From NCBI GenBank assembly GCA_028554645.1, contig JAQOOI010000069.1, positions 248,001-312,000 on the forward strand: a stretch of 64,000 nt of DNA, given 5' to 3'. Numbering within the stretch: the stretch's first letter is position 1; each line of letters opens with the position of its first letter. The position numbers were made by a program, and so were the translations under genes. Source of the stretch: Omphalotus guepiniiformis. Lineage: Eukaryota > Basidiomycota > Agaricomycetes > Agaricales > Omphalotaceae. This document shows, piece by piece, positions 1-64,000 of the stretch. The notes under the pieces were generated by a model that searched no databases, had not been told where the DNA came from, and was given only the letters and a program-made list of their open reading frames with translations.

Positions 1-108
1 CGCCTGCACTTTGATTAGCGTTTTCTTTGGCCTTATCAAGGTACGCTTGATCCACTGCGATCGGTTCTCCTTGGTCGTTGACGTCGACGGCGCTGCGAAG
101 ACGGAAGT
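1..108 (-). pseudogene. Downstream part of disrupted AT-hook/Cys-cluster gene
   Basis: Continuation of the minus-strand gene at 6378-8146, separated from it by the retrotransposon. Reading on the minus strand from 103 resumes in the same frame left at 6378 and stays open to the window edge (about 34 codons, hydrophilic and helix-forming in appearance, with Asp, Gln, Lys and Ala). Bases 104-108 (GAAGT) are one copy of the target duplication, the other being 6378-6382. The gene continues beyond position 1, so its 3' end is not seen. No recognised domain lies in this short piece. Confidence 0.6.
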
Positions 109-561
109 TGTTACGAATGTTTTCTTTTTTCATCTTATCTCATTGTTTGTACATATAGACACTTTTATTATCAGTAGATAGCATCTTAAGTTATAGATCT
201 AGGGTTATATTAAATACACACGTAGGTAGCATGATGATCGAGATCAAGCATGTAGACCTCAAGGCGATCACGATCATTAATGAAACACTTGAGGCGATCG
301 AACTCATGGTAGACACACGGTGGATTAGTCAAGGGTTATAGCCCAGGGTTTAGGGTTTTATTTACGTATATAACAAGTCCGCTTAGGTAGATATTTCTTT
401 AGCTTCGATCTTGTCAATAACTCCTCGAGTTTAAACTTGTACTTAGCATACTTTCTTGTATCACTTCTTTTCTCAATTCTACTTTCTGCTTTACTCTTAT
501 CCGTGTGAAACTAAGATCCTTGTGTTTGGTTATTTGAGTTTGATAACTCGAGTCGCTGACA
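109..561 (+). repeat. 5' LTR
   Basis: 453 bp, TG...CA ends, same sequence as 5925-6377 as far as can be read. It holds a TATA box (367-373) and, about 30 bp further on, the start of the presumed R region (400-412), which is complementary to the primer binding site just past the LTR. Confidence 0.95.
367..373 (+). promoter_or_regulatory. TATA box of the LTR promoter
   Basis: TATATAA about 30 bp before the point (400-401) where the transcript must begin if its 5' end is to pair with the primer site at 563-575. The spacing is that of a normal TATA-directed start, so the two signals support each other. The same box is present in the 3' LTR at 6183-6189. Confidence 0.6.
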
Positions 562-562
562 T

Positions 563-575
563 AAGATCGAAGCTA
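563..575 (+). other. Self-priming primer binding site
   Basis: AAGATCGAAGCTA, one base after the 5' LTR, is the exact reverse complement of 400-412 in the LTR (TAGCTTCGATCTT). Self-priming elements of the Tf1/sushi group use the 5' end of their own RNA, folded back on this site, in place of a tRNA. The match falls where a TATA-directed transcript would start, which makes chance pairing unlikely. No experimental support is available here. Confidence 0.7.
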
Positions 576-1097
576 CACAACTCACCCGACCAACACAAAT
601 TCAAATCGCCTTCTTGTTGCTATTTCAGTAGCAAGTAAGTTTCTCTTGACCCTTCACACGCTTACTTCATTTTTCTCCCGTTGATATTCGGGTTTCCGTC
701 CGAATTAGGAATCTGTGCTCCATTAGAGTAATTGCGCCTATAGTACAAACGAGTAACGTTGAGTCCGACTCGGTACTGGCAGCAGAAAGCATCGTCTGAT
801 AACCAACCTTCGGGGAGGGGACTTTGCGCTTGGGGAACGAGGTGCACTCCTAGAAAGGCACGCCCAGGTTTACTCAGCAAGCAAGCACAGATTAGGAACT
901 CGTCTATTAGAGGCAGAAAAGGTCCCGAAATCTCTTCGTGAGGTTACTGACGGACCGAAGTAAACTCTACCATTACGGAATCTTGGGGGAACTTTAGCAG
1001 TCTTTTCGAAGAAACCACCATCCCATCACCCATCACACCTTCCTACAAATCTCTTGCATCATCTCCTTATTCTACCCGACCTTCTACTCCTACCAGA

Positions 1098-1991
1098 ATG
1101 TCTGAAACCGAAACCTCGCGAGGAAAATCACTCCTCAACAAACCCGACAACTTCACCGGCGTCAAATCTGAGTTCAAGAATTGGCGACGGAGACTCTTTA
1201 CCTATATCCGTGATAAGAAAAATGGTATCACGACCGACGATGAAAGGATTGATGTTGCGATCTCTTTCATGAATGGGAAGCTTGTAGACGGATGGGTCAA
1301 TAATTACTATAATACCCATTTTGACCAAGACAACGAGAAGTGGCAGAAGGACTGGGCGCATTTCAAGCAAGCCTTGAACAAGGTGTTCCTAGATTCCGGT
1401 CTGCAGAGGACAGCGCAGGAGAAGGTGGAGTTGTTGAAGCAGGGAGCAGGGACGGCGGAGGAGTATTTCCAGGAGTTGGAGATACTGTTGACGGAGGCGG
1501 ATTACAAGAAGGATGACCCGTATGTGGTGCGGCTCATCGAGAAGGGCATTAACGAGAAAACTATTGATGCCATCTACACGAGGGACGAGTTGCCCAAAGT
1601 GTACGATGAATGGAAGGACGTAGTGATCAAGATTGATCAACTATGGAGAAGGCGTCAGGAATGGCGCAAGAATCAGAATCAGAACCGACCGGCGTTTACG
1701 CCAAGAAGAGAAAGTCCGCAAAATGCGGCAGGAAGTGGTGATCGGAGAGACGCCACAGGAACGACCTTTGGGGGTATAGGTAAACCCATGGACATTGACG
1801 CGGCCCGAAGGAATGGGCAGTGTTTCAATTGCGGACAGAGGGGGCATATCTCGCGGGATTGTCCAGCGAAGCGGGGTCAGAGAGTGAGGCAGGTGAATGT
1901 GCAGGAAGAAGAGAAGAAAGAAGAACAGCCGCCGAGTTGGTTCTTAAACTGGTTGAAATCGGACACGGGTTTTGTCAAAGCTCAGAAGTGA
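1098..1991 (+). CDS. gag: Gag (nucleocapsid) of Ty3 chromovirus
   Basis: 297 aa. The first two thirds is an alpha-helical capsid-like region with the Trp-rich pattern of retrotransposon gag proteins. Near the end is one CCHC zinc knuckle, C242-x2-C245-x4-H250-x4-C255, followed by a basic and Gln/Glu-rich tail. Gag coats the element RNA in virus-like particles. The ATG at 1098 is preferred to an upstream one at 1054 because the latter opens another frame. The stop at 1989-1991 lies 16 bases after a slippery heptamer that leads into pol in the -1 frame. Confidence 0.9.
   Translation: MSETETSRGKSLLNKPDNFTGVKSEFKNWRRRLFTYIRDKKNGITTDDERIDVAISFMNGKLVDGWVNNYYNTHFDQDNEKWQKDWAHFKQALNKVFLDSGLQRTAQEKVELLKQGAGTAEEYFQELEILLTEADYKKDDPYVVRLIEKGINEKTIDAIYTRDELPKVYDEWKDVVIKIDQLWRRRQEWRKNQNQNRPAFTPRRESPQNAAGSGDRRDATGTTFGGIGKPMDIDAARRNGQCFNCGQRGHISRDCPAKRGQRVRQVNVQEEEKKEEQPPSWFLNWLKSDTGFVKAQK
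1967..1973 (+). promoter_or_regulatory. -1 ribosomal frameshift site GGGTTTT
   Basis: In the gag frame the heptamer divides as G GGT TTT, the X XXY YYZ form of a -1 slippery site. After slipping, translation continues in the pol frame, which is open both through the overlap and far beyond. The gag stop is 16 bases downstream. The yeast L-A virus uses the closely related GGGUUUA. A downstream stem or pseudoknot was not worked out. Confidence 0.65.
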
Positions 1992-4900
1992 ATACAGGTC
2001 CTTCTGAGTCGGAATCGGAACAGTCTAGTGTAGATCACGAAGATAGCAATTTTCACTTTGTATTTAATCATCCTGAGAATAAATTTGCGTCAGTATCTAC
2101 AAAGACCGATTCAAAACCTGTGAGAGAACGTTATCCGCCGAATTCACCAGAATGGATAGCGCAGAGAGTAAGGGAGGATGAGTCAGAACGAGCGGTGGGA
2201 ATTTTGAGAGCATGGATGCCAACCTGTTGGGCCAGGGAAGCATCGGAAGAAACGGTTGCCCAGATCCGGTCATTGGACATTAGCGAAGCCGTCACAGCCG
2301 TAAAGTCACTCAAGAAAAACTTGTGGTTCGTAAAAGGTACTAAAGGCAGAGATCTCAAGCTGTCTGTTACAATCGATGACATCGAAAGTGGCAAGCAGAT
2401 AGAAACATCGGCATTACTTGACAGTGGAGCAACGGGTTCTTGCGTCAATAAAGAATTCGTAGAGCGACATGGCTTAACTGTTAAGAGATTACCAGTAAAG
2501 ATGCCGGTATACAATGCTGATGGTACCTTAAACGAGGACGGTTCAATTGAAGGATTCATAGAAGTCAGATTAGTAATGGGAGATCATGCGGAACGCATTG
2601 AACTTGCTGTTACAAATTTAGGCAAAACGGACATATTCCTGGGACTCGATTGGTTAAGACGTCATAACCCCAATATAGATTGGAATGACTCGACTTTAAA
2701 GTTTGACCGATGTCCTAAGAAGTGTGGTTACATACCGTATTACCTAAAACCTGAATCCGATGCTGAAGTCCGGGAACTAGAAGAAGGGGATCGGTTGTTT
2801 TACCTGAATTGGGATGGATATCTTCGGAGTATGGACTTTGGAAAAGGCAAAAAGACTGAGTCAAAAGCAGACAAGTACGTCAATGAGTACAAGGATGTTT
2901 TTGATGAAGCCGATTTTCAAAATTTACCTGAACGAAGACCCTGGGACCATGCAATTGAACTAAAACCAGACTTTACACCAGTAGATTGCAAGGTCTATCC
3001 ATTAAATCCTTCGGAACAGAAAGTTTTAGATGAGTTCATCAAGGAAAATCTGAAATCTGGACGAATTAGACCATCAAAGTCACCGATGGCCTCACCATTC
3101 TTCTTTGTGGCAAAGAAAGATGGGAAACTTCGACCTGTTCAGGATTACCGGAAGTTGAATGAAGCAACGATAAAGAACAAATACCCGTTGCCGCTCATTC
3201 AAGAACTCATTGATAAGCTGAAGGATTCGAAAGTATTTTCGAAAATGGATGTTCGATGGGGATACAATAATATCCGGATCAAAGAGGGTGATGAGTGGAA
3301 GGCGGCATTTAGGACTAATCGGGGGCTCTTTGAACCAACGGTTATGTTCTTTGGTCTTACAAATTCTCCGGCGACCTTCCAGGCGTTCATGAATCATATC
3401 TTAAGGGATTTGATCAACGAAGGTCACGTCATGGTGTACTTAGACGATATCTTGGTTTTCACAAATACAATTGAAGAGCACAAGTCAATTGTAAAACAGG
3501 TGTTAGATATATTACGACAACACAAGTTGTATCTTAGACCTGAAAAGTGCGAATTCGAGACCAGTAATGTTGAGTACCTTGGAGTGTTTGTAGGAAATGG
3601 ACAAGTGCGGATGGATCCAAAGAAAGTCAAAGCGGTAAAAGAATGGAAAATACCAAGAAACAAGAAGGAAGTACAGTCCTTCTTGGGTTTCTGCAACTTC
3701 TACCGACGATTTATTCGAGGATTTAGTCAAGTGGCGAAACCATTGTCATCACTGACCGGGAATTCAAAGTGGGAATGGACAGAACAACAACAGCAGGCAT
3801 TCGAAGAACTCAAAAGTAGAATTGCCGAAGAAGTTGTTCTAACCATACCCCGTGATCATGGACAATTCAGAGTCGAGGCAGATTCATCAGATTATGCGAA
3901 TGGAGCTGTCTTATCGCAAAAGATAGATGGAAAATGGTGGCCTATTGCATTCAGATCTAGATCTCTAAATGAAACGGAACGTAATTATGAGATCTATGAT
4001 AAGGAAATGATGGCCATTATGGATTCCTTAGCAGATTGGAGACAGTATTTGATGGGTGCGGAAGAGTCATTTGAGATATATACAGATCATCAAAATCTTC
4101 AGTATTTCAAAAAACCTCAGAAATTGAATCGTCGACAAGCCCGATGGATCACTGAATTATCCGAATACGACTTTACATTGATTCATAAACCCGGAAAGTC
4201 AATGGGAAAGCCAGATGCATTGTCCAGGATGGCCAATCATGAGACGGGGGAGAAAGACAATGAGGACGTGGTACTGTTAAAGCCGGAACTTTTTTCGATC
4301 AACAGATTAGAGATGCCCGAGGACGAGATCTTAGATCTTATAAAGAAGAAGTCGAAAGTACGGGATAATCTAGTAAATAAGGCTTTAGAAGGAAAAGAGA
4401 AGGATTGGGTTGAGTCAGAGGGAGGAATTGTGACGTGGCAGGATAGGATTTACGTGCCTATTGATAATAGGTTACGAGAAAAGATCATTGGATTGCATCA
4501 TGATACTGTTCTGACGGGACATCCAGGGCAGTTTAAAACCATGGAATTGGTGACGAGAAACTATTGGTGGCCAGGGATCACTCAGGATGTACGGAAATAC
4601 GTTAGAGGATGTGAAAAGTGCCAGGCCACTAAGATTCATCGAACCAAACCAACGGGAACACTAGTCACAAATAATGTTCCACAAGGCCCCTGGGAAATCA
4701 TAGGAACGGATCTAATTGGAGAACTACCGGAAGCTGGAGGTTTTAATGCCATAAGTGTGACTGTGGACCATTTCACAAAACGAATGCAGCTGGTACCCAC
4801 ACACATGTCGTTAACGTCTGAAGGGATGGCCAGAATCTATAGGGACAAAATCTTTCCTATACACGGATTACCGAGAAAGATTATTCATGATCGGGGACCC

Positions 4901-5398
4901 CAATATCATTCCCGATTTATGAAGGAACTATACCAGTTATTAGGCATTCAAGGAAGCTTCACAACAGCATATCACCCACAGACGAATGGACAGACGGAAC
5001 GGATGAACCAAGAGATTGAACATTATCTCCGGTTATTCATCAATCAACATCAGAACGACTGGCATGAATGGTTACCAACAGCAGAGTTTGTGTTGAATGA
5101 TAGGATACACTCAGCCACGGGTGTCACTCCGTTCTATGCGGATATGGGACGACATCCGTATAAGGGAACAGCTCCAAGAACTCCGTCGGCAAATCCCACA
5201 GCACAGGAATTTGCTGATAAGATGATCAAGATCAGGGACGAAGTAGGGGCAGCGCTTAAGAAGGCAAAGGAAGACATGACTCGGTATTACGACAAGAAGA
5301 GGAAACCATCAGTCGAATATAAGCCTAATGACAAAGTATGGCTTGAAGCGACAAACCTGACTTCTGATCGACCAATGAAGAAGTTGGATGATAAATGA
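1976..5398 (+). CDS. pol: Pol polyprotein (protease-RT-RNase H-integrase), ended by TGA
   Basis: Open from before 1820, but probably entered by -1 frameshift at 1973. Aspartic protease: LDSGATG near 2420. Reverse transcriptase: MVYLDDILVF near 3440 (YLDD catalytic box). RNase H: acidic residues near 3885 (VEADSSDY) and 4080 (YTDHQN). Integrase: HHCC finger from HHDTVLTGH to GCEKCQ (about 4495-4625), then the DDE triad in GTDLIGE (about 4705), HDRGPQY (about 4888) and QTNGQTERMNQE (about 4980-5015). The frame stops at TGA 5396-5398, where the usual sequence has a Trp immediately before the GPF motif. All enzymatic domains precede the stop, and only the integrase tail and chromodomain are lost. 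Confidence 0.93.
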   Translation, partial: QSSEVNTGPSESESEQSSVDHEDSNFHFVFNHPENKFASVSTKTDSKPVRERYPPNSPEWIAQRVREDESERAVGILRAWMPTCWAREASEETVAQIRSLDISEAVTAVKSLKKNLWFVKGTKGRDLKLSVTIDDIESGKQIETSALLDSGATGSCVNKEFVERHGLTVKRLPVKMPVYNADGTLNEDGSIEGFIEVRLVMGDHAERIELAVTNLGKTDIFLGLDWLRRHNPNIDWNDSTLKFDRCPKKCGYIPYYLKPESDAEVRELEEGDRLFYLNWDGYLRSMDFGKGKKTESKADKYVNEYKDVFDEADFQNLPERRPWDHAIELKPDFTPVDCKVYPLNPSEQKVLDEFIKENLKSGRIRPSKSPMASPFFFVAKKDGKLRPVQDYRKLNEATIKNKYPLPLIQELIDKLKDSKVFSKMDVRWGYNNIRIKEGDEWKAAFRTNRGLFEPTVMFFGLTNSPATFQAFMNHILRDLINEGHVMVYLDDILVFTNTIEEHKSIVKQVLDILRQHKLYLRPEKCEFETSNVEYLGVFVGNGQVRMDPKKVKAVKEWKIPRNKKEVQSFLGFCNFYRRFIRGFSQVAKPLSSLTGNSKWEWTEQQQQAFEELKSRIAEEVVLTIPRDHGQFRVEADSSDYANGAVLSQKIDGKWWPIAFRSRSLNETERNYEIYDKEMMAIMDSLADWRQYLMGAEESFEIYTDHQNLQYFKKPQKLNRRQARWITELSEYDFTLIHKPGKSMGKPDALSRMANHETGEKDNEDVVLLKPELFSINRLEMPEDEILDLIKKKSKVRDNLVNKALEGKEKDWVESEGGIVTWQDRIYVPIDNRLREKIIGLHHDTVLTGHPGQFKTMELVTRNYWWPGITQDVRKYVRGCEKCQATKIHRTKPTGTLVTNNVPQGPWEIIGTDLIGELPEAGGFNAISVTVDHFTKRMQLVPTHMSLTSEGMARIYRDKIFPIHGLPRKIIHDRGPQYHSRFMKELYQLLGIQGSFTTAYHPQTNGQTERMNQEIEHYLRLFINQHQNDWHEWLPTAEFVLNDRIHSATGVTPFYADMGRHPYKGTAPRTPSANPTAQEFADKMIKIRDEVGAALKKAKEDMTRYYDKKRKPSVEYKPNDKVWLEATNLTSDRPMKKLDDK

Positions 5399-5770
5399 TT
5401 TGGTCCTTTTGAAGTCGTAAAGAAAGTTGGAGCGACGTCGTATCAACTAAAGATACCAAAGACTTGGAAGAGGATACATCCAGTCTTTAACGAAGTTCTA
5501 CTGTCACCCTATCATCCGCCTGAATTCCCCGAGCAACCTAAAAATGATAATCCGCCACCAGTGATAGAAGGAGAAGAACCGGAGTTTGAAGTGGAAGAGA
5601 TAGTAGATTCAGGGAAATATAGGGGAGGGAGATTTGGATACAAAGTCCAATGGAAGGGATACTCGCGGCACGAACAAACATGGGAACCATTAGCAAACCT
5701 TGCAAACGCAAAAGAAGCAATCGAAGAGTTCCATAAAAAATTCCCCACTAACCACGACCACCTCAGTTAA
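5399..5770 (+). pseudogene. Integrase GPF motif and chromodomain, beyond the stop
   Basis: The pol frame goes on unbroken after the TGA to a TAA at 5768-5770. It begins FGPFEVVKKVG (the GPF/Y module of chromovirus integrases), then HPVFNEVLLSPY, and ends with a chromodomain: EFEVEEIVDSG, the aromatic-cage segment YKVQWKGYS, then TWEP. Chromodomains guide integration to chromatin marks. It is in frame with pol, so one base change explains the interruption; a readthrough stop is the alternative. It could not be translated alone as part of integrase. Confidence 0.85.
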
Positions 5771-5911
5771 GAAAGATTGAGGTCCCAATTTCCTTATTCC
5801 CGACATCATTGTTACGACCTATCCCTGAAGCATGTACGGAAGTAGTAGAAATGAAGAAGATGCCGACAGAAGCATTAGCAGTGAAGTTAGGACGATGGGG
5901 ACATCGTCCCT

Positions 5912-5921
5912 AAGGAGGGGG
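5912..5921 (+). other. Polypurine tract
   Basis: AAGGAGGGGG, three bases before the 3' LTR, is the expected RNase H-resistant primer for plus-strand DNA synthesis. Confidence 0.75.
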
Positions 5922-5924
5922 TCA

Positions 5925-6377
5925 TGTTACGAATGTTTTCTTTTTTCATCTTATCTCATTGTTTGTACATATAGACACTTTTATTATCAGTAGATAGCAT
6001 CTTAAGTTATAGATCTAGGGTTATATTAAATACACACGTAGGTAGCATGATGATCGAGATCAAGCATGTAGACCTCAAGGCGATCACGATCATTAATGAA
6101 ACACTTGAGGCGATCGAACTCATGGTAGACACACGGTGGATTAGTCAAGGGTTATAGCCCAGGGTTTAGGGTTTTATTTACGTATATAACAAGTCCGCTT
6201 AGGTAGATATTTCTTTAGCTTCGATCTTGTCAATAACTCCTCGAGTTTAAACTTGTACTTAGCATACTTTCTTGTATCACTTCTTTTCTCAATTCTACTT
6301 TCTGCTTTACTCTTATCCGTGTGAAACTAAGATCCTTGTGTTTGGTTATTTGAGTTTGATAACTCGAGTCGCTGACA
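5925..6377 (+). repeat. 3' LTR
   Basis: 453 bp, same as the 5' LTR. It is followed by the second copy of the target duplication GAAGT (6378-6382). Confidence 0.95.
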
Positions 6378-8146
6378 GAAGTCGTCAACCTTCCAACCGA
6401 GCGCGGCAGCCAATAGCTCCATCTGAGTCTTGTTCGCAAGGAAGTCGGCGTCAGGTTCGAGAGAACGAAGGACGCTACGAGCATCGATGCAAGCATCGCG
6501 AAGACGCTGCTGCTCGGTGTGGATTAACGAACTAAGCCGTTTGGCAGACTCGCGTGCTTGATTCGACTGTCGAACCAGACTAACGAACTCGGTATGAAGC
6601 TGTAGAAGATTGGAAACGTGCGAGTTGATAACTAGAAAGTTATTAGAAAGATATAATGAAAGGAAAAGGATGAGGACTTACCTGCAGGGTGTTGACGCCC
6701 TTCTTGGTATGCTAGGTCCCGAACCTTCGCCATGCTGTCAAGGGAATACTGGAACGAACATGGGCATTTCCACTTCTCGCAGACGCTGCACTTATTATCC
6801 TCTCCGCGCCAGACGCACGGTTGACTCAAATTGCCGGTTAAACAGCCAGCGCAGATCGGGTTGAGACTGTAACCCTGGAGAGACCGATTGACAGAGACGA
6901 GGTCCTTGAATTTATGCCGCAAGCCGGTGGGATCGACGAATTGGAAAGGGATAGTGGCAGCGGCAGAGGCGAAACGTGAATCTCGTGTGAGCGATTTTCG
7001 GCTTCCAGTAGGCTGTTTTAAAAGGTTAATAAAAGGAAGAAAGATGAAAGAAACGATACTTACTGCGTTAGTAGCGTAAGTAATCTCGAACGGATTGGCG
7101 GTAACAGTGTCGACAACTTCATCGTCTTCACCGGCACTTGCTTCTGTAGCCTAGACAAAGATGAAATAAATAAAAGGAAAATAGGAGCAGTAAAAAGAAT
7201 ACGGACCTCGGGTTTAATCTTCTTGGGTCTACCACGACCGCGAGCAGGAGCAACCGACTCGGGTTTCCTCGTTGCAGAACGCGTGACGATCTTGGAAGTA
7301 GAAGGAGAAGGGTCGCGTTTCGCCTTCTTTTTAGGAGGGGAAGCGAGCTCGTCTAGCTGCTCGGAATCGTCGGAGTCGGTGGAAGAAGGCGAGTATTCAT
7401 CCTCGACCGGCGGATTTTCAGTAAGAACCTTCACAGGAGGCGCAACTGAAGATGTTTCGGTATTGAGAGGAGCGGAAAACTCAGGCAAGGGATCGAATTG
7501 GAAGGAGGCTTCGTTCTTGAAGTCGTAAGAGTCCACGTCCGGTAATTGTCGAGAAAGAGGAAAAGGCTATAAAGAGAATTAGTAAAGAAAAGGGAAATAT
7601 AATGAGGGAGCTACCGAAAGTTTCAGCTGGCGAAGTCGTTTCGAAGTCGCTTTTGGGATAACGAGAGGTTCGAAGTCTTTGTACTCCTTACACTCCTTGT
7701 CGCGAAGTAACCAAGCAAGACGAGAAATAGACCACCAGAAGCAACGGGCGTAATAAGGCAGATCCGTCTCGTTAGCCCAGTCGTCGAAGAAATGAGACTA
7801 GAAGGTAGAGATAAAAATATTAATATAAGGAACAAAGAAAATAAAGAAAATGTCTTACCCAGTCGAGGTATGCGTATGTTAGAGCCTCCAGGACACGGGC
7901 ACTGGGATAATCGTTCTCGTAGTCCGGAGATTCGAAGTTGGCGATATAAATTTCGGAAAGTTGGGACTGAATTTTTGTTAACGACTTTTGTAACATATGG
8001 TGTCGAACAAGGGGAAGAGAGACTGGCTCGAAAGAAGGGACAGGATTCTTCGATTTAGCGACGCGTTTTCGAGAGCTTGTTACTTCGACGGTTGGGGCCG
8101 TCTTTTTGCTACCGCGTTTGTCGTCTGTTGGTAGTTTGGGTGCCAT
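6378..8146 (-). pseudogene. AT-hook and Cys-cluster protein gene, broken by retrotransposon
   Basis: Unrecognised gene. ATG at 8146. Exons read as 8146-7859, 7797-7615, 7566-7207, 7150-7064, 7012-6682 and 6631 to the insertion at 6378, with phases that close at every junction. Features in order: basic N terminus (MAPKLPTDDKRG); acidic Ser/Asp-rich stretch; nuclear-localisation-like PPKKKAKR; an AT-hook RGRGRPKK (minor-groove DNA binding); then a Cys cluster of the form CAGC...C...CSVC...CPC (about 6740-6840) that could bind zinc; then a helical tail. Likely a nuclear DNA-binding protein, possibly from a multicopy mushroom family. The Ty3 element lies in the sixth exon, so the gene is disrupted in this haplotype. 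Confidence 0.65.
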
Positions 8147-10744
8147 TGGAGCAAACGAAGAAGGGAGAGAATGAAGCCAACACAAAAGAAGAATAGAACG
8201 ATTAAAAGAAGTAGAATACAAGTCAGAAAAGAAAGAACGAAGTTCCGGCTCGCTCTGTAAATTTTGAGAGTCGGAGGGAGAGGAATCATAGGAAGAAAGA
8301 AAAAGCGAAGTTGAGCCCATATATAATGAAGTGACGGGCGTGAAAAGCAAAAAGATGTGAATAAAAGACATGACAACGTATAAGGTAATAATGACTCACC
8401 TATGATGGGAAACAGCTCGTGTTGAGGGCCGATATTCCAGAAAAACTTTAAAATGAACGAGTTAGGAAAACACACTTCTGAGTTCGTGAGGCCAAAGCTG
8501 TTTGTATTCAGTTCCGGCAGTTCGGCAAAAAGTCACGTGATCGTGCCATAGCGGCTTTCGATCTGGTGTTTGAATAATGGAATATTGACCGGATGAATAA
8601 TGTTGGAGGAAAATTTTATTGAACTCTTAACAACTGCTGTACTATAAAATAAAAGTCAGTAGATTGGCTGAAGAATTGACCGGGGACGGTCAAGATTTTA
8701 GTTTGGGGGAGATGATGCGCCGATTTTCGGCATCTGCATTAAAAGCCAGGTGATTAATCATTTTAGGCATTTGCAGTGAGGTATTAGAGGGTTGAAAGGT
8801 GCCCGCCTTGTCAATCAAAATGTGTTGTGATTTGAGTAATAAAGCATGTTCTATTACCTACGGTACAACATGTGTATCAAGGTTCTAGGCTAGTCAGTAC
8901 AGTTGTGATGTAGAGAATTGTTCAATAGCCATCCACTGTTGAATCAGACTCACCCAATCTCGTAACGAGAACTCTGACATCACAACGTCAATTGCATCAT
9001 ATAACTATTAGGGGAACATCTTCCTCCGGTCAATAAAGAATAAAAACCCGGCGGAAACTAAAAATGGATGGGACGCGAAATAGAGTCGAAATAATGGATC
9101 TAGAATAGTTTTGGGGTATTTACTCCTTAATTAATGGCCAGGAACAAAAGTTGATCGAGGAAATTTGCTTCGATTAATTGTCCGGTGAAAATTGCTTGAC
9201 AAGAAACCGGTTAGGAGGTGTAAAAACTCGATCAGTAAAATTTCTCGGAATACTACTGAATTGAAGGAGTTCCTTTAACGAAACAATGTGATACTTTGAG
9301 GGGTATAATTTCTATCAGGTGATTAATCCTATGGAACCCGGATGCCCGAGAAATGTCAAGGAAATCCGTAAAAATGAAATAAAGGGGCTGAATATTGACT
9401 ATAATAAAAATAATGGAATTAAAACGCATTTTTGAGGTTTTGCCTCATAAAATAGATCTATACAAGTAATAATGGACATACTTGACACAGATACTTACAA
9501 CCTACATACACGGATATAGGTATATATATAAAACAGGACAGTTTAGCTATAATTTCCGTTTTTATTAATTTTGGACTGGCAGTATGTATAAAAGGGCAGT
9601 AACCTGGAGAGAGAAAATCCAGGAGAGTACCATAGAGTCACAGGGTCACTGGGGATCGTCTTTATAACGTGAATCGTGCCTGTGAAGGGAAATCCTACCA
9701 AAAACATAAAGTTGCCCTGGTCTGTTTATAGTCCGGTGTTTATTGCGATATTGTATAAAGATCATTGTTGGTTGAATTGAACTGGTTGTGTTATTGGAAT
9801 TGGTTGTTTGATCTTGTGGTCAATTGGTTGTGATTGTGCAGTGAACACCTGTCTTGTTCAAAACCGTCTTGTGCTACTTTTTGCCTTAGTGCATTTTAAA
9901 AGCTCAGCTATAAAGTTCTTGTGATAAAGATATAAAGTTCTAATAAAGAAGCCATAAGTTTGGTCGTGCGGAACCTTCGACAACGCCCCCTCAGACTCGC
10001 ACCTTTCGAGTGACTTGGTTGTTTTGGTTGTTTTTGGGTTTTTGTTCATTAGCCCTTTAGCAGTTCATTTCCCCGATTCATTCTCATCAACGCGGAAAGA
10101 AGAAAGAGAATCCAAGCGGAAGGACGAAGCAGTAGGTGAATGCTTTGCTGGCAAAAAATCAAAACTCCGCACTGTTGCCGGAGCAACCGGCTTAACGAGG
10201 GGATAATGTTGTATGATATGCTGACATATTCAGTTTGGTATTGTTTGTTAATGGCCTTGAGTATTTTCGCCCTGTCTCACTTTGACTCTAACTCTCTGAA
10301 AAACTCGTATCTTCTGACTGCAGGGATTGGTCATTTCTTGTCATATTCTGACTCCCCATAGCTCATTATGACTTGTACAATATATTCTGGTATCCACAAA
10401 AAATCTTGGGAGTGTAATATGTGTCTTACTTTAGAAATGTATAAATAGGCTGTAAAGTTACCACACGAAATCAGAATTCTCTTGTTGTGTTCTCCATCTG
10501 TCCGTTTTCAGATCCGGCGAGTACACGGCAAAACCTCACCAGGTGCAAGCCACATGGCACTCACATGGCCGTTTCTCAAGTGCCGCCTGGTGTATCAATG
10601 CCATACTCTCTTTATCATACACTCATCTACAACCTCTCTCATTGAACTGTATTGAAGTTGGGATACCCTCTGCTTTTATTATACAGCTTTGTATGCACTT
10701 TTAAACTTATTGGGCCTGCACTTATGCATTGACTTACAGAGAAC
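8147..10744. other. Gene-free AT-rich stretch with possible old LTR remnant
   Basis: No convincing coding region. At 8678-8701 a short frame reads DRGRSRF then stop, followed by a purine tract TTTGGGGGAGA (8702-8712) and TGATGCG (8713): this resembles the pol end, polypurine tract and LTR start of a Ty3 element. TATA-like boxes follow at about 9520 and 9588. The sequence GTTGTGATGT (8902) recurs inverted at 8977-8986. A second LTR-like start, TGTTGTATGATATG, is at 10208, with TATAAATA at about 10441. No matching partner LTRs or target duplications were found, so this is inference. Confidence 0.3.
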
Positions 10745-13700
10745 ATGCCAAGAAATAAGACAGGTGAACCAAGGAAGATTGGTAGGCCACTAGGAAGCAA
10801 AGACAAACCAAGACCACCAAATGCACCAAAGCGTGGCCGTCCTAAGAAAAACCCAGATGCTACAAATACAACAACTTGTGTGTATTTACTAAACTTCCTT
10901 TACTTACTTATAAATAACTTGTCTCAGATGATGGCAATGAAGCAGATGGAGAAGAATCTGACTATGGAGAGGAATATGAGCACTTGACTGAGGATCAGTT
11001 GAAGCTGCTAGAAGTGCTAGATGCTGAGAATAGCAATAGTATGTGTTCTTGCAGTAATTCTCTGCATACAGTTATTCAAGTACTAAACTGCATACTAATG
11101 TTCCATATTGTAGATGGCCAAAGTAGTAGCTGTGCAGCAACTCTGGATGTACAGCAGCCCTACATTCCCAATGCTGCTGAGTCTACACCTCTAGTATCTG
11201 CCAGTAGCAGTGAGTTGATTCCATTATGGATGCTTTATGATGTTGCTTTTTAAAGACTATTTTTCCTAAAGATAATCAAGAAGCAGTTAATATCTCTCCA
11301 CTGATTTCTTCTGAAGGACCTCAATTGGCAGAGCTGAGAAAGGCTTCAAGCCATTCTTCTTATAGTAGGTTCTATCCATATTCCTTGGTCATGCTGATCA
11401 ATAAGTATGTATATAAATTAGAACTTTTCTTCTCTGCACAGAAGCACCTCTTTGAGTATGAGGATAGTGATTCAGGGGATGAATCTCCTGATGAGAATGT
11501 GAAAGGCAATGGGGATTGGACAGGCAATGATACAAGTAAAGGTGATAAAAGTTGCTTCTGCTGATATTATATTTTTTGAAAATCTTTCTTTTAGCATGGT
11601 TTCCAAAGCCCAAAATGATGTCAGAGTCTTTGTATGCATTTTTCCGGGAGGTTATTCAGCCTCTAATCCATGAAAGAAGCACACAAGATAGGCGCAAAAT
11701 TGCACCTCCTCCCTGCTATACTGATCAACGCCTGCACTCAGGTCCAACCTATTGGGTCACACCTCCTGATTCTGTAATGGTACTCTCACATCCACATGAG
11801 AGTTATAAATATTTGTTCCGTCCTTTTTCTGTGGCTCCCACACTTCCAGGTAAAGCTGATGTGTCCCAACTGTAAGAAGAAGATTTTGGAAAAAAATGGT
11901 CATCTTCCTCCACGCCGTATAACAGATGTAGAAGATAACTTCTATATTGTTACATGGGCCTACTACTGCCGTGAAGGCTGTAGGAGATACTTTCATGGAT
12001 GGGGCCAAACTCTTCTCCAAAGTCTTCCTGGGCATATTAGGCTTGCATTCCCAGCAGTATTATCCCAAAAGCATGAGCTATCTCACAATGCAATTAGTAT
12101 ACTCCATGTAGCAAATCAACACAAAATGGGTCCAAGTGGTGTACATTCACTATTGCTGGAAATGCACACTAGGAGATTCAATACTAGGCAGCTGCAATAT
12201 CTTGAAGCTATCTTTGCTTACTGCAAGGAACAGGAGGAGAAGGCTGCTCTTTTAGCACCAGGTCAAACAACCCTTCATTCATTTATTGCAGACAAGTTTC
12301 CCTCTTTTGGAGACTTCTCTGATCCTGAGAAGTATGGAGGATTTGTTCCTAGTGACACCTATCTTTCTGTGATGCTTAATAGAGCAATTGAGAAAGAGGA
12401 GAAGCTGGCAGATCAGCATACATCATGTCTTGCACCTGATCAGTTGGCAATTGATGATTCACATAAAGTTTGTAGTGTCTTATATTTCAAATGCTAGATT
12501 ACTTGCAACTATACATAGGTGAACAAACATATTGCAAAGCTAGATGGAGTGCCCATATTCACTGCACTTTGGACTTGCATGACCTCTAGATACATCAGAG
12601 CACAAGTTCTTACTCTCACCAAATCACAAGAGGAAAGAATTGGGCCTCTGTTGGGAGTTGCTAAGTCTGCAAAGAAATATGGACATGAGGATCCTGTCAT
12701 TGCCTTCTCTGATGATCCTATCAAGGTAAACTCACTAATTCTTTTGGCTACTTTGATTATAACTACTAGTTTTCTACAGGATAAGAATCTCATTTCTACA
12801 GCCTTTCCTTCCTTGATGAAGGAGCTCACTCCAATGGCAATTGCTCATGGACTAGAAGAGCTACAGAAGCCTTCTGAGATGCCTGTGACTGTAATGTCTA
12901 GCCATAATCTGGTTAATGCAGCACTGTCATATTTGGCAGAGCCACTTGAAAGTCCTCAGTATACACTGTGTATAAGTGTAGATGCTGAGTGGAACATTTC
13001 ATGCACTATAGGTGTATCAATTTTACAGCTTGCTCCACATTGTGTTCCACCTCAAGTTTTCATCATTCCAGTGAGTGAATTTAATGTATTTTATTATAAT
13101 CATAAAAACTAACTAAAATTAAATAGTTACACAAATTTCAAACCCTACCATCCATTCTGCTACGCCTTCTTACTCATGATAGTTCAAAGTTGGCTCAGCT
13201 ATCAAAGCTGATCTTACTCGGATTAAAAAGCAATTCTCTGCACAGCTAAACCAGTATTCATCTTTCAGTATCATTGATCTGAAGGAATATGCTATTCAAA
13301 GAGGAATTATCAAGAGAAAGGAATCTGGTTCACTAGAGGTTCTGGTACAGAAGACCCTTGGAAAATTTCTATCCAAGAATGATTCATCCAGGCAAAGTAA
13401 TGAGTGGGAATCATCACAATTGCCTCAGTATTTGCTGGACTATGCAGTTCTAGATGTTCTTGCAACTAGATGGGTATTTGAAGAACTAAGCAAACTTTCT
13501 GCTCTAGAAAATGTGGATCTCAACACACCTAGAGGGTCTCATGTAGCTGTTCTGGTGCAGGAAGGTGGAGAAATTGCTGCTTATGGAACAATTGCCATGG
13601 AACAGCCAAAAAAGCTAGCAGGAATTAAGGTTGATGTTCCAACAAAGAAAAGATTGGTTATTGAGATCACAGAAGTGGTGACACCTTCTGCTGCTGCAAT

Positions 13701-16310
13701 TCTTCATCTGGATCCAGAGTCACATGCAAAATCAGGAGCTTTGACTTTGGGTCAGCTCTGTCCAAATCCAATGTCTGCATTCCAAATTGTATGTCCAGTC
13801 TCCTTGCTTATACTTGTTTCTAAACAAGTAAGTGATATAATTCTAAGTATAACTATCTACTAATGTACTATCTCTATAGCATACACTATCAGTGGGAAAC
13901 AGATCTATATCCCCTACATTGCCTCTAGCATCCCATACTTTTGCATCAGCAGAAACACTGATTGACCACCATCTGGACTTTCTATCTGACATGCAAGAAG
14001 ATATGACAAGCAATGAGCTCATACACCCTTCATCACTTGCCTATAGTGAGCAAGCTACTATGTTGTTGCTTGAAGCTCACTCACAGTCATTGGACAATTC
14101 CAAAGGTATTTATACTAAGCAGCTATTTAGTTATATTGCTAACTACTCTTACTTGAAGGGAAACAAAGGCAGCCAGAAAATAACACTACTGCTCAAACAT
14201 CTGATTCTGAACATCCTTTGATCAAAGCACTGCAAAGCATAGTTGAATCACCACCTGATGCTGCTAATACATATACCAGGATCAAGAAAGACATTTTTCA
14301 TGCTTTTCATATGATACCACTTCCTATCAACCATGAGATGCGCACACCTTTTCTATATGCTCTCAGAGATCACATGTTAAGGTGGGATCCAGAGAGTAGA
14401 ACAGCTGTAGAAAAGGTTTGCAAGGAGGTGTTCAAGTTATCATTTGATCAGATGCTAGCAAAGAGTCCAAACTGGATACTTGCTAGATGTCCAAGAGTGG
14501 TTCCTCAGCCAAGTGTGCTTGTTAAAGCAATTGAGCACATTTACAGTGTCTTTGGCAATGCTTTAGATTCTAAAACTGGCAAACCCTTGTTTAATGATGA
14601 AGCATGGAATAAAGCAAGAGCTGTTTTAGAGCTTGCTAGGGAAGGATATCTCTCAGATTTAGATGGAGTCTCTCTATATGAGAAGGCAGGTGTTGACAAA
14701 TATGGGCTCCAAAAGTGGAAGTGTACTTGTGGGACAAATAAAGTTGAAGGTGGGCCACATGGAGATATATACAGGAAGTTTGGAGCTTTGCATGGTGAGT
14801 TTATGCTATTATAGAAATATTAGCCATAACTAATTTAAATCTATGCTAGCTGATGTAAGGTTGACTGTCAATTGTCTTACAGATCATAGAACATGGTATA
14901 ATTTGCAGGTTTGTGGCTATTGAAGCTAAATTGAATGTATACTCATTATTCAAATTCTATTCATAGGCATATGCACTACACACACATGGTGTTGATTGGA
15001 ACTATCACCATGGTCTTGGTCTAATCAACAGAACATCATTTCTGTTAAACTATCTCTCTGATATTGTTGGAGGTGCAAGGTCATACTGTGACTGGATTAA
15101 TGGTGATCTTTATCAATGCACTGAAGAAAGTTTTGGCATTAGCCCCTTTCCAGGTACCATATTTGAATGAGAATGTTACACTCACATGCTAATTCTATTT
15201 CTAGAATCACTTCGGATCCGTCTTTCAATGGAGAAATATAGTAAGGAGGCTGCAACAACATACAAGCTAGGCTCCAATGATCACTGGTTGCGCAAACGTC
15301 AAGGACTTGCACTTCCAGCACTTCCCCCAACAACACCTGAGGCCAGAAAATTTTTCTTCACCCAGATCTGTCACTATGCTGCACTAGCAAGTGTTGAGAA
15401 TAGAAAGAGTATTGATTATGAGTTGTTTGCAAAAGAGTGGAACCAGTCTGCAGATGGAATATCTCACTTCTATGTTACCACAGAGATTCTTCTAAGCTAT
15501 GCAAAGAGTTGGGACAAGCTCAATAACTCTCATGCATCAAAGGAGATGATCTCTGACAAGATTGAACTGGTTCAACAAACCAGAAATATTTTTGCTGCTT
15601 CAGAGCTTCCATTTCCACAATTTACAACAAGTGCACCCTCCTCTTCTCATCCAAGCAGGGGTGTGCTTGAGCTGGATAGCTTGCAGTTGCCTCCCTCATC
15701 ACTTTCCACTGAGCTCTCATATTCAAGCATTACTCCTGCCAATATACCTTCTTTACCACCATCTAATAGAGAGTCTCAACAGGCCTCAGCAGTGCTTCAG
15801 AGAAGGGATATACAAGCTGCAGAGACACAAGCTACTCCTCTGGATTCCTTAGACTTGCTACCAGGCAACTTACTGTCATTCAATGACACTCATCCATCTG
15901 TATCTCAAGCTATGGTTGAAACAGATGTAGACATGTTTGTCAATGACACTCAGCCATCAGGATCTCAAACTATAGCTGAAACAGATGTAGACATGTCTGT
16001 CAAAGACACTATGTATGTGCTTTTTTTTAAAAAACTCACTATTGAACAGTTTTAAAATTTTCTGAGTAGTACAGGAGTCAATAGCAACACTGGCCAAAAG
16101 AGGAGAAGAGTTGTGCTAGCTGAACAGCGCAAGAGAACCAAGGTCAGAGCATGCAGAAGATGTCATGTAGAAACATGCCCTGGAAATAGTGACATTACTA
16201 GATGCAAGGTGCCTTGCACAGTACCCTGCAAAGTATGTCTCAGGTATGAGGGCTGCAAAGGAGTAGATGGGGGCAGGGTCTGTACATTTACAAAGCAGCA
16301 AAACCCATAG
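10745..16310 (+). CDS. DUF6729-like Cys-rich protein with DEDDy 3'-5' exonuclease domain
   Basis: A large gene with well over ten short introns; borders are approximate. N terminus: AT-hook-like basic motifs (RKIGRPLGSKDKPR, KRGRPKK). Middle (about 11590-12480): a zinc-binding-looking domain with CPNCKKK followed by YYCREGCRRYF. Then an RNase D/WRN-like exonuclease domain: SVDAEW (first two acids, 12981 and 12987), KADLTRIKKQF (third, about 13208), YAVLDV (Tyr and last Asp, 13441-13455), so all DEDDy residues are present. C terminus: a second Cys cluster, CRRCHVETC to CKVCLRYEGC. Such genes recur in many copies in mushroom genomes and may be transposon-linked. The base composition is clearly more AT-rich than that of the neighbours, which fits recent arrival. 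Function unproven. Confidence 0.7.
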
Positions 16311-16876
16311 ATAATGTACATTTGAATAGTCTCAATGATACTGCACTGTTACTACAATTCAGACTAAAAAACTCTGAGAATTTGTATAATTAGGGAGTAA
16401 TGATCCTGAATATATATTGTAGTGTGTAGCCCATGTAACTCTATTGAAATTCTACTTATATTTTGAAGAGAGATGCAAAATCCGGAAGTGCAATGAACAT
16501 GAAGTCGGAAAGCCGGCATTTCTCGTGAACTATAGCTAAATTTGGAAGCGCGGCAACGCGGCCTGACTCATGTGATCAGACCACCGGCAATCTCGTGAAA
16601 TTCTCTTTTCCCCCCTTTTTTTCTTTTTTTTTCCTTTCTTTTTGGTCATGAGATACCCAGTGTATCCATGGGAAAACCGCGTTTTGCAACCATCCTCTTC
16701 TTCGCGCATGTCTCTCAGAATTCAGAAACCACAAATGGATGACTGAACGATTGAATATAAAATTTCCACCAAAGGGAACAGTGATCAAGACTGTACTCAC
16801 CATTACAATGGCTCGGATACTCTGGAAGACGCCTACCTTATGCCGCGTATGAGGTGACACCCCGCGGCTCACCTCT

Positions 16877-16910
<34 letters not shown>

Positions 16911-18015
16911 CTCAAGCTCGGTGCAAGTCCGGTGGAGACCTGACGCAGGGTGCCATTACGGCCCTTCGAGGATTCTGTAGCAGGTACAGGATATGAAGGC
17001 TGGTGAGTGTTTTTCTGTGAGATTTTCTTCTATCAACCTGTCTGTATATCCTACATACTGTGTCTCCTGGCTGTACCTCGGCTTGGCGTCTATGGTTTCT
17101 TCATCTTGTCTTATCGCATAACCGGGAAAACGTAAATGAACGTGTCATGTATCGGTGTTAAAGTATATCAACTTGAATCGGATATCGGAAACTGGATAGG
17201 GTGGGGAGGGATTTGGTCGGGAGAACAGGGTGAAGGTTGGAGCCTGATAGGTCTAAATCATGTTTTGTGGATAACTTTTCTACTCCTTTGCTGTGTATCA
17301 ATCGGGGTATTGATAGGATCGATCAACGTGAAGGAAGAAGGTCGTCCGGGATAGGAGGGGGAATGTATGACGCTTGAAGGAAGGGTCCATCCTGTAAAGC
17401 AACATGATGCATAGGATATGCATCGAAAGGTGAAGAGAAAAAGTCAATATGTGACATAGAGAACATGATCTCAAGCTCAAGTGTAGCCCGTCGGCGGCGG
17501 TCGAACGTACAGTTTCTCTATTGTCTGAATCCATTACATATCTTAGCCTACACAAGGTCGTACTCTAGAACCAGGATACTTATAGTCATGGTATCAATGG
17601 ACAATCGAATCTTCGTCAGGTATTTACCCAGTACTTACCAGACCCCGATGTCAGCCGATCCTTCGGCCCTCGCGGAGTTTCAATGTCTAGTATTCTCATT
17701 TCAAATTCCGCGCGCGTACTTACTGCTCCCTCTCTCTAAAATGACTCCCAAAACACGCTGCATTTGCTCTATTAGGCATAAAATACTCTATCTCTTTATA
17801 GAGGCTTCAGACATAGTACTTAAAGCCGTTAAAGATACGCGCAACTTGAAATACCGAAAGCCGCGCCAGCAGTCACGTGGCAGTCGGAGTCAGACAGCCG
17901 AGAACTCGAGTTGCTCTTGAACTTCCCAGCTTTCGCGCCCCTTCTCGCTATCACTTCTTTTGCTGCTCTGAGGAGCTATCCCACTTTCAGAATCATATCA
18001 AACTCGACCTTAGCA
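16311..18015. other. Intergenic region with poly-A-interrupted repeat
   Basis: No credible gene. It holds a pyrimidine-rich run (about 16602-16640), the dispersed repeat at 16821-17010 and an A31 tract (16878-16908). A 151-codon open frame at 17465-17920 shows no domain and is taken as chance. CACGTG at 17873-17878 is a possible E-box about 140 bp before the phosphoesterase start. Confidence 0.5.
16821..17010 (+). repeat. Dispersed repeat, copy 1
   Basis: Matches the reverse complement of about 43329-43500 over some 150 bp. Shared blocks include GAAGACGCCTAC, ATGCCGCGTATGA, CTGACGCAGGGTG and CCCTTCGAGGAT. In this copy an uninterrupted run of 31 A replaces about 16 bases present in the other copy. 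It may be a SINE, an unrecognised structured RNA gene or a duplicated untranslated exon; it does not match the common snRNAs, 5S or tRNA as far as I can tell. Confidence 0.6.
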
Positions 18016-18918
18016 ATGCAGATTCAAATTCTCAGTGACCTTCATCTCGAGATAGAGCGACCATCCAAAGCAGAGACCGGCCACGAGTTCTACTATTATG
18101 ATATTCCAGTAAAAGCGGATACTCTCGCTCTCCTTGGAGACATAGGATGGACGGTTGAACCTAGGCTCTTTGAATGGCTCGAATCCCAGCTAAAACGATT
18201 CACCACAATCTTATTTGTTTCTGGTAATCATGGTAGGTTTGTGCGCCACACTTTTTGTATCGCGTACTCAAGTCTTTTAAGAGCCCTATAGATCTTCAAT
18301 AGTAGGTGGAGTTGTTCGGCCAATTGTCTACGTAACCGTCACGCGTCAATTCTCTAGCACGAATCGTCTCAACTTTTGCAGTCATTTGCAACTAGAGTCA
18401 ACGCCGATACATCGCTAGGCTCTTTCATTGTCCTTGATCGCACGCGCTACGACTGCTCACCAACGCTTACTATTCTTGGATGTACACTCTGGTCGTCTTT
18501 GAACCCGGAGGATCTTGATATCTTGTCTTGGTCTCTCACTGATTTCCGGCGTATCGACGGACTTACTCCAGAAACATACTCCGCCTTGCACAAAACTGAT
18601 CTGTCTTGGCTCAACGAAACTGTTTCCTCTATCGCTGAGAACGAGCCAGGAAGGAAGATTGTTATATTCACCCATCACGCACCTACTAAAGAAGGCACAG
18701 GAAATCCCAAGTTCGGCGATGGACCTACAAACTCTGCTTTTGCTACAGAGTTGACTGGGGAGAAATGTTGGACGAGTGAGAAAGTCAAAATGTGGGCGTT
18801 TGGACATACACACTGGTGCTGTGATTTTGTACGAAATGGTGTAAGAGTTTATTCTAACCAGAGAGGTTACGGCGAAGGACAGAATGGATATGACGCGGGA
18901 AAGATAGTTGAGTTGTGA
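18016..18918 (+). CDS. Calcineurin-like metallophosphoesterase
   Basis: Two-metal phosphoesterase of unknown substrate, probably cytosolic. Motifs in order: SDLHLE (D8, H10), LLGDIGW, SGNH (about 18217), then after the introns THHAPT (about 18670) and GHTHWCCDF (about 18800), together the five metal-binding blocks of the family. The start is the ATG at 18016, next to SDLHLE; an upstream in-frame ATG at 17911 would add 35 residues not expected in the family. The first exon ends near 18231 and the last begins at or just after 18358. A small middle exon near 18280-18300, which would restore the usual NHE followed by an aromatic residue, is plausible but not settled. Stop at 18916-18918. Confidence 0.8.
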
Positions 18919-19114
18919 TATTCACCTGATTCTATTTCTTTCTGTAACAAATTGATAGTCTCGCACTATTCTTATTGAAACTATTCAACTGCATTATGAT
19001 CTGTCGTACTCCCTTTCCATTCATTCATTACGGAGGTCTTTGTACACAGTGACCACTCTATAACTCTATATCTATTTGTACACCGACCTAAGCCAGATGC
19101 TATAACAAACTCTT

Positions 19115-20460
<1,346 letters not shown>

Positions 20461-22175
20461 GGCTTTGAAGGTTGATATCGTTCTGGTTTACCTTTCAATC
20501 CATGATACTCAACCTATTTATCTGCATAGCTAGGACCTAGAATACTCGTTCGCCGTTGGAAGTTCACACATTATTGTGGGACTTTACTATTAATCAGCAC
20601 GAGGATGACCGAGCAGAAGGCAAGAAAGATGAACCTTCTACTATACATTCTGCAAGTCTGCGCCGCTGAACTAGCTTATTAACGCGACAATGCTAGCCGA
20701 TGTGCATTCAATGAATGAGAAGGCCAGTGACCAACGCGTCAAGTTTCTGCAGTTTCTGCCTCGGGCATGAACGGGGATTCGTTACATTGATATCCATTGT
20801 GAAGTAACGTGAGTTGATAATCCTGTAGAGTTCTAGCAGCACGGACATTCGTGGCCGAAGTGTGAAGGGTGCCGATGAAATTGAGTGTCCTGCCACCTTG
20901 AACCTAGACCTGAGACTCTGAATATCACTGGAACTGTTCAGATAGCTGCGCACCTTCCGACAATAACCCAGTGTTCACTCGCCCTAGCGACGTCTTGTAC
21001 TTTCTCCTTTTCTCATACCTGCAATGCCCTGGTGATGAAAATTTTTGCTGAAAGCGATAAACGTGAAAACCTGAAGCCTATGAAGTCTTAGCATGAACAC
21101 AAGATAAAGGTTTCTCAGTAGCTCAAGCACTTACGCGCACAGTTCTTGAAACCTGGCTTCATTCGACTTCATTTGAGCAAGCAGGAGAATTGAGAACTAG
21201 TAGTACTACCAATTTCTACTAGTAGTAGAAATTGGTGGAAGGCGGTCGCGTTTAAATTTCCCACGGGCAGGCAAGCGTGTTGCAACCGTCAACGCTCAGA
21301 CTCAGAGTCAAACTATCTAATCATTCTCATTCATTTTATAATTCAGTCTAATTGTCTAACTCAGCACGGCGAGAGTATCCAGGCTTCTCACTCAACTGAC
21401 CTGGCCCTTCGAGTTCCATTGAAGTTTCCAGCCGAGCAGTCTTCGCCAAGTCCTCTCGCGGAGTCGTGGTATGTCGGATTCCAGTGACCTACGCCGTATA
21501 CGCCATCCTCGAATGAGTCCCGATCCTGTCTCTGCAACGTGCAGCAGCAGTAGGTGAACGTTGGAAGTGAAGGAAGATTCAGGTGCGTCTAAAGCTACGA
21601 TTTCTTTTATACATCGCTCATTTCTTCGTCCATTTTCAGTGATTTCTGAATTTTTGCACCTATCCTTGTGAAGTATTGTTGCTCAAAAGTACCGACTTCT
21701 TCCAGTTGCTCCGAGTATTCCCGCCCGCCCCGCTGAGCAGTCATAATCCTGTCGCCTTACCTTCCGTTTCTTCTGCTGAGCAGTATCGAAAGTTCATAAC
21801 TCTGTCGCCTTGCCTCCATTTTTTCCCGACGCAGGGCTACTCGCCCTGTTATCTAAGGATGGTCTGAAGACACCTAGGCACTTTTGAATGATCCAATTCT
21901 CAGTTGGACTGTACGCAAGGCGCAAATGATTAGCGTGCGTTTTTCATGATGCTATGTGTATCAATGCTACTCTCTAATGCTATTCTGATCTAGTGATACA
22001 CAGTGGATCATATAATGCAATACGGCTACACTACTATGAAGACTATAAAAGAGAGAATTTCGTAGGCCTGCCTACGGTCAACCGTCCATAAATGCGTAAA
22101 GAGTGTCGGACGACGAATCGTGTAATATCTTCTTTCCACACACAGTCGTTCCTTCCCGCCTTTTCGTTAACGACA
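20461..22175. other. Intergenic region, no gene seen
   Basis: About 1.7 kb between the Old Yellow Enzyme gene and the first zinc-finger gene. The only clear structure is the hairpin at 21208-21236. Pyrimidine-rich sequence at 21300-21360 could be a promoter or leader, but no coding exon could be supported. Confidence 0.5.
21208..21236. repeat. Perfect hairpin, 13-bp arms
   Basis: ACCAATTTCTACT and its exact reverse complement are separated by three bases (AGT). No run of T follows, so it is not an obvious terminator. Role unknown. Confidence 0.7.
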
Positions 22176-23294
22176 TCATCTTCCCACTGTGACCAGCACA
22201 CCTCGTGGCCTACATGTCTTTTTGTGCATTTCCAAAACATATTCATCCCTTGACAATATCTTCCTACACCCACGACAAACAGCAACCAGAAAATACTGGG
22301 TGTCCTCTGCTGGCGAACTCTTCGTCTTACATGTCTTCTTGTGCCTCTTCAAAGCGTCACCCCTCGCAAACGTCTCCCCACACTCACAACGAAAACCAGC
22401 AGGAAAATGTGTTTGGTAGTGCTTGATGAAATCGCGCTTCTCAGCGCACGTTACATCGCACACACCCTCTTTCCTGAGGTTTCGCTGTCTCGCTCCTCCC
22501 AAGTTCTCCTCCGGTAATCCTGGCCAGGAGTTGTTCCATGAACACTGGAAATGCTCCGGAGGTGGACGTGGACGCTTCGCCTTTGAAGAAGAAGAAGCGG
22601 CGGCGACGACAGGGATCATAATGATATCCTTATCATGGATATGTTTAAGGATGTGCTTTTTCGCTGCGTCGGCGGAGGTTAAGATCTTCCCGCAAGGAAT
22701 GCGACTGTTTGCGGGGTTGGGGAATTTGCACAAACACTTGAATCCTGCTGGATTAGTGTCCTTTGGGTCACGGTCGATTTCTGCTGGATTAGTGGTGTTT
22801 GGGTCACAGTCGATTTCTGCTTGATCACTGGCGTTCGGGTCATGGTCAGATTCTGCTGGATCAGTGGCGTTTGGGTCAACGCTACTCCCACTTGCGGCTA
22901 TCTGACGAGACTGGCTGGGGTTTGATTGCCAAGGTATCCAAGTCGATTTGGACTGAATTCGGGAGGTAGAAGAGGGTGATCGACGATCACTAGTGACCGA
23001 CATGGAGGAGCGGGTAGCGGGTGATTGACAACCACTAGTGACCGACATGGAGGAGGGGGAAGGGGGTGATTGACGACCACCAGTGGCCGACATGGGGGAG
23101 CGGGGAGCGGGTGATTGACGACCACTAGTGACCGACATGGAGGAGGGGGAAGGGGGTGATTGACGACCACCAGTGGCCGACATGGGGGAGGGGGGAGCGG
23201 GTGATTGACGACCACCAGTGGCCGGCATGGAGGAGGGTGAAGTTGGAATCGAAGATGATTCAGGACCACTAGTGGTGGGTACGTTATCAGGCAT
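22176..23294 (-). CDS. C2H2-type zinc-finger protein with Ser/Pro repeat region
   Basis: 372 aa in one open frame from ATG 23294. The N-terminal third is low-complexity Ser/Pro with six 15-residue repeats (core GGRQSP). Then come Cys/His clusters: FKCLCKFPN...CGKIL...H...H, a linker FQCSWNNSWPG and LPEENLGGARQRN, CDVTC...HYQTHF, FRCECGETFARGDALKRHKKTC (C2HC spacing), and last CRGCRKIL...MHKKTC. Spacings are irregular but fit zinc fingers, so it is probably nuclear. It is paralogous to 24465-25611 (same linker). Its N terminus differs from that paralogue, so a 5' exon may be missing or replaced. Confidence 0.7.
   Translation of the reverse strand: MPDNVPTTSGPESSSIPTSPSSMPATGGRQSPAPPSPMSATGGRQSPPSPSSMSVTSGRQSPAPRSPMSATGGRQSPPSPSSMSVTSGCQSPATRSSMSVTSDRRSPSSTSRIQSKSTWIPWQSNPSQSRQIAASGSSVDPNATDPAESDHDPNASDQAEIDCDPNTTNPAEIDRDPKDTNPAGFKCLCKFPNPANSRIPCGKILTSADAAKKHILKHIHDKDIIMIPVVAAASSSSKAKRPRPPPEHFQCSWNNSWPGLPEENLGGARQRNLRKEGVCDVTCAEKRDFIKHYQTHFPAGFRCECGETFARGDALKRHKKTCKTKSSPAEDTQYFLVAVCRGCRKILSRDEYVLEMHKKTCRPRGVLVTVGR
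22978..23247 (-). repeat. Six 45-bp coding tandem repeats
   Basis: Six in-frame 45-bp units inside the zinc-finger gene. Two unit types largely alternate (SPAPPSPMSATGGRQ-like and SPPSPSSMSVTSGRQ-like), which suggests spread as a 90-bp pair. The paralogue at 24.5 kb has about one unit. Copy number should be polymorphic. Confidence 0.8.
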
Positions 23295-23329
23295 ACTGGA
23301 GGGAGAGTTGGGATGAAAGATGTTGCAGC

Positions 23330-24000
23330 AACTAAGCTAATATATATGTATCCTGCCGATCCAATTCAGGAAGTACGTGTGATGCTTTATCGAGCAAAAC
23401 CTGACAATGGGGTATTATTCCAACTTTCAAAGATATTACATCCAGAGATTTCTTTCTTTGTATCTTTGTATTCTTCTGTTCAAAGACTCTTTGTGTTCGT
23501 CGAAACGAGGTAATTTTCAAGCTTATCATGTGATGCGGTACCTGAGCTATAAAGTTAGCGTAAGTTACTTCCGAGTCCTGTCCGAGTCTATCTTGTTCTA
23601 TTTCTAATCTTTTGTCGAGCCACTTAGTGCGCGACCTATCTCACCGGACGCTGCAGCAGCCTGTAAAATGTCCGGTGAGACCAAGGATCTGTCTACCACT
23701 CTCCTTCTCACTTCCATCCTCAAGTTCCGAGTCTTGAATACAATCTTTATAATACGCATTTATACGGGTGGGGTCGCGTGGAGGTATATCTCAGTAAGAG
23801 CTGTTTGGGTGGGCGATCACGATAGGGTGTGTATCGTTCGTTCTATGAATTTCGGCTCATGTTTCTCATTTTCTGTTCTTGACTCGATACATAGTGTTCG
23901 TTTCACCATCTTGTTTTTTTTACTTGAGTGGCACAATCCACGCGTTCACACAACGATTCATCTAAGGTTCTTTATTCGTTTAATCATGCTAATCATTACT
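23330..24000 (+). repeat. Segment repeated at 45.15-45.79 kb
   Basis: Non-coding stretch homologous, in the same orientation, to 45150-45795. Shared blocks include GATGCTTTATCGAG, CTCACCGGACGCTGCAGCAG and GCATTTATACGGGT. It includes a conserved hairpin (23639-23680). Confidence 0.7.
23639..23680. repeat. Hairpin conserved in a duplicated segment
   Basis: TCTCACCGGAC pairs exactly with GTCCGGTGAGA across a loop of 20 bases. The second copy (45428-45472) keeps both 11-bp arms while the loop and the surroundings have changed. Confidence 0.75.
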
Positions 24001-24464
24001 AACTAATGTTATTCTAAAGATACATAGCGCATATAATACTCAAGCTCACAATCCTGTCGCCTTACCTCCCATTCTTTCTCCACAAAAAGCACGCAAATGA
24101 TTAACGTTCGTTTTCTATGAAGCTATATGTGTTAATTGCTAATTTCTGATGCTCTTCTGATATCTAGTGATACATGGTGGATATATGCGATACGGATACA
24201 TTATTTTGAAGAGAAATAGTCTAATAGGCTGCATACGGTAAATTGTTCTAATGTGTAAAGAACTTTTGTCTGACGACGAATCGTGTAGTTACTTTTTTTT
24301 CCACTGAGCTGGACTCCCCATCGTCCATCGCTCGTGTCACACAGCGATCCTTCCACTTCCTCAAACGGCGTATTCCTGGATCTCGGGGTCCCAATCGATG
24401 TTATAGCTGGCGAGATGACGTTTCGTTCCGTGTCGTGACTCTCGCCCCTCTAATGTTGGTTCTC

Positions 24465-25611
24465 CTATTCCTGCGAACGCTTCTTCCCATCACACTTCCT
24501 CTTGTGTCTCTTCAAAGCGTCACCCCTGGCCAACGTCTCCCCACACTCACAACGAACTCCAACAGGGAAGTGTGTTTGGTAGTGCTTCACGAAAGCGCGC
24601 TTATCAGCGCACGTTACATCGCACACACCCTCTTTCCAGAGGTTTCGCTGTCTCGCCCCTCCCAAATTCTCCTCCGGTAATCCTGGCCAGGAGTTATCCC
24701 ATGAGCACTGGAAACGCTCCGGAGGTGGACGTGGATGCTTCTCCTCTGAAGAAGAAGCGGCGACAGCGACGGGGATCGTAACGATATCCTTATTATAGAT
24801 ATGTTTGAGGATGTGCCTTTTCGCTGTGTTGGTGCAGGTTAGGATCTCCCCGCAAGGATGGGCATTGTCTGCGGGGTTTGGAAATTTGCAGATACATTTG
24901 AAATCTGCTGGTTTGGCCACTTGACGAGATTGGCTCGGGTATGGCTGATATCTCGTCGAAGTTGGAGGGAGGGAGGGGGGAGGGGTGATTGAAGGTGATT
25001 GAAGACCACCGATGGCTGGCATGGAGGGGTAGGGAATAGGCAGGTAGTGAGGGGAAATATGTATAGGCGTCAGATGAGCTCCTGGGGGGCTCTGAGTTTG
25101 CTCCTGCTGTTCGACGTGTTCGCTAGATGGTCCGTACACCGAAGTGCTTGGGTCGTCGACGGGAAAAACGGGCCAGGTGGAATTGGGAGTTTTGGATGGG
25201 GATTCTACTGGCGATGGGTTCGCCGTGAGGACCGATTCCGCGTCGTCGTAGATCTGATGATTCTGAGGGTTCGGCATATAGTATTCCTGATTCGGAACGA
25301 GGAAACGTTGAGTGTAGGTTGCTGTTGCTGCTGAAGGATCAAGTGCTGCTCGAGAAATGATGTTCAGGTCGACTTCTTGCCTGGGTGGCCAGATATAAAG
25401 CTCAAACCCAGCGAAATAGGGGTTAAGCTCAGTGGCAGGCTCCTGCCAGTGGTGTTCATCGTGTGCCACTGACAATATGTTTTGTTGTTCAACTTGAAGG
25501 CTACGAGGACTGGTTAGTTGTCTTCGATCGTCTGAGTCGGAGACCAACTTACGCTGACTGTGGATCAATAGGATAGTTGTAAAAAGTGGAGTCGATGTCA
25601 ATGTTCGCCAT
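24465..25611 (-). CDS. C2H2-type zinc-finger protein (paralogue A)
   Basis: Two exons, 25611-25553 and 25500-24465, give 364 aa with closing phase. It starts MANIDIDSTFYNY; the intron is 52 bp. The middle is Pro/Ser/Gln-rich. The C-terminal third has the same zinc-binding order as the gene at 22176-23294: FKCICKFPN...CGEIL, the linker FQCSWDNSWPG with LPEENLGGARQRN, CDVTC...HYQTHF, and RCECGETLARGDALKRHKRKC. It ends in a basic tail (GKKRSQE). Likely a nuclear DNA-binding regulator. The promoter region (25612-26050) is repeated before the damaged paralogues at 29.3 and 49.8 kb, so this looks like the intact founder of the array. Confidence 0.75.
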
Positions 25612-27070
25612 AGTGTTACGCGTTGTGTCTGGTGTAGAAAGAGTATAGGAGTTTTGTGGGTGTAGATAATACACGAACAGGTGAATTTAAGGATTTAAGT
25701 TGTTTAAGGAGGGGGAACCAGCGCGAGCGCGTCTAGTATTTAAACACCTCTCAGGTGACCGTGATTTGTTTGCGCTCATAGTAAGTATATTTGCGCCCAT
25801 AGTGTTTGTGCTCATAGTCGAGTCCACTCGCAGGTCAAAGCTTCGGACGTTCGTATGTTTCACCTGGTTCAAGCGTATTGTGAACTTAAGCCACTGTAGG
25901 TTAATCAATAAACACATCAATGGGTTCAATGGGAGATCCGGAGATAAGTACGATGGTTGGGACACTCCGGAAATAAATTTACAAATCGTATTCTAAAGGG
26001 GAAGTTAAACAAGCTACATTGTCTGTTTTCTGAGGGATGAGAATCATTACAAGACTCGTACGGTTCACTGCAAAATGCCAATTTCCCTGCAAACTCTAAA
26101 TCTCTTTTATCGCCGGGATTGACGTTACTATGTAAGTACGAGCAGCCTTAGTTCTGATCTGTCTGAGGAGACACAGATACAGATGAACGATAGGAATGAC
26201 TGGAACCTGGAACAGCACGCAAGCCGAGTGGACCACGATTAAGTGGAACAGAAACTGCCCGAAAACTGCTTTCGCGATCAGGGCAATCTCAAGTTGCTTG
26301 AACACGCCGGCTAATGAAAGAAGATTCACGAATGCTTTGTTGATAGTGTTCAATTGAATTCCACATCACCCTTGTATACATCAGACATCCTAGATCTCAC
26401 TCCTTGCCGCACCCCTTGACCTTCCGAAATTCCGATCCCTCGTTACTTGAAATGGTAAGGCGATATCGGAACTTCATCCCTGAAGTAGGCCAACTCAGTA
26501 AATGTACAAAGAAGACTGAACTGACAAAATATCCATCTCTAGAAATTATCTACATTCGATTAACCCAACCCAGAATCTCTATCACTCAAAGTCAACAGAT
26601 TCTATCGCCAAAAGTCGCCGCTCTGAACCCAGCATAGTTCGATATCTCTTGAATGTGTACCGAAAGTCGTGGCTCTCGTACAGGAAGCAGCGGAGCTCAG
26701 CCCATCGATTTTATAGTTGGAACCAAGAATACGAATCCTGTTGTTCCTTCGCTAGATTTCAGAAGTGAGTATTCTGCCTTTTGCCTTGGTATAACGTTGG
26801 TTGCGATGTATGGAGTAAACATTTGAATCGGGGATATTGGTATGTCAGAGCGTGATTAGGCAAACCACCAGATGACAGAGCCCAGGGAGGCCGGGAGTTG
26901 AGAGTGAGATGGGGAGGGAAGCTATTGAAAGCTAACCAGAACCCAGCTGAACATGAGCAAAGAGAATCAGACGATATCTAGTAGCACTGATGAACATCCC
27001 TACGTTTCCGGCCTGATCTCCTTTCCAAGATCCAAAAAAAAGCGCTCGAACGAGTCTCCACCACAGAAGA
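25612..27070. repeat. Spacer A of the zinc-finger array
   Basis: No gene. 25690-26050 (blocks GTGCTCATAGT, GTCCACTCGCAGGT, CACTGTAGGTTA, ATGGGTTCAATGG) is homologous to 29340-29700 and 49870-50220. 26400-27070 (blocks AACCCAACCCAGAATC, GGCTCTCGTACAGGAAGCAG) is homologous to 41881-42510 and 50220-50760. These three alignments allow the insertion-free target of the KDZ element to be inferred. Confidence 0.65.
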
Positions 27071-27541
27071 ATCAAGATCAATGGGAGTGTACTTTTGATG
27101 GGAGTCGGGGCCATGCTCCCTTGGGACTTTGTGATTCAGGAATGGAGGAGCACGTTGCATGTTTGGGCCTTCGGGACATAATGAATGCTTGAATACCGCG
27201 TGTTGATCGTGGTTCCAAGCTCGTACTAGGTTGTAAGTAAGTAGCCTATTGAGTTCCTTTTTTTCAAGAGGTATAAAGGATGTATAAAGACTTGTTTATC
27301 CTTTCATTCTCGCAGCGATTGTTTATCTGAGTCAACAACGGTCTTTATGGAGATGACAGTCCCTTCACTCACAAAGAAGAAGTAAATGAATCCCAGTTTA
27401 ACGTTCAACGTTGAAAGTAATAGAATGATGCACTTGAAATGTACGATACACTGCGCCACACACGATGCGTTTACTTGTTCACTGACATCATCCGTCCTGC
27501 GAAAACTTTGCCTATTGTGCCTACTGTAAACCTCTTATGTA

Positions 27542-27620
27542 CTCTTCGTCGGTTGATGCCTCATTGGTTTGAGGATGAGGGTACTACTCAAGATCATTGA
27601 GGCATCGAACCGACGAAGAG
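27542..27620. repeat. Inverted repeat B1, 22/23-bp arms
   Basis: Arms 27542-27563 and 27598-27620 are reverse complements with one extra base. The 34-base loop matches the reverse complement of the sequence next to the single arm in the paralogue (about 48169-48203), so loop and left arm look like an inverted copy. Confidence 0.8.
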
Positions 27621-27752
27621 CCTGGGTCGCCTGGTCCGGAAACCCCATAAACCATCAACACCTCAGGTAACTGCATATCCTCCTGATACCTCTCACAAGC
27701 CGACTCCCCACCAACAATAACCTCCGAGTCATTTCCCTCAACAAAACCAGGA

Positions 27753-27820
27753 ACCCTTTATCAAATGATTCTTCGCATTGCTTATTTGAAAGTGATGCGA
27801 AGAATCATTTGATAAAGGGT
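27753..27820. repeat. Inverted repeat B2, perfect 26-bp arms
   Basis: Arms 27753-27778 and 27795-27820 are exact reverse complements, with a 16-base loop. Only the right-arm type of sequence, next to the GGGTCAAAGTTTCAATCGTG block, is kept in the paralogue at about 48397-48430. Confidence 0.85.
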
Positions 27821-27979
27821 CAAAGTTTCAATCGTGAACGTACTCCCACAAAGAACACACAAAATCCTATCAAGCAAATGTTGCCTCGTATGTTCCCAAC
27901 AACTTGTCGAGTGGTAGGACTAGACGACAAGTTATTCCAAGAACAACGGGCAAAACTTTGTAGACCCCAGTTTCATCTC

Positions 27980-28063
27980 CAACCAGTGTGGGTTGGTGAG
28001 TCTGAGTGAAGTGTTTTACACTTTTAAAACACTTCACTCAGACTCACCAACCCACACTGGTTG
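27980..28063. repeat. Inverted repeat B3, perfect 38-bp arms
   Basis: Arms 27980-28017 and 28026-28063 are exact reverse complements, with an 8-base loop. A decayed version of the same palindrome is present at 48625-48702, so this one predates the duplication. Confidence 0.88.
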
Positions 28064-28447
28064 AAGTCGTCGGGTTGATCGCTTGGGGTCGCGGAGATTT
28101 TGACAGGTGACGAGTTCCGTGGGGTGGCAGACGTAGAGGGAAGGGATGACCGAGTTTATTAAGGGCCAGTTTCATCCTCCCATTTGTTGACTCCGGCCTC
28201 ATCATGATCAACGCCAAGATAATAATCATCATAATTCGTCCACTGATCCCTCACCGACACCATCCGAGTCGCCATTGCGATTAAGGTTCGGTTCCGCAAC
28301 GTATTTCTCAACATCGGATGGAGGAGTTGCGTATACGCTATTTTCCTTCGCAGTAGATTCCGTCGTCCATCGTCGCCTTTCTGAATCGAATTGGGGAGGT
28401 GCGAGGCGGGAGGTGGGAACGAACTTGATGTCGATGATTGGGGACTA

Positions 28448-29268
28448 CTAATGGCTATAGAGGAGGGGGAAGGGGGGAGCAGGTATTGAGGGAAAACACT
28501 CGGCTGTCAGATGATCAGGTCTTACCACTGTGACTGCGTTCTCGTACGACTCGTATGAGTATTGGGTTCCTTCGACCTGCGACTGCGTATTTTTCTGTAC
28601 CGAGGTGATATTCTCTGATATGAACAGCTTCTTCTTTCTTGGAGCTGAGTGGGAATTGGCAAACGCTGCCGTCGAAGGGGTTTGAAAGGCAACAGAGGAA
28701 AGTGTCGTTGGCGTGTGGGAGGGGGGTGCATTCAAGGAAGTCGCCGAAACCCCAAATTCGGTTGGGTAAGCGCCGTCCAGCTGCGTGGCATGTTCGTGAA
28801 AGTCTTGATCTACGATACACGAAGTCGAGAAGGAAAGTGTCGTTGGCGTGTGGGAGGGGGGGTGGTATTGCCCCGAGTTGGAGTTTTTTTGTTGTAGAGT
28901 TAGGAGGTGTCGGGTAGTACTCCGCGTCAGCGACTTGAAGAAAGTAAGTGTTGTCGTTGGATAGTGGTACTGCTGAAGAATCAACCGCGGATCGAGGAAT
29001 TAAACTCGGGTCCTGAGCGAAATCCAGGTGAAGCTCAAGCTCAGTGGCAGCCCGAGCCTCCTGCTCAGCCTGGCGCGTGTCGTATGTCAACGAGAACATA
29101 GGTTGTTGTTCAAGCCTACAGAAAATCAGAACAAAACTGTGAGTTGTCTTTGATCGTTTGAGTCGAAGACGAAGACGAAGACGAATCAACTTACGCCGCG
29201 AGTGACTGTGCTAGATCGTGATTGAGAGGATAGGTATAGGTATAAGAACTGGAGTCGATGATCGCCAA
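28448..29268 (-). pseudogene. Zinc-finger paralogue B, start codon lost
   Basis: Homologous to paralogue D (49087-49787) over its length and to paralogue A at the first exon and promoter. The position of A's ATG is TTG here (29268). The first exon is otherwise kept up to the donor GTAAGT near 29190. The second exon (about 29120 to 28515) is open and carries TYDTRQAE, DPSLIPRSAVDSS, and one Cys/His cluster C...DGSVCQFPL...HIREYHLG. It lacks the strong C-terminal fingers of A. A near-31-bp direct repeat (28697-28727, 28832-28863) flanks a segment that matches paralogue C (46897-46984), a sign of exchange between copies. Confidence 0.55.
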
Positions 29269-29703
29269 AGTGTTTAGAATAGGAGTTTCGTGATTGGGGT
29301 GGGGTAGATAAACACGGAAATTAAGAGGAGGAATGAGCGAGAGCGCGACTTGTTTTTAAACCACCCCTTAACCGTGACTCAGGTGACCGTATTTGTTTGT
29401 GCTCATAGTATTTTGTGGCTCATAGTCACTTGAAGTCCACTCGTAGGTCCAAGCTCCGGTAGCCATTGTGAATTTCAAGGCCACTGTAGGTTATTACCAA
29501 ATCAATACAATACGCACATCAATTGGTACCGGAAACGTTCATGATCAATGGCCCGTTCAATGGGTTCAATGGAGTTCTGAATTTCCAAATCCTCATCCAT
29601 GTGAAATCGCAAGGAAATAGTAGGCCAACCTAGTATGATATCCGAGTTCATGTCCCAGGAAGAATAAGACTGGACTGACAAAAAATGTATCATGATCAAG
29701 TGA
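29269..29703. other. Promoter-like spacer of paralogue B
   Basis: Homologous to 25612-26050 and 49788-50220. No gene. It ends at the insertion target ACTTATC (29704-29710). Confidence 0.55.
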
Positions 29704-29710
29704 ACTTATC

Positions 29711-30743
29711 CTGCGGTTTTTAAGGGTTTCCTCCCACGCCCCACGCGCGTATCAGTTGCCGACGTTAGCCGACGCGTGAATAAAGTTTGATCCCGATGAC
29801 GTGAGCTAGCTGACGAGAGGCCTCCACTTCAAGCAAGTGCCGCGAGGGGTAGTCTGCTGACCTCAGCGTTCCAGACGAGCCCTTGCCGCTTCCAGCTCTT
29901 CACGGGCTCGTCCGCGGACGAGCCCGTCTGAAACCGTCAACCCGGTCCTTGGGTCCGCCGAGTTGCACGGTCACATGGTCACTGCCACCACGCCTCCGAG
30001 CCTGCGACTTTTCTGTGTAGGCAGACTAGGACCCTCAAGTTCAAAGGGTAGGTCTCGTGGTCTCATTGTAATACCTCTACTATAGCCTGTTGGCCTGAGG
30101 AGTACATAAAGACCAGAGAATATAGACTATTTATTATTCTGAATGCTATCTACACTCACCAATGGCCTCTTGTAACAAAAGGATGTAAATAAGTGGTAAG
30201 TTGGGTGAAATAAGTGAAATAAGTGCTCGATAAGTTGTGTTTTAAGATAGCCGACTTAAAACACGCGTGTTTTAATCACTTTTTTAAGGCGGCAGCGTCG
30301 GCGAGAGCCCAGGAATCAGCTTTTATGGGTACCTGTAGGTAATTGATGTAAAATACCTCGTTGGGCCATCAATTTTTGATTGTAAGTGCCGGATGCGGCA
30401 GGAAATAGCTGTGGTTGCTCACACCGCATGTTTAGTCCATTGAAATACATGTATACTACTATGTATACTACCTGTACCATTATACATGTCTACATACACA
30501 CATCTGTCTGTAAGGCATATAATTTACTACATGGCCAGCTAATTTTTGGGCTATGTCAAGCAGCAGGCTCCTGTGAATAGTAACTACTGATAGAGAACAG
30601 GTGCCCGAGCAAGAGCCGTGCACGGCACGAGTGGTAGCGAGCGAAGCGTGTTAGGCGTGTTAGGCGACGGAGATCCAGCCCTGATGGATTTAGGGTGCTG
30701 ACTAAGTTTTTATCGGGCCGACTAAATACGTTCATTTAAAGGG
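29711..30743. mobile_element. 1,033-bp non-coding insertion beside the KDZ element
   Basis: Flanked by ACTTATC at 29704-29710 and 30744-30750, a 7-bp target duplication. Removing it joins paralogous flanking sequence that runs continuously in spacer A, which supports a real insertion. No open frame of note and no clear terminal inverted repeats (ends CTGCGGTTTTTAAGG and CATTTAAAGGG). It contains a perfect 26-bp palindrome (29902-29927), a 10-bp-arm hairpin (30237-30264) and the palindrome GCCGTGCACGGC (about 30625). Class unknown: perhaps a non-autonomous DNA transposon. Confidence 0.55.
29902..29927. repeat. Perfect 26-bp palindrome without spacer
   Basis: ACGGGCTCGTCCG is followed directly by its reverse complement. 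A further GACGAGCCC lies just upstream (about 29874). It may extrude as a cruciform or bind a dimeric protein. Confidence 0.8.
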
Positions 30744-30761
30744 ACTTATCTACAGATGATT

Positions 30762-31146
30762 CACCTCGACATCACGTTATTTCGGATCACCGGACCTGGT
30801 AGTTAACCCGGGTGATGGCAGGGCTCCTGCCCTTGATCCCGTTAGTTCTCGGTAGTCCCAATATTTAGATGAATAAAGGTCAATTTTACCATTCAGGAAG
30901 GAGTCTAGAAAGCCCAATAGACCATCATGATATAAGACTTCTCGTGAGCTGCAAGTCCGTAAGTCCGAATGTCCGTTATTTCCGTCCCGTCTGTCCCGAG
31001 ATATCCACATGGTCCGCTCATCGCCATCAAACTCCTTCTCAACGTCGTCCAGCGTCGTCCCGCCTCTCGCTTAACGTCTCTCACGTATCCTCCCGCCATT
31101 CCTTCGCTTATTCATCGCCGTCCCGTCAAACGCTTCGCTTGTGTGC
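30762..31146 (+). repeat. Left terminal inverted repeat, 385 bp
   Basis: Reverse complement of 41488-41872 with about two C/T differences. It diverges just after CTTCGCTTGTGTGC. The outer part has subterminal short palindromes, for example GGTAGTTAACCCGGGT. Probable binding site for the transposase. Confidence 0.95.
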
Positions 31147-31291
31147 CCCTCCCGCTCCCTCTGTGTCTCTGTTCAAGACCCTTTGCCTTCCTCACTGCAA
31201 TTCCCTTAGACAAACTTATGTGTTCAATGCATTAGAGGGCATGGCATCTCATATTAGGTAATGTAAACAGAGGCTGAGGCGTCTAAGATTA

Positions 31292-33048
31292 CTAGCCCGA
31301 AGTGCTACTAGTGCAAGGTACGGACCCGCTGTGATTGTCTACTGAAGAGTTCTCCTTCGTATCTAGATACACGGTCAGCCGTATCATACAGGTATGATCA
31401 TAAAACTTACTGCGTTTCTTTCTCGGCTTGCCCTTGTCACTGCGCTGCTTACGTTTCTTCCCAGTAATCGCAATCGGGTTTCCGTTGAGGTCAGTAACGG
31501 CGGTGGAGTTGACGAAGTCTGTGGTGAGCGGGGGCACGAACGATGTAGCTGGAGCAGCGAGCGCTGGGCCTGCCTGATCTGCCAAGGCGGTATCCACTGT
31601 TGAGTGAGGAAGTTCAGGGACGGTGGGCTCGATTACAGCCTGAGCACTCAGACTGTCAGAGCAAGCATCCGACTCGGCCTCAGGCTGCGAACGTGCCACC
31701 TCTCGTGCAGCTGCGTCTTTGGCATGGTACGCAGTGCACCATTCGTCGTGCTCCAATCTTGACATGGTGTAGAAGTGCGTGGTACCTGACTTCCACGCGT
31801 TCGAAAGTGTATCGAGTCCGGCCCGGGTGGAGACTTCGCTGGGGCTGCACAAGGTGGATAGTGGCCAATTCTTCAGCAGTACGCCGTATGGAAGGGTGAT
31901 GTACTTGTCAAAGTTCACGTAGTACATGCGAGGGACTTTGTACTTTCCACACGCTTCCTCTGAAGACATAGGGTGAATTTCATCAAATACTCAGGACAAG
32001 TGACTTACGAAGTTTTCTAAGGATCGTCTCGCTCAGTTCCTTCCTGCGCTGCTGGTTCTGCTGCGCATGACTTCGAGTAACACCTTCGACACCCGAAATC
32101 ACAAATCCTTCAAGCCGGGGACCTATATCTTCAAGAGGGGTCTTATATACCAGATTGAAGAACTCCGCCACACGGTCGCTTGTCGCAAACACCTCAGGTT
32201 TATTGTAGTGTGTCACCAGGGACCGTACGGTGATTAGCACAGATTCATCGCCCGTTCGTGAATTGAGGCGGGTAAGCTAAAGTCTATCAGGTGAGCTAGG
32301 CCATTAAAATGTAATACACACTCACCGCAACCTTGATGTCATCCAATGTGATGCGCGTGTCCTGAAACGCGCTCAGACCTGCGTTATGAGAGCCTACTTC
32401 ACGATTCTCTCTGGTCTCATGAAGCTCTCTCAACACATCCTCAGTTCTTTCCACCTTCTCTTCCTCGGTGAGGTTTCTCCAAGTCTCCGAAATCTCAGTC
32501 ATACATTCATTTGCTTTTTTTCGAAGCTCGCCCTCAGGAAGCTCTGTAATACGAGAACGATCAGCAGGAACATAATGAAGCAGCTTGAGCTTACCTGCAT
32601 TGATGCGCGCCAGCTCTATTTTCACGAACGCGTTGAATCTGTTCGCAGGCTTGCGGTTCGCTTTGAGTCGGTGAGTCTGCATAATGTCGTCCACAATTTC
32701 GTTGACACTATGCTTCCCATGTTCCTCATGCAGCTCGCTCGCCTTGTCGAAGATGAGTTGGCGTAATTCAATGATGGCGTCCTGGTATTTTGTCTTCTCT
32801 TGAAGAGACTTCGCCTTCTTCCTAGCCTTCTCTTCCTTAGTCAATTGAGGGCGTGTGCGTTTCGTGCGGTGCCTCCAGGGCTTCCGCTTCAACATTCCAA
32901 CCTTTCGTGAAGCGCTGAGCATGCGCTCGAAATTCGTTCCCTTCTTTACTCTCCCCATGGTGTGTATGGTGTTTGGAAGACTTGTGACGGTTTCAACAGA
33001 CTCCGATTTTTGTTTGTCCCAGTCTTTCAGCTGTAATCTTAGATCCAT
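31292..33048 (-). CDS. HMG-box-like accessory protein of the KDZ element
   Basis: Three exons, 33048-32326, 32276-32009 and 31959-31292, close in phase to 552 aa. An alternative start at 32958 (MGRVKKGTNF) would give 522 aa. The N terminus is strongly basic (MLKRKPWRHRTKRTRP, then a KARKKAK helix). The central region resembles an HMG box: RFNAFVKIELARIN, then ETWRNLTEEEKVER, then LRELHETRE, the Trp and Phe core of DNA-bending HMG domains. The C terminus is acidic and Pro-rich with a basic patch (GKKRKQRSDKGKPRKKR). An optional 48-bp in-frame intron may lie near 31404-31357. Likely binds or bends element or host DNA. The HMG assignment is by pattern only. Confidence 0.65.
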
Positions 33049-33118
33049 GATACAAAACCAAAATTTGAAAATTGGATTGATGGTGATTTTAGCATATATT
33101 GTAGCTCTAAATTATGGA

Positions 33119-34596
33119 TTAGAGCAAAGTATAGACGTCCCACAGGTAATGGGCCGACTTGTCTGAAAAGCTGTAAGCTTCGTTCATTGCATCGACGAAC
33201 AATGTCTCATTCTCCGCACTATAGAATAAATCCTCGATCCTATCGATGTCGTTCGGGGCAAAGTCGTGTGCCGAAAGATAGCGATGCGCCCATGCGTGCG
33301 ATCGCCTCGGTTGGTCCTGCACCCGGCCCTTTCCTTTACCCCTACTCGTGGTTTCTGCAAGAAGTTATTAGCCAAATGACCCATGTATTCACCCTCAGAG
33401 GCGGAACGAGTGCGAAATTTGAGTAGTAAGAACACGAACCTTCGTTCTTTGAGCTTGGGTGAGGACTGAGCAGACCACTTCGTCCTGCCTGTCGTGAATC
33501 AACTTTAGGGGTGCGAGGGCTGTTGTAAGGGCGGCTATCACAGCTGGACGGCAAATCTCCGACTCCAACTCCAGGTCTAACTCTCGGAGGTGTCACCGGG
33601 GGTGACTGGGCAATAGAGATGTTGGACATGGCATGCATGACCGACTGTGGGAGGGGCTGTCCTGCCACATTCGTGACCTTTTGCCGGATAGCTTCAGCCC
33701 GCACCGGATCGCGAGAGGGATGATAGTCGTACAAAAGATTACTGGGGACTTTTGAAAGAAGCACACTTGAGATAAAGGCGTCCTTGAATGTCGTGAATAC
33801 GAATGCACGGCGAAATTTGACCTCTTTCGCAGCGTCCAGACTTGCAAAGGCTTCATTTCTGCAGGAAAGCCATCAGTGTATCACAAAATGATAGCGGGTG
33901 CAGGCGTACACATCAAAATAGAGCCCTGGCATTTCACCAACCCTTACATCAAAAAACAAACCGCCTCGGCCATCGATCATTGCGCATACATCTTGGAATG
34001 CCTGCGCCACAACAAGCTGCTCAGCGAAATCGTGATTGTTGAGAAGAGAATGGTCCATTGCCCAGTCCGCAAGGCTGCGATAAATGAATGATGCTTCTCG
34101 CGCGGTATTGCACTGTATAGATATGGGGAGAGGGTCAGCGTTCTTCCCCCCTTTCCGCCATTGCCTGCAACTAGGTCAGTATACTCAACTCGATGCACAA
34201 CAACAAACCTACATTTCTTCATGTGTACCACCGTTTTCGCCCGCACGATTAGTGATGTAGACGTATCGGCTAGCTTCCAGCATGAGAGTTAGATTGTGAG
34301 AGTGAACACACTGAGCGCTGAGTTTACATTGATAAAATCAAATACAATGACCCACCTTCAACTTTGCGGAAATGTTCTATGCGTGTCACGTGGATCGTCG
34401 GAGTTTGAATCGTGTTCAACAGTGTTGAACAATGAGAGCGTTGAACGCATGACCAAGTCGAAACCGCCAGGTATGCGCAGATCATGCATTGGAGCTCTCT
34501 GGAATAAGCTATCTGGCCTGCATCTTTGAATACTCGCGCCACGGGAATTCGAAGTCTCGCAGGCCGGTGATCTTTTTCAGAGGGCTTTGGGGGCAT
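33119..34596 (-). CDS. Unknown Pro-rich protein of the KDZ element
   Basis: Multi-exon; only part of the model is firm. The first exon is 34596-34465 (MPPKPSEKDHRPARL...), followed by a tiny exon (NISAKLK) and an exon ending near 34213 (SRYVYITNRAGENGG). Later exons carry SLADWAMDHSLLNNHDFAEQ (about 34060), FASLDAAKEVKFRRAF (about 33840), a Pro/Ser-rich linker (PPVTPPRVRPGVGVG), and finally HAWAHRYLSAHDFAPND with stop at 33119. The product would be about 370-400 aa. No family recognised. Its position between the HMG-like and TET/JBP genes, inside the inverted repeats, marks it as element cargo. Confidence 0.5.
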
Positions 34597-34687
34597 TCTG
34601 ACGCGTTTCTTTTATTACAAGACTTACAAGACTGACGGCTACATCACAGATCCTTCCGCAAACTCGAAGGTTCTGTCACCCATCGAC

Positions 34688-36253
34688 ATGAGTAATTTCG
34701 ATTTCGCCGGCGCCTTACTCAATGCTTTGGGAAACGAAGGTCTCTACGATAAACTTGATTACGCACCCACATCAGCAGATCCTCCTCAATCTCTCTCTCC
34801 AGCCACGTCGCCATTTTCGTCTCCCCTTTCCTCCCTTCCTTCTTCCACTAGCTCTTCTCCCCACTCCTCTCCACCATCTAGCCCAATACTTCTCCCTCTT
34901 TGCTCTCTTGACGATCTACTACCTGAACTCTCCCCCATATCCAAAACCAAAAAACGGAAGGCCGAACGTTCCAAACAGTCCAGCAAGAATAATCGAAACA
35001 AAAAGCGCAACTTGGAGGGGCCGAAGTCTGCTGAAGATATTCCTGCGCGGTCTTCAACGCATGCAAAACATGTGGAGGGCACTCATGCACTTCGTGCAGA
35101 TTTTTCAATGAAGGATGATGCCGCAGTTGCGTCGACTAGCTACGTAGGACTCAGGGATGAGGGAATTGATTATGCTGAGGGTGCCTATTGGTTGGATGAG
35201 GTGGTGGGCCCGAACTCAAAATTCAACTTTGATTTGGTGTCTTGTGAAGCAGGGTATGGTGCCACTGCATGCATCGCTTATTGATACTGACAAAATTTTT
35301 CAGGACCTCCCTTCCCTTCGTCGACGAAGAAGATCGCCTATTTGGGGTGTTAGTGAGGCCAACAGATGACCCGAGCTGGAGGAAATGTGTTAGCGCTGCC
35401 GGGAATTTGATTGAAAAGCTTCGCTCCAAGTGTCACTTTACTGAGAAGCAGACCACTCACCGTAGAGGCGACTTCCCTGCATTGTCGTGTGGAATTTCGC
35501 ATGGAGGAGGACAAACAGTGAGTACGCAGTTAAGGCGACGATGTTGTGACCTCACCTATACTTTAGTGTCCGGGAAATCTCATACATAATGCACACAACA
35601 GTCATGTTTTGAAGAAACTTACCGACCACTGGTCATTCCAGAGACTATCCGGCTTTGCCACTGGTAGGTTTGACGCCCCTCTCAATGGAACGCTGAACAC
35701 TCACACTGGTTCAGGTATTTTTAAGGCTTGGGCTCCGCGACTATATGAATACTACTCCACCCATCTTTCTCGGCTCCTCAACAATGATGACACTCTTGTT
35801 CGGTTATTCAAAAACAGTGTTTGTGCAGCTGCGGCGTTCAATTTTGGCCCGCGCACCGTGACGTACCCTCACATCGACTTTGCAAATCTACCCTTCGGCC
35901 TATGTTTCATCTGGAGCTTGGGGAGGTTCAACCCAAAGAAAGGTGGCCATATCATTCTTTGGGATTTGAAAAAGGTTGTCGAATTCCCACCAGGCTCTGT
36001 CGTTGTCATTCCTTCAGGTGTATGCCGCCACTCGAACACTCGCGTATGGAAAACCGAAACTCGATACTCGTTCACGCAATATTCAGCAGGTGGATTGTTC
36101 AGATGGGTTGACCATGGATTTCAGACAGAGGAAGACTATCAGAAGCGACAGACGAAGCAGGAAGCAAAGGATGAAAAAGTGAGAAAGCGCAATAGATGGC
36201 AGATGGGCTTAGGACTCCTATCTACTCTACAAGAGCTTGGACTCAAAACATAG
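34688..36253 (+). CDS. TET/JBP-family 2-oxoglutarate/Fe(II) dioxygenase
   Basis: Four exons (34688-35253, 35304-35517, 35567-35663, 35715-36253) close in phase to 471 aa. Residues 1-160 are a Ser/Pro-rich tail with basic KTKKRKAERSKQSSKN. The catalytic domain has the fungal TET/JBP signature: HID (Fe ligands H345 and D347), GGHIILWDLKKVVEFPPGS, RHSN (Fe ligand H398) and RYSFTQYSAGGLFRWVDHGF (R409 for 2-oxoglutarate). All catalytic residues are present. Family members oxidise 5-methylcytosine or thymine in DNA. In mushrooms they are expanded and linked to KDZ transposons, as here. The likely role is to alter methylation around the element; the substrate is not proven. Confidence 0.92.
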
Positions 36254-36671
36254 AACTTGACATTTGTATATTGGTAGCACAAATACAATGATTACTGTTC
36301 ATTATTTCTTCGTAAGACAATTAGAAAGTCTTAGTTCTATTCAGATGATGCAGTGGGTAAGACGATGGGCTTTGCGTAGAACACGTAGATAAATGAACGT
36401 TGTGAATCGGAATGTGTTCAGAATAACATCTACCTACATTTCAGCGACTCAGTTTGTGCGGTATATGACATTGGTTTGACTGTACGGCTATGTTCCTTAG
36501 GTCTTAATTGCTCAACGTTTCTCTAGCAGGAGGTATTCGATGGTCGACGCTGCGCCTGTGGTGATATTTGGATCCATATGCGTGGTGATATTCAGTAAGG
36601 CGGACGTTGGCTGACCTTGGTACTGCTAATGTCATTATGTCACAGTTTGTGACTCACGCTTCTCAAACCCG

Positions 36672-37302
36672 ATGCATCAACGGACGCGAAGGATCGAGTT
36701 CAATACCTTAGCTCCTCTCATCAAGATCCTACCTCCAAAGGACATAGAACAGGAGTATCTAGAACAGGAGTTGCTTGCTGAGGGACTGGTCGACCCAGCT
36801 CAGGTGGATAGTATCATTGATTTTCGCAATGGTCTCCGACGAGCTTGTCGAAAAAAACTCGCCTCTCGTCAATACTATGAGAAGTAAGTCATTTTATTTC
36901 ATTTTCAAGCTTTGTTGAGCTGGCCTGACTTCTTAGTTTTATAGACACCGAGATCGTATCTTGGAGAATGCTCATGCCGCGAACTTAAGGTATGGTGAAC
37001 TCGCTTTCTCATTCATGAATTCAAGTAATTGGGAGATTCATCTTTGAAAGGCGCGCTGCAGCTTTGCGCAATGCTTCCTCTGAGGCACAGGAGATGTTCA
37101 ACTCAAAGCACCGTGACGCTCAAGCTCGATATCGCGCCGCCAACCGTCAACGTCTTGCGGCCAAGGAGAAAACCCGTCGTGAACAGCAGCAGAAGGTATG
37201 TTTTATATTCTTTCTTCAGATACAACCGGTGATTCATCTCTCCAGGCTAAAAAAGCTGCCGAGTTTCTGCAAGCAGTAGCTGAGACCGAGCAGATGGTCT
37301 AA
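36672..37302 (+). CDS. Small basic helical protein of the KDZ element
   Basis: Four exons (36672-36883, 36945-36989, 37051-37195, 37246-37302) close in phase to 152 aa. The first half is acidic with leucines (IKILPPKDIEQEYLEQELL). The second half is a run of short Arg/Lys-rich helices (KHRDRILENAHAANLR, then RDAQARYRAANRQR), like the many small Arg-rich helical proteins of mushroom genomes; possibly a nucleic-acid-binding coiled coil. No named domain. It lies on the same strand as the TET/JBP gene, 419 bp after it. Confidence 0.6.
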
Positions 37303-37608
37303 ACACTCAACGGTGGAGTCCTCAAGTCGTTTGCATTGGAGTAGCCTTCCCTATTCACGTTGTCGTCTGCGAGACCAGTCCTGTGAAGTCGTGCGCTTAT
37401 GTCTTCATCCTTCCTCTTCTTACATGTGTCCTCTATTTCACGTTGTCGCCCGTCGTACTCCTTTATCATTATCATTCCTCTTCTACAAGTATCATCTATT
37501 TGGAAGAATATTATTTTTTATTCAGACAAGCAGACAACTCCTTGAGATGTTTGTATCTAATGGTGGAAAGACATTCCATTCCTGAGAAGAACATAATACA
37601 AGAGTACA

Positions 37609-40600
37609 TTAAAGTGCAAGGTTTGTCATAAAATCAACCAACTTTCCACCCTCCTCAATAAGCTGGTCATCATCAGCATCTTCACCCGAGTCTGATTCAT
37701 TGCCTGTATTGGCAAAGGTTCTGTGTGATGCCATACCGGAAGAAAACCCATCCGACGAAGCATGCGGTACCTGCATATCGGGCATCGTCGATGCGGCGGA
37801 GTTTTGCTTAGCAACCCCTGGGTGTGGTACTCCAGCGAAGCCAGGTAATGCGTAAATCTGGTGAAGGCGCTCCAATAGAAGTCGGTTTCCTGCTTGTCGT
37901 CGATGTATGTAGTCACTAACAGGACCCAACATGACACCAGACTCGAGACGAAGAACGACAGCGTCAAATTGACATTGCTCATCGACTATGGAGGTGTGAA
38001 GTCTTCGGATCTCTACATTTAAGCGCGTGATCTCCTCGCGTGCACGCATCACACGGCGATAGGTTTTCATCAGATTGCGCTTGACAGGGTCTGTCCACGG
38101 TTTGTCGAACACGCTGTGGCGAGTGTCGCGGAGGATGTCGAACTGGTCAAGAAATGAGAAATGCGAGACTTTTGACCAATCTAACATTGGACGGGGAGGA
38201 TCCAGGGATTTGGCAGCCTCGTTGTAGTCCCTGACAGCTTTTCGTATAGCTTTTGATCGCCTCTGCAGTGCATGAGCAATATGCGTGCGCATGCGATACC
38301 CTAGAATGAAACTATCAAAATTGAAAGTCATGAATGATCAAAGGGAAAACGTACCTGTCTGTGAAAGATTCATCTTGTGAAGCTCAAAAAGCCGTTGAAC
38401 AACCAGCTTATGTAGCTTCTCCAAAGCTTGTCGGTATTTCCTTGTATTCATGTACAGAACAGCCTCCCTGTAATCCTTTGAAGTGGGTGCCCAACGTTGA
38501 TCAATCCCCATACGCGCCTCCATCTGCGTAAGTTCAAAGAGTAACTGATCGCGCTTCTGAGATATAAAGCGACGCCGAGTCTCTGTTCTCCGAGTTTCTG
38601 ATAGATCGATACCGTACGACTTCTCGGACACAAGGAATTGATAGTCGGAGGGGATTTGGAGACGGAACGATGAATTCACGTTCTCATAGGCGGTGCTACG
38701 GTATGACGGTGAGAGCACTGATCTATTGTTCAGCATGAGTAGGACACTCACTTGATATCCCTGTACTTCTGTAAAAGCTCCACGTAGGCAATCGCATGCA
38801 GATCGTCTTGAGCCTCTGTGCCTAGTTCCTCCATGTGATTAGCTTCATCTGCGAAGTATTCCTCAAGCTTGTCTTCACTGAGCTTAAGATACTCGAGGTC
38901 ATGTTGCAACATCGGACCTTCCTCGCTGATGATATCGAGTGCCTGAATGTAATTGTTGTACAGCATGGTACCAAGATTAAGATACTTGTCGTCATCCCAC
39001 TGCTGGAAGAAAGCATTGATTGCAAGGCGCCGACGGTAAGAACTCATGAAGCGAGTGACAGAAGCGAGTTGATTAGATGCGGAGAAAATACGTTCCATCG
39101 TTTCCAGATCTTCAAGACCCATGCCAAGAATATTGAGGGGGTGATGTTGTCGCTGGCAATTGGCATCGTGTGTGTAACCATGGAAGGCGTTTACACAAGT
39201 CCTGCATTCCTTCATCGTGAATTCAGCTCCCAGCGAGCTGTTTGACACCGTGACGCCGAAGCTGCATCCAATGTCATAACCCATGAGCCATCGCGGACCA
39301 AGAACTTCCAAAGCCTTCGCTACGAGGGCAAGAGGATACTTGGCACTAAGCCATTTGGTAAGCAAAATTTGAATTATGTCAACTGAACTTTTCGACGCAC
39401 AGCTCACCACTCCGGATCATGTCCACAAGCCATAGAATGAAACCATGTCGGCAAGCGCTAGCGAAAATCCCCGACTCGTGAAACGCATCCCACATCCGCT
39501 TGGCTGAGTCGGAAGCGGCAGCTTTGAAATTGGTTCTGCAGCCTCGGAACGACTTGTCCTCCTCTGAAAATCCATCCGTAGGGTCTCCACCTTCTAATCC
39601 GACTCCTGCTATGGCGTCCTCATCATCTTCGTCGTCCTCGTCATTGTGAACTGGGGCAGTTGGCTCGGATCTTGGTTTGACTTCCCCTGCATACTTGTTG
39701 ACAAAGTCTTCTGATAAGAAGTAATCACTTTCTGTAAATATCCGAGTGTCGGCAATCTGTCGCCCCTGAATGCCCTTCATTCGCTTAAGAGAGTTGTTTC
39801 CATCAACGACCCACATACGCGAATATTTGAGTGACGGCTCGCCCTCGAGCTGAATAAAAGAATGAATGTGTTGATGTGCTGCTTGAGAACTTGGAGAGAT
39901 ATGCGTACCTCATACGTACAGGCTGGGCAGCTGTGCAGAACACGATAGTTAGGTGTATCATGGTTGAGTTCACGTGCAATAAGTGCATCTACCCTGCGTC
40001 GGATGGCTAGATAGATATCAAATGCATCAGATAGCGCCGTGCGGTAGCTACGTCGGTACGGGATCTGAAGAGTATGTTGAGTGGAGTTGAAAAGCATTCT
40101 ATTTAGACAAAATTTTACCTACCATGTACTGGTAACAAATGACTTTGGTGAATGCTTCGACGCTGAACGATGCTTTGAATAGTCTGGTGACACGGAATAG
40201 CTCGAGCGTTTTGAAAGATAGCGCAAGCGACGGGAACTGAGGCGAGACCGCAAGATAGCCGGCTCGAGCAAGCGCGATAACGACGTCATCTTCTGGCTTT
40301 CGGGGAATTGTTGCAACACGCTCGAGTCCATAGATATCAACAATATCAATTTCAAAGGTGTTGTCGACGGAGGTAGCGTTGTCGGTCCCTGCATCTTTCA
40401 ATCCTGACCCATATTTCCATCCAATGTAGGTTTCGGTGAGGGCGTCCATCAAATCCACCCATTTTTCATTGAAGAGCCGAAGGCGCCGTTTCCACGTCCG
40501 TGAATCCTTGTATCGACGAACTCCATGCCACCTGTCGTACGAAGGATTAGTGTACCAAGCAGTATTTGTAGTTAGTTATTGGTACCTGGTTAATCCAACC

Positions 40601-40996
40601 ATATCCCTCAAATCATAGACTATACTCTCTACTTCGTGACCAGATTCTCCAAGCTCTTCATTGGCTGTGTCTCCCATCACAACATCTCCCTGATCAATAC
40701 CAACATCGAGATTGTTGACCCGGTCATCGCCTGTAGCACCTGAAGGCTGTCCTGAGAGTTCGTCTAGTGTCTGAAGAGTTTCGTTACTGAGACCTGTTAA
40801 AATCAGTCAGGAAGAACGAATTCAAAGGCGTAGACATACCCTCAACAGAGCGATGATAGCGCTCCTTGGCCTCCTTTTGCTTTTGAACCAATTGACGCGG
40901 TCCAAGAGCCTTAGTAGCGCCAGGGCGGCCAAAGCGGCCATTACCAACAGTGAATTTGACGGTGTTTGAAATGCTGCTTGACTTCCGTGATCCCAT
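37609..40996 (-). CDS. KDZ-type transposase
   Basis: Eight exons (40996-40840, 40793-40586, 40531-40123, 40064-39909, 39849-39401, 39345-38752, 38722-38355, 38300-37609) join with closing phase to 1010 aa. Key blocks: CPACTYE (zinc-cluster remnant), WVVDGNNSLKR with the first catalytic Asp (D326), SACRHGF, SGELAKYPLA, GYDIGCSF with the second (D484), CQRQHHPLNILGMG and MERIFSASN with a candidate catalytic Glu (about 544), then a long helical C-terminal region ending in an acidic tail. These are the hallmarks of Kyakuja-Dileera-Zisupton transposases of mushrooms. One exon junction uses donor GTGCGT. No frameshift or stop was found, so the enzyme may be active. Confidence 0.92.
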
Positions 40997-41487
40997 GTGA
41001 TTAAGCCGCTGAGTATAGATTGTTGTGAATGAAGAATGAGTGAGAGCTGTTATTGATGAAAGCTGGACCAAGCTTACATAAGTCTCGGGATTATGCCGCT
41101 TATTGAATATTGAGCGCCCCGACGATTCGAAGCTGCCGAGCAGCAGGCGGAATGACACCTGAGAGACATGGTAGTGACTCGAATAATTGGAAAACTGGGT
41201 GGCGAGATGAGAGCTGCGACGGGATGGTCATGCAAGAGTGAATGGTGGGAGGAATAAGTGAAAAAAGGCGGGAGTGCACAAGAACTGAGATGCACCTCTG
41301 AATGACCTTGATTAAGCAAAGCGGGGGCGGGAGATGTTGAGACGACAATGACCATGGAGGCACGCGGAGGAACAGGAAGAAACCTTGACTACGCGAAAGA
41401 TAGTAAGCGAGGGTCGTTAATGGAGAGTCGGGACAATGTTGAGGAGGCATTTGATGGTGATGAGCGAGCAGGGAGGGGCTGGGATAC

Positions 41488-41872
41488 GCACACAAGCGAA
41501 GCGTTTGACGGGACGGCGATGAATAAGCGAAGGAATGGCGGGAGGATACGTGAGAGACGTTAAGCGAGAGGCGGGACGACACTGGACGACGTTGAGAAGG
41601 AGTTTGATGGCGATGAGCGGACCATGTGGATATCTCGGGACGGACGGGACGGAAATAACGGACATTCGGACTTACGGACTTGCAGCTCACGAGAAGTCTT
41701 ATATCATGATGGTCTATTGGGCTTTCTAGACTCCTTCCTGAATGGTAAAATTGACCTTTATTCATCTAAATATTGGGACTACCGAGAACTAACGGGATCA
41801 AGGGCAGGAGCCCTGCCATCACCCGGGTTAACTACCAGGTCCGGTGATCCGAAATAACGTGATGTCGAGGTG
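41488..41872 (-). repeat. Right terminal inverted repeat, 385 bp
   Basis: Inverted copy of 30762-31146. Long open frames read through this region on the minus strand, but they mirror an equally open frame in the left repeat and cross the boundary into unrelated sequence, so no gene is called. Confidence 0.95.
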
Positions 41873-41880
41873 AGATGATT

Positions 41881-43571
41881 AATCCAACCCAGGACTCCCA
41901 GGACTCTATCACAACATTTCCATCTCAGAAGTCAAACTCAAGTCGAGAGTTTATCACCGCCGCCGCTCTACAGACTGAGCGCTGAACCCTGCCGTGCGTA
42001 GTGATAGTTCGATCTTTCTTCTGAGTCATGGCTCTCGAAGAAGCAACCGGAGCAGGACGGACTCGCTCTAGCTCAGCTCATCGGATTTCCAAAGGACCAA
42101 CTGGAATAGCGCCCCGATGTTCCTCCGCTATGAGAGATTTCAGAAGTATCTTGGGTTCTAACGTCGTCGGAATCGGAATTCGGAATCGGGGGGTTGTTGG
42201 TAATACCATATTTGAGTGTGGACCGATAGAGCAAACTGGGAGGGAGGTGACAGAGCCCGACTCGGCGGGGGTGGGAGGTTGAGGGTGGGATTGGGAGATT
42301 AGGAGATTAGGAGATTTCGATTAGGAGCAAAGCTAGCTAGTGAAGCTTTGAAGGGTTGGCTAACCGGAAGCACCCAGGGGGATATGAGCAAAAAGAATCA
42401 GCGAATATTCATTAACACTGATAACAAATCCCACTTTCCCTTGACCCCAGCCTAATCTCCCTGCCAAGACCCAAAAACACGCTCGAACCGAAATCTCCAC
42501 CACTAGCTCGCTTTACAATCAACCAATCGCGGCGACGATATAGCACAGCGCATCATTCTCGTCACGCACCAAACCGAAATCTAACTGCGCAAGACAAGGC
42601 TTCAGAGGGACAGGATGGGGATATGCGTTCGTGGGTAGTAGGCTGAGAGAAAGGGAAAGGTGAACTGTGGGAGGAAGGGAAGTGCGAGATGGGTACGATG
42701 TGAAGGGAACAGTGGCGGATTAGTCGGCATCGAGTGAATCTTGTTGTCGCAAATGAATCATGTTTTGGACCTGCAGGTGTATGTTCGATACCGAGATAGA
42801 CAGGGAGGGAGGAAAAGAATGCACCAGGGCATAGCGATCAGGAGGATCAAAGGGTGATGCCCACTAGCACTCCCGTGTCGCCGCAACCGCACGGGACCCG
42901 GAAGGGTTGGGTTTGAAGGATGTTTAGGGAAGAGTGATACTATCATTTAGAGTAATGTCCTGGAACTACAGCGCAGAGTATCTTCTGGGTTCGGTTCAAC
43001 AAGTGTGTAAGCGCCAGTAGTTCGAAGATATTTGGGGAGCGACGAGGAAAGGGGAGGAATTCCGGATTTATTTTATGCGGCCGAATTATTCAAGGATTAC
43101 ATGGTCTCCAGAGTCAGACCTCCATCTGCGGCAAATGCTCAGATACTTACAAGCTATCCTTGACAGTGAAGAGCCTTGACACTCTGAAGCCCCGCAAGGG
43201 TAACCAGCGCGTGCCATTAATAGAGAACTCATGAGTTGCTTTTGAGTTGCTTTTGAGTTGCTTGCTGACTTGGAGGTCTAGGATATACAACTAATAGTAA
43301 AAGGTAAATAGAAGAAAAGAGCATAGAAAAACTCTCACTAGTCTTCCTATCCAGTACTTGCTACAAGATCCTCGAAGGGTTGTAACACCCTGCGTCAGAT
43401 TTTCAACGGACTTGAGAATTCTTGGAATCTCTCCGAGAGAGGAGCGCGTAGTGTATCACTTCATACGCGGCATACACTGTAGGCGTCTTTCAGAGATTGT
43501 ACAAGCGGTCACCGGTGAGCGCTTGAGCGCTTGAGCACTGTGTTCCAAGTCTTTGACTCTTTTTCCCACGT
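41881..43571. repeat. Tail of zinc-finger unit B, and intergenic DNA
   Basis: No gene. 41881-42510 is homologous to 26400-27070 and 50220-50760; 42640-42850 (GTGCGAGATGGGTACGATGT, then CCTGCAGGTGTATGTT) is homologous to 50755-50880. It was once joined to 29703, before the two insertions. Repeats of TGAGTTGCTTT lie near 43232-43262, and the dispersed repeat copy is at 43329-43500. Confidence 0.6.
43329..43500 (-). repeat. Dispersed repeat, copy 2
   Basis: Minus-strand homologue of 16821-17010 without the poly-A tract. It begins about 70 bp before the F-box gene, on the opposite strand. Confidence 0.6.
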
Positions 43572-45059
43572 ATGTCATCCCCAAGCAACGCACCGCTCTT
43601 ACGTTATGTAAGCCGTGAAAAAGGCACTGTCATGAAAACCCTCCCATTCGAACTAATCCAGTACATTATATCTTTCGTTCATGACAGAAAAACCCTTCTC
43701 GAGTGCAGCCTCGTCTCACATTCCTTCCTTACTGCAACCCGCCCCCAGATCTTCTCCGATGTCCTTCTAGATGACAAATATCCCACCCATACCTTCCTAG
43801 ATCTATGCGAGAGCCCGCTCTGTACAATCCCTCTGGGACGTGTGCATAAACTTGAATTGCATGATCCTCAAAGAACGTGTGTAATAGAAGACGTCTTGGA
43901 CTGGGAAGCTCTGGATGGGAGAACACTGAATAGCTTAATGGGAGAAACGGTGAAGGAATTATGGATTGCGAAGGTTCACTGGGACTTGATCCACATAGCA
44001 ACGGAAAGAAAACCCTGTGATGACTGCTTTCGTGGCATTACAATTCTCAACATGCGTTCTGTTACCTTTGGTAACGCCGAAGAAATTGGGACGATCGTTA
44101 ATTCATTCCCAATGCTTCAAGAGTTGGTTTTGATTGACATCGAGGCTGATTTCGAAGAGGTAGAGGACTACGATGGTGGTGCCCCCCCGAAGAATTTGCG
44201 TACGATTTCCATATATAATATGGAACGTAGACGTGAAGTTTTTGACCAGCTTGTACCATACGGCCCAACGCTGCATCATTTTACGTGCATCCTTGGTCCC
44301 ATTGCCATCGATAACGATGAGTCTCCTTTGGTCTTCCCCGCAATTGGTAGTCTGCTACGCGAAGCCAGGTCTTTGGAAAGTGTCACGTTTGGTGCGTTCA
44401 TTGATGCAGATGATCATGAACCCCTCGGTGAGGTTTATTACTCTACATAACATACACTGGCTTATACTTGTTCTCTCGAAGACGATTATCTCACACACAT
44501 CAATTTCTCCTGTAACCCCTGCCTGCGCCACCTCGATCTGGACATATCGCCCGAGTATCTAGTGATACCTCTACTCAAACGCATTGCTTCTTCTCACAAC
44601 TATTACTGGTCTTCCACTCAAACAACTCCAACCCCGACCCTTGAATCTCTCGAAATACCCGACCTTACAACACCAACCGACTGGTCAACCTGTGACACCA
44701 TCCTCCAAAAACCCTACTTCTCCTCTCTACGCGAGATTACATTCAGGCCGCCCAAACAAGCCTTAAGCTTTCGGCCAGAGGACCTCGACCTCCCGACATC
44801 TTTAGCTACCGACAACCAGAGTGACAATGGGGAGGACATTGCAGGGTTCTCTTCGCTGAGAATTACACTCGATGGGGACAAGATACCTGGTTTCCCTCGT
44901 CGAGGGACACTTCCGCATGCTAGGATAGCTGAAAGGCTGGAGATGCTTAAGAAGAGCTTACCGCTATGTTATGAGCGTGGGGTGTTGAAGCCACATCTCG
45001 AGTGTCTTACTATCGATGGGGAATACTTTTTGCGGTTCCGTGAACCGCCTAGTCCATGA
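43572..45059 (+). CDS. F-box protein
   Basis: Two exons, 43572-44427 and 44482-45059, close to 477 aa. The F-box is near the N terminus: MKTLPFELIQYIISFV, then LLECSLVSHSFLTATRPQIF. It would bind Skp1 and act as the substrate receptor of an SCF ubiquitin ligase. The remainder has irregular Leu-rich segments (LQELVLIDIEADFEE, LRHLDLDISPEYL) that may form degenerate leucine-rich repeats for substrate binding. The start could be at 43572 or at the internal Met (codon 21) just before the F-box. Target unknown; such genes are very numerous in mushrooms. Confidence 0.88.
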
Positions 45060-45149
45060 GGTAATGATGGGAAGGAGAGATTCTATATGCCCTTTTTTTT
45101 CGTGTTTTTCTTGCAGACTCGGAAACTATAGCTTGTACTCGTAGTATAC

Positions 45150-45795
45150 ATGCATGTATCCCTCAAATCCAATCGAGGAGGTATTTGCGATGCTTTATCG
45201 AGTAGAACCTTCGCCTTGCAATAGGTGTTCTTCAATATTACATACTTCTTCCTTTATCCTTCTGTCAAAGAGTCCTTTGTATTCATCGAAAACGAGGCAG
45301 ACTGCAGTTCCAAGTTTTTATCATGTGATACGGTACCTGAGCTATATAGTTAACCTAAGTCAGCCACTTCCGAGTCTATCTTATTTCTTTCTTCTTTATC
45401 CTATCCTTTGTTGAGATGCGCGACCTTTCTCACCGGACGCTGCAGCAGCAGGCTGTATGTTGTCCGGTGAGACCACTGAGGATTCGTCTACCACTCTCCT
45501 TCTCACTCTCCTTCTCAAAGTTCTCAAGCACACTCGTTACAAAACGCATTTATACGGGTAGGGTCGCGTGGAGGGTGGAGGTATAGAGACATGGATTGGG
45601 TGGGCAATCACGATAGGGTATGTATTGTATCGTTCTATGAAAGACTTTCAGCTCACATTCTCATGTTCTCGATACACAGTGTTCTTTCAAACTCCTTCAC
45701 GCACTCACACAACGATTCCGAGGAGTCATCTAAGGTTCGTTGATTCGTTCATAACTAATGCTATTCTAAACCTATCGACAGATACAGATACATGA
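45150..45795 (+). repeat. Segment repeated from 23.33-24.0 kb
   Basis: Second copy of 23330-24000, diverged and with small gaps. It keeps the 11-bp-arm hairpin at 45428-45472. Confidence 0.7.
45428..45472. repeat. Hairpin, second copy
   Basis: TCTCACCGGAC and GTCCGGTGAGA around a 23-base loop. The arms are identical to those at 23639-23680. Confidence 0.75.
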
Positions 45796-46425
45796 CGCGT
45801 ATAATAATCCGATACACTACGAACTACAACGTGCATATAATACGTGCATATAATCAAACAGTAAACCAGGTACGAAGGTCCATTGTCAAAAGTAAACGAG
45901 AGAGTATCTAACGAGTGGTCTATAGTAATTAATAATGAGATTCCATCCATTTCGTTTCGCACTAGTCCCCAGCACCTCACCCTCCGAAAGACCAAAGATA
46001 AAGACCAAAGACCGCGCGTGGCAAAGGATGCTGCTGCGTTTTGAGCAGCGCAGAAGATGATGATGAGGAACCGGATGAGATGGGAGTGCCGTCACGGTTA
46101 GTCGGTGTAGAGGCAGCCGCTCATGCCCTAGTGCATTTGCGTATGCAAAATTAGAACTCCCTCCACCTAAGGGAGATCATCGTTATTCTCAACTGTCTGA
46201 CCGACACTGTGCACCGCCGCTTCTTGAGCGCTCAGTTCTTCGTGTCTCCGGTTCAAAGCCAGGCCCAATACTCGCTGGTGTGACGCTTACCGGTACCCTT
46301 CGTTGCTCGGGCGTCGAAGAAGGTTGATATGCCGCTTCGACGAATCCATCACCTTCTCGCAAGTACTGCTTCACAGTGCGGACCTGCGCATACTGTCATG
46401 GGCGCGGTATATAAAGTCCCAAATT

Positions 46426-47360
46426 TCAGGGGTCATCAAGGTCAACCTGAAAGTCCATTGTCGCATCCTCAGTCCATTCCACACTCGTCGCACCCCCATC
46501 TACATTCGAAGGAACACTCTCCAGTACTCCTGCCCCTTGGGGTGTTGTTAACATCCACTGCATCAACCACAACCTTGCTAACCTTCCCCTTCCCTCAAGT
46601 TCCGACAATACCTCCTCTTCTTCCTCGCAACACCCCACTCGCCATCCGACTCCTGAGCCCACCTTTTCCGGATGCTCAGCATCGGTGTGTGCCTTTAACG
46701 AGTCTCCCTCTGCTATCACCCCACAGAAAGGACATATATGCTGAGCATGTATATGTCGCTTTAGCGAGTCTCCCCTCGCGAGTAGTACTTGCGTATGGGA
46801 TGGGGGTCGCGTTGCCCGAGTTGGAGTTTTTCGTTGATGAATTGGGAGGAGTAGGGCAGTACCCCACGTCAGCGACTTCCTTGCCCTTGCCCTTCAAGGA
46901 AGTCGCCGAAACTCCAAATTCGGTTGGGTAAGCGCCGTCCAGCTGCGTGGCATCTTGAACGTACTCACGATACCTGAAGTCGAGAAGTCCCATTGCGCCT
47001 GAGTAGATGGCCCAGGCCCGGCCAACGCGTTACCGTACGCGCTGTACGAGTTTTGGGTCGAAAGGCGCATTAACGCGTACTGGTACTCGTACGCGTATTG
47101 GGTCGACGGACCCGCTGAGGCATTCTCGTACTCGACGTACTCGACTTGGGTTGATGGACCCGCGATTGCGTTTTCGGCCCTCGTACGTCGATGCAGTGTG
47201 TGTTGTTGGGAATTGTGGTCGGGAACGATGATAGTTTGGAAGGGAGCGAGAGTGAGAAAAGGAAGTCCTGTCGCGTCGTTCGAATAAAATCGTGTGAGTG
47301 AGCCGCGTCGTTGACCGTTGAAGGAGATGAACTTACGATTGGGGTTTAGGCATCGTCTCG
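46426..47360 (-). pseudogene. Zinc-finger paralogue C, probably degenerate
   Basis: A possible start MPKPQS with donor GTAAGT near 47340. An open stretch follows with repeats of the type GPSTQ.EYEY (about 47000-47180), then DATQLDGAYPTEFGVSATS and PTPPNSSTKNSNSGN, shared with paralogues B and D. The best zinc fingers of this group follow in another frame: RGDSLKRHIHAQH, then CPFCGVIAEGDSLKAHTDAEH (a canonical C2H2), near 46655-46770. The change of frame needs either an unrecognised intron or a frameshift. The final Glu-rich part ends at 46426. Confidence 0.45.
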
Positions 47361-48338
47361 CGTCTCGTAAAACCTTGGGTGTCTAGAATGCCAGTGATAC
47401 TGTGGTGCGTGTTGAGAGTGTGGTGTTGGTGTTGTAGCACCGAAAGCGAAGTAATGTACATGTACAAGAACCAGCTGAGGAGGGTGGAGTTAGAATGAGG
47501 AAGTTTGGAAGATGCGTCGAGGGGTTTATATAGAAATCCTCACCTCGGGTGGGTGGTGACTGTGATTGTCGTCCTGAATGGATATGTTTTCATTCATCCA
47601 CTCGGTTAAAGGGTGTGCTTGTCTGCGCATAATGAAAGGTGTACAAACGTTCACGTGTTCCGAAAGCAACGAGCGGATTGTTCGGTTCGACCTTTATAAT
47701 CTTACCTTTATTACTAACTCACAAAGACCATTGAAACCTCGAACTTGTTTTACGTAGGTGTTTTGACCATGAGGAGAAAGCCAAAGAATCAAGATCAATG
47801 GGAGTCGGGGTTATGCTCTGGAGATAGATACCCTTGGGACTTTGTGATTCAGGAATGGAGGAGCACGTTGCATGTTGGGGCCTTTGGGATATAATGAATG
47901 CTTGAATGCCGCGTGTTGATCGTGGTTCAGAGCTCGTACTAGGTTGTAAGTAAGTAGCCTATTGAGTTCTTTTTTTTCGAGAGGTATAAAGGATGTATAA
48001 AGATTTGTTTGATCCTTTTGTTCGGCTTTCAATGCAGCTATTGTTTGTTGCTCTCACCGGAGCGTCGTTACCAATGATGTTTCCAGGAGACAACAAGTTG
48101 AGCTTTCTCGACGCAAAGAAAATAATGAAGGAAATACAGTTTTACAAAAGTAACTTGAATATAGGGCCAATGATCTTTAGTAGTACCCTCATCCTCGAAC
48201 CAATGAGGCATCAACTGACGAAGAGTCTGGGTCGCCTGGTCCGGAAACCCATAAACCATCAACACCTCAGGTAACTGCATATCCTCCTGATACCTCTCAC
48301 AAGCCGACTCCCCACCAACAATAACCTCCGAGTCATTT

Positions 48339-48396
48339 CCCTCAACAAAAACAGGACCCTTTATTCATTGATAAAGGGTCCTATTTTTGTTGAGGG
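48339..48396. repeat. Inverted repeat D1, 26-bp arms
   Basis: Arms 48339-48364 and 48371-48396 pair at 25 of 26 positions around a 6-base loop. The left arm matches spacer B (27738 onward); the right arm is absent there. Confidence 0.85.
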
Positions 48397-48448
48397 AATC
48401 ATTTGATAAAGGGTCAAAGTTTCAATCGTGAACGTACTCCAACAAAGA

Positions 48449-48535
48449 ACACACAAAATCCTATCAAGCAAATGTTGCCTCGTATGATACGAGGCAACAT
48501 ACGAGGCAACATTTGCTTGATAGGATTTTGTGTGT
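48449..48535. repeat. Inverted repeat D2, perfect 37-bp arms
   Basis: Arms 48449-48485 and 48499-48535 are exact reverse complements, with a 13-base loop that itself repeats ATACGAGGCAAC. Spacer B has the left arm only (about 27850-27887) and then runs straight into the CAACTTGTCGAG block. Confidence 0.9.
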
Positions 48536-48624
48536 AACAAGTTGTTACTTGTCGAGTTGGTAGGACTAGATGACAAGTATTCCAAGAACAACGGGCAAAA
48601 CTTCGTAGACCCCAGTTTCATCTC

Positions 48625-48702
48625 CAACCAGTGTGGGGTTGGTGAGTCTGAGTGAAGTACTCTTAAAACACTTCACTCAGACTCACCAACCCACACTGGT
48701 TG
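48625..48702. repeat. Inverted repeat D3, 33/34-bp arms
   Basis: Homologue of B3. Arms 48625-48658 and 48670-48702 pair with one inserted G; the innermost bases have decayed. Confidence 0.85.
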
Positions 48703-48757
48703 CGAGTCGTCGGGTTGATCGCTGGGGGTCGCGAAGATTTTGACAGGTGACGAGTTC

Positions 48758-48852
48758 CCTGGGGTGGCAGACGTAGAGGAAGGGATGACCGAGTTTATTA
48801 AGATGACCCTAATAAACTCGGTCATCCCTTCCTCTACGTCTGCCACCCCAGG
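48758..48852. repeat. Inverted repeat D4, perfect 43-bp arms
   Basis: Arms 48758-48800 and 48810-48852 are exact reverse complements around the 9-base loop AGATGACCC. In spacer B the left-arm sequence (about 28118-28162) is present, but the right arm is replaced by unrelated sequence before the shared CATCATGATCAAC block. Confidence 0.9.
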
Positions 48853-49086
48853 CATCATGATCAACACCAAGATAATTAATAATCATCATAAGTCGTCCAC
48901 TGATCCCTCACCCACACCATCCGAGTCGCCATTGCGATAAAGGTTCGGTTCGGTCCCGGCAACGTATTTCTCAACATCGGATGAAGGAGTTGCGTATTAC
49001 GCTATTTTCCTTCGCAGTAGATGCGTCGTCATCGTCGCCTTGGGTAGGTGCGAGGCGGGAGGTGGGAACGAACTTGATGTCGATGA

Positions 49087-49787
49087 TTGGGGACTACGGA
49101 TGGCTGGTATTGGTATAGGGGAGGGGGGGAGCAGGTATTGATGGAAAAGACTTTGGCGTCAGATGATCATCAGGTTTTCACCACTGTGACTGCGTTCTCG
49201 TACGAGTACTGGGTCCCTTCGACCTGCGACTGCGTATTTTGCAAGTTCTGTACCGAGGTGATATTCTCTGATATAAACAGCTTCTTCTTTCTTGGTCTTG
49301 GAGCTGAGTGGGAACTGGCAAACACTGCCGTCGAAGGGGGTTTGAAAGGGCAACAGACGAAATTGTCGTTGGCGTGTGGGATGAGGGGTGGTATTGCCCG
49401 AGTTGGAGTTTTTTGTTGTAGAGTTAGGAGGTGTCGGGTAGTACTCCGTGTCAGCGACTTGAAGAAAGTAAGTGTTGTCGTTGGATAGTAGTACTGCTGA
49501 AGAATCAACCGCGGATCGAGGAATTAAACTCGGGTCCTGAGCAAAATCCAGGTGAAGCTCAGTGGTAGCCTCCTGCTCATAATCAGCCTGGCGCGTGTCG
49601 TATGTCAACGATTGCGAGAACATAGGTTGTTGTTCAAGACTACAGAAAATCAAAAACAAAACCGTGAGTTGTCTTTGATCGTTTGAGTCGAAGACGAAGA
49701 CGAATCAACTTACGGAGCCAGTGACTGTGCTAGATCGTGATCAATAGGATAGGTATAGGTATAAGAAGTGGAGTCGATGGTCGCAAT
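49087..49787 (-). pseudogene. Zinc-finger paralogue D, start codon lost
   Basis: The base triplet aligned with A's ATG is ATT here (49787-49785). The first exon and its donor GTAAGT (about 49714) are otherwise kept. The second exon (about 49640 to 49159) is open, with SLTYDTRQADYEQEA, DPSLIPRSAVDSS and the cluster DGSVCQFPL...YIREYHLGTE. It lacks the C-paralogue-like segment found in B. The fingers of paralogue A are missing. A downstream start cannot be excluded. Confidence 0.55.
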
Positions 49788-51633
49788 AGTGTTTAGAATA
49801 GGAGTTTTGTGATTGGGGTGGGGGTAGCTAATACACGGAAATTAAGAGGAGGAACGAGCGACTTGTTTTTAAACACCCCTTATTTGTTTGTGCTCATAGT
49901 ATTTTGTGGCTCATAGTCCACTTGAAGTCCACTCGCAGATCGAAGCTTCGGAGGTTTCAAGCGTACAAGCCATTGTGATTTTCAAGGCCACTGTGGGTTA
50001 TTACCAAATTAAGACAATACGCACATCAATTGGTACCGGAACGTTCATGATCAATCAATGGCCCTTTTAATGGGTTCAATGGAGTTGCACACTGAGTACT
50101 GAGAATTCATTCTGAAATTCCGAATCCTCGTCCATTTGAACTCGCAAGGAAATTACGACGTAGGCCAACCTAGTACTATATCCATGTCCCAAGAAGAATA
50201 AGACGAGACCAACAAAAAGTCAAAATCAAAGTCAAGTCGAGAGTTTATCACCAAAAGTCGCCGTCGTCGCCGCTCTACAGACTGAACCCTACATAGTGAT
50301 AGTTCGATCTTTCTTTATTTGATTGAAGCAGGCGTACCGACAACGGTCATGGCTCTCGTACAGGAAGCAGCGTCGACGGAGCAGGACGGACGGACTTGCT
50401 CTAGCTCAGCTCATCGGATTCGCAGAAAGACCAACTGGAATAGCACCCCGTTGTTCCTTCGCTAGATTTCAGAAGAAAGGACTGTATACAGTATCCTGGG
50501 TGTAACGTCATCGGAATCGGGGTCGAGATCGGGGGATGTTGGTATTGTCAGAGTGTGGGCCGATAAAGCAAACTACGAGGGAGGTGACAGAGCGTGACTC
50601 GGCGAGGTGGGGGGTTGAGGGTGAGATCTTGAGATCTGAGATTGGGAGATTAGGCCTTAGGCCTTCTGGAGTGAAGCCAGCTAATGAAGGGCTGGCTAGC
50701 CGGAAGCACCCAGCGGAATTTGAGTCAAGGGAATCAGGCGATATTCATTAGGGAAGTGCGAGATGGGTACGATGTGAAGGGAGCAGTGGCAGTGGTGAAT
50801 TAGTCGGCATGGGGTTGTTCTTGTCGCGAATGAATGTTTTCTACCTGCAGGTGTATGTTAGATACCGAGATAGACAGGGAGGAAATATATAACGCACCCG
50901 TCATAATTCTTCCACTCCTACCCGGTACCCATTCGGTGGACGGATTCAACGTTCGTTAGTGTGCTACAGCCTACGAGACGAGAGAAGAATCAAGACAACG
51001 AAGATTTCCTTGTCCCGACTCTCATGGCAGCGCAGGAAGAGAAAGGATCAAAGTGTTCGGTATGAGGGAATTCAAGGATGGACCTACTTTTGGGGCAGCC
51101 ACCAGCGCTTGGGGATGGATTCAGAATAGAATCTAGATTTCGCGATCGCGGAGATTGCCGGTCAGTTACCTTGCTCTTCATTTTCCTTGACGTCATACGT
51201 CATACTCTGTCGTTTCTTTTGTTTTTTCTGTTCGTTTCTCAGCAGCTCGCGGAAAGAAACGGGGAGTCGTTTGATTGAATCGACATCGACATACACTAGC
51301 GCCCTGCGTCATCGATTCATCATCAACATACCTGTACATCCACGCACTATCCACGCTTCCAAGCTCGCCTCACTCTCTCCGACGACAGAGATCGAGTCTC
51401 GCCTCCACGAGAACCTCTTCGAATAGAAGAATACCACCGGTATCTATCCCGTTTCCGTATCCGGGACAACGTCGGTTTGTCATCCCAGAATATTACAAAC
51501 CCTCGGCTGATAAAGCGCAGAGTAAATCCCAACCGAGCTTCGGTCCCCTTCGATCAAAAAGCTGCATAGATTGATATCTTCCCTTAACCTCCATCTTCAT
51601 CTTCATCATCTTCTCTTACTACATACTATCAAA
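49788..51633. repeat. Spacer after paralogue D, leading to the reductase promoter
   Basis: 49870-50220 and 50220-50880 are the third copies of the array spacer (see 25612-27070). From about 50900 the sequence is unique: the presumed promoter and leader of the reductase gene at 51634, pyrimidine-rich near 51580-51620. No other gene seen. Confidence 0.55.
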
Positions 51634-53313
51634 ATGGCTCCTGTAAAGAACGGTCGTCTCATCTTCAACGAGATTCCTATAGGTGAGGCATCATACGTGC
51701 GCGTGCGTGCGTGGGGTTGTCGTTAACCATCGTCGTGAATGTCTTGAAGGTTTCCCTATCCCGGGTCAAACGACAGTATACGACGAAAGCGGAACAATCG
51801 ATTTAGACAACGTTCCTTTGAATGGAAGTATTTTGATCAAAACGCTTGTGTTGTCTGTGGATCCGTATATGAGAGGAAGGATGAGGGATCCTAGCGAGTG
51901 GGATTATTCGGTGAGTGTTTCGATGAGTTGGGCAGAACAGAACTTTGTTGGGGCTCATTGATTCCTTTCCTTCGGTGAAAAGCCTGCGTATACACTCAAA
52001 GAAACGTACGTACTCGTTCCCGTTCCTGTCTACCATGGTAGCCTCGTATGAATCTATTTTCGTATATCGCACAGCATCCCAGGATTAGGTATCGCCAAAG
52101 TTCTTCGATCCGATAGCGACAAGTTCAAGGTCGGAGATCACGTCTACGGAATGATCGGTACGCAAAACCCATCAATAATCAATCCTCAAACGCACGCACG
52201 TCAATTGACTCTCCCTTTTCTCGTGTACCACAGACTTTGCAGAATACAGCATCCCAAAAGACATCTCGATCCTACAAGTCATCGTTAAACAAGAAGATAC
52301 TCTACCTTGGAGTGTGTATCTTGGATCTGCGGGTATGCCAGGTAAGCTATCGCGGTGTGGTTATGAATAGCGGTTCAGTTCATTTCTAAGCTATTTTCGT
52401 TTTATTATGATAGGTCAAACGGCGTATTTTGGTTGGAAAGAGTATACGAAAGCTAAGAAGGTGAGTAATTTCCGTGTATATTATCACATCATCTCACCCT
52501 CCGGATGAACACCTAGGGTGAAACCTTTTTCGTATCTACAGGCGCAGGTCCAGTCGGAAGGTAAGTACCCCCGATCCCTTGTCCCTCCCTTCTCCCTTCG
52601 CCCTTTCGAACGAGATCAACTCTTTCTAACCCCACATTCCACATTCCACACAAAACAGCATGTTAATCCAACTCGCCAAAGCCGACGGACTCAAAGTAAT
52701 CGCCTCAGCAGGCTCAGATGAAAAAGTAGCGTTTTGTAAAGAGATTGGAGCGGATGTAGCGTTTAATTATAAGAAGGAGAGTACGGATGAGGTTTTGGAG
52801 AGGGAGGGGCCTGTTGATATGTGAGTTTTGAGATTCGATGAGTCCTTCCCTTCAAGGATGGTGTATACTTAGCTCTGGGGGTTAGATATTGGGATCATGT
52901 AGGTGGACCTACGCTTGATGCTGCGCTTAAATATTGTGCGGTACATGCTAGGTTTGTTTCGTGTGGGATGATTGATCAGTATAATACGAAGGATGGGGTT
53001 AATATGAAGGTAAGCTGCTTCCTCCCTCCCCTCCTTTCCCCCCTCTCCCTCACACACTAAACCCCTCCCCACCAAACAGAACCTATGGCACTTCTACGCC
53101 AAACGTATAACGCTCCACGGACTTCTAGTCTGGGACCTTTATCCTAAATACAAAGATGAATTCTTCGCCGTCATACCTAAAGCTTTGGCGGAGGGGAAAA
53201 TTAAGTATAGGGAGGATGTTACGAGGGGTTTAGGGGGGAGTGGGGAAGCGATACTTGAGGTGCAGAAGGGGTTGAATAGGGGGAAGAAGGTTGTTGAGGT
53301 TGTTGATGAGTGA
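51634..53313 (+). CDS. NADPH-dependent medium-chain reductase (LTB4 12-hydroxydehydrogenase type)
   Basis: Zinc-independent medium-chain dehydrogenase/reductase that reduces alpha,beta-unsaturated carbonyls with NADPH. Ten exons (51634-51682, 51750-51910, 51983-52005, 52075-52157, 52234-52341, 52414-52460, 52517-52560, 52659-52820, 52886-53009, 53080-53313) close to 344 aa, the normal length. Motifs: LVLSVDPYMRGRM, VGDHVYGMI, GQTAYFGWKEY, nucleotide-binding STGAGPVGSM, FNYKKE, YWDHVGGPTLDAAL, then VSCGMIDQYN. The third exon is only 23 bp with a weak acceptor, so its left edge is the least certain. It could modify lipid aldehydes or polyketide intermediates; the nearby P450 and MFS genes are suggestive only. 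Confidence 0.93.
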
Positions 53314-54670
53314 GTGATTGGGGTGGGTAAGAAGTTATATAGAGTGTGTTGTATTCCTTGATTTTTGTTAGAACTTTGAAGTTACTGGTGATTGCGGACG
53401 GTATATGGTTGAACTGTAAGTTATTTGAGTTTAAGCTGGGTGGGTTGGTTGTCGAGAGTTCTGCTGTGAAAGTTTTGATGCGTTATAAGTATATGAAGTA
53501 AGAACTCAGTGAGACTTCGGGTATGGTTCGTTCTTGTTGAGACTGATTCGCTGATTTAAATTTACGAAAGACTCGGGGGGGCTAGGATTCACAGACGTCC
53601 ACGGTTTTCGTATATAACACTGTTGATAAGACTGACATACAGTGCATGTAATACACAACACTTTTAACTTCGTTCTCAAAGACCAAAAAAAACTTGTGAT
53701 TCAACTTGTTCGACTTAGAAGCTCAGCCACTACTAGAGCCTCAGGCCTGAGATCTGAGAGAGGATAAATAGGAAATATCTACCATTTCCGCCGGGGCCCT
53801 TTTCTTCGAAAGCCTGTTACTTATGCGGGTTTATTAGAAGTATGAAGCATGTAGTAGTAACTTGAGCCTTGGAACTTTGAACTTTTGGAGGAGGGGAGGA
53901 GAGTACCGTATGACATCCATCGATGAGACTGACTCGGAGTCCGGATAATATATGTTTTTTTTGAACGGTAAGTATAGTGATGTAATGGAGTGTTCTTCGA
54001 GTCACTCAACCTGTGTGGGTGGGTTGTTTGGTTCTCGAAAGTTTGAATGTGTATAAAGTATACGAAGTAAGAACTTGAGATTCGGGCCCGCCGGGCATGG
54101 TTCATTTTCGTTGAGATTGATTCACGACTCGGAAAGACTGGGAGCTAGGATTCACAGACATCTTCGTATACTTCGTATATAACACTGTTGATGAAACCGA
54201 GAGTAGCCCTGCCAGTGGTACTAGAATGTTTTGAACTGGAACTTTAAGTACTGTAACGTGGGCCCCGGCTGGCATGACTCGGATTCTCTCAAGTTCAACG
54301 TATATATACAAAACTCGCACACTTTCAAGCTCGTTCTCAAAGACAAAAAAAACTTGTGATTCAACTTGTTTTAACTTGGAAGCTCAGCTATGCCAGTGAG
54401 AGAAGATAAATAGAAAGTAAAAGTCTACCATTCAACGTTCAACTTGTAAGTGAATACCTTCGCTTCGTCACAGTTTCTTCCGCGGTTTCTTCTACATACT
54501 GCGACTATATCTAACTCTCCCCTACTCCATTCTAAGTAAGATCTAGATATCAAAGTCCGAGGGTGGACTCCGCCACGGAGTACAGTCGGGTCGACCTCTA
54601 CAGCACTACAGCACTACATAGTACATACAGCACCTGCGCCGCACTGCACCAAGCGCCTCCGAGAACTCGC
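53314..54670. repeat. Convergent intergenic region with tandem duplication
   Basis: No gene. About 53430-53790 and 54010-54440 are diverged direct repeats (shared GAAGTAAGAACT, AGGATTCACAGAC, ATATAACACTGTTGAT, AAAACTTGTGATTCAACTTG, GAAGCTCAGC). This is the 3' end region of both flanking genes. Confidence 0.65.
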
Positions 54671-57242
54671 TCACTGCCCGCCCTTGCTAATTTGCTCCAA
54701 AGCATCAGAATACGAAGTCTTGATAAGAGCGAGAGCTTTATCTGAACGAGGTGTGAATTTGCATTGGAAGGGGAGTGCGCGGCTACAAAGGACAAACGAG
54801 GGTACGTCAGGAAATCCGGATAACAAACACAAACTGAAAACACGAAGAAGGAGGAAGAAACTCACGTAATCATCGCAGGCGAAAACTGTCCACTAATAGG
54901 AATCTGGTTACCTTTAGCATCTGTAGCTGGTGTGATTTCGTATGCGAGGAGGATAGCGGAGATTCCCATCCAGAGACTTGCTTCGGCGAGATGTTGGCCT
55001 ACGCAGATTCTACGAAAAATATACGTACGTCAGTGTTCGTTACTCGACGGCATGGGAGGACGGAGTATGGAGAAAGCTCGGACTCGGAGGAAGCTCGGAC
55101 TCGGAGCAAGGACTCGGAGCAAGGAGGAAAGGAGGAAGGGAAGGGATTTAAGGCACATAGGTACTTGCGTAAGTACTCACCGGCGACCAAATCCAAAAAC
55201 GACTTTCCGCGGATCCATATTAATGTTTTCCTCTGGAACGGCTCGGTCATAACGGTCCGGATCGAATTTTTCAGGGTCAGGGAATAGACGCTCGTCGTGG
55301 AGGATTGCCCTAAAGAGGAAGGAAGGTCCGAAGGGGATGGTGAGATAAGATTCCAGCCAGAACAAAAATGATAATGAAGCGCGTGGTGTAAATGGGGGTA
55401 GATGGGGGAAGGGTATGGGGAAGGGTAGGGGAAGGGTATCGGTAATCGGGAGGAGTGCGAGGAGATTATGTATGTACGTACCAGAGATTAGCGAAGACTG
55501 TAGCGCCTTTTGGAATACGATAACCTTTGTATTCGTCTTCCTGTGTGACACAGTGCGGGAGACCTGGTATACCACGCACGATACACGACATATGTACACA
55601 GCATGCATCGGACGGATTGGTGATTGTGATAATAGTTCAAGTTCAATAAGCGAATCAGATCGTGAGTTGAGTTGAATTGGTATTATGGGTATGGGTATGG
55701 TGGTACTTACCGAGTGGTAGAACCGGTTGGAAACGAAGAGACTCCCAAAGGATTTTATCGATATAGGGAAGTTTATGTCTGTCTTCCTCGATTGTAGGGA
55801 AATGGAGCTCGTCGTCTCCGATCCAAGCGTCTAGTTCGGCGTGGGCTTTGCGTTGAGCTTCGGGGTTCATGGCCATGGTTAGGATGAATACGAGGAGTGC
55901 GCTTCCGGTCTGGGGAGTGAAGGAGAATTAGTGGTTGGTGTGAAGAGCTTAGGTTAGTGTAGGTACTTACGGTATCAGAACCAGCAGCAAAAACAGCCTC
56001 TGCGGCCCATCGAAGCATGTCTTCCTTTTCGGGAGTGGATGCATCACGGTTCTGTAGGAAAGTCGCTACGACGGAAGGTGTGAGGTCGTGTTTTTCCTGT
56101 ATGTCACAGATCACAGAGATTAGTACCAGATAGATAGATATAGTAAGTAGAAGTGTTCGAGGGTAACTTACGAGACGAGACCTAACGATGTTGAAAGGAG
56201 TGAGTACGACGTCAAGGATACGTTCGTTTGCTTCACGTCCGAATTTCCTGAACGAAGCGCCTGGGAACCATTCGGGTACGTATCGCACTGTTTTAGGGGA
56301 GTTAGTGAGATGATGGGAGTTCAGATTATATGGTACTTACGCATAGGAAAGTCATCAACGAGGAATGCACCGGGCTTTGCGAAGACGGCAAAGTCCTCCA
56401 TCATCTTCTTGATACAGAGCAAGAGAGGTTCTTTATCTGATTTAGGACGGAATCCGTACGCGATGGAGAAGATTTGATAGGCAATCAAACTATAAGTTTG
56501 GATGGAACGTGAGGTCGGTGAGGAGGAAACGAAAAAGAAAGCGGATATCAATCATAAAGTTCTTCAGTTCAACCTATTCGGAGTTGAAGAGAGAAAGAAC
56601 AGACGTACATTCTGATATGGTCGAAAAAGTCATTTGGCTGGTTAAGAAGTTTTCCGAGCAAAATGGAGATTTCGACGTGTTGAATGGGACGGAAACGACT
56701 GAGGTTCTTTGGTGCGAGCTCGGTTTGAACGGCTTTACGCATAAATGCTACTCGGGCACCGTAGTCGGCGAGGGAAATCGAATAGTCGTAGCCAACACTG
56801 CACAATATAGTAAGTTATTTGTTCAAGGTTGAAGAAATGATAGATACTTACAGCTTGCGAGCCATAGTCATGATGGGACGGTTGGAGTAGATACCAGCAC
56901 GAGAAGTGAGGAGATCATGCGCTGATTGATAGTTGTGCAATGCGATGACTTTCCGGCCCCAACCTTCATGGTAGACGATATCACCTATGAACGCGTAAAT
57001 GTCAACGTCAACAGCAGAACAAGCGCGCTAAGGCGAGAGTAGTGGTTACCGTAGGTGTCTGCCAACTTCTTGTAGGCTACCCATGGTTGAATCTTCTCTG
57101 GGTTGATTTTAGGACCAAGGTATGGGAGACCCTTTGGACCAGGTGGAAGAGGTTGCCTCGACTTGGTCTTATTGAGTTGGAAGAAAAGGAAGAGAGAGAC
57201 AACAACGAAGCCTGCGGCGATTTCCACAGTGCTGAAAGCCAT
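54671..57242 (-). CDS. Cytochrome P450 monooxygenase
   Basis: Membrane-anchored heme monooxygenase of the endoplasmic reticulum. Eleven exons (57242-57050, 56984-56852, 56797-56609, 56489-56341, 56287-56172, 56096-55971, 55909-55711, 55563-55482, 55309-55181, 55009-54866, 54782-54671) close to 523 aa. N-terminal hydrophobic anchor (residues 8-22) followed by the proline hinge PLPPGPKGLPYLG. I-helix oxygen motif AGSDT (298-302), ExxR as ESLR (358-361), FDPDRY, and heme loop FGFGRRICVGQHLAE with ligand C441. The style resembles the mushroom P450 group annotated as O-methylsterigmatocystin oxidoreductase-like; the substrate is unknown. Divergent from the MFS transporter gene. Confidence 0.95.
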
Positions 57243-58050
57243 TTTCTTCTCAGTGAAAAGAAACTGACAAGGTATCTGGGGTGGTTTAACTTCGGGTTGG
57301 GGGTATAAATCTTTTTATCCTCTGAACCGTGTTGAAATGACAATGTCGATTGCGGTTTGAGTTACCATTGAACTAGAACTGACTGGGCTGGGCTGATACT
57401 GACTTTTCGGAGGTAGGTAAGTGATAGATAGAGTAAGTGATAGCTTTTTGATGCGCATCTTTAGGGCGCAATCGAAATGGGTAGATCTTCAAGTTCACGT
57501 ACGGTTGCCAACTTGACAATTAATAATTTTCGTAGTTTGTTTCTGATGAAAATGTTATCCTGGTCCCTGGTACATAACCAGATATGTTTGTGACATATCC
57601 GTATGGATTTGCTTGCTGAGTCGCGATCTCAGTTCGTTTTCATCAGAAAAATTCACAATCTAAGCGCTGTCACCCTCGGAAGCAATGCTTCATTTCCGTA
57701 AACAAGGTTCGGCTGAACGGCACCAACCGGCGGAGCTGGTCGGCAAACCAATTTGAAAGACAGGCTCGTGAGTCGAGACCGCTTGTCAGTGTTGTTTTTG
57801 ACATTTGTGCTATCTCACTTCCGTTGTTTACGAGTTTCCCCTCCCGCATTCTACCCTTCTCATAGGACGAGTTGACAGTTGCCATCAAAATCAGGCTTTG
57901 TCATCATGAAAAAAGGTGCTGTAGTCAGCAACCTCGACTTCTGCTGACTGAACTAGTCAAGGAAGGGTCCCTCAAATTGCTACGCACCCTCCTTTTGTTC
58001 TTGCCTTCCACCAGCTCGCTCACTAGTATCGTCGCTGTAACGATTCTATA
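57243..58050. promoter_or_regulatory. Divergent promoter region of P450 and MFS genes
   Basis: 808 bp between two head-to-head genes, so the promoters may be shared. A TATA-like ATAAAAAG (minus strand, near 57310) lies about 70 bp before the P450 start. No known operator recognised. Confidence 0.4.
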
Positions 58051-59946
58051 ATGTCCTCCCAAGCTCCAGGTCAAAATCATGAGGTTGCTGTTGATGAATT
58101 CAAAGATTTGCATACAGAGTTTGGGTTCCTCCCTGTTCCTACGTGGTTGCGCTATGATCCTCGAAAACCATTCCATTTCGGCCTTGGAATGAACATTGCG
58201 TTTGGTTTAGGAGCGACGTTTAGTGAGGATTGACCCTTGGATATCCTCTATGTGAAGCTAATATGATCGTTCACGTCCAGCTGTTGCCAACTTGTACTAT
58301 TGTCAACCGATTCTAGGTTCGAGACCCGTGTATTTCCAAATAGGATTGCGACTGATTCATCATTCTAGGTGTTATTGCGTCGGATTTTGGCGTAGATGAA
58401 TCGACGGTGTCAAAGTAAGCGCCTTCGTGAATGATTTCAAGTGCTAGATGAGGCTGACCAGAATCTTTCAGTATTCCAACGCTCATTCAGGCTGGGTACG
58501 ATTCCTGATAATCGATATGGGGCTTACATTTGCTGATGTGACCCTAGATACTGTGCTGGACTACTCCTCATCACACCTCTCGGAGATTTGATTCAGCGAC
58601 GCCAACTGATTCTAGTCCTGATCCTGCTGTCTGGTTCCTTGACTATCGGGTTAGCCATCACGAAAAACCTCGCTGCGTTCGAAGCTCTCAACTTCCTAGT
58701 TGGTGTCTTCACTGTCGTACCTCAAGTTCTAGTTCCTCTAGCCGCGGAACTTGCACCTCCAGATCGTAAAGCTGGTGCTGTAGCCATCGTTTGGTCAGCT
58801 CTGATGATGGGTATCCTCATCGGTCGAGTTCTTGCTGGTGTCATTGCCAACTTTGTCACTTTCCGAGCGGTTTATTATATGGCTATCGGGTTACAGTTTG
58901 TGATTCTGCTAGGGGCGTATTTGATCATTCCGAACTATCCTTCGGCGAATAGGAATGGTCAGATGACTTACTTCAAGATTCTTTTCACGATGGCGAAACT
59001 TGCTGTTACTCAGCCTTTGTTGATTTGTAGCGCGCTTTCTTTGTTCCTCAGTAACGCTTGTTTCACTGCGTTCTGGGTTACACTTACGTTCTTGCTTTTG
59101 GACCCTCCGTTCCAGTACACTTCGTTAGTAAAATTTAAATCTCTCGGCGCGGTGTTCAATTTTCTAACGAGTGAGGATGTTTTTTGTAATCTAGGTTAGT
59201 TATTGGCTTGTTCGGTCTTCTTGGTCTTGCTGGTGTCGCTCTCGGTCCATTCTTTGGAAGAGCGATAGATAAGGTTTATCCTTGGTATGGAGCGTTCTTC
59301 TCGTTGTGCGCTTTATTGGTTTTCCAAGCTATACTGGTTATTGGAGCTGGTTTGAACCTTGCACCGATTATTATCGCTATCCTTGGTTTGGATCTCTTCC
59401 GTCAGACTTTGCAAGTGTCGCTTATTACTGGGGTGTTCACGTACGTGTTTCTTAGCCGCGCCTTGATTGCGAGGGCTGACCTTATTTGATTTGGGGGTGT
59501 TGTAGAATCAATCCATCTGCTCGTTCTCGTCTTAATGCTGTCGTTGCAGTCTCTGTAAGTGTTTATGATTCGTATCAAGAAGAACGCGACCTAATGGGTA
59601 TTGCATGCGTTGTTGTGGTTTTTAGTTATTCCTCGGTCAAGTCATGGGAACATCCGCAGGATCTAAAGTATTCCTACAATACGGCTGGCGAGCATGTTAT
59701 GGACTCGCACTTGCTTGGACTGGATTGCAAATGGCTATACTTTTTATTCGTGGACCACATACACCTCATCATGTTTGGTTTGGATATGAAGGTGGTTGGG
59801 CGTTTTGGAAAGTACCGAGTACACCTGCTTCTGAGGAGAAGACGGGTACTACGAGGGATAATAGTGCTACGCCTGATGTTGAAGCTGGGACGCCTGAGAA
59901 GGAGGAATTGGAGAGGGAGAGGGAGAGGGAAAGAGAGACGGTTTGA
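58051..59946 (+). CDS. MFS transporter
   Basis: Plasma-membrane proton-linked carrier of the major facilitator superfamily. Start 58051, stop 59944-59946, about eight exons; the first ends near 58220 with donor GTGAGG, and the junctions read ATFTVANLYYCQPIL, GVIASDFGVDESTVSK, then YCAGLLLITPLGDLIQRRQL (the family A-motif region GD...RR). About 12 hydrophobic segments follow, with LAAELAPPDRKAGAVA in the central loop. The tail is hydrophilic and ends in alternating Arg-Glu. The VANLYYxQP and GLL..PLGD...RR pattern is that of bacterial-type drug or metabolite efflux carriers. Next to the P450 and near a polyketide synthase, export of a metabolite is plausible but unproven. Confidence 0.88.
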
Positions 59947-62900
59947 AGAGGATGGCGGATGCTGAGGTTTCTGATTATAGACAGACCCGTATAATTACTT
60001 AGAAGACTTGTGTGGTTTCCAATCAAGTTTACTTTCCATTCGTACCTACGTTGTGTGTGTTGGAACGCGAGAGGAACGCCGTTAACGTTGATGTTATTTC
60101 CTGCAAACAGTTCTCATATTTCCGGTGTTGGTGAGAATTCGGAATAAGCATTCTTTTGATGCTGAGGCGCTGAGGGCTTGAATGAGAATAAGATAAGAAA
60201 ATGAACTTTGAGTTCAATGGCGAATAGGACTGACTGACATTTACAATATGTCAGTGTCAGTGTCAATGTCATCTTTCAATATTTCATTGCATAGAACTGA
60301 TGAACTGATTAAGACTTGTTGCTACTATGTACTTGCATATGGCATACATACGATACAATGCAATTGCGGATACTATAAATCCCTCCGTGAACAGCGGGTG
60401 TTCTCTCAGAAGCCTCAGTCCATCAATGTTCTCCCGAATACACAGGATTTCCTTTCAAGAAACTTAAATTCAAGTCAAAATGGACATACGATATACAATA
60501 CCTAGATGTCTTTTTTGCACACTCGGACGTGCGGCGAAGCGTTCCGGTTGGCGCTACCATACTGTAAGTAGTTAGGTGGCGTCCTGCGGATTGTTGATCA
60601 CTCAGATTTCTAACAAACGTTAAACTTTGAAAGACTGATAGCGACTGACTGACTCTGGTTTGTGCAGCTGCTGAGCGCTGAGCGCTGAGGAATGATTAGT
60701 ACTATGAATTTCAATCGGTACCGAAGGCTAGGGTAAGGAAATTTTACTTGGTTGAAGGGAGTACATACTACATAGGTGCCTCGAGTAATTACCGAGCTAC
60801 CGATCTACCGAGCTACGGGATAGCAATAAGTAAGTACAGTAAGTACGTATGACGATAGGGTATGTTATTTCCTGCGATCTTCTATAAACAGTGATTGTGA
60901 TTGTATCCATTCGACTTCACGATCGCTTCCAAGTGGAGTCCAACTTCCAAGTAAATATGGACCTGTATGATTCTCACAGTGGTGCATAGGCCAACCGGAC
61001 GGATTACGAGAACTGTAAGTATCGGGGTATATGTATTATTCTGCTCCGAGAGTGCTCCAACAAATGCGATACCGTGGCATGTTGGACAATCAACGACTGT
61101 ATTAGATGTAGAGGAGACGAGAAGTATCAGGAACCCCCCTCCGCGCTTGCCCGTGGGTCGTTTTGGAGTTATGTATGTAAAGCAAATATGTATAGGTGAA
61201 GGCTGGAGGAATCCGAGTACATAGTCGGATTTAGTTGTTCGCAATTTGATTGATAGCTATGTATGTACCCAAATGTACCCGCAAGCATGTGCGTACCACA
61301 GTTGTTTTTTTAGACACGGGAGACAAGTTAGAGTACTTACTTACTTTGTACTTAGTTCCGGTACTCTCCGGCGCAGGTTTTCCCATTCCATTTTCATTAT
61401 GATATAGGGTATGTGAATAAGTAATTGCGCAATTTTGAACGTTAAATGCTTTTCGACCATAGGCTGGATTTCAGGTTGATTCGGGGGTGTAGGGTGTATC
61501 CCCATTTACTGTAAGCAAGGACAGAGTCGATGAGAATCCAGATACCCCCGGAAGAGAAATGTGCTTACAGAAGCTTACAGCTATCTTACAGTGCCTTTCA
61601 ACCTTTCTACACATGTAGATGTTAATCATTCACGGATGATGCGATTCCGTCTGCACCACCGTGACCACTGTTCATTGAATCACCAACGGACCCCCGCCTG
61701 TCACCGCGTCGCACACAGGTCTTCGACGTGCACTTTGATGCACTTTGGCAGACTTTTGGCGTTGGCAAGTACAATATATGGACTATGCAAATGGTACCTT
61801 AGAGCTTCCTTTCCGAGTCTTACCCCGAATGATTGAGAGGTGTTAGCAGTGTTCTCATTAGGAAGTCCATAACCGCCCGTCCGTCCATCCGCGCGTACGC
61901 AGCTCTTACGTGCGTAACTGGGCGCTTATCCCATTATCTTGACCTGAGTACCTGCGCAAAGTACTGCGTTCACCTCGATCGGTAACCCGTTTTCCACTCG
62001 ACCGACATCTCAACATCAACTTCACAGGAGGGGACCGTAGTAGATCGGATCAAGGAGACGCGTTTACCTGGTCTTGGAGATAATACACCGTGAGCGCTAA
62101 TATACATACACACGATACACGCTCATTGACCTGGGTAGTGGGAGGTAGTGGGAGGAGCCCCGGGGTTAGATTACACGTAACCGGCGGCGATCGAATCACA
62201 ATAGTGCGGTGCTAAATGTTGTAATTTGTATATTCCAACTCGGCCTCGACCCTCAGAGATGTTTACTTACCGAAGGTGTACTTACCTCCGTAACTGTTCA
62301 ACGTTCGAAGGCGACAGTTCGTGGGTTAAATCTTGGCGACTGCTAACAGCATCGCTGTGTACAAGTTGATAGACGTTGACCTGCCTTTGTGAATCTCTGT
62401 GAGGTCGAGACTCCTTTTTTTCATTGACCGAGAGTGACACGCCTTGAACTATATTAGGAATATCCGGCTTATCAATGCTTGGTCTTGTGGGAATGATTAA
62501 TGACAACTTTGGCTCCAACTCGCGGGTAGTCCAGCAAGCTTGCAAGCCGTAATCTTCGGTGGAGTTAAATCAAATCAGACTTTACGACGTTCCTAGCGTT
62601 CCTGCGCTCGGTAATAGGTAAGTTTGCTATCAAAGTGAACTCTGCCGGGTGAGTCAGTGTAACGCCTTGATGAATCGCAAGGAAACAAGAAGCGAATTCG
62701 AACTTGAAGGAATGCCAGTGGGCGACTGGCTAAATGTAGTATGGTTTGCTATCTAAGTAATACATCATCAGTATTCCAGATAATTTCCAGCTCATGGGCT
62801 CTCACGGGATGTCCTGGACTATCTAATTGTTCCGTGGTGAACGGCTGTGATTCTTTCGGTTCCTCCTTGAAAATAGGGCGAAAGACAAAGTTCAAGTTAG

Positions 62901-63717
62901 CTTTTATCCGTGGGAAACACTTCGTGATCGTGACAACAAGTGATGCCAAACCTTGCCAAACTCACGCACGCGTCGGTCTTTTACTTGTCCGTCCACACTC
63001 GCCTGGCAAACCCAGCAACAGAATCCCAAAAGATGTTTCATACTTGCTTTAGTCATGACAGCTACCATCACAACAAGATAACAATGGCAGGATCGCATCA
63101 AGCTTTTTTCTCCTGACTGTAATCAGCAAACAGGCCCAGCCATTTGGCAACGGGGATGGCGCGGGTAGCTACTCAGATTGCATCGTGCGCATTATTGAAT
63201 TGATTTTCTGACATACTAACTGCGAGAATTTGACTTGACCCCGATTGGTGTTTTTTTGATGGTCAGCAATATGATAACGACTCAGATAACCGCACAGCAG
63301 CGCTCGTTTTAGTGGTAAGGATACTAAGCTGGAGCTTCAAGGGGTAAATCACCGCCGAACCCTTTTTTTGGAAAACGAAAAGTGAAGAGTAATTTGTTTG
63401 CTTACAGGTGGAAAAAAATCTTCTACCTGGCAATGATCTCCGCTGCAACGTATCAATCAAATTTGGGCCAAAGGTGGGTTCAGACCCGGGCTCTGTCACA
63501 TCAGAATTGCGAACTAATCTCAAAGCGATTACCATTGTTCTGCTGTGCTGAACAAAATTGTGCGTGTAAGCGAAGATTACTCCTCAGTTGTACATCCAGT
63601 TGAACCTATATAACAAGCAGTTTGCCAGGAAAACACACTAACTGGCTCAGCTTGCTGGCAGACTATCTCCCACTAGACTTCCAACCGCAATCCACCTGTC
63701 ACTTCTCTTCGACCACA
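59947..63717. other. Gene-free region, 3.8 kb
   Basis: I see no supported gene, RNA or transposon here. Short repeats of CTACCGAGCTAC type occur near 60795-60830 and TAAGTACAGTAAGTACG near 60830-60850. The last 100 bp are presumably the leader of the polyketide synthase gene. Confidence 0.5.
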
Positions 63718-64000
63718 ATGTCTAAGGCACCTATCGCTATTGTAAGCTCTCACATAACCCGCGCTCACCGCCCTTCTTGATGAACTCTTCCCTGTTGTAG
63801 ATCGGTATCGCGACTGAACTACCCAGTGGTGAACACACTGCTGACAATCTCGGTCACGATGACTTCTACGACTTCCTCATGGAGCAAAAGGAGTCGTATG
63901 AACCGATTCCTCTTGAACGCTTGAACATCGAAGAGTAAGCTTTATCACGACGTGTCGGAAGCATCTTCAAAGTTCTGACTTTCGATTGCAGATGGAAAGG
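63718..64000 (+). CDS. Iterative polyketide synthase, 5' end only
   Basis: Three exons are visible: 63718-63741, 63801-63934 and 63992 to the window end. The product starts MSKAPIAI, then IGIATELPSGEHTADN, DDFYDFLMEQ, YEPIPLERLN and EWKG. This is the typical N terminus of the ketosynthase domain in mushroom highly reducing polyketide synthases, in which PIAIVGIA-ELPSG is followed by the Y-IP-RF-N segment. The active-site Cys lies beyond the window. It would build a polyketide from malonyl-CoA in the cytosol. With only about 60 codons the call is good for family, weak for subtype. Confidence 0.75.

Follow-up and report, generated by a model that had tools for sequence, protein, structure and literature searches.

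Long hairpins in duplicated fragments of an orphan gene of Omphalotus guepiniiformis, most likely formed by repeated template switching

Based on the comparison of seven copies of one gene fragment in the genome of Omphalotus guepiniiformis, we found that long hairpins have arisen repeatedly within a few hundred bases. As their most likely origin we propose, with considerable confidence, short-range template switching or else fold-back synthesis, the same process then having corrected the arms. This reading has direct support: the hairpin arms are inverted copies of local sequence, the hairpins are unevenly distributed among the copies, three of them have diverged in a way that preserves pairing, and one loop is inverted. 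The mechanism is already known; its local density here is very unusual.

The gene fragment and its copies

The window, a stretch of 64,000 nucleotides, belongs to contig C72 (714,809 bases) in a genome of 42.5 Mb assembled into 80 contigs. The initial annotation had placed seven palindromes in two paralogous spacers of this window. All seven palindromes are present at those places, but the supposed spacers, copy B (27541..28380) and copy D (48173..49041), are 5'-truncated pseudogene fragments, both holding the 3' coding end of the same orphan gene, which reads on the minus strand. When copy D was used as the query, at least seven loci were scored for the hairpin-bearing stretch, six with hairpins and one without. 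Besides B and D, four more hairpin-bearing copies sit elsewhere in the genome, namely C53 (C53:21013-21598), C72a (C72:154503-155009), C72f (C72:325210-325704) and C7 (C7:149982-150473), and the hairpin-free copy is C76 (C76:541417-541780).

At the C76 locus an opposite-strand open frame of 414 aa has this stretch as its end, and this copy was used as the pre-hairpin reference. The six hairpin-bearing copies align solely to the 3' part of this frame and contain stops or frame changes; chance has left parts of the degraded copies open, such as 366 aa in C7. No homologues of the 414-aa frame were found at E ≤0.01 among 1955 candidates, and its label as 'zinc-finger-like' is tentative since the zinc-finger matches lie below the Pfam cut-offs. 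Two further long paralogues, at C76:368k and C76:527k, lack about 490 bp spanning the sites of hairpins H1 to H5 described below, but not that of H0. Judged by eye, these two shorter paralogues look deleted and not empty, and a target-duplicating insertion in C76 was rejected. The 414-aa gene is under weak constraint, with a dN/dS of 0.76-0.80 against the two shortened paralogues and 0.37 between those two. A glutathione-transferase-like gene adjoins the C76 copy and has 30 relatives at E ≤1e-10; the named relatives that were examined come from mushrooms such as Gymnopus, Paramarasmius, Armillaria and Rhodocollybia, at 42-45% identity, and the best match overall, outside these, reaches 47%. 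The window also carries a Ty3-type reverse transcriptase, a KDZ transposase and a DUF6729 domain.

The copies lie in larger duplicated segments, of which about 8 kb could be aligned between C72f and C7, about 3.6 kb between D and C53, 4.2 kb between D and C72a and about 2.5 kb between B and D. Over 440 non-hairpin columns, divergence was 3.0-3.9% among D, C53, C72a and the C72f/C7 pair and 0.2% within that pair. Copy B differed from the others by 5.5-7.7% (misaligned columns at H0 included) and C76 by 7.5-10.7%.

Distribution and density of the hairpins

The arms of all seven palindromes are inverted copies of adjacent sequence, as had been proposed for several of them, and their presence differs between the paralogues: H0, H1', H3 and H5 separate B from D, H4 is common to both, and H1 is whole in B with only its tail in D. 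H0 (27542..27620) was found in copy B only and has interrupted arms; its left arm and loop repeat, in inverted form, the edge of the fragment together with a little of the flank (94.9% over 59 nt, to 48226-48168). H1 of copy B (27753..27820) has arms of 26 exact nucleotides, or 31 nt at 94%, and its right arm is an inverted copy (33/34 nt) of the sequence on its left. In D and C53 the tail of H1 is left, which in D is a right-arm remnant at 48398..48420 on the plus strand with the same tail as in B. The site of the former H1 holds in these two copies H1' (48337..48398 in D), with 28-nt arms at 96% and one mismatch, and we read H1' as having formed inside the earlier H1.

H2 occurs in C72f and C7, and H3 in D (48449..48535), C53 and C72a with perfect arms of 38 bp; at the turn of H3 in copy D the 12-mer ATACGAGGCAAC stands twice in tandem (48487 and 48499). 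The adjoining H3b is intact in C53 and left as a remnant in D. H4 is carried by all six hairpin-bearing copies, with 39-bp arms in B (27980..28063) and arms of about 33 bp in D (48625..48702; 23 perfect pairs, a 1-nt bulge and about 10 more). H5 is found in five copies, not in B, and has perfect arms of 43 bp in D (48758..48852). It replaces 34-36 bp relative to C76, and in the H5-bearing copies a left-arm base is unlike that in B and C76 and makes the palindrome longer. At 28118..28195 on the plus strand, copy B keeps the pre-H5 arrangement, the same as in the intact paralogue. C76 has none of the hairpins and thus gives the hairpin-free state for each of them, as do other copies for every hairpin but H4.

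A further hairpin, H6 (C72:326001-326085), was seen at C72f alone, near the family stretch, and marks the place where part of another repeat breaks off. That repeat was found in two other copies, each with a single arm. Hairpin birth at the end of a rearrangement fits fold-back at a broken end. On the minus strand, H4 of copy B matched the Rfam family mir-1421 (RF04234) with 50.3 bits against a gathering cut-off of 45, the only gathering-level match in the window, and H4 of copy D scored below the cut-off. We take this match as a chance likeness of long stems.

The claim that this density is far beyond chance also stands. In three Markov versions of the 64-kb window no inverted repeat with an arm score ≥12 and a loop ≤80 was seen. 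Our background sample comprised 263,631 unique bases (the window, the flanks of the copies, four contig ends and a few small loci, thus mostly sequence near family copies or contig ends) and contained 21 inverted repeats with an arm score ≥16 and a loop ≤40, of which 19 fell in the 5,962 bases of the family. The remaining 257,669 bases held two, H6 and one of score 19 at C72:8648-8720. H0 is absent from the 19 owing to its interrupted arms, and H3b because it overlaps H3 by about 2 bases. These 19 repeats are copies of fewer events and not 19 births: we read eight separate births in the family, with six as the strict minimum and H6 as an extra one. The count of eight treats H1 and H1' as well as H3 and H3b as separate, and the strict six are H0, an H1-type hairpin, H2, H3, H4 and H5. 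For a stretch of about 0.65 kb, the number of births, at six to eight, is what is unusual: outside the hairpins, the 411 columns of the six hairpin-bearing copies show 30 variable sites, some of them misaligned.

Template-switch fits and the evolution of the arms

Recurrent template-switch or snap-back synthesis, already put forward in the initial annotation, is the best reading of these patterns and has become firmer with the four extra hairpin-bearing copies and the hairpin-free one. In the simple cases one arm is the ancestral sequence and the other its inverted copy. Hairpins were scored by a four-point template-switch fit against linear alignment and against 100 shuffled controls (13 comparisons in total). 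The four-point fit exceeded linear alignment 10 times out of 13, and in 11 comparisons it outscored every one of the 100 shuffled controls. The copied stretch matched at 33/34 positions for H1, 29/30 for H1' against C72f, 34/35 for H2, 41/42 for H3 and 42/43 for H4 of C72f; matches were lower where the reference had diverged (H4 of B, 38/42; H5 against C76, 38/45 and 43/49; C53, 43/46). The fit scored below linear alignment for H1 of B against C72f, H5 of C72f against B and H3b of C53 against D. The first two are affected by the aligner, which takes no 1-nt indel, and the fit of H5 of C72f against B is wrong (38/67). With respect to the shuffled controls, H1' of D against B tied with the best control, its copy matching at 20/28 positions, and H3b of C53 against D scored below the controls.

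The hairpins differ in what they did to the ancestral sequence. H2 retains the ancestral bases and repeats 5 of them, and H4 and H5 lose 26-36 bases relative to C76. The 1-nt loop of H2 is too tight for simple snap-back, and therefore switching between strands or a later loss of the loop is needed. H2, H3, H4 and H5 are compatible with one tree of the copies, and H1 (in B, D and C53; not in C72a, C72f and C7) is compatible with none. Because H1 does not follow a single tree, there must have been exchange between the copies, or else repeated loss or gain of H1.

In the sequence of events that we infer, a fragment of the orphan gene would have been duplicated inside larger segments and then have decayed as a pseudogene. 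DNA synthesis in the fragment would have switched strand repeatedly, the growing end copying the neighbouring opposite strand or folding back, continuing for about 22-49 nt and then rejoining its template, so that each error would leave a near-perfect hairpin. Correction of one arm by the other, overwriting by nested events and, in one series, a probable excision between short direct repeats may have followed. Creation and correction of hairpins through template switching have been described (PMC8794818), with the argument that switching can create and help maintain hairpins and with the evidence for maintenance itself called less clear; the homogenisation of arms is described in PMC8604942.

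Existing hairpins may have raised the odds of more, by which the stretch would have become a self-feeding hotspot. That the first hairpin made later ones likelier is suggested by H1', which is nested, by H3b, which adjoins another hairpin, and by the hairpin-free copy, which stayed free. Pre-existing structure as the cause of the hotspot was unsupported when the pre-hairpin sequence was folded with DNA parameters: this part of the gene is not unusually structured, with a mean DNA-fold z of -0.05 (13 folding windows) compared to -0.15 for 152 others in the same 10 kb.

Divergence within the arms points to correction. In the arms of H3, H4 and H5, compared among the copies that share them, 10.5 variable sites were expected from the sequence between hairpins and 4 were seen, with 0 unpaired (Poisson P ~3e-5), an expectation that assumes arms as old as the copies and that would be lowered by exchange between copies, weakening the test. 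Looser versions gave 13.6 (misaligned flank columns included) and 12.8 expected sites. In H4, 4 of 66 arm columns are variable and represent two paired changes (CA in C72f and C7, TG in the others, in both arms), and none vary in H5 (0/82) or H3 (0/76). H1, H1' and H2 lie outside this test, and imperfect pairing outside it consists of the single mismatch of H1' in D and C53 and two G-U pairs in H1 of B; the 1-nt bulge of H4, present in D and C53, is an indel and outside the count of variable sites. Counted over the 21 folded hairpins, the plus strand has 6 G-U pairs next to 732 Watson-Crick pairs; the minus strand has 22 next to 742, and 15 of those 22 fall in H4 folds that form more pairs than on the plus strand.

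Four copies (D, C72a, C72f and C7) share the H4 loop ACTCTTAAAAC, the inverse of GTTTTAAGAGT. At the H4 spacer C76 has GTTTTAAGAGC in direct sense, and the H4 loop is thus the inverse of the ancestral spacer at 10/11 bases; C53 has two more A in the loop, and B a different loop. Spacers inverted in this way have been described as a sign of inter-strand switching (PMC8604942). Hairpins also seem to have been lost. H3b is shortened in D, where its presumed excision scar lies at 48536..48558 on the plus strand, and further shortened in C72a; across the series C53, D and C72a it was probably cut out between TTGTT and then TTGT repeats, which suggests that hairpins are removed as well as made.

Alternative readings and significance

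The alternative that fares best is that the fragments are young hairpin-RNA loci, in which the same type of error made the hairpins and the arms were kept since the folded transcripts serve as Dicer substrates and silence the parent family. We regard this as unlikely, though a real possibility. On the plus strand the folding energies of the 21 hairpins, which are 45-95 nt long, run from -30.6 to -91.1 kcal/mol. Argonaute-like (Piwi-domain) matches were seen on five contigs of the genome, along with three Dicer-like (Dicer_dimer) matches, and in 6 of 8 hairpin examples tested there were 21-mers with at most one mismatch to the intact paralogue. The kept pairing of the arms and the two long paralogues without the stretch over the H1-H5 sites, as an escaped target might be, would also agree with silencing. 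However, the H2 and H5 examples had no 21-mer within one mismatch of the intact gene, and the probable excision of H3b and the small number of G-U pairs argue against this reading. As G-U pairs are rare and the arms of H4 change together, correction at the DNA level is simpler than selection on RNA; a minor chance is nevertheless kept for a silencing role because of the Argonaute- and Dicer-like matches and the 21-mers that fit the intact paralogue. Both may apply, with errors creating the hairpins and selection keeping some. In Drosophila and plants, hpRNA and young microRNA loci arise via inverted duplication of a target gene. The arms described here likewise derive from a gene family, which may itself be the target, but those loci have one long hairpin, unlike the several short ones here. 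In a speculative version to which we give a low probability, a self-feeding template-switch hotspot turned a captured fragment into a multi-hairpin RNA locus against its parent family, and two of the three long paralogues escaped via the 490-bp deletion. If true, it would catch a fungal silencing locus in the course of its birth, one hairpin after another.

Insertion of a fold-back or miniature inverted-repeat transposon family into the fragments might be considered in view of the many hairpins across several copies, and the initial annotation had mentioned a transposon family as a possible source of the arms. However, every hairpin has its own sequence, derived from the fragment itself; the searches with copies D and C76 gave, among the matches listed (the best candidates), family loci and paralogues only, and H4 and H5 replace their 26-36 bp relative to C76 with no target duplicated. 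No shared transposon ends were seen at the fragment edges inspected by eye, and the duplicated segments are larger and vary in extent. A fold-back transposon or MITE was rejected on these grounds and is highly improbable. An artefact of assembly, which the initial annotation had also raised, or of amplification is scarcely credible: fold-back chimeras are known from some library methods, but the junctions of H4 are found again at each of six loci, spread over three contigs, that differ by 0.2-7.7% outside the hairpins and have copy-specific substitutions, the same hairpins being found at separately assembled loci that are mostly 3-8% apart (0.2% for C72f/C7).

Template switching thus remains the preferred reading, and the hairpins resemble the four-point model (PMC7954356, PMC8794818), in which local sequence copied as its reverse complement between close switch points gives rise to perfect hairpins, point 4 can lie before point 1 and multi-copy genes can be inconsistent with a tree. 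In great apes, 4017 significant events were reported from six genome comparisons, with a median copied length of 12 in the gold-standard set (PMC7954356), whereas here about 22-49 nt were copied and six to eight events fall in about 0.65 kb of one family. Similar to the homogenisation of inverted repeats in yeast (PMC8604942), paired changes make the arms identical and a spacer is inverted between arms (here in H4), but the yeast repeats in the available text of that study are short (7-16 bp) and mostly pre-existing, unlike the long, newly born arms found here. The coding palindromes of Nematomorpha mitochondria (PMC6649704) are likewise many long perfect inverted repeats in gene-derived sequence; those are mitochondrial and lie in working genes, whereas ours are nuclear, lie in pseudogene copies and are absent from the open copy. 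Among the matches listed in the open-access literature, no nuclear hairpin cluster in fungal paralogues was found.

Studies of RNA and genome evolution still ask how long perfect stems originate and are kept up. This one small family shows side by side a pre-hairpin sequence, several births, an overwritten hairpin, an inverted loop, paired changes in the arms and a probable excision. Together with related strains, the family could give the rates of hairpin birth and loss and the cause of the hotspot directly.

A retrotransposon, a probable KDZ transposon and a tandem repeat in the window

Two direct repeats (461 aligned bases, 99.6% alike) bound window positions 109-6384 and flank an open frame of 1192 aa with matches to protease, reverse transcriptase, RNase H and integrase. 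Judged from these sequence features, the stretch is a young Ty3-type LTR retrotransposon, and no target duplication was evident in the flanks inspected. At 30761-41873, an inverted repeat pair (402 bp, 98% identical) encloses 11.1 kb that include a KDZ transposase match (38751-39410), and GATGAT is common to both outer flanks. These features suggest a KDZ DNA transposon flanked by a target duplication of 6 bp. Additionally, a tandem-repeated stretch (22962-23242) was observed within an open frame that has a weak C2H2 zinc-finger match, below the cut-off of Pfam.

Shortened paralogues

Two long paralogues of the gene, both on contig C76 (C76:368083-368528 and C76:526943-527391), lack the same stretch of about 490 bp, which starts just inside the left part of the fragment copies and stops a few bases from the right junction of hairpin H5 (window 48758-48852, copy D). 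The frame left in both paralogues is out of phase at its end.

Turn and arm side of the hairpins

At the turn of hairpin H3 in copy D, the 12-mer ATACGAGGCAAC occurs twice, head to tail (window 48487-48510), as if the growing end had been released and re-annealed once in the fold-back. The side of the new arm was scored by eye from the seven-copy alignment, covering window 48337-48852 and the other copies and leaving out hairpin H3b. The new arm lay towards the 5' end of the gene in six of the seven fragment hairpins (H1, H1', H2, H3, H4 and H5), H0 being the sole exception. H6, a hairpin found in copy C72f only (C72:326001-326085), is oriented in the same way as these six, also by eye. The common arm side may reflect the direction of replication or transcription.
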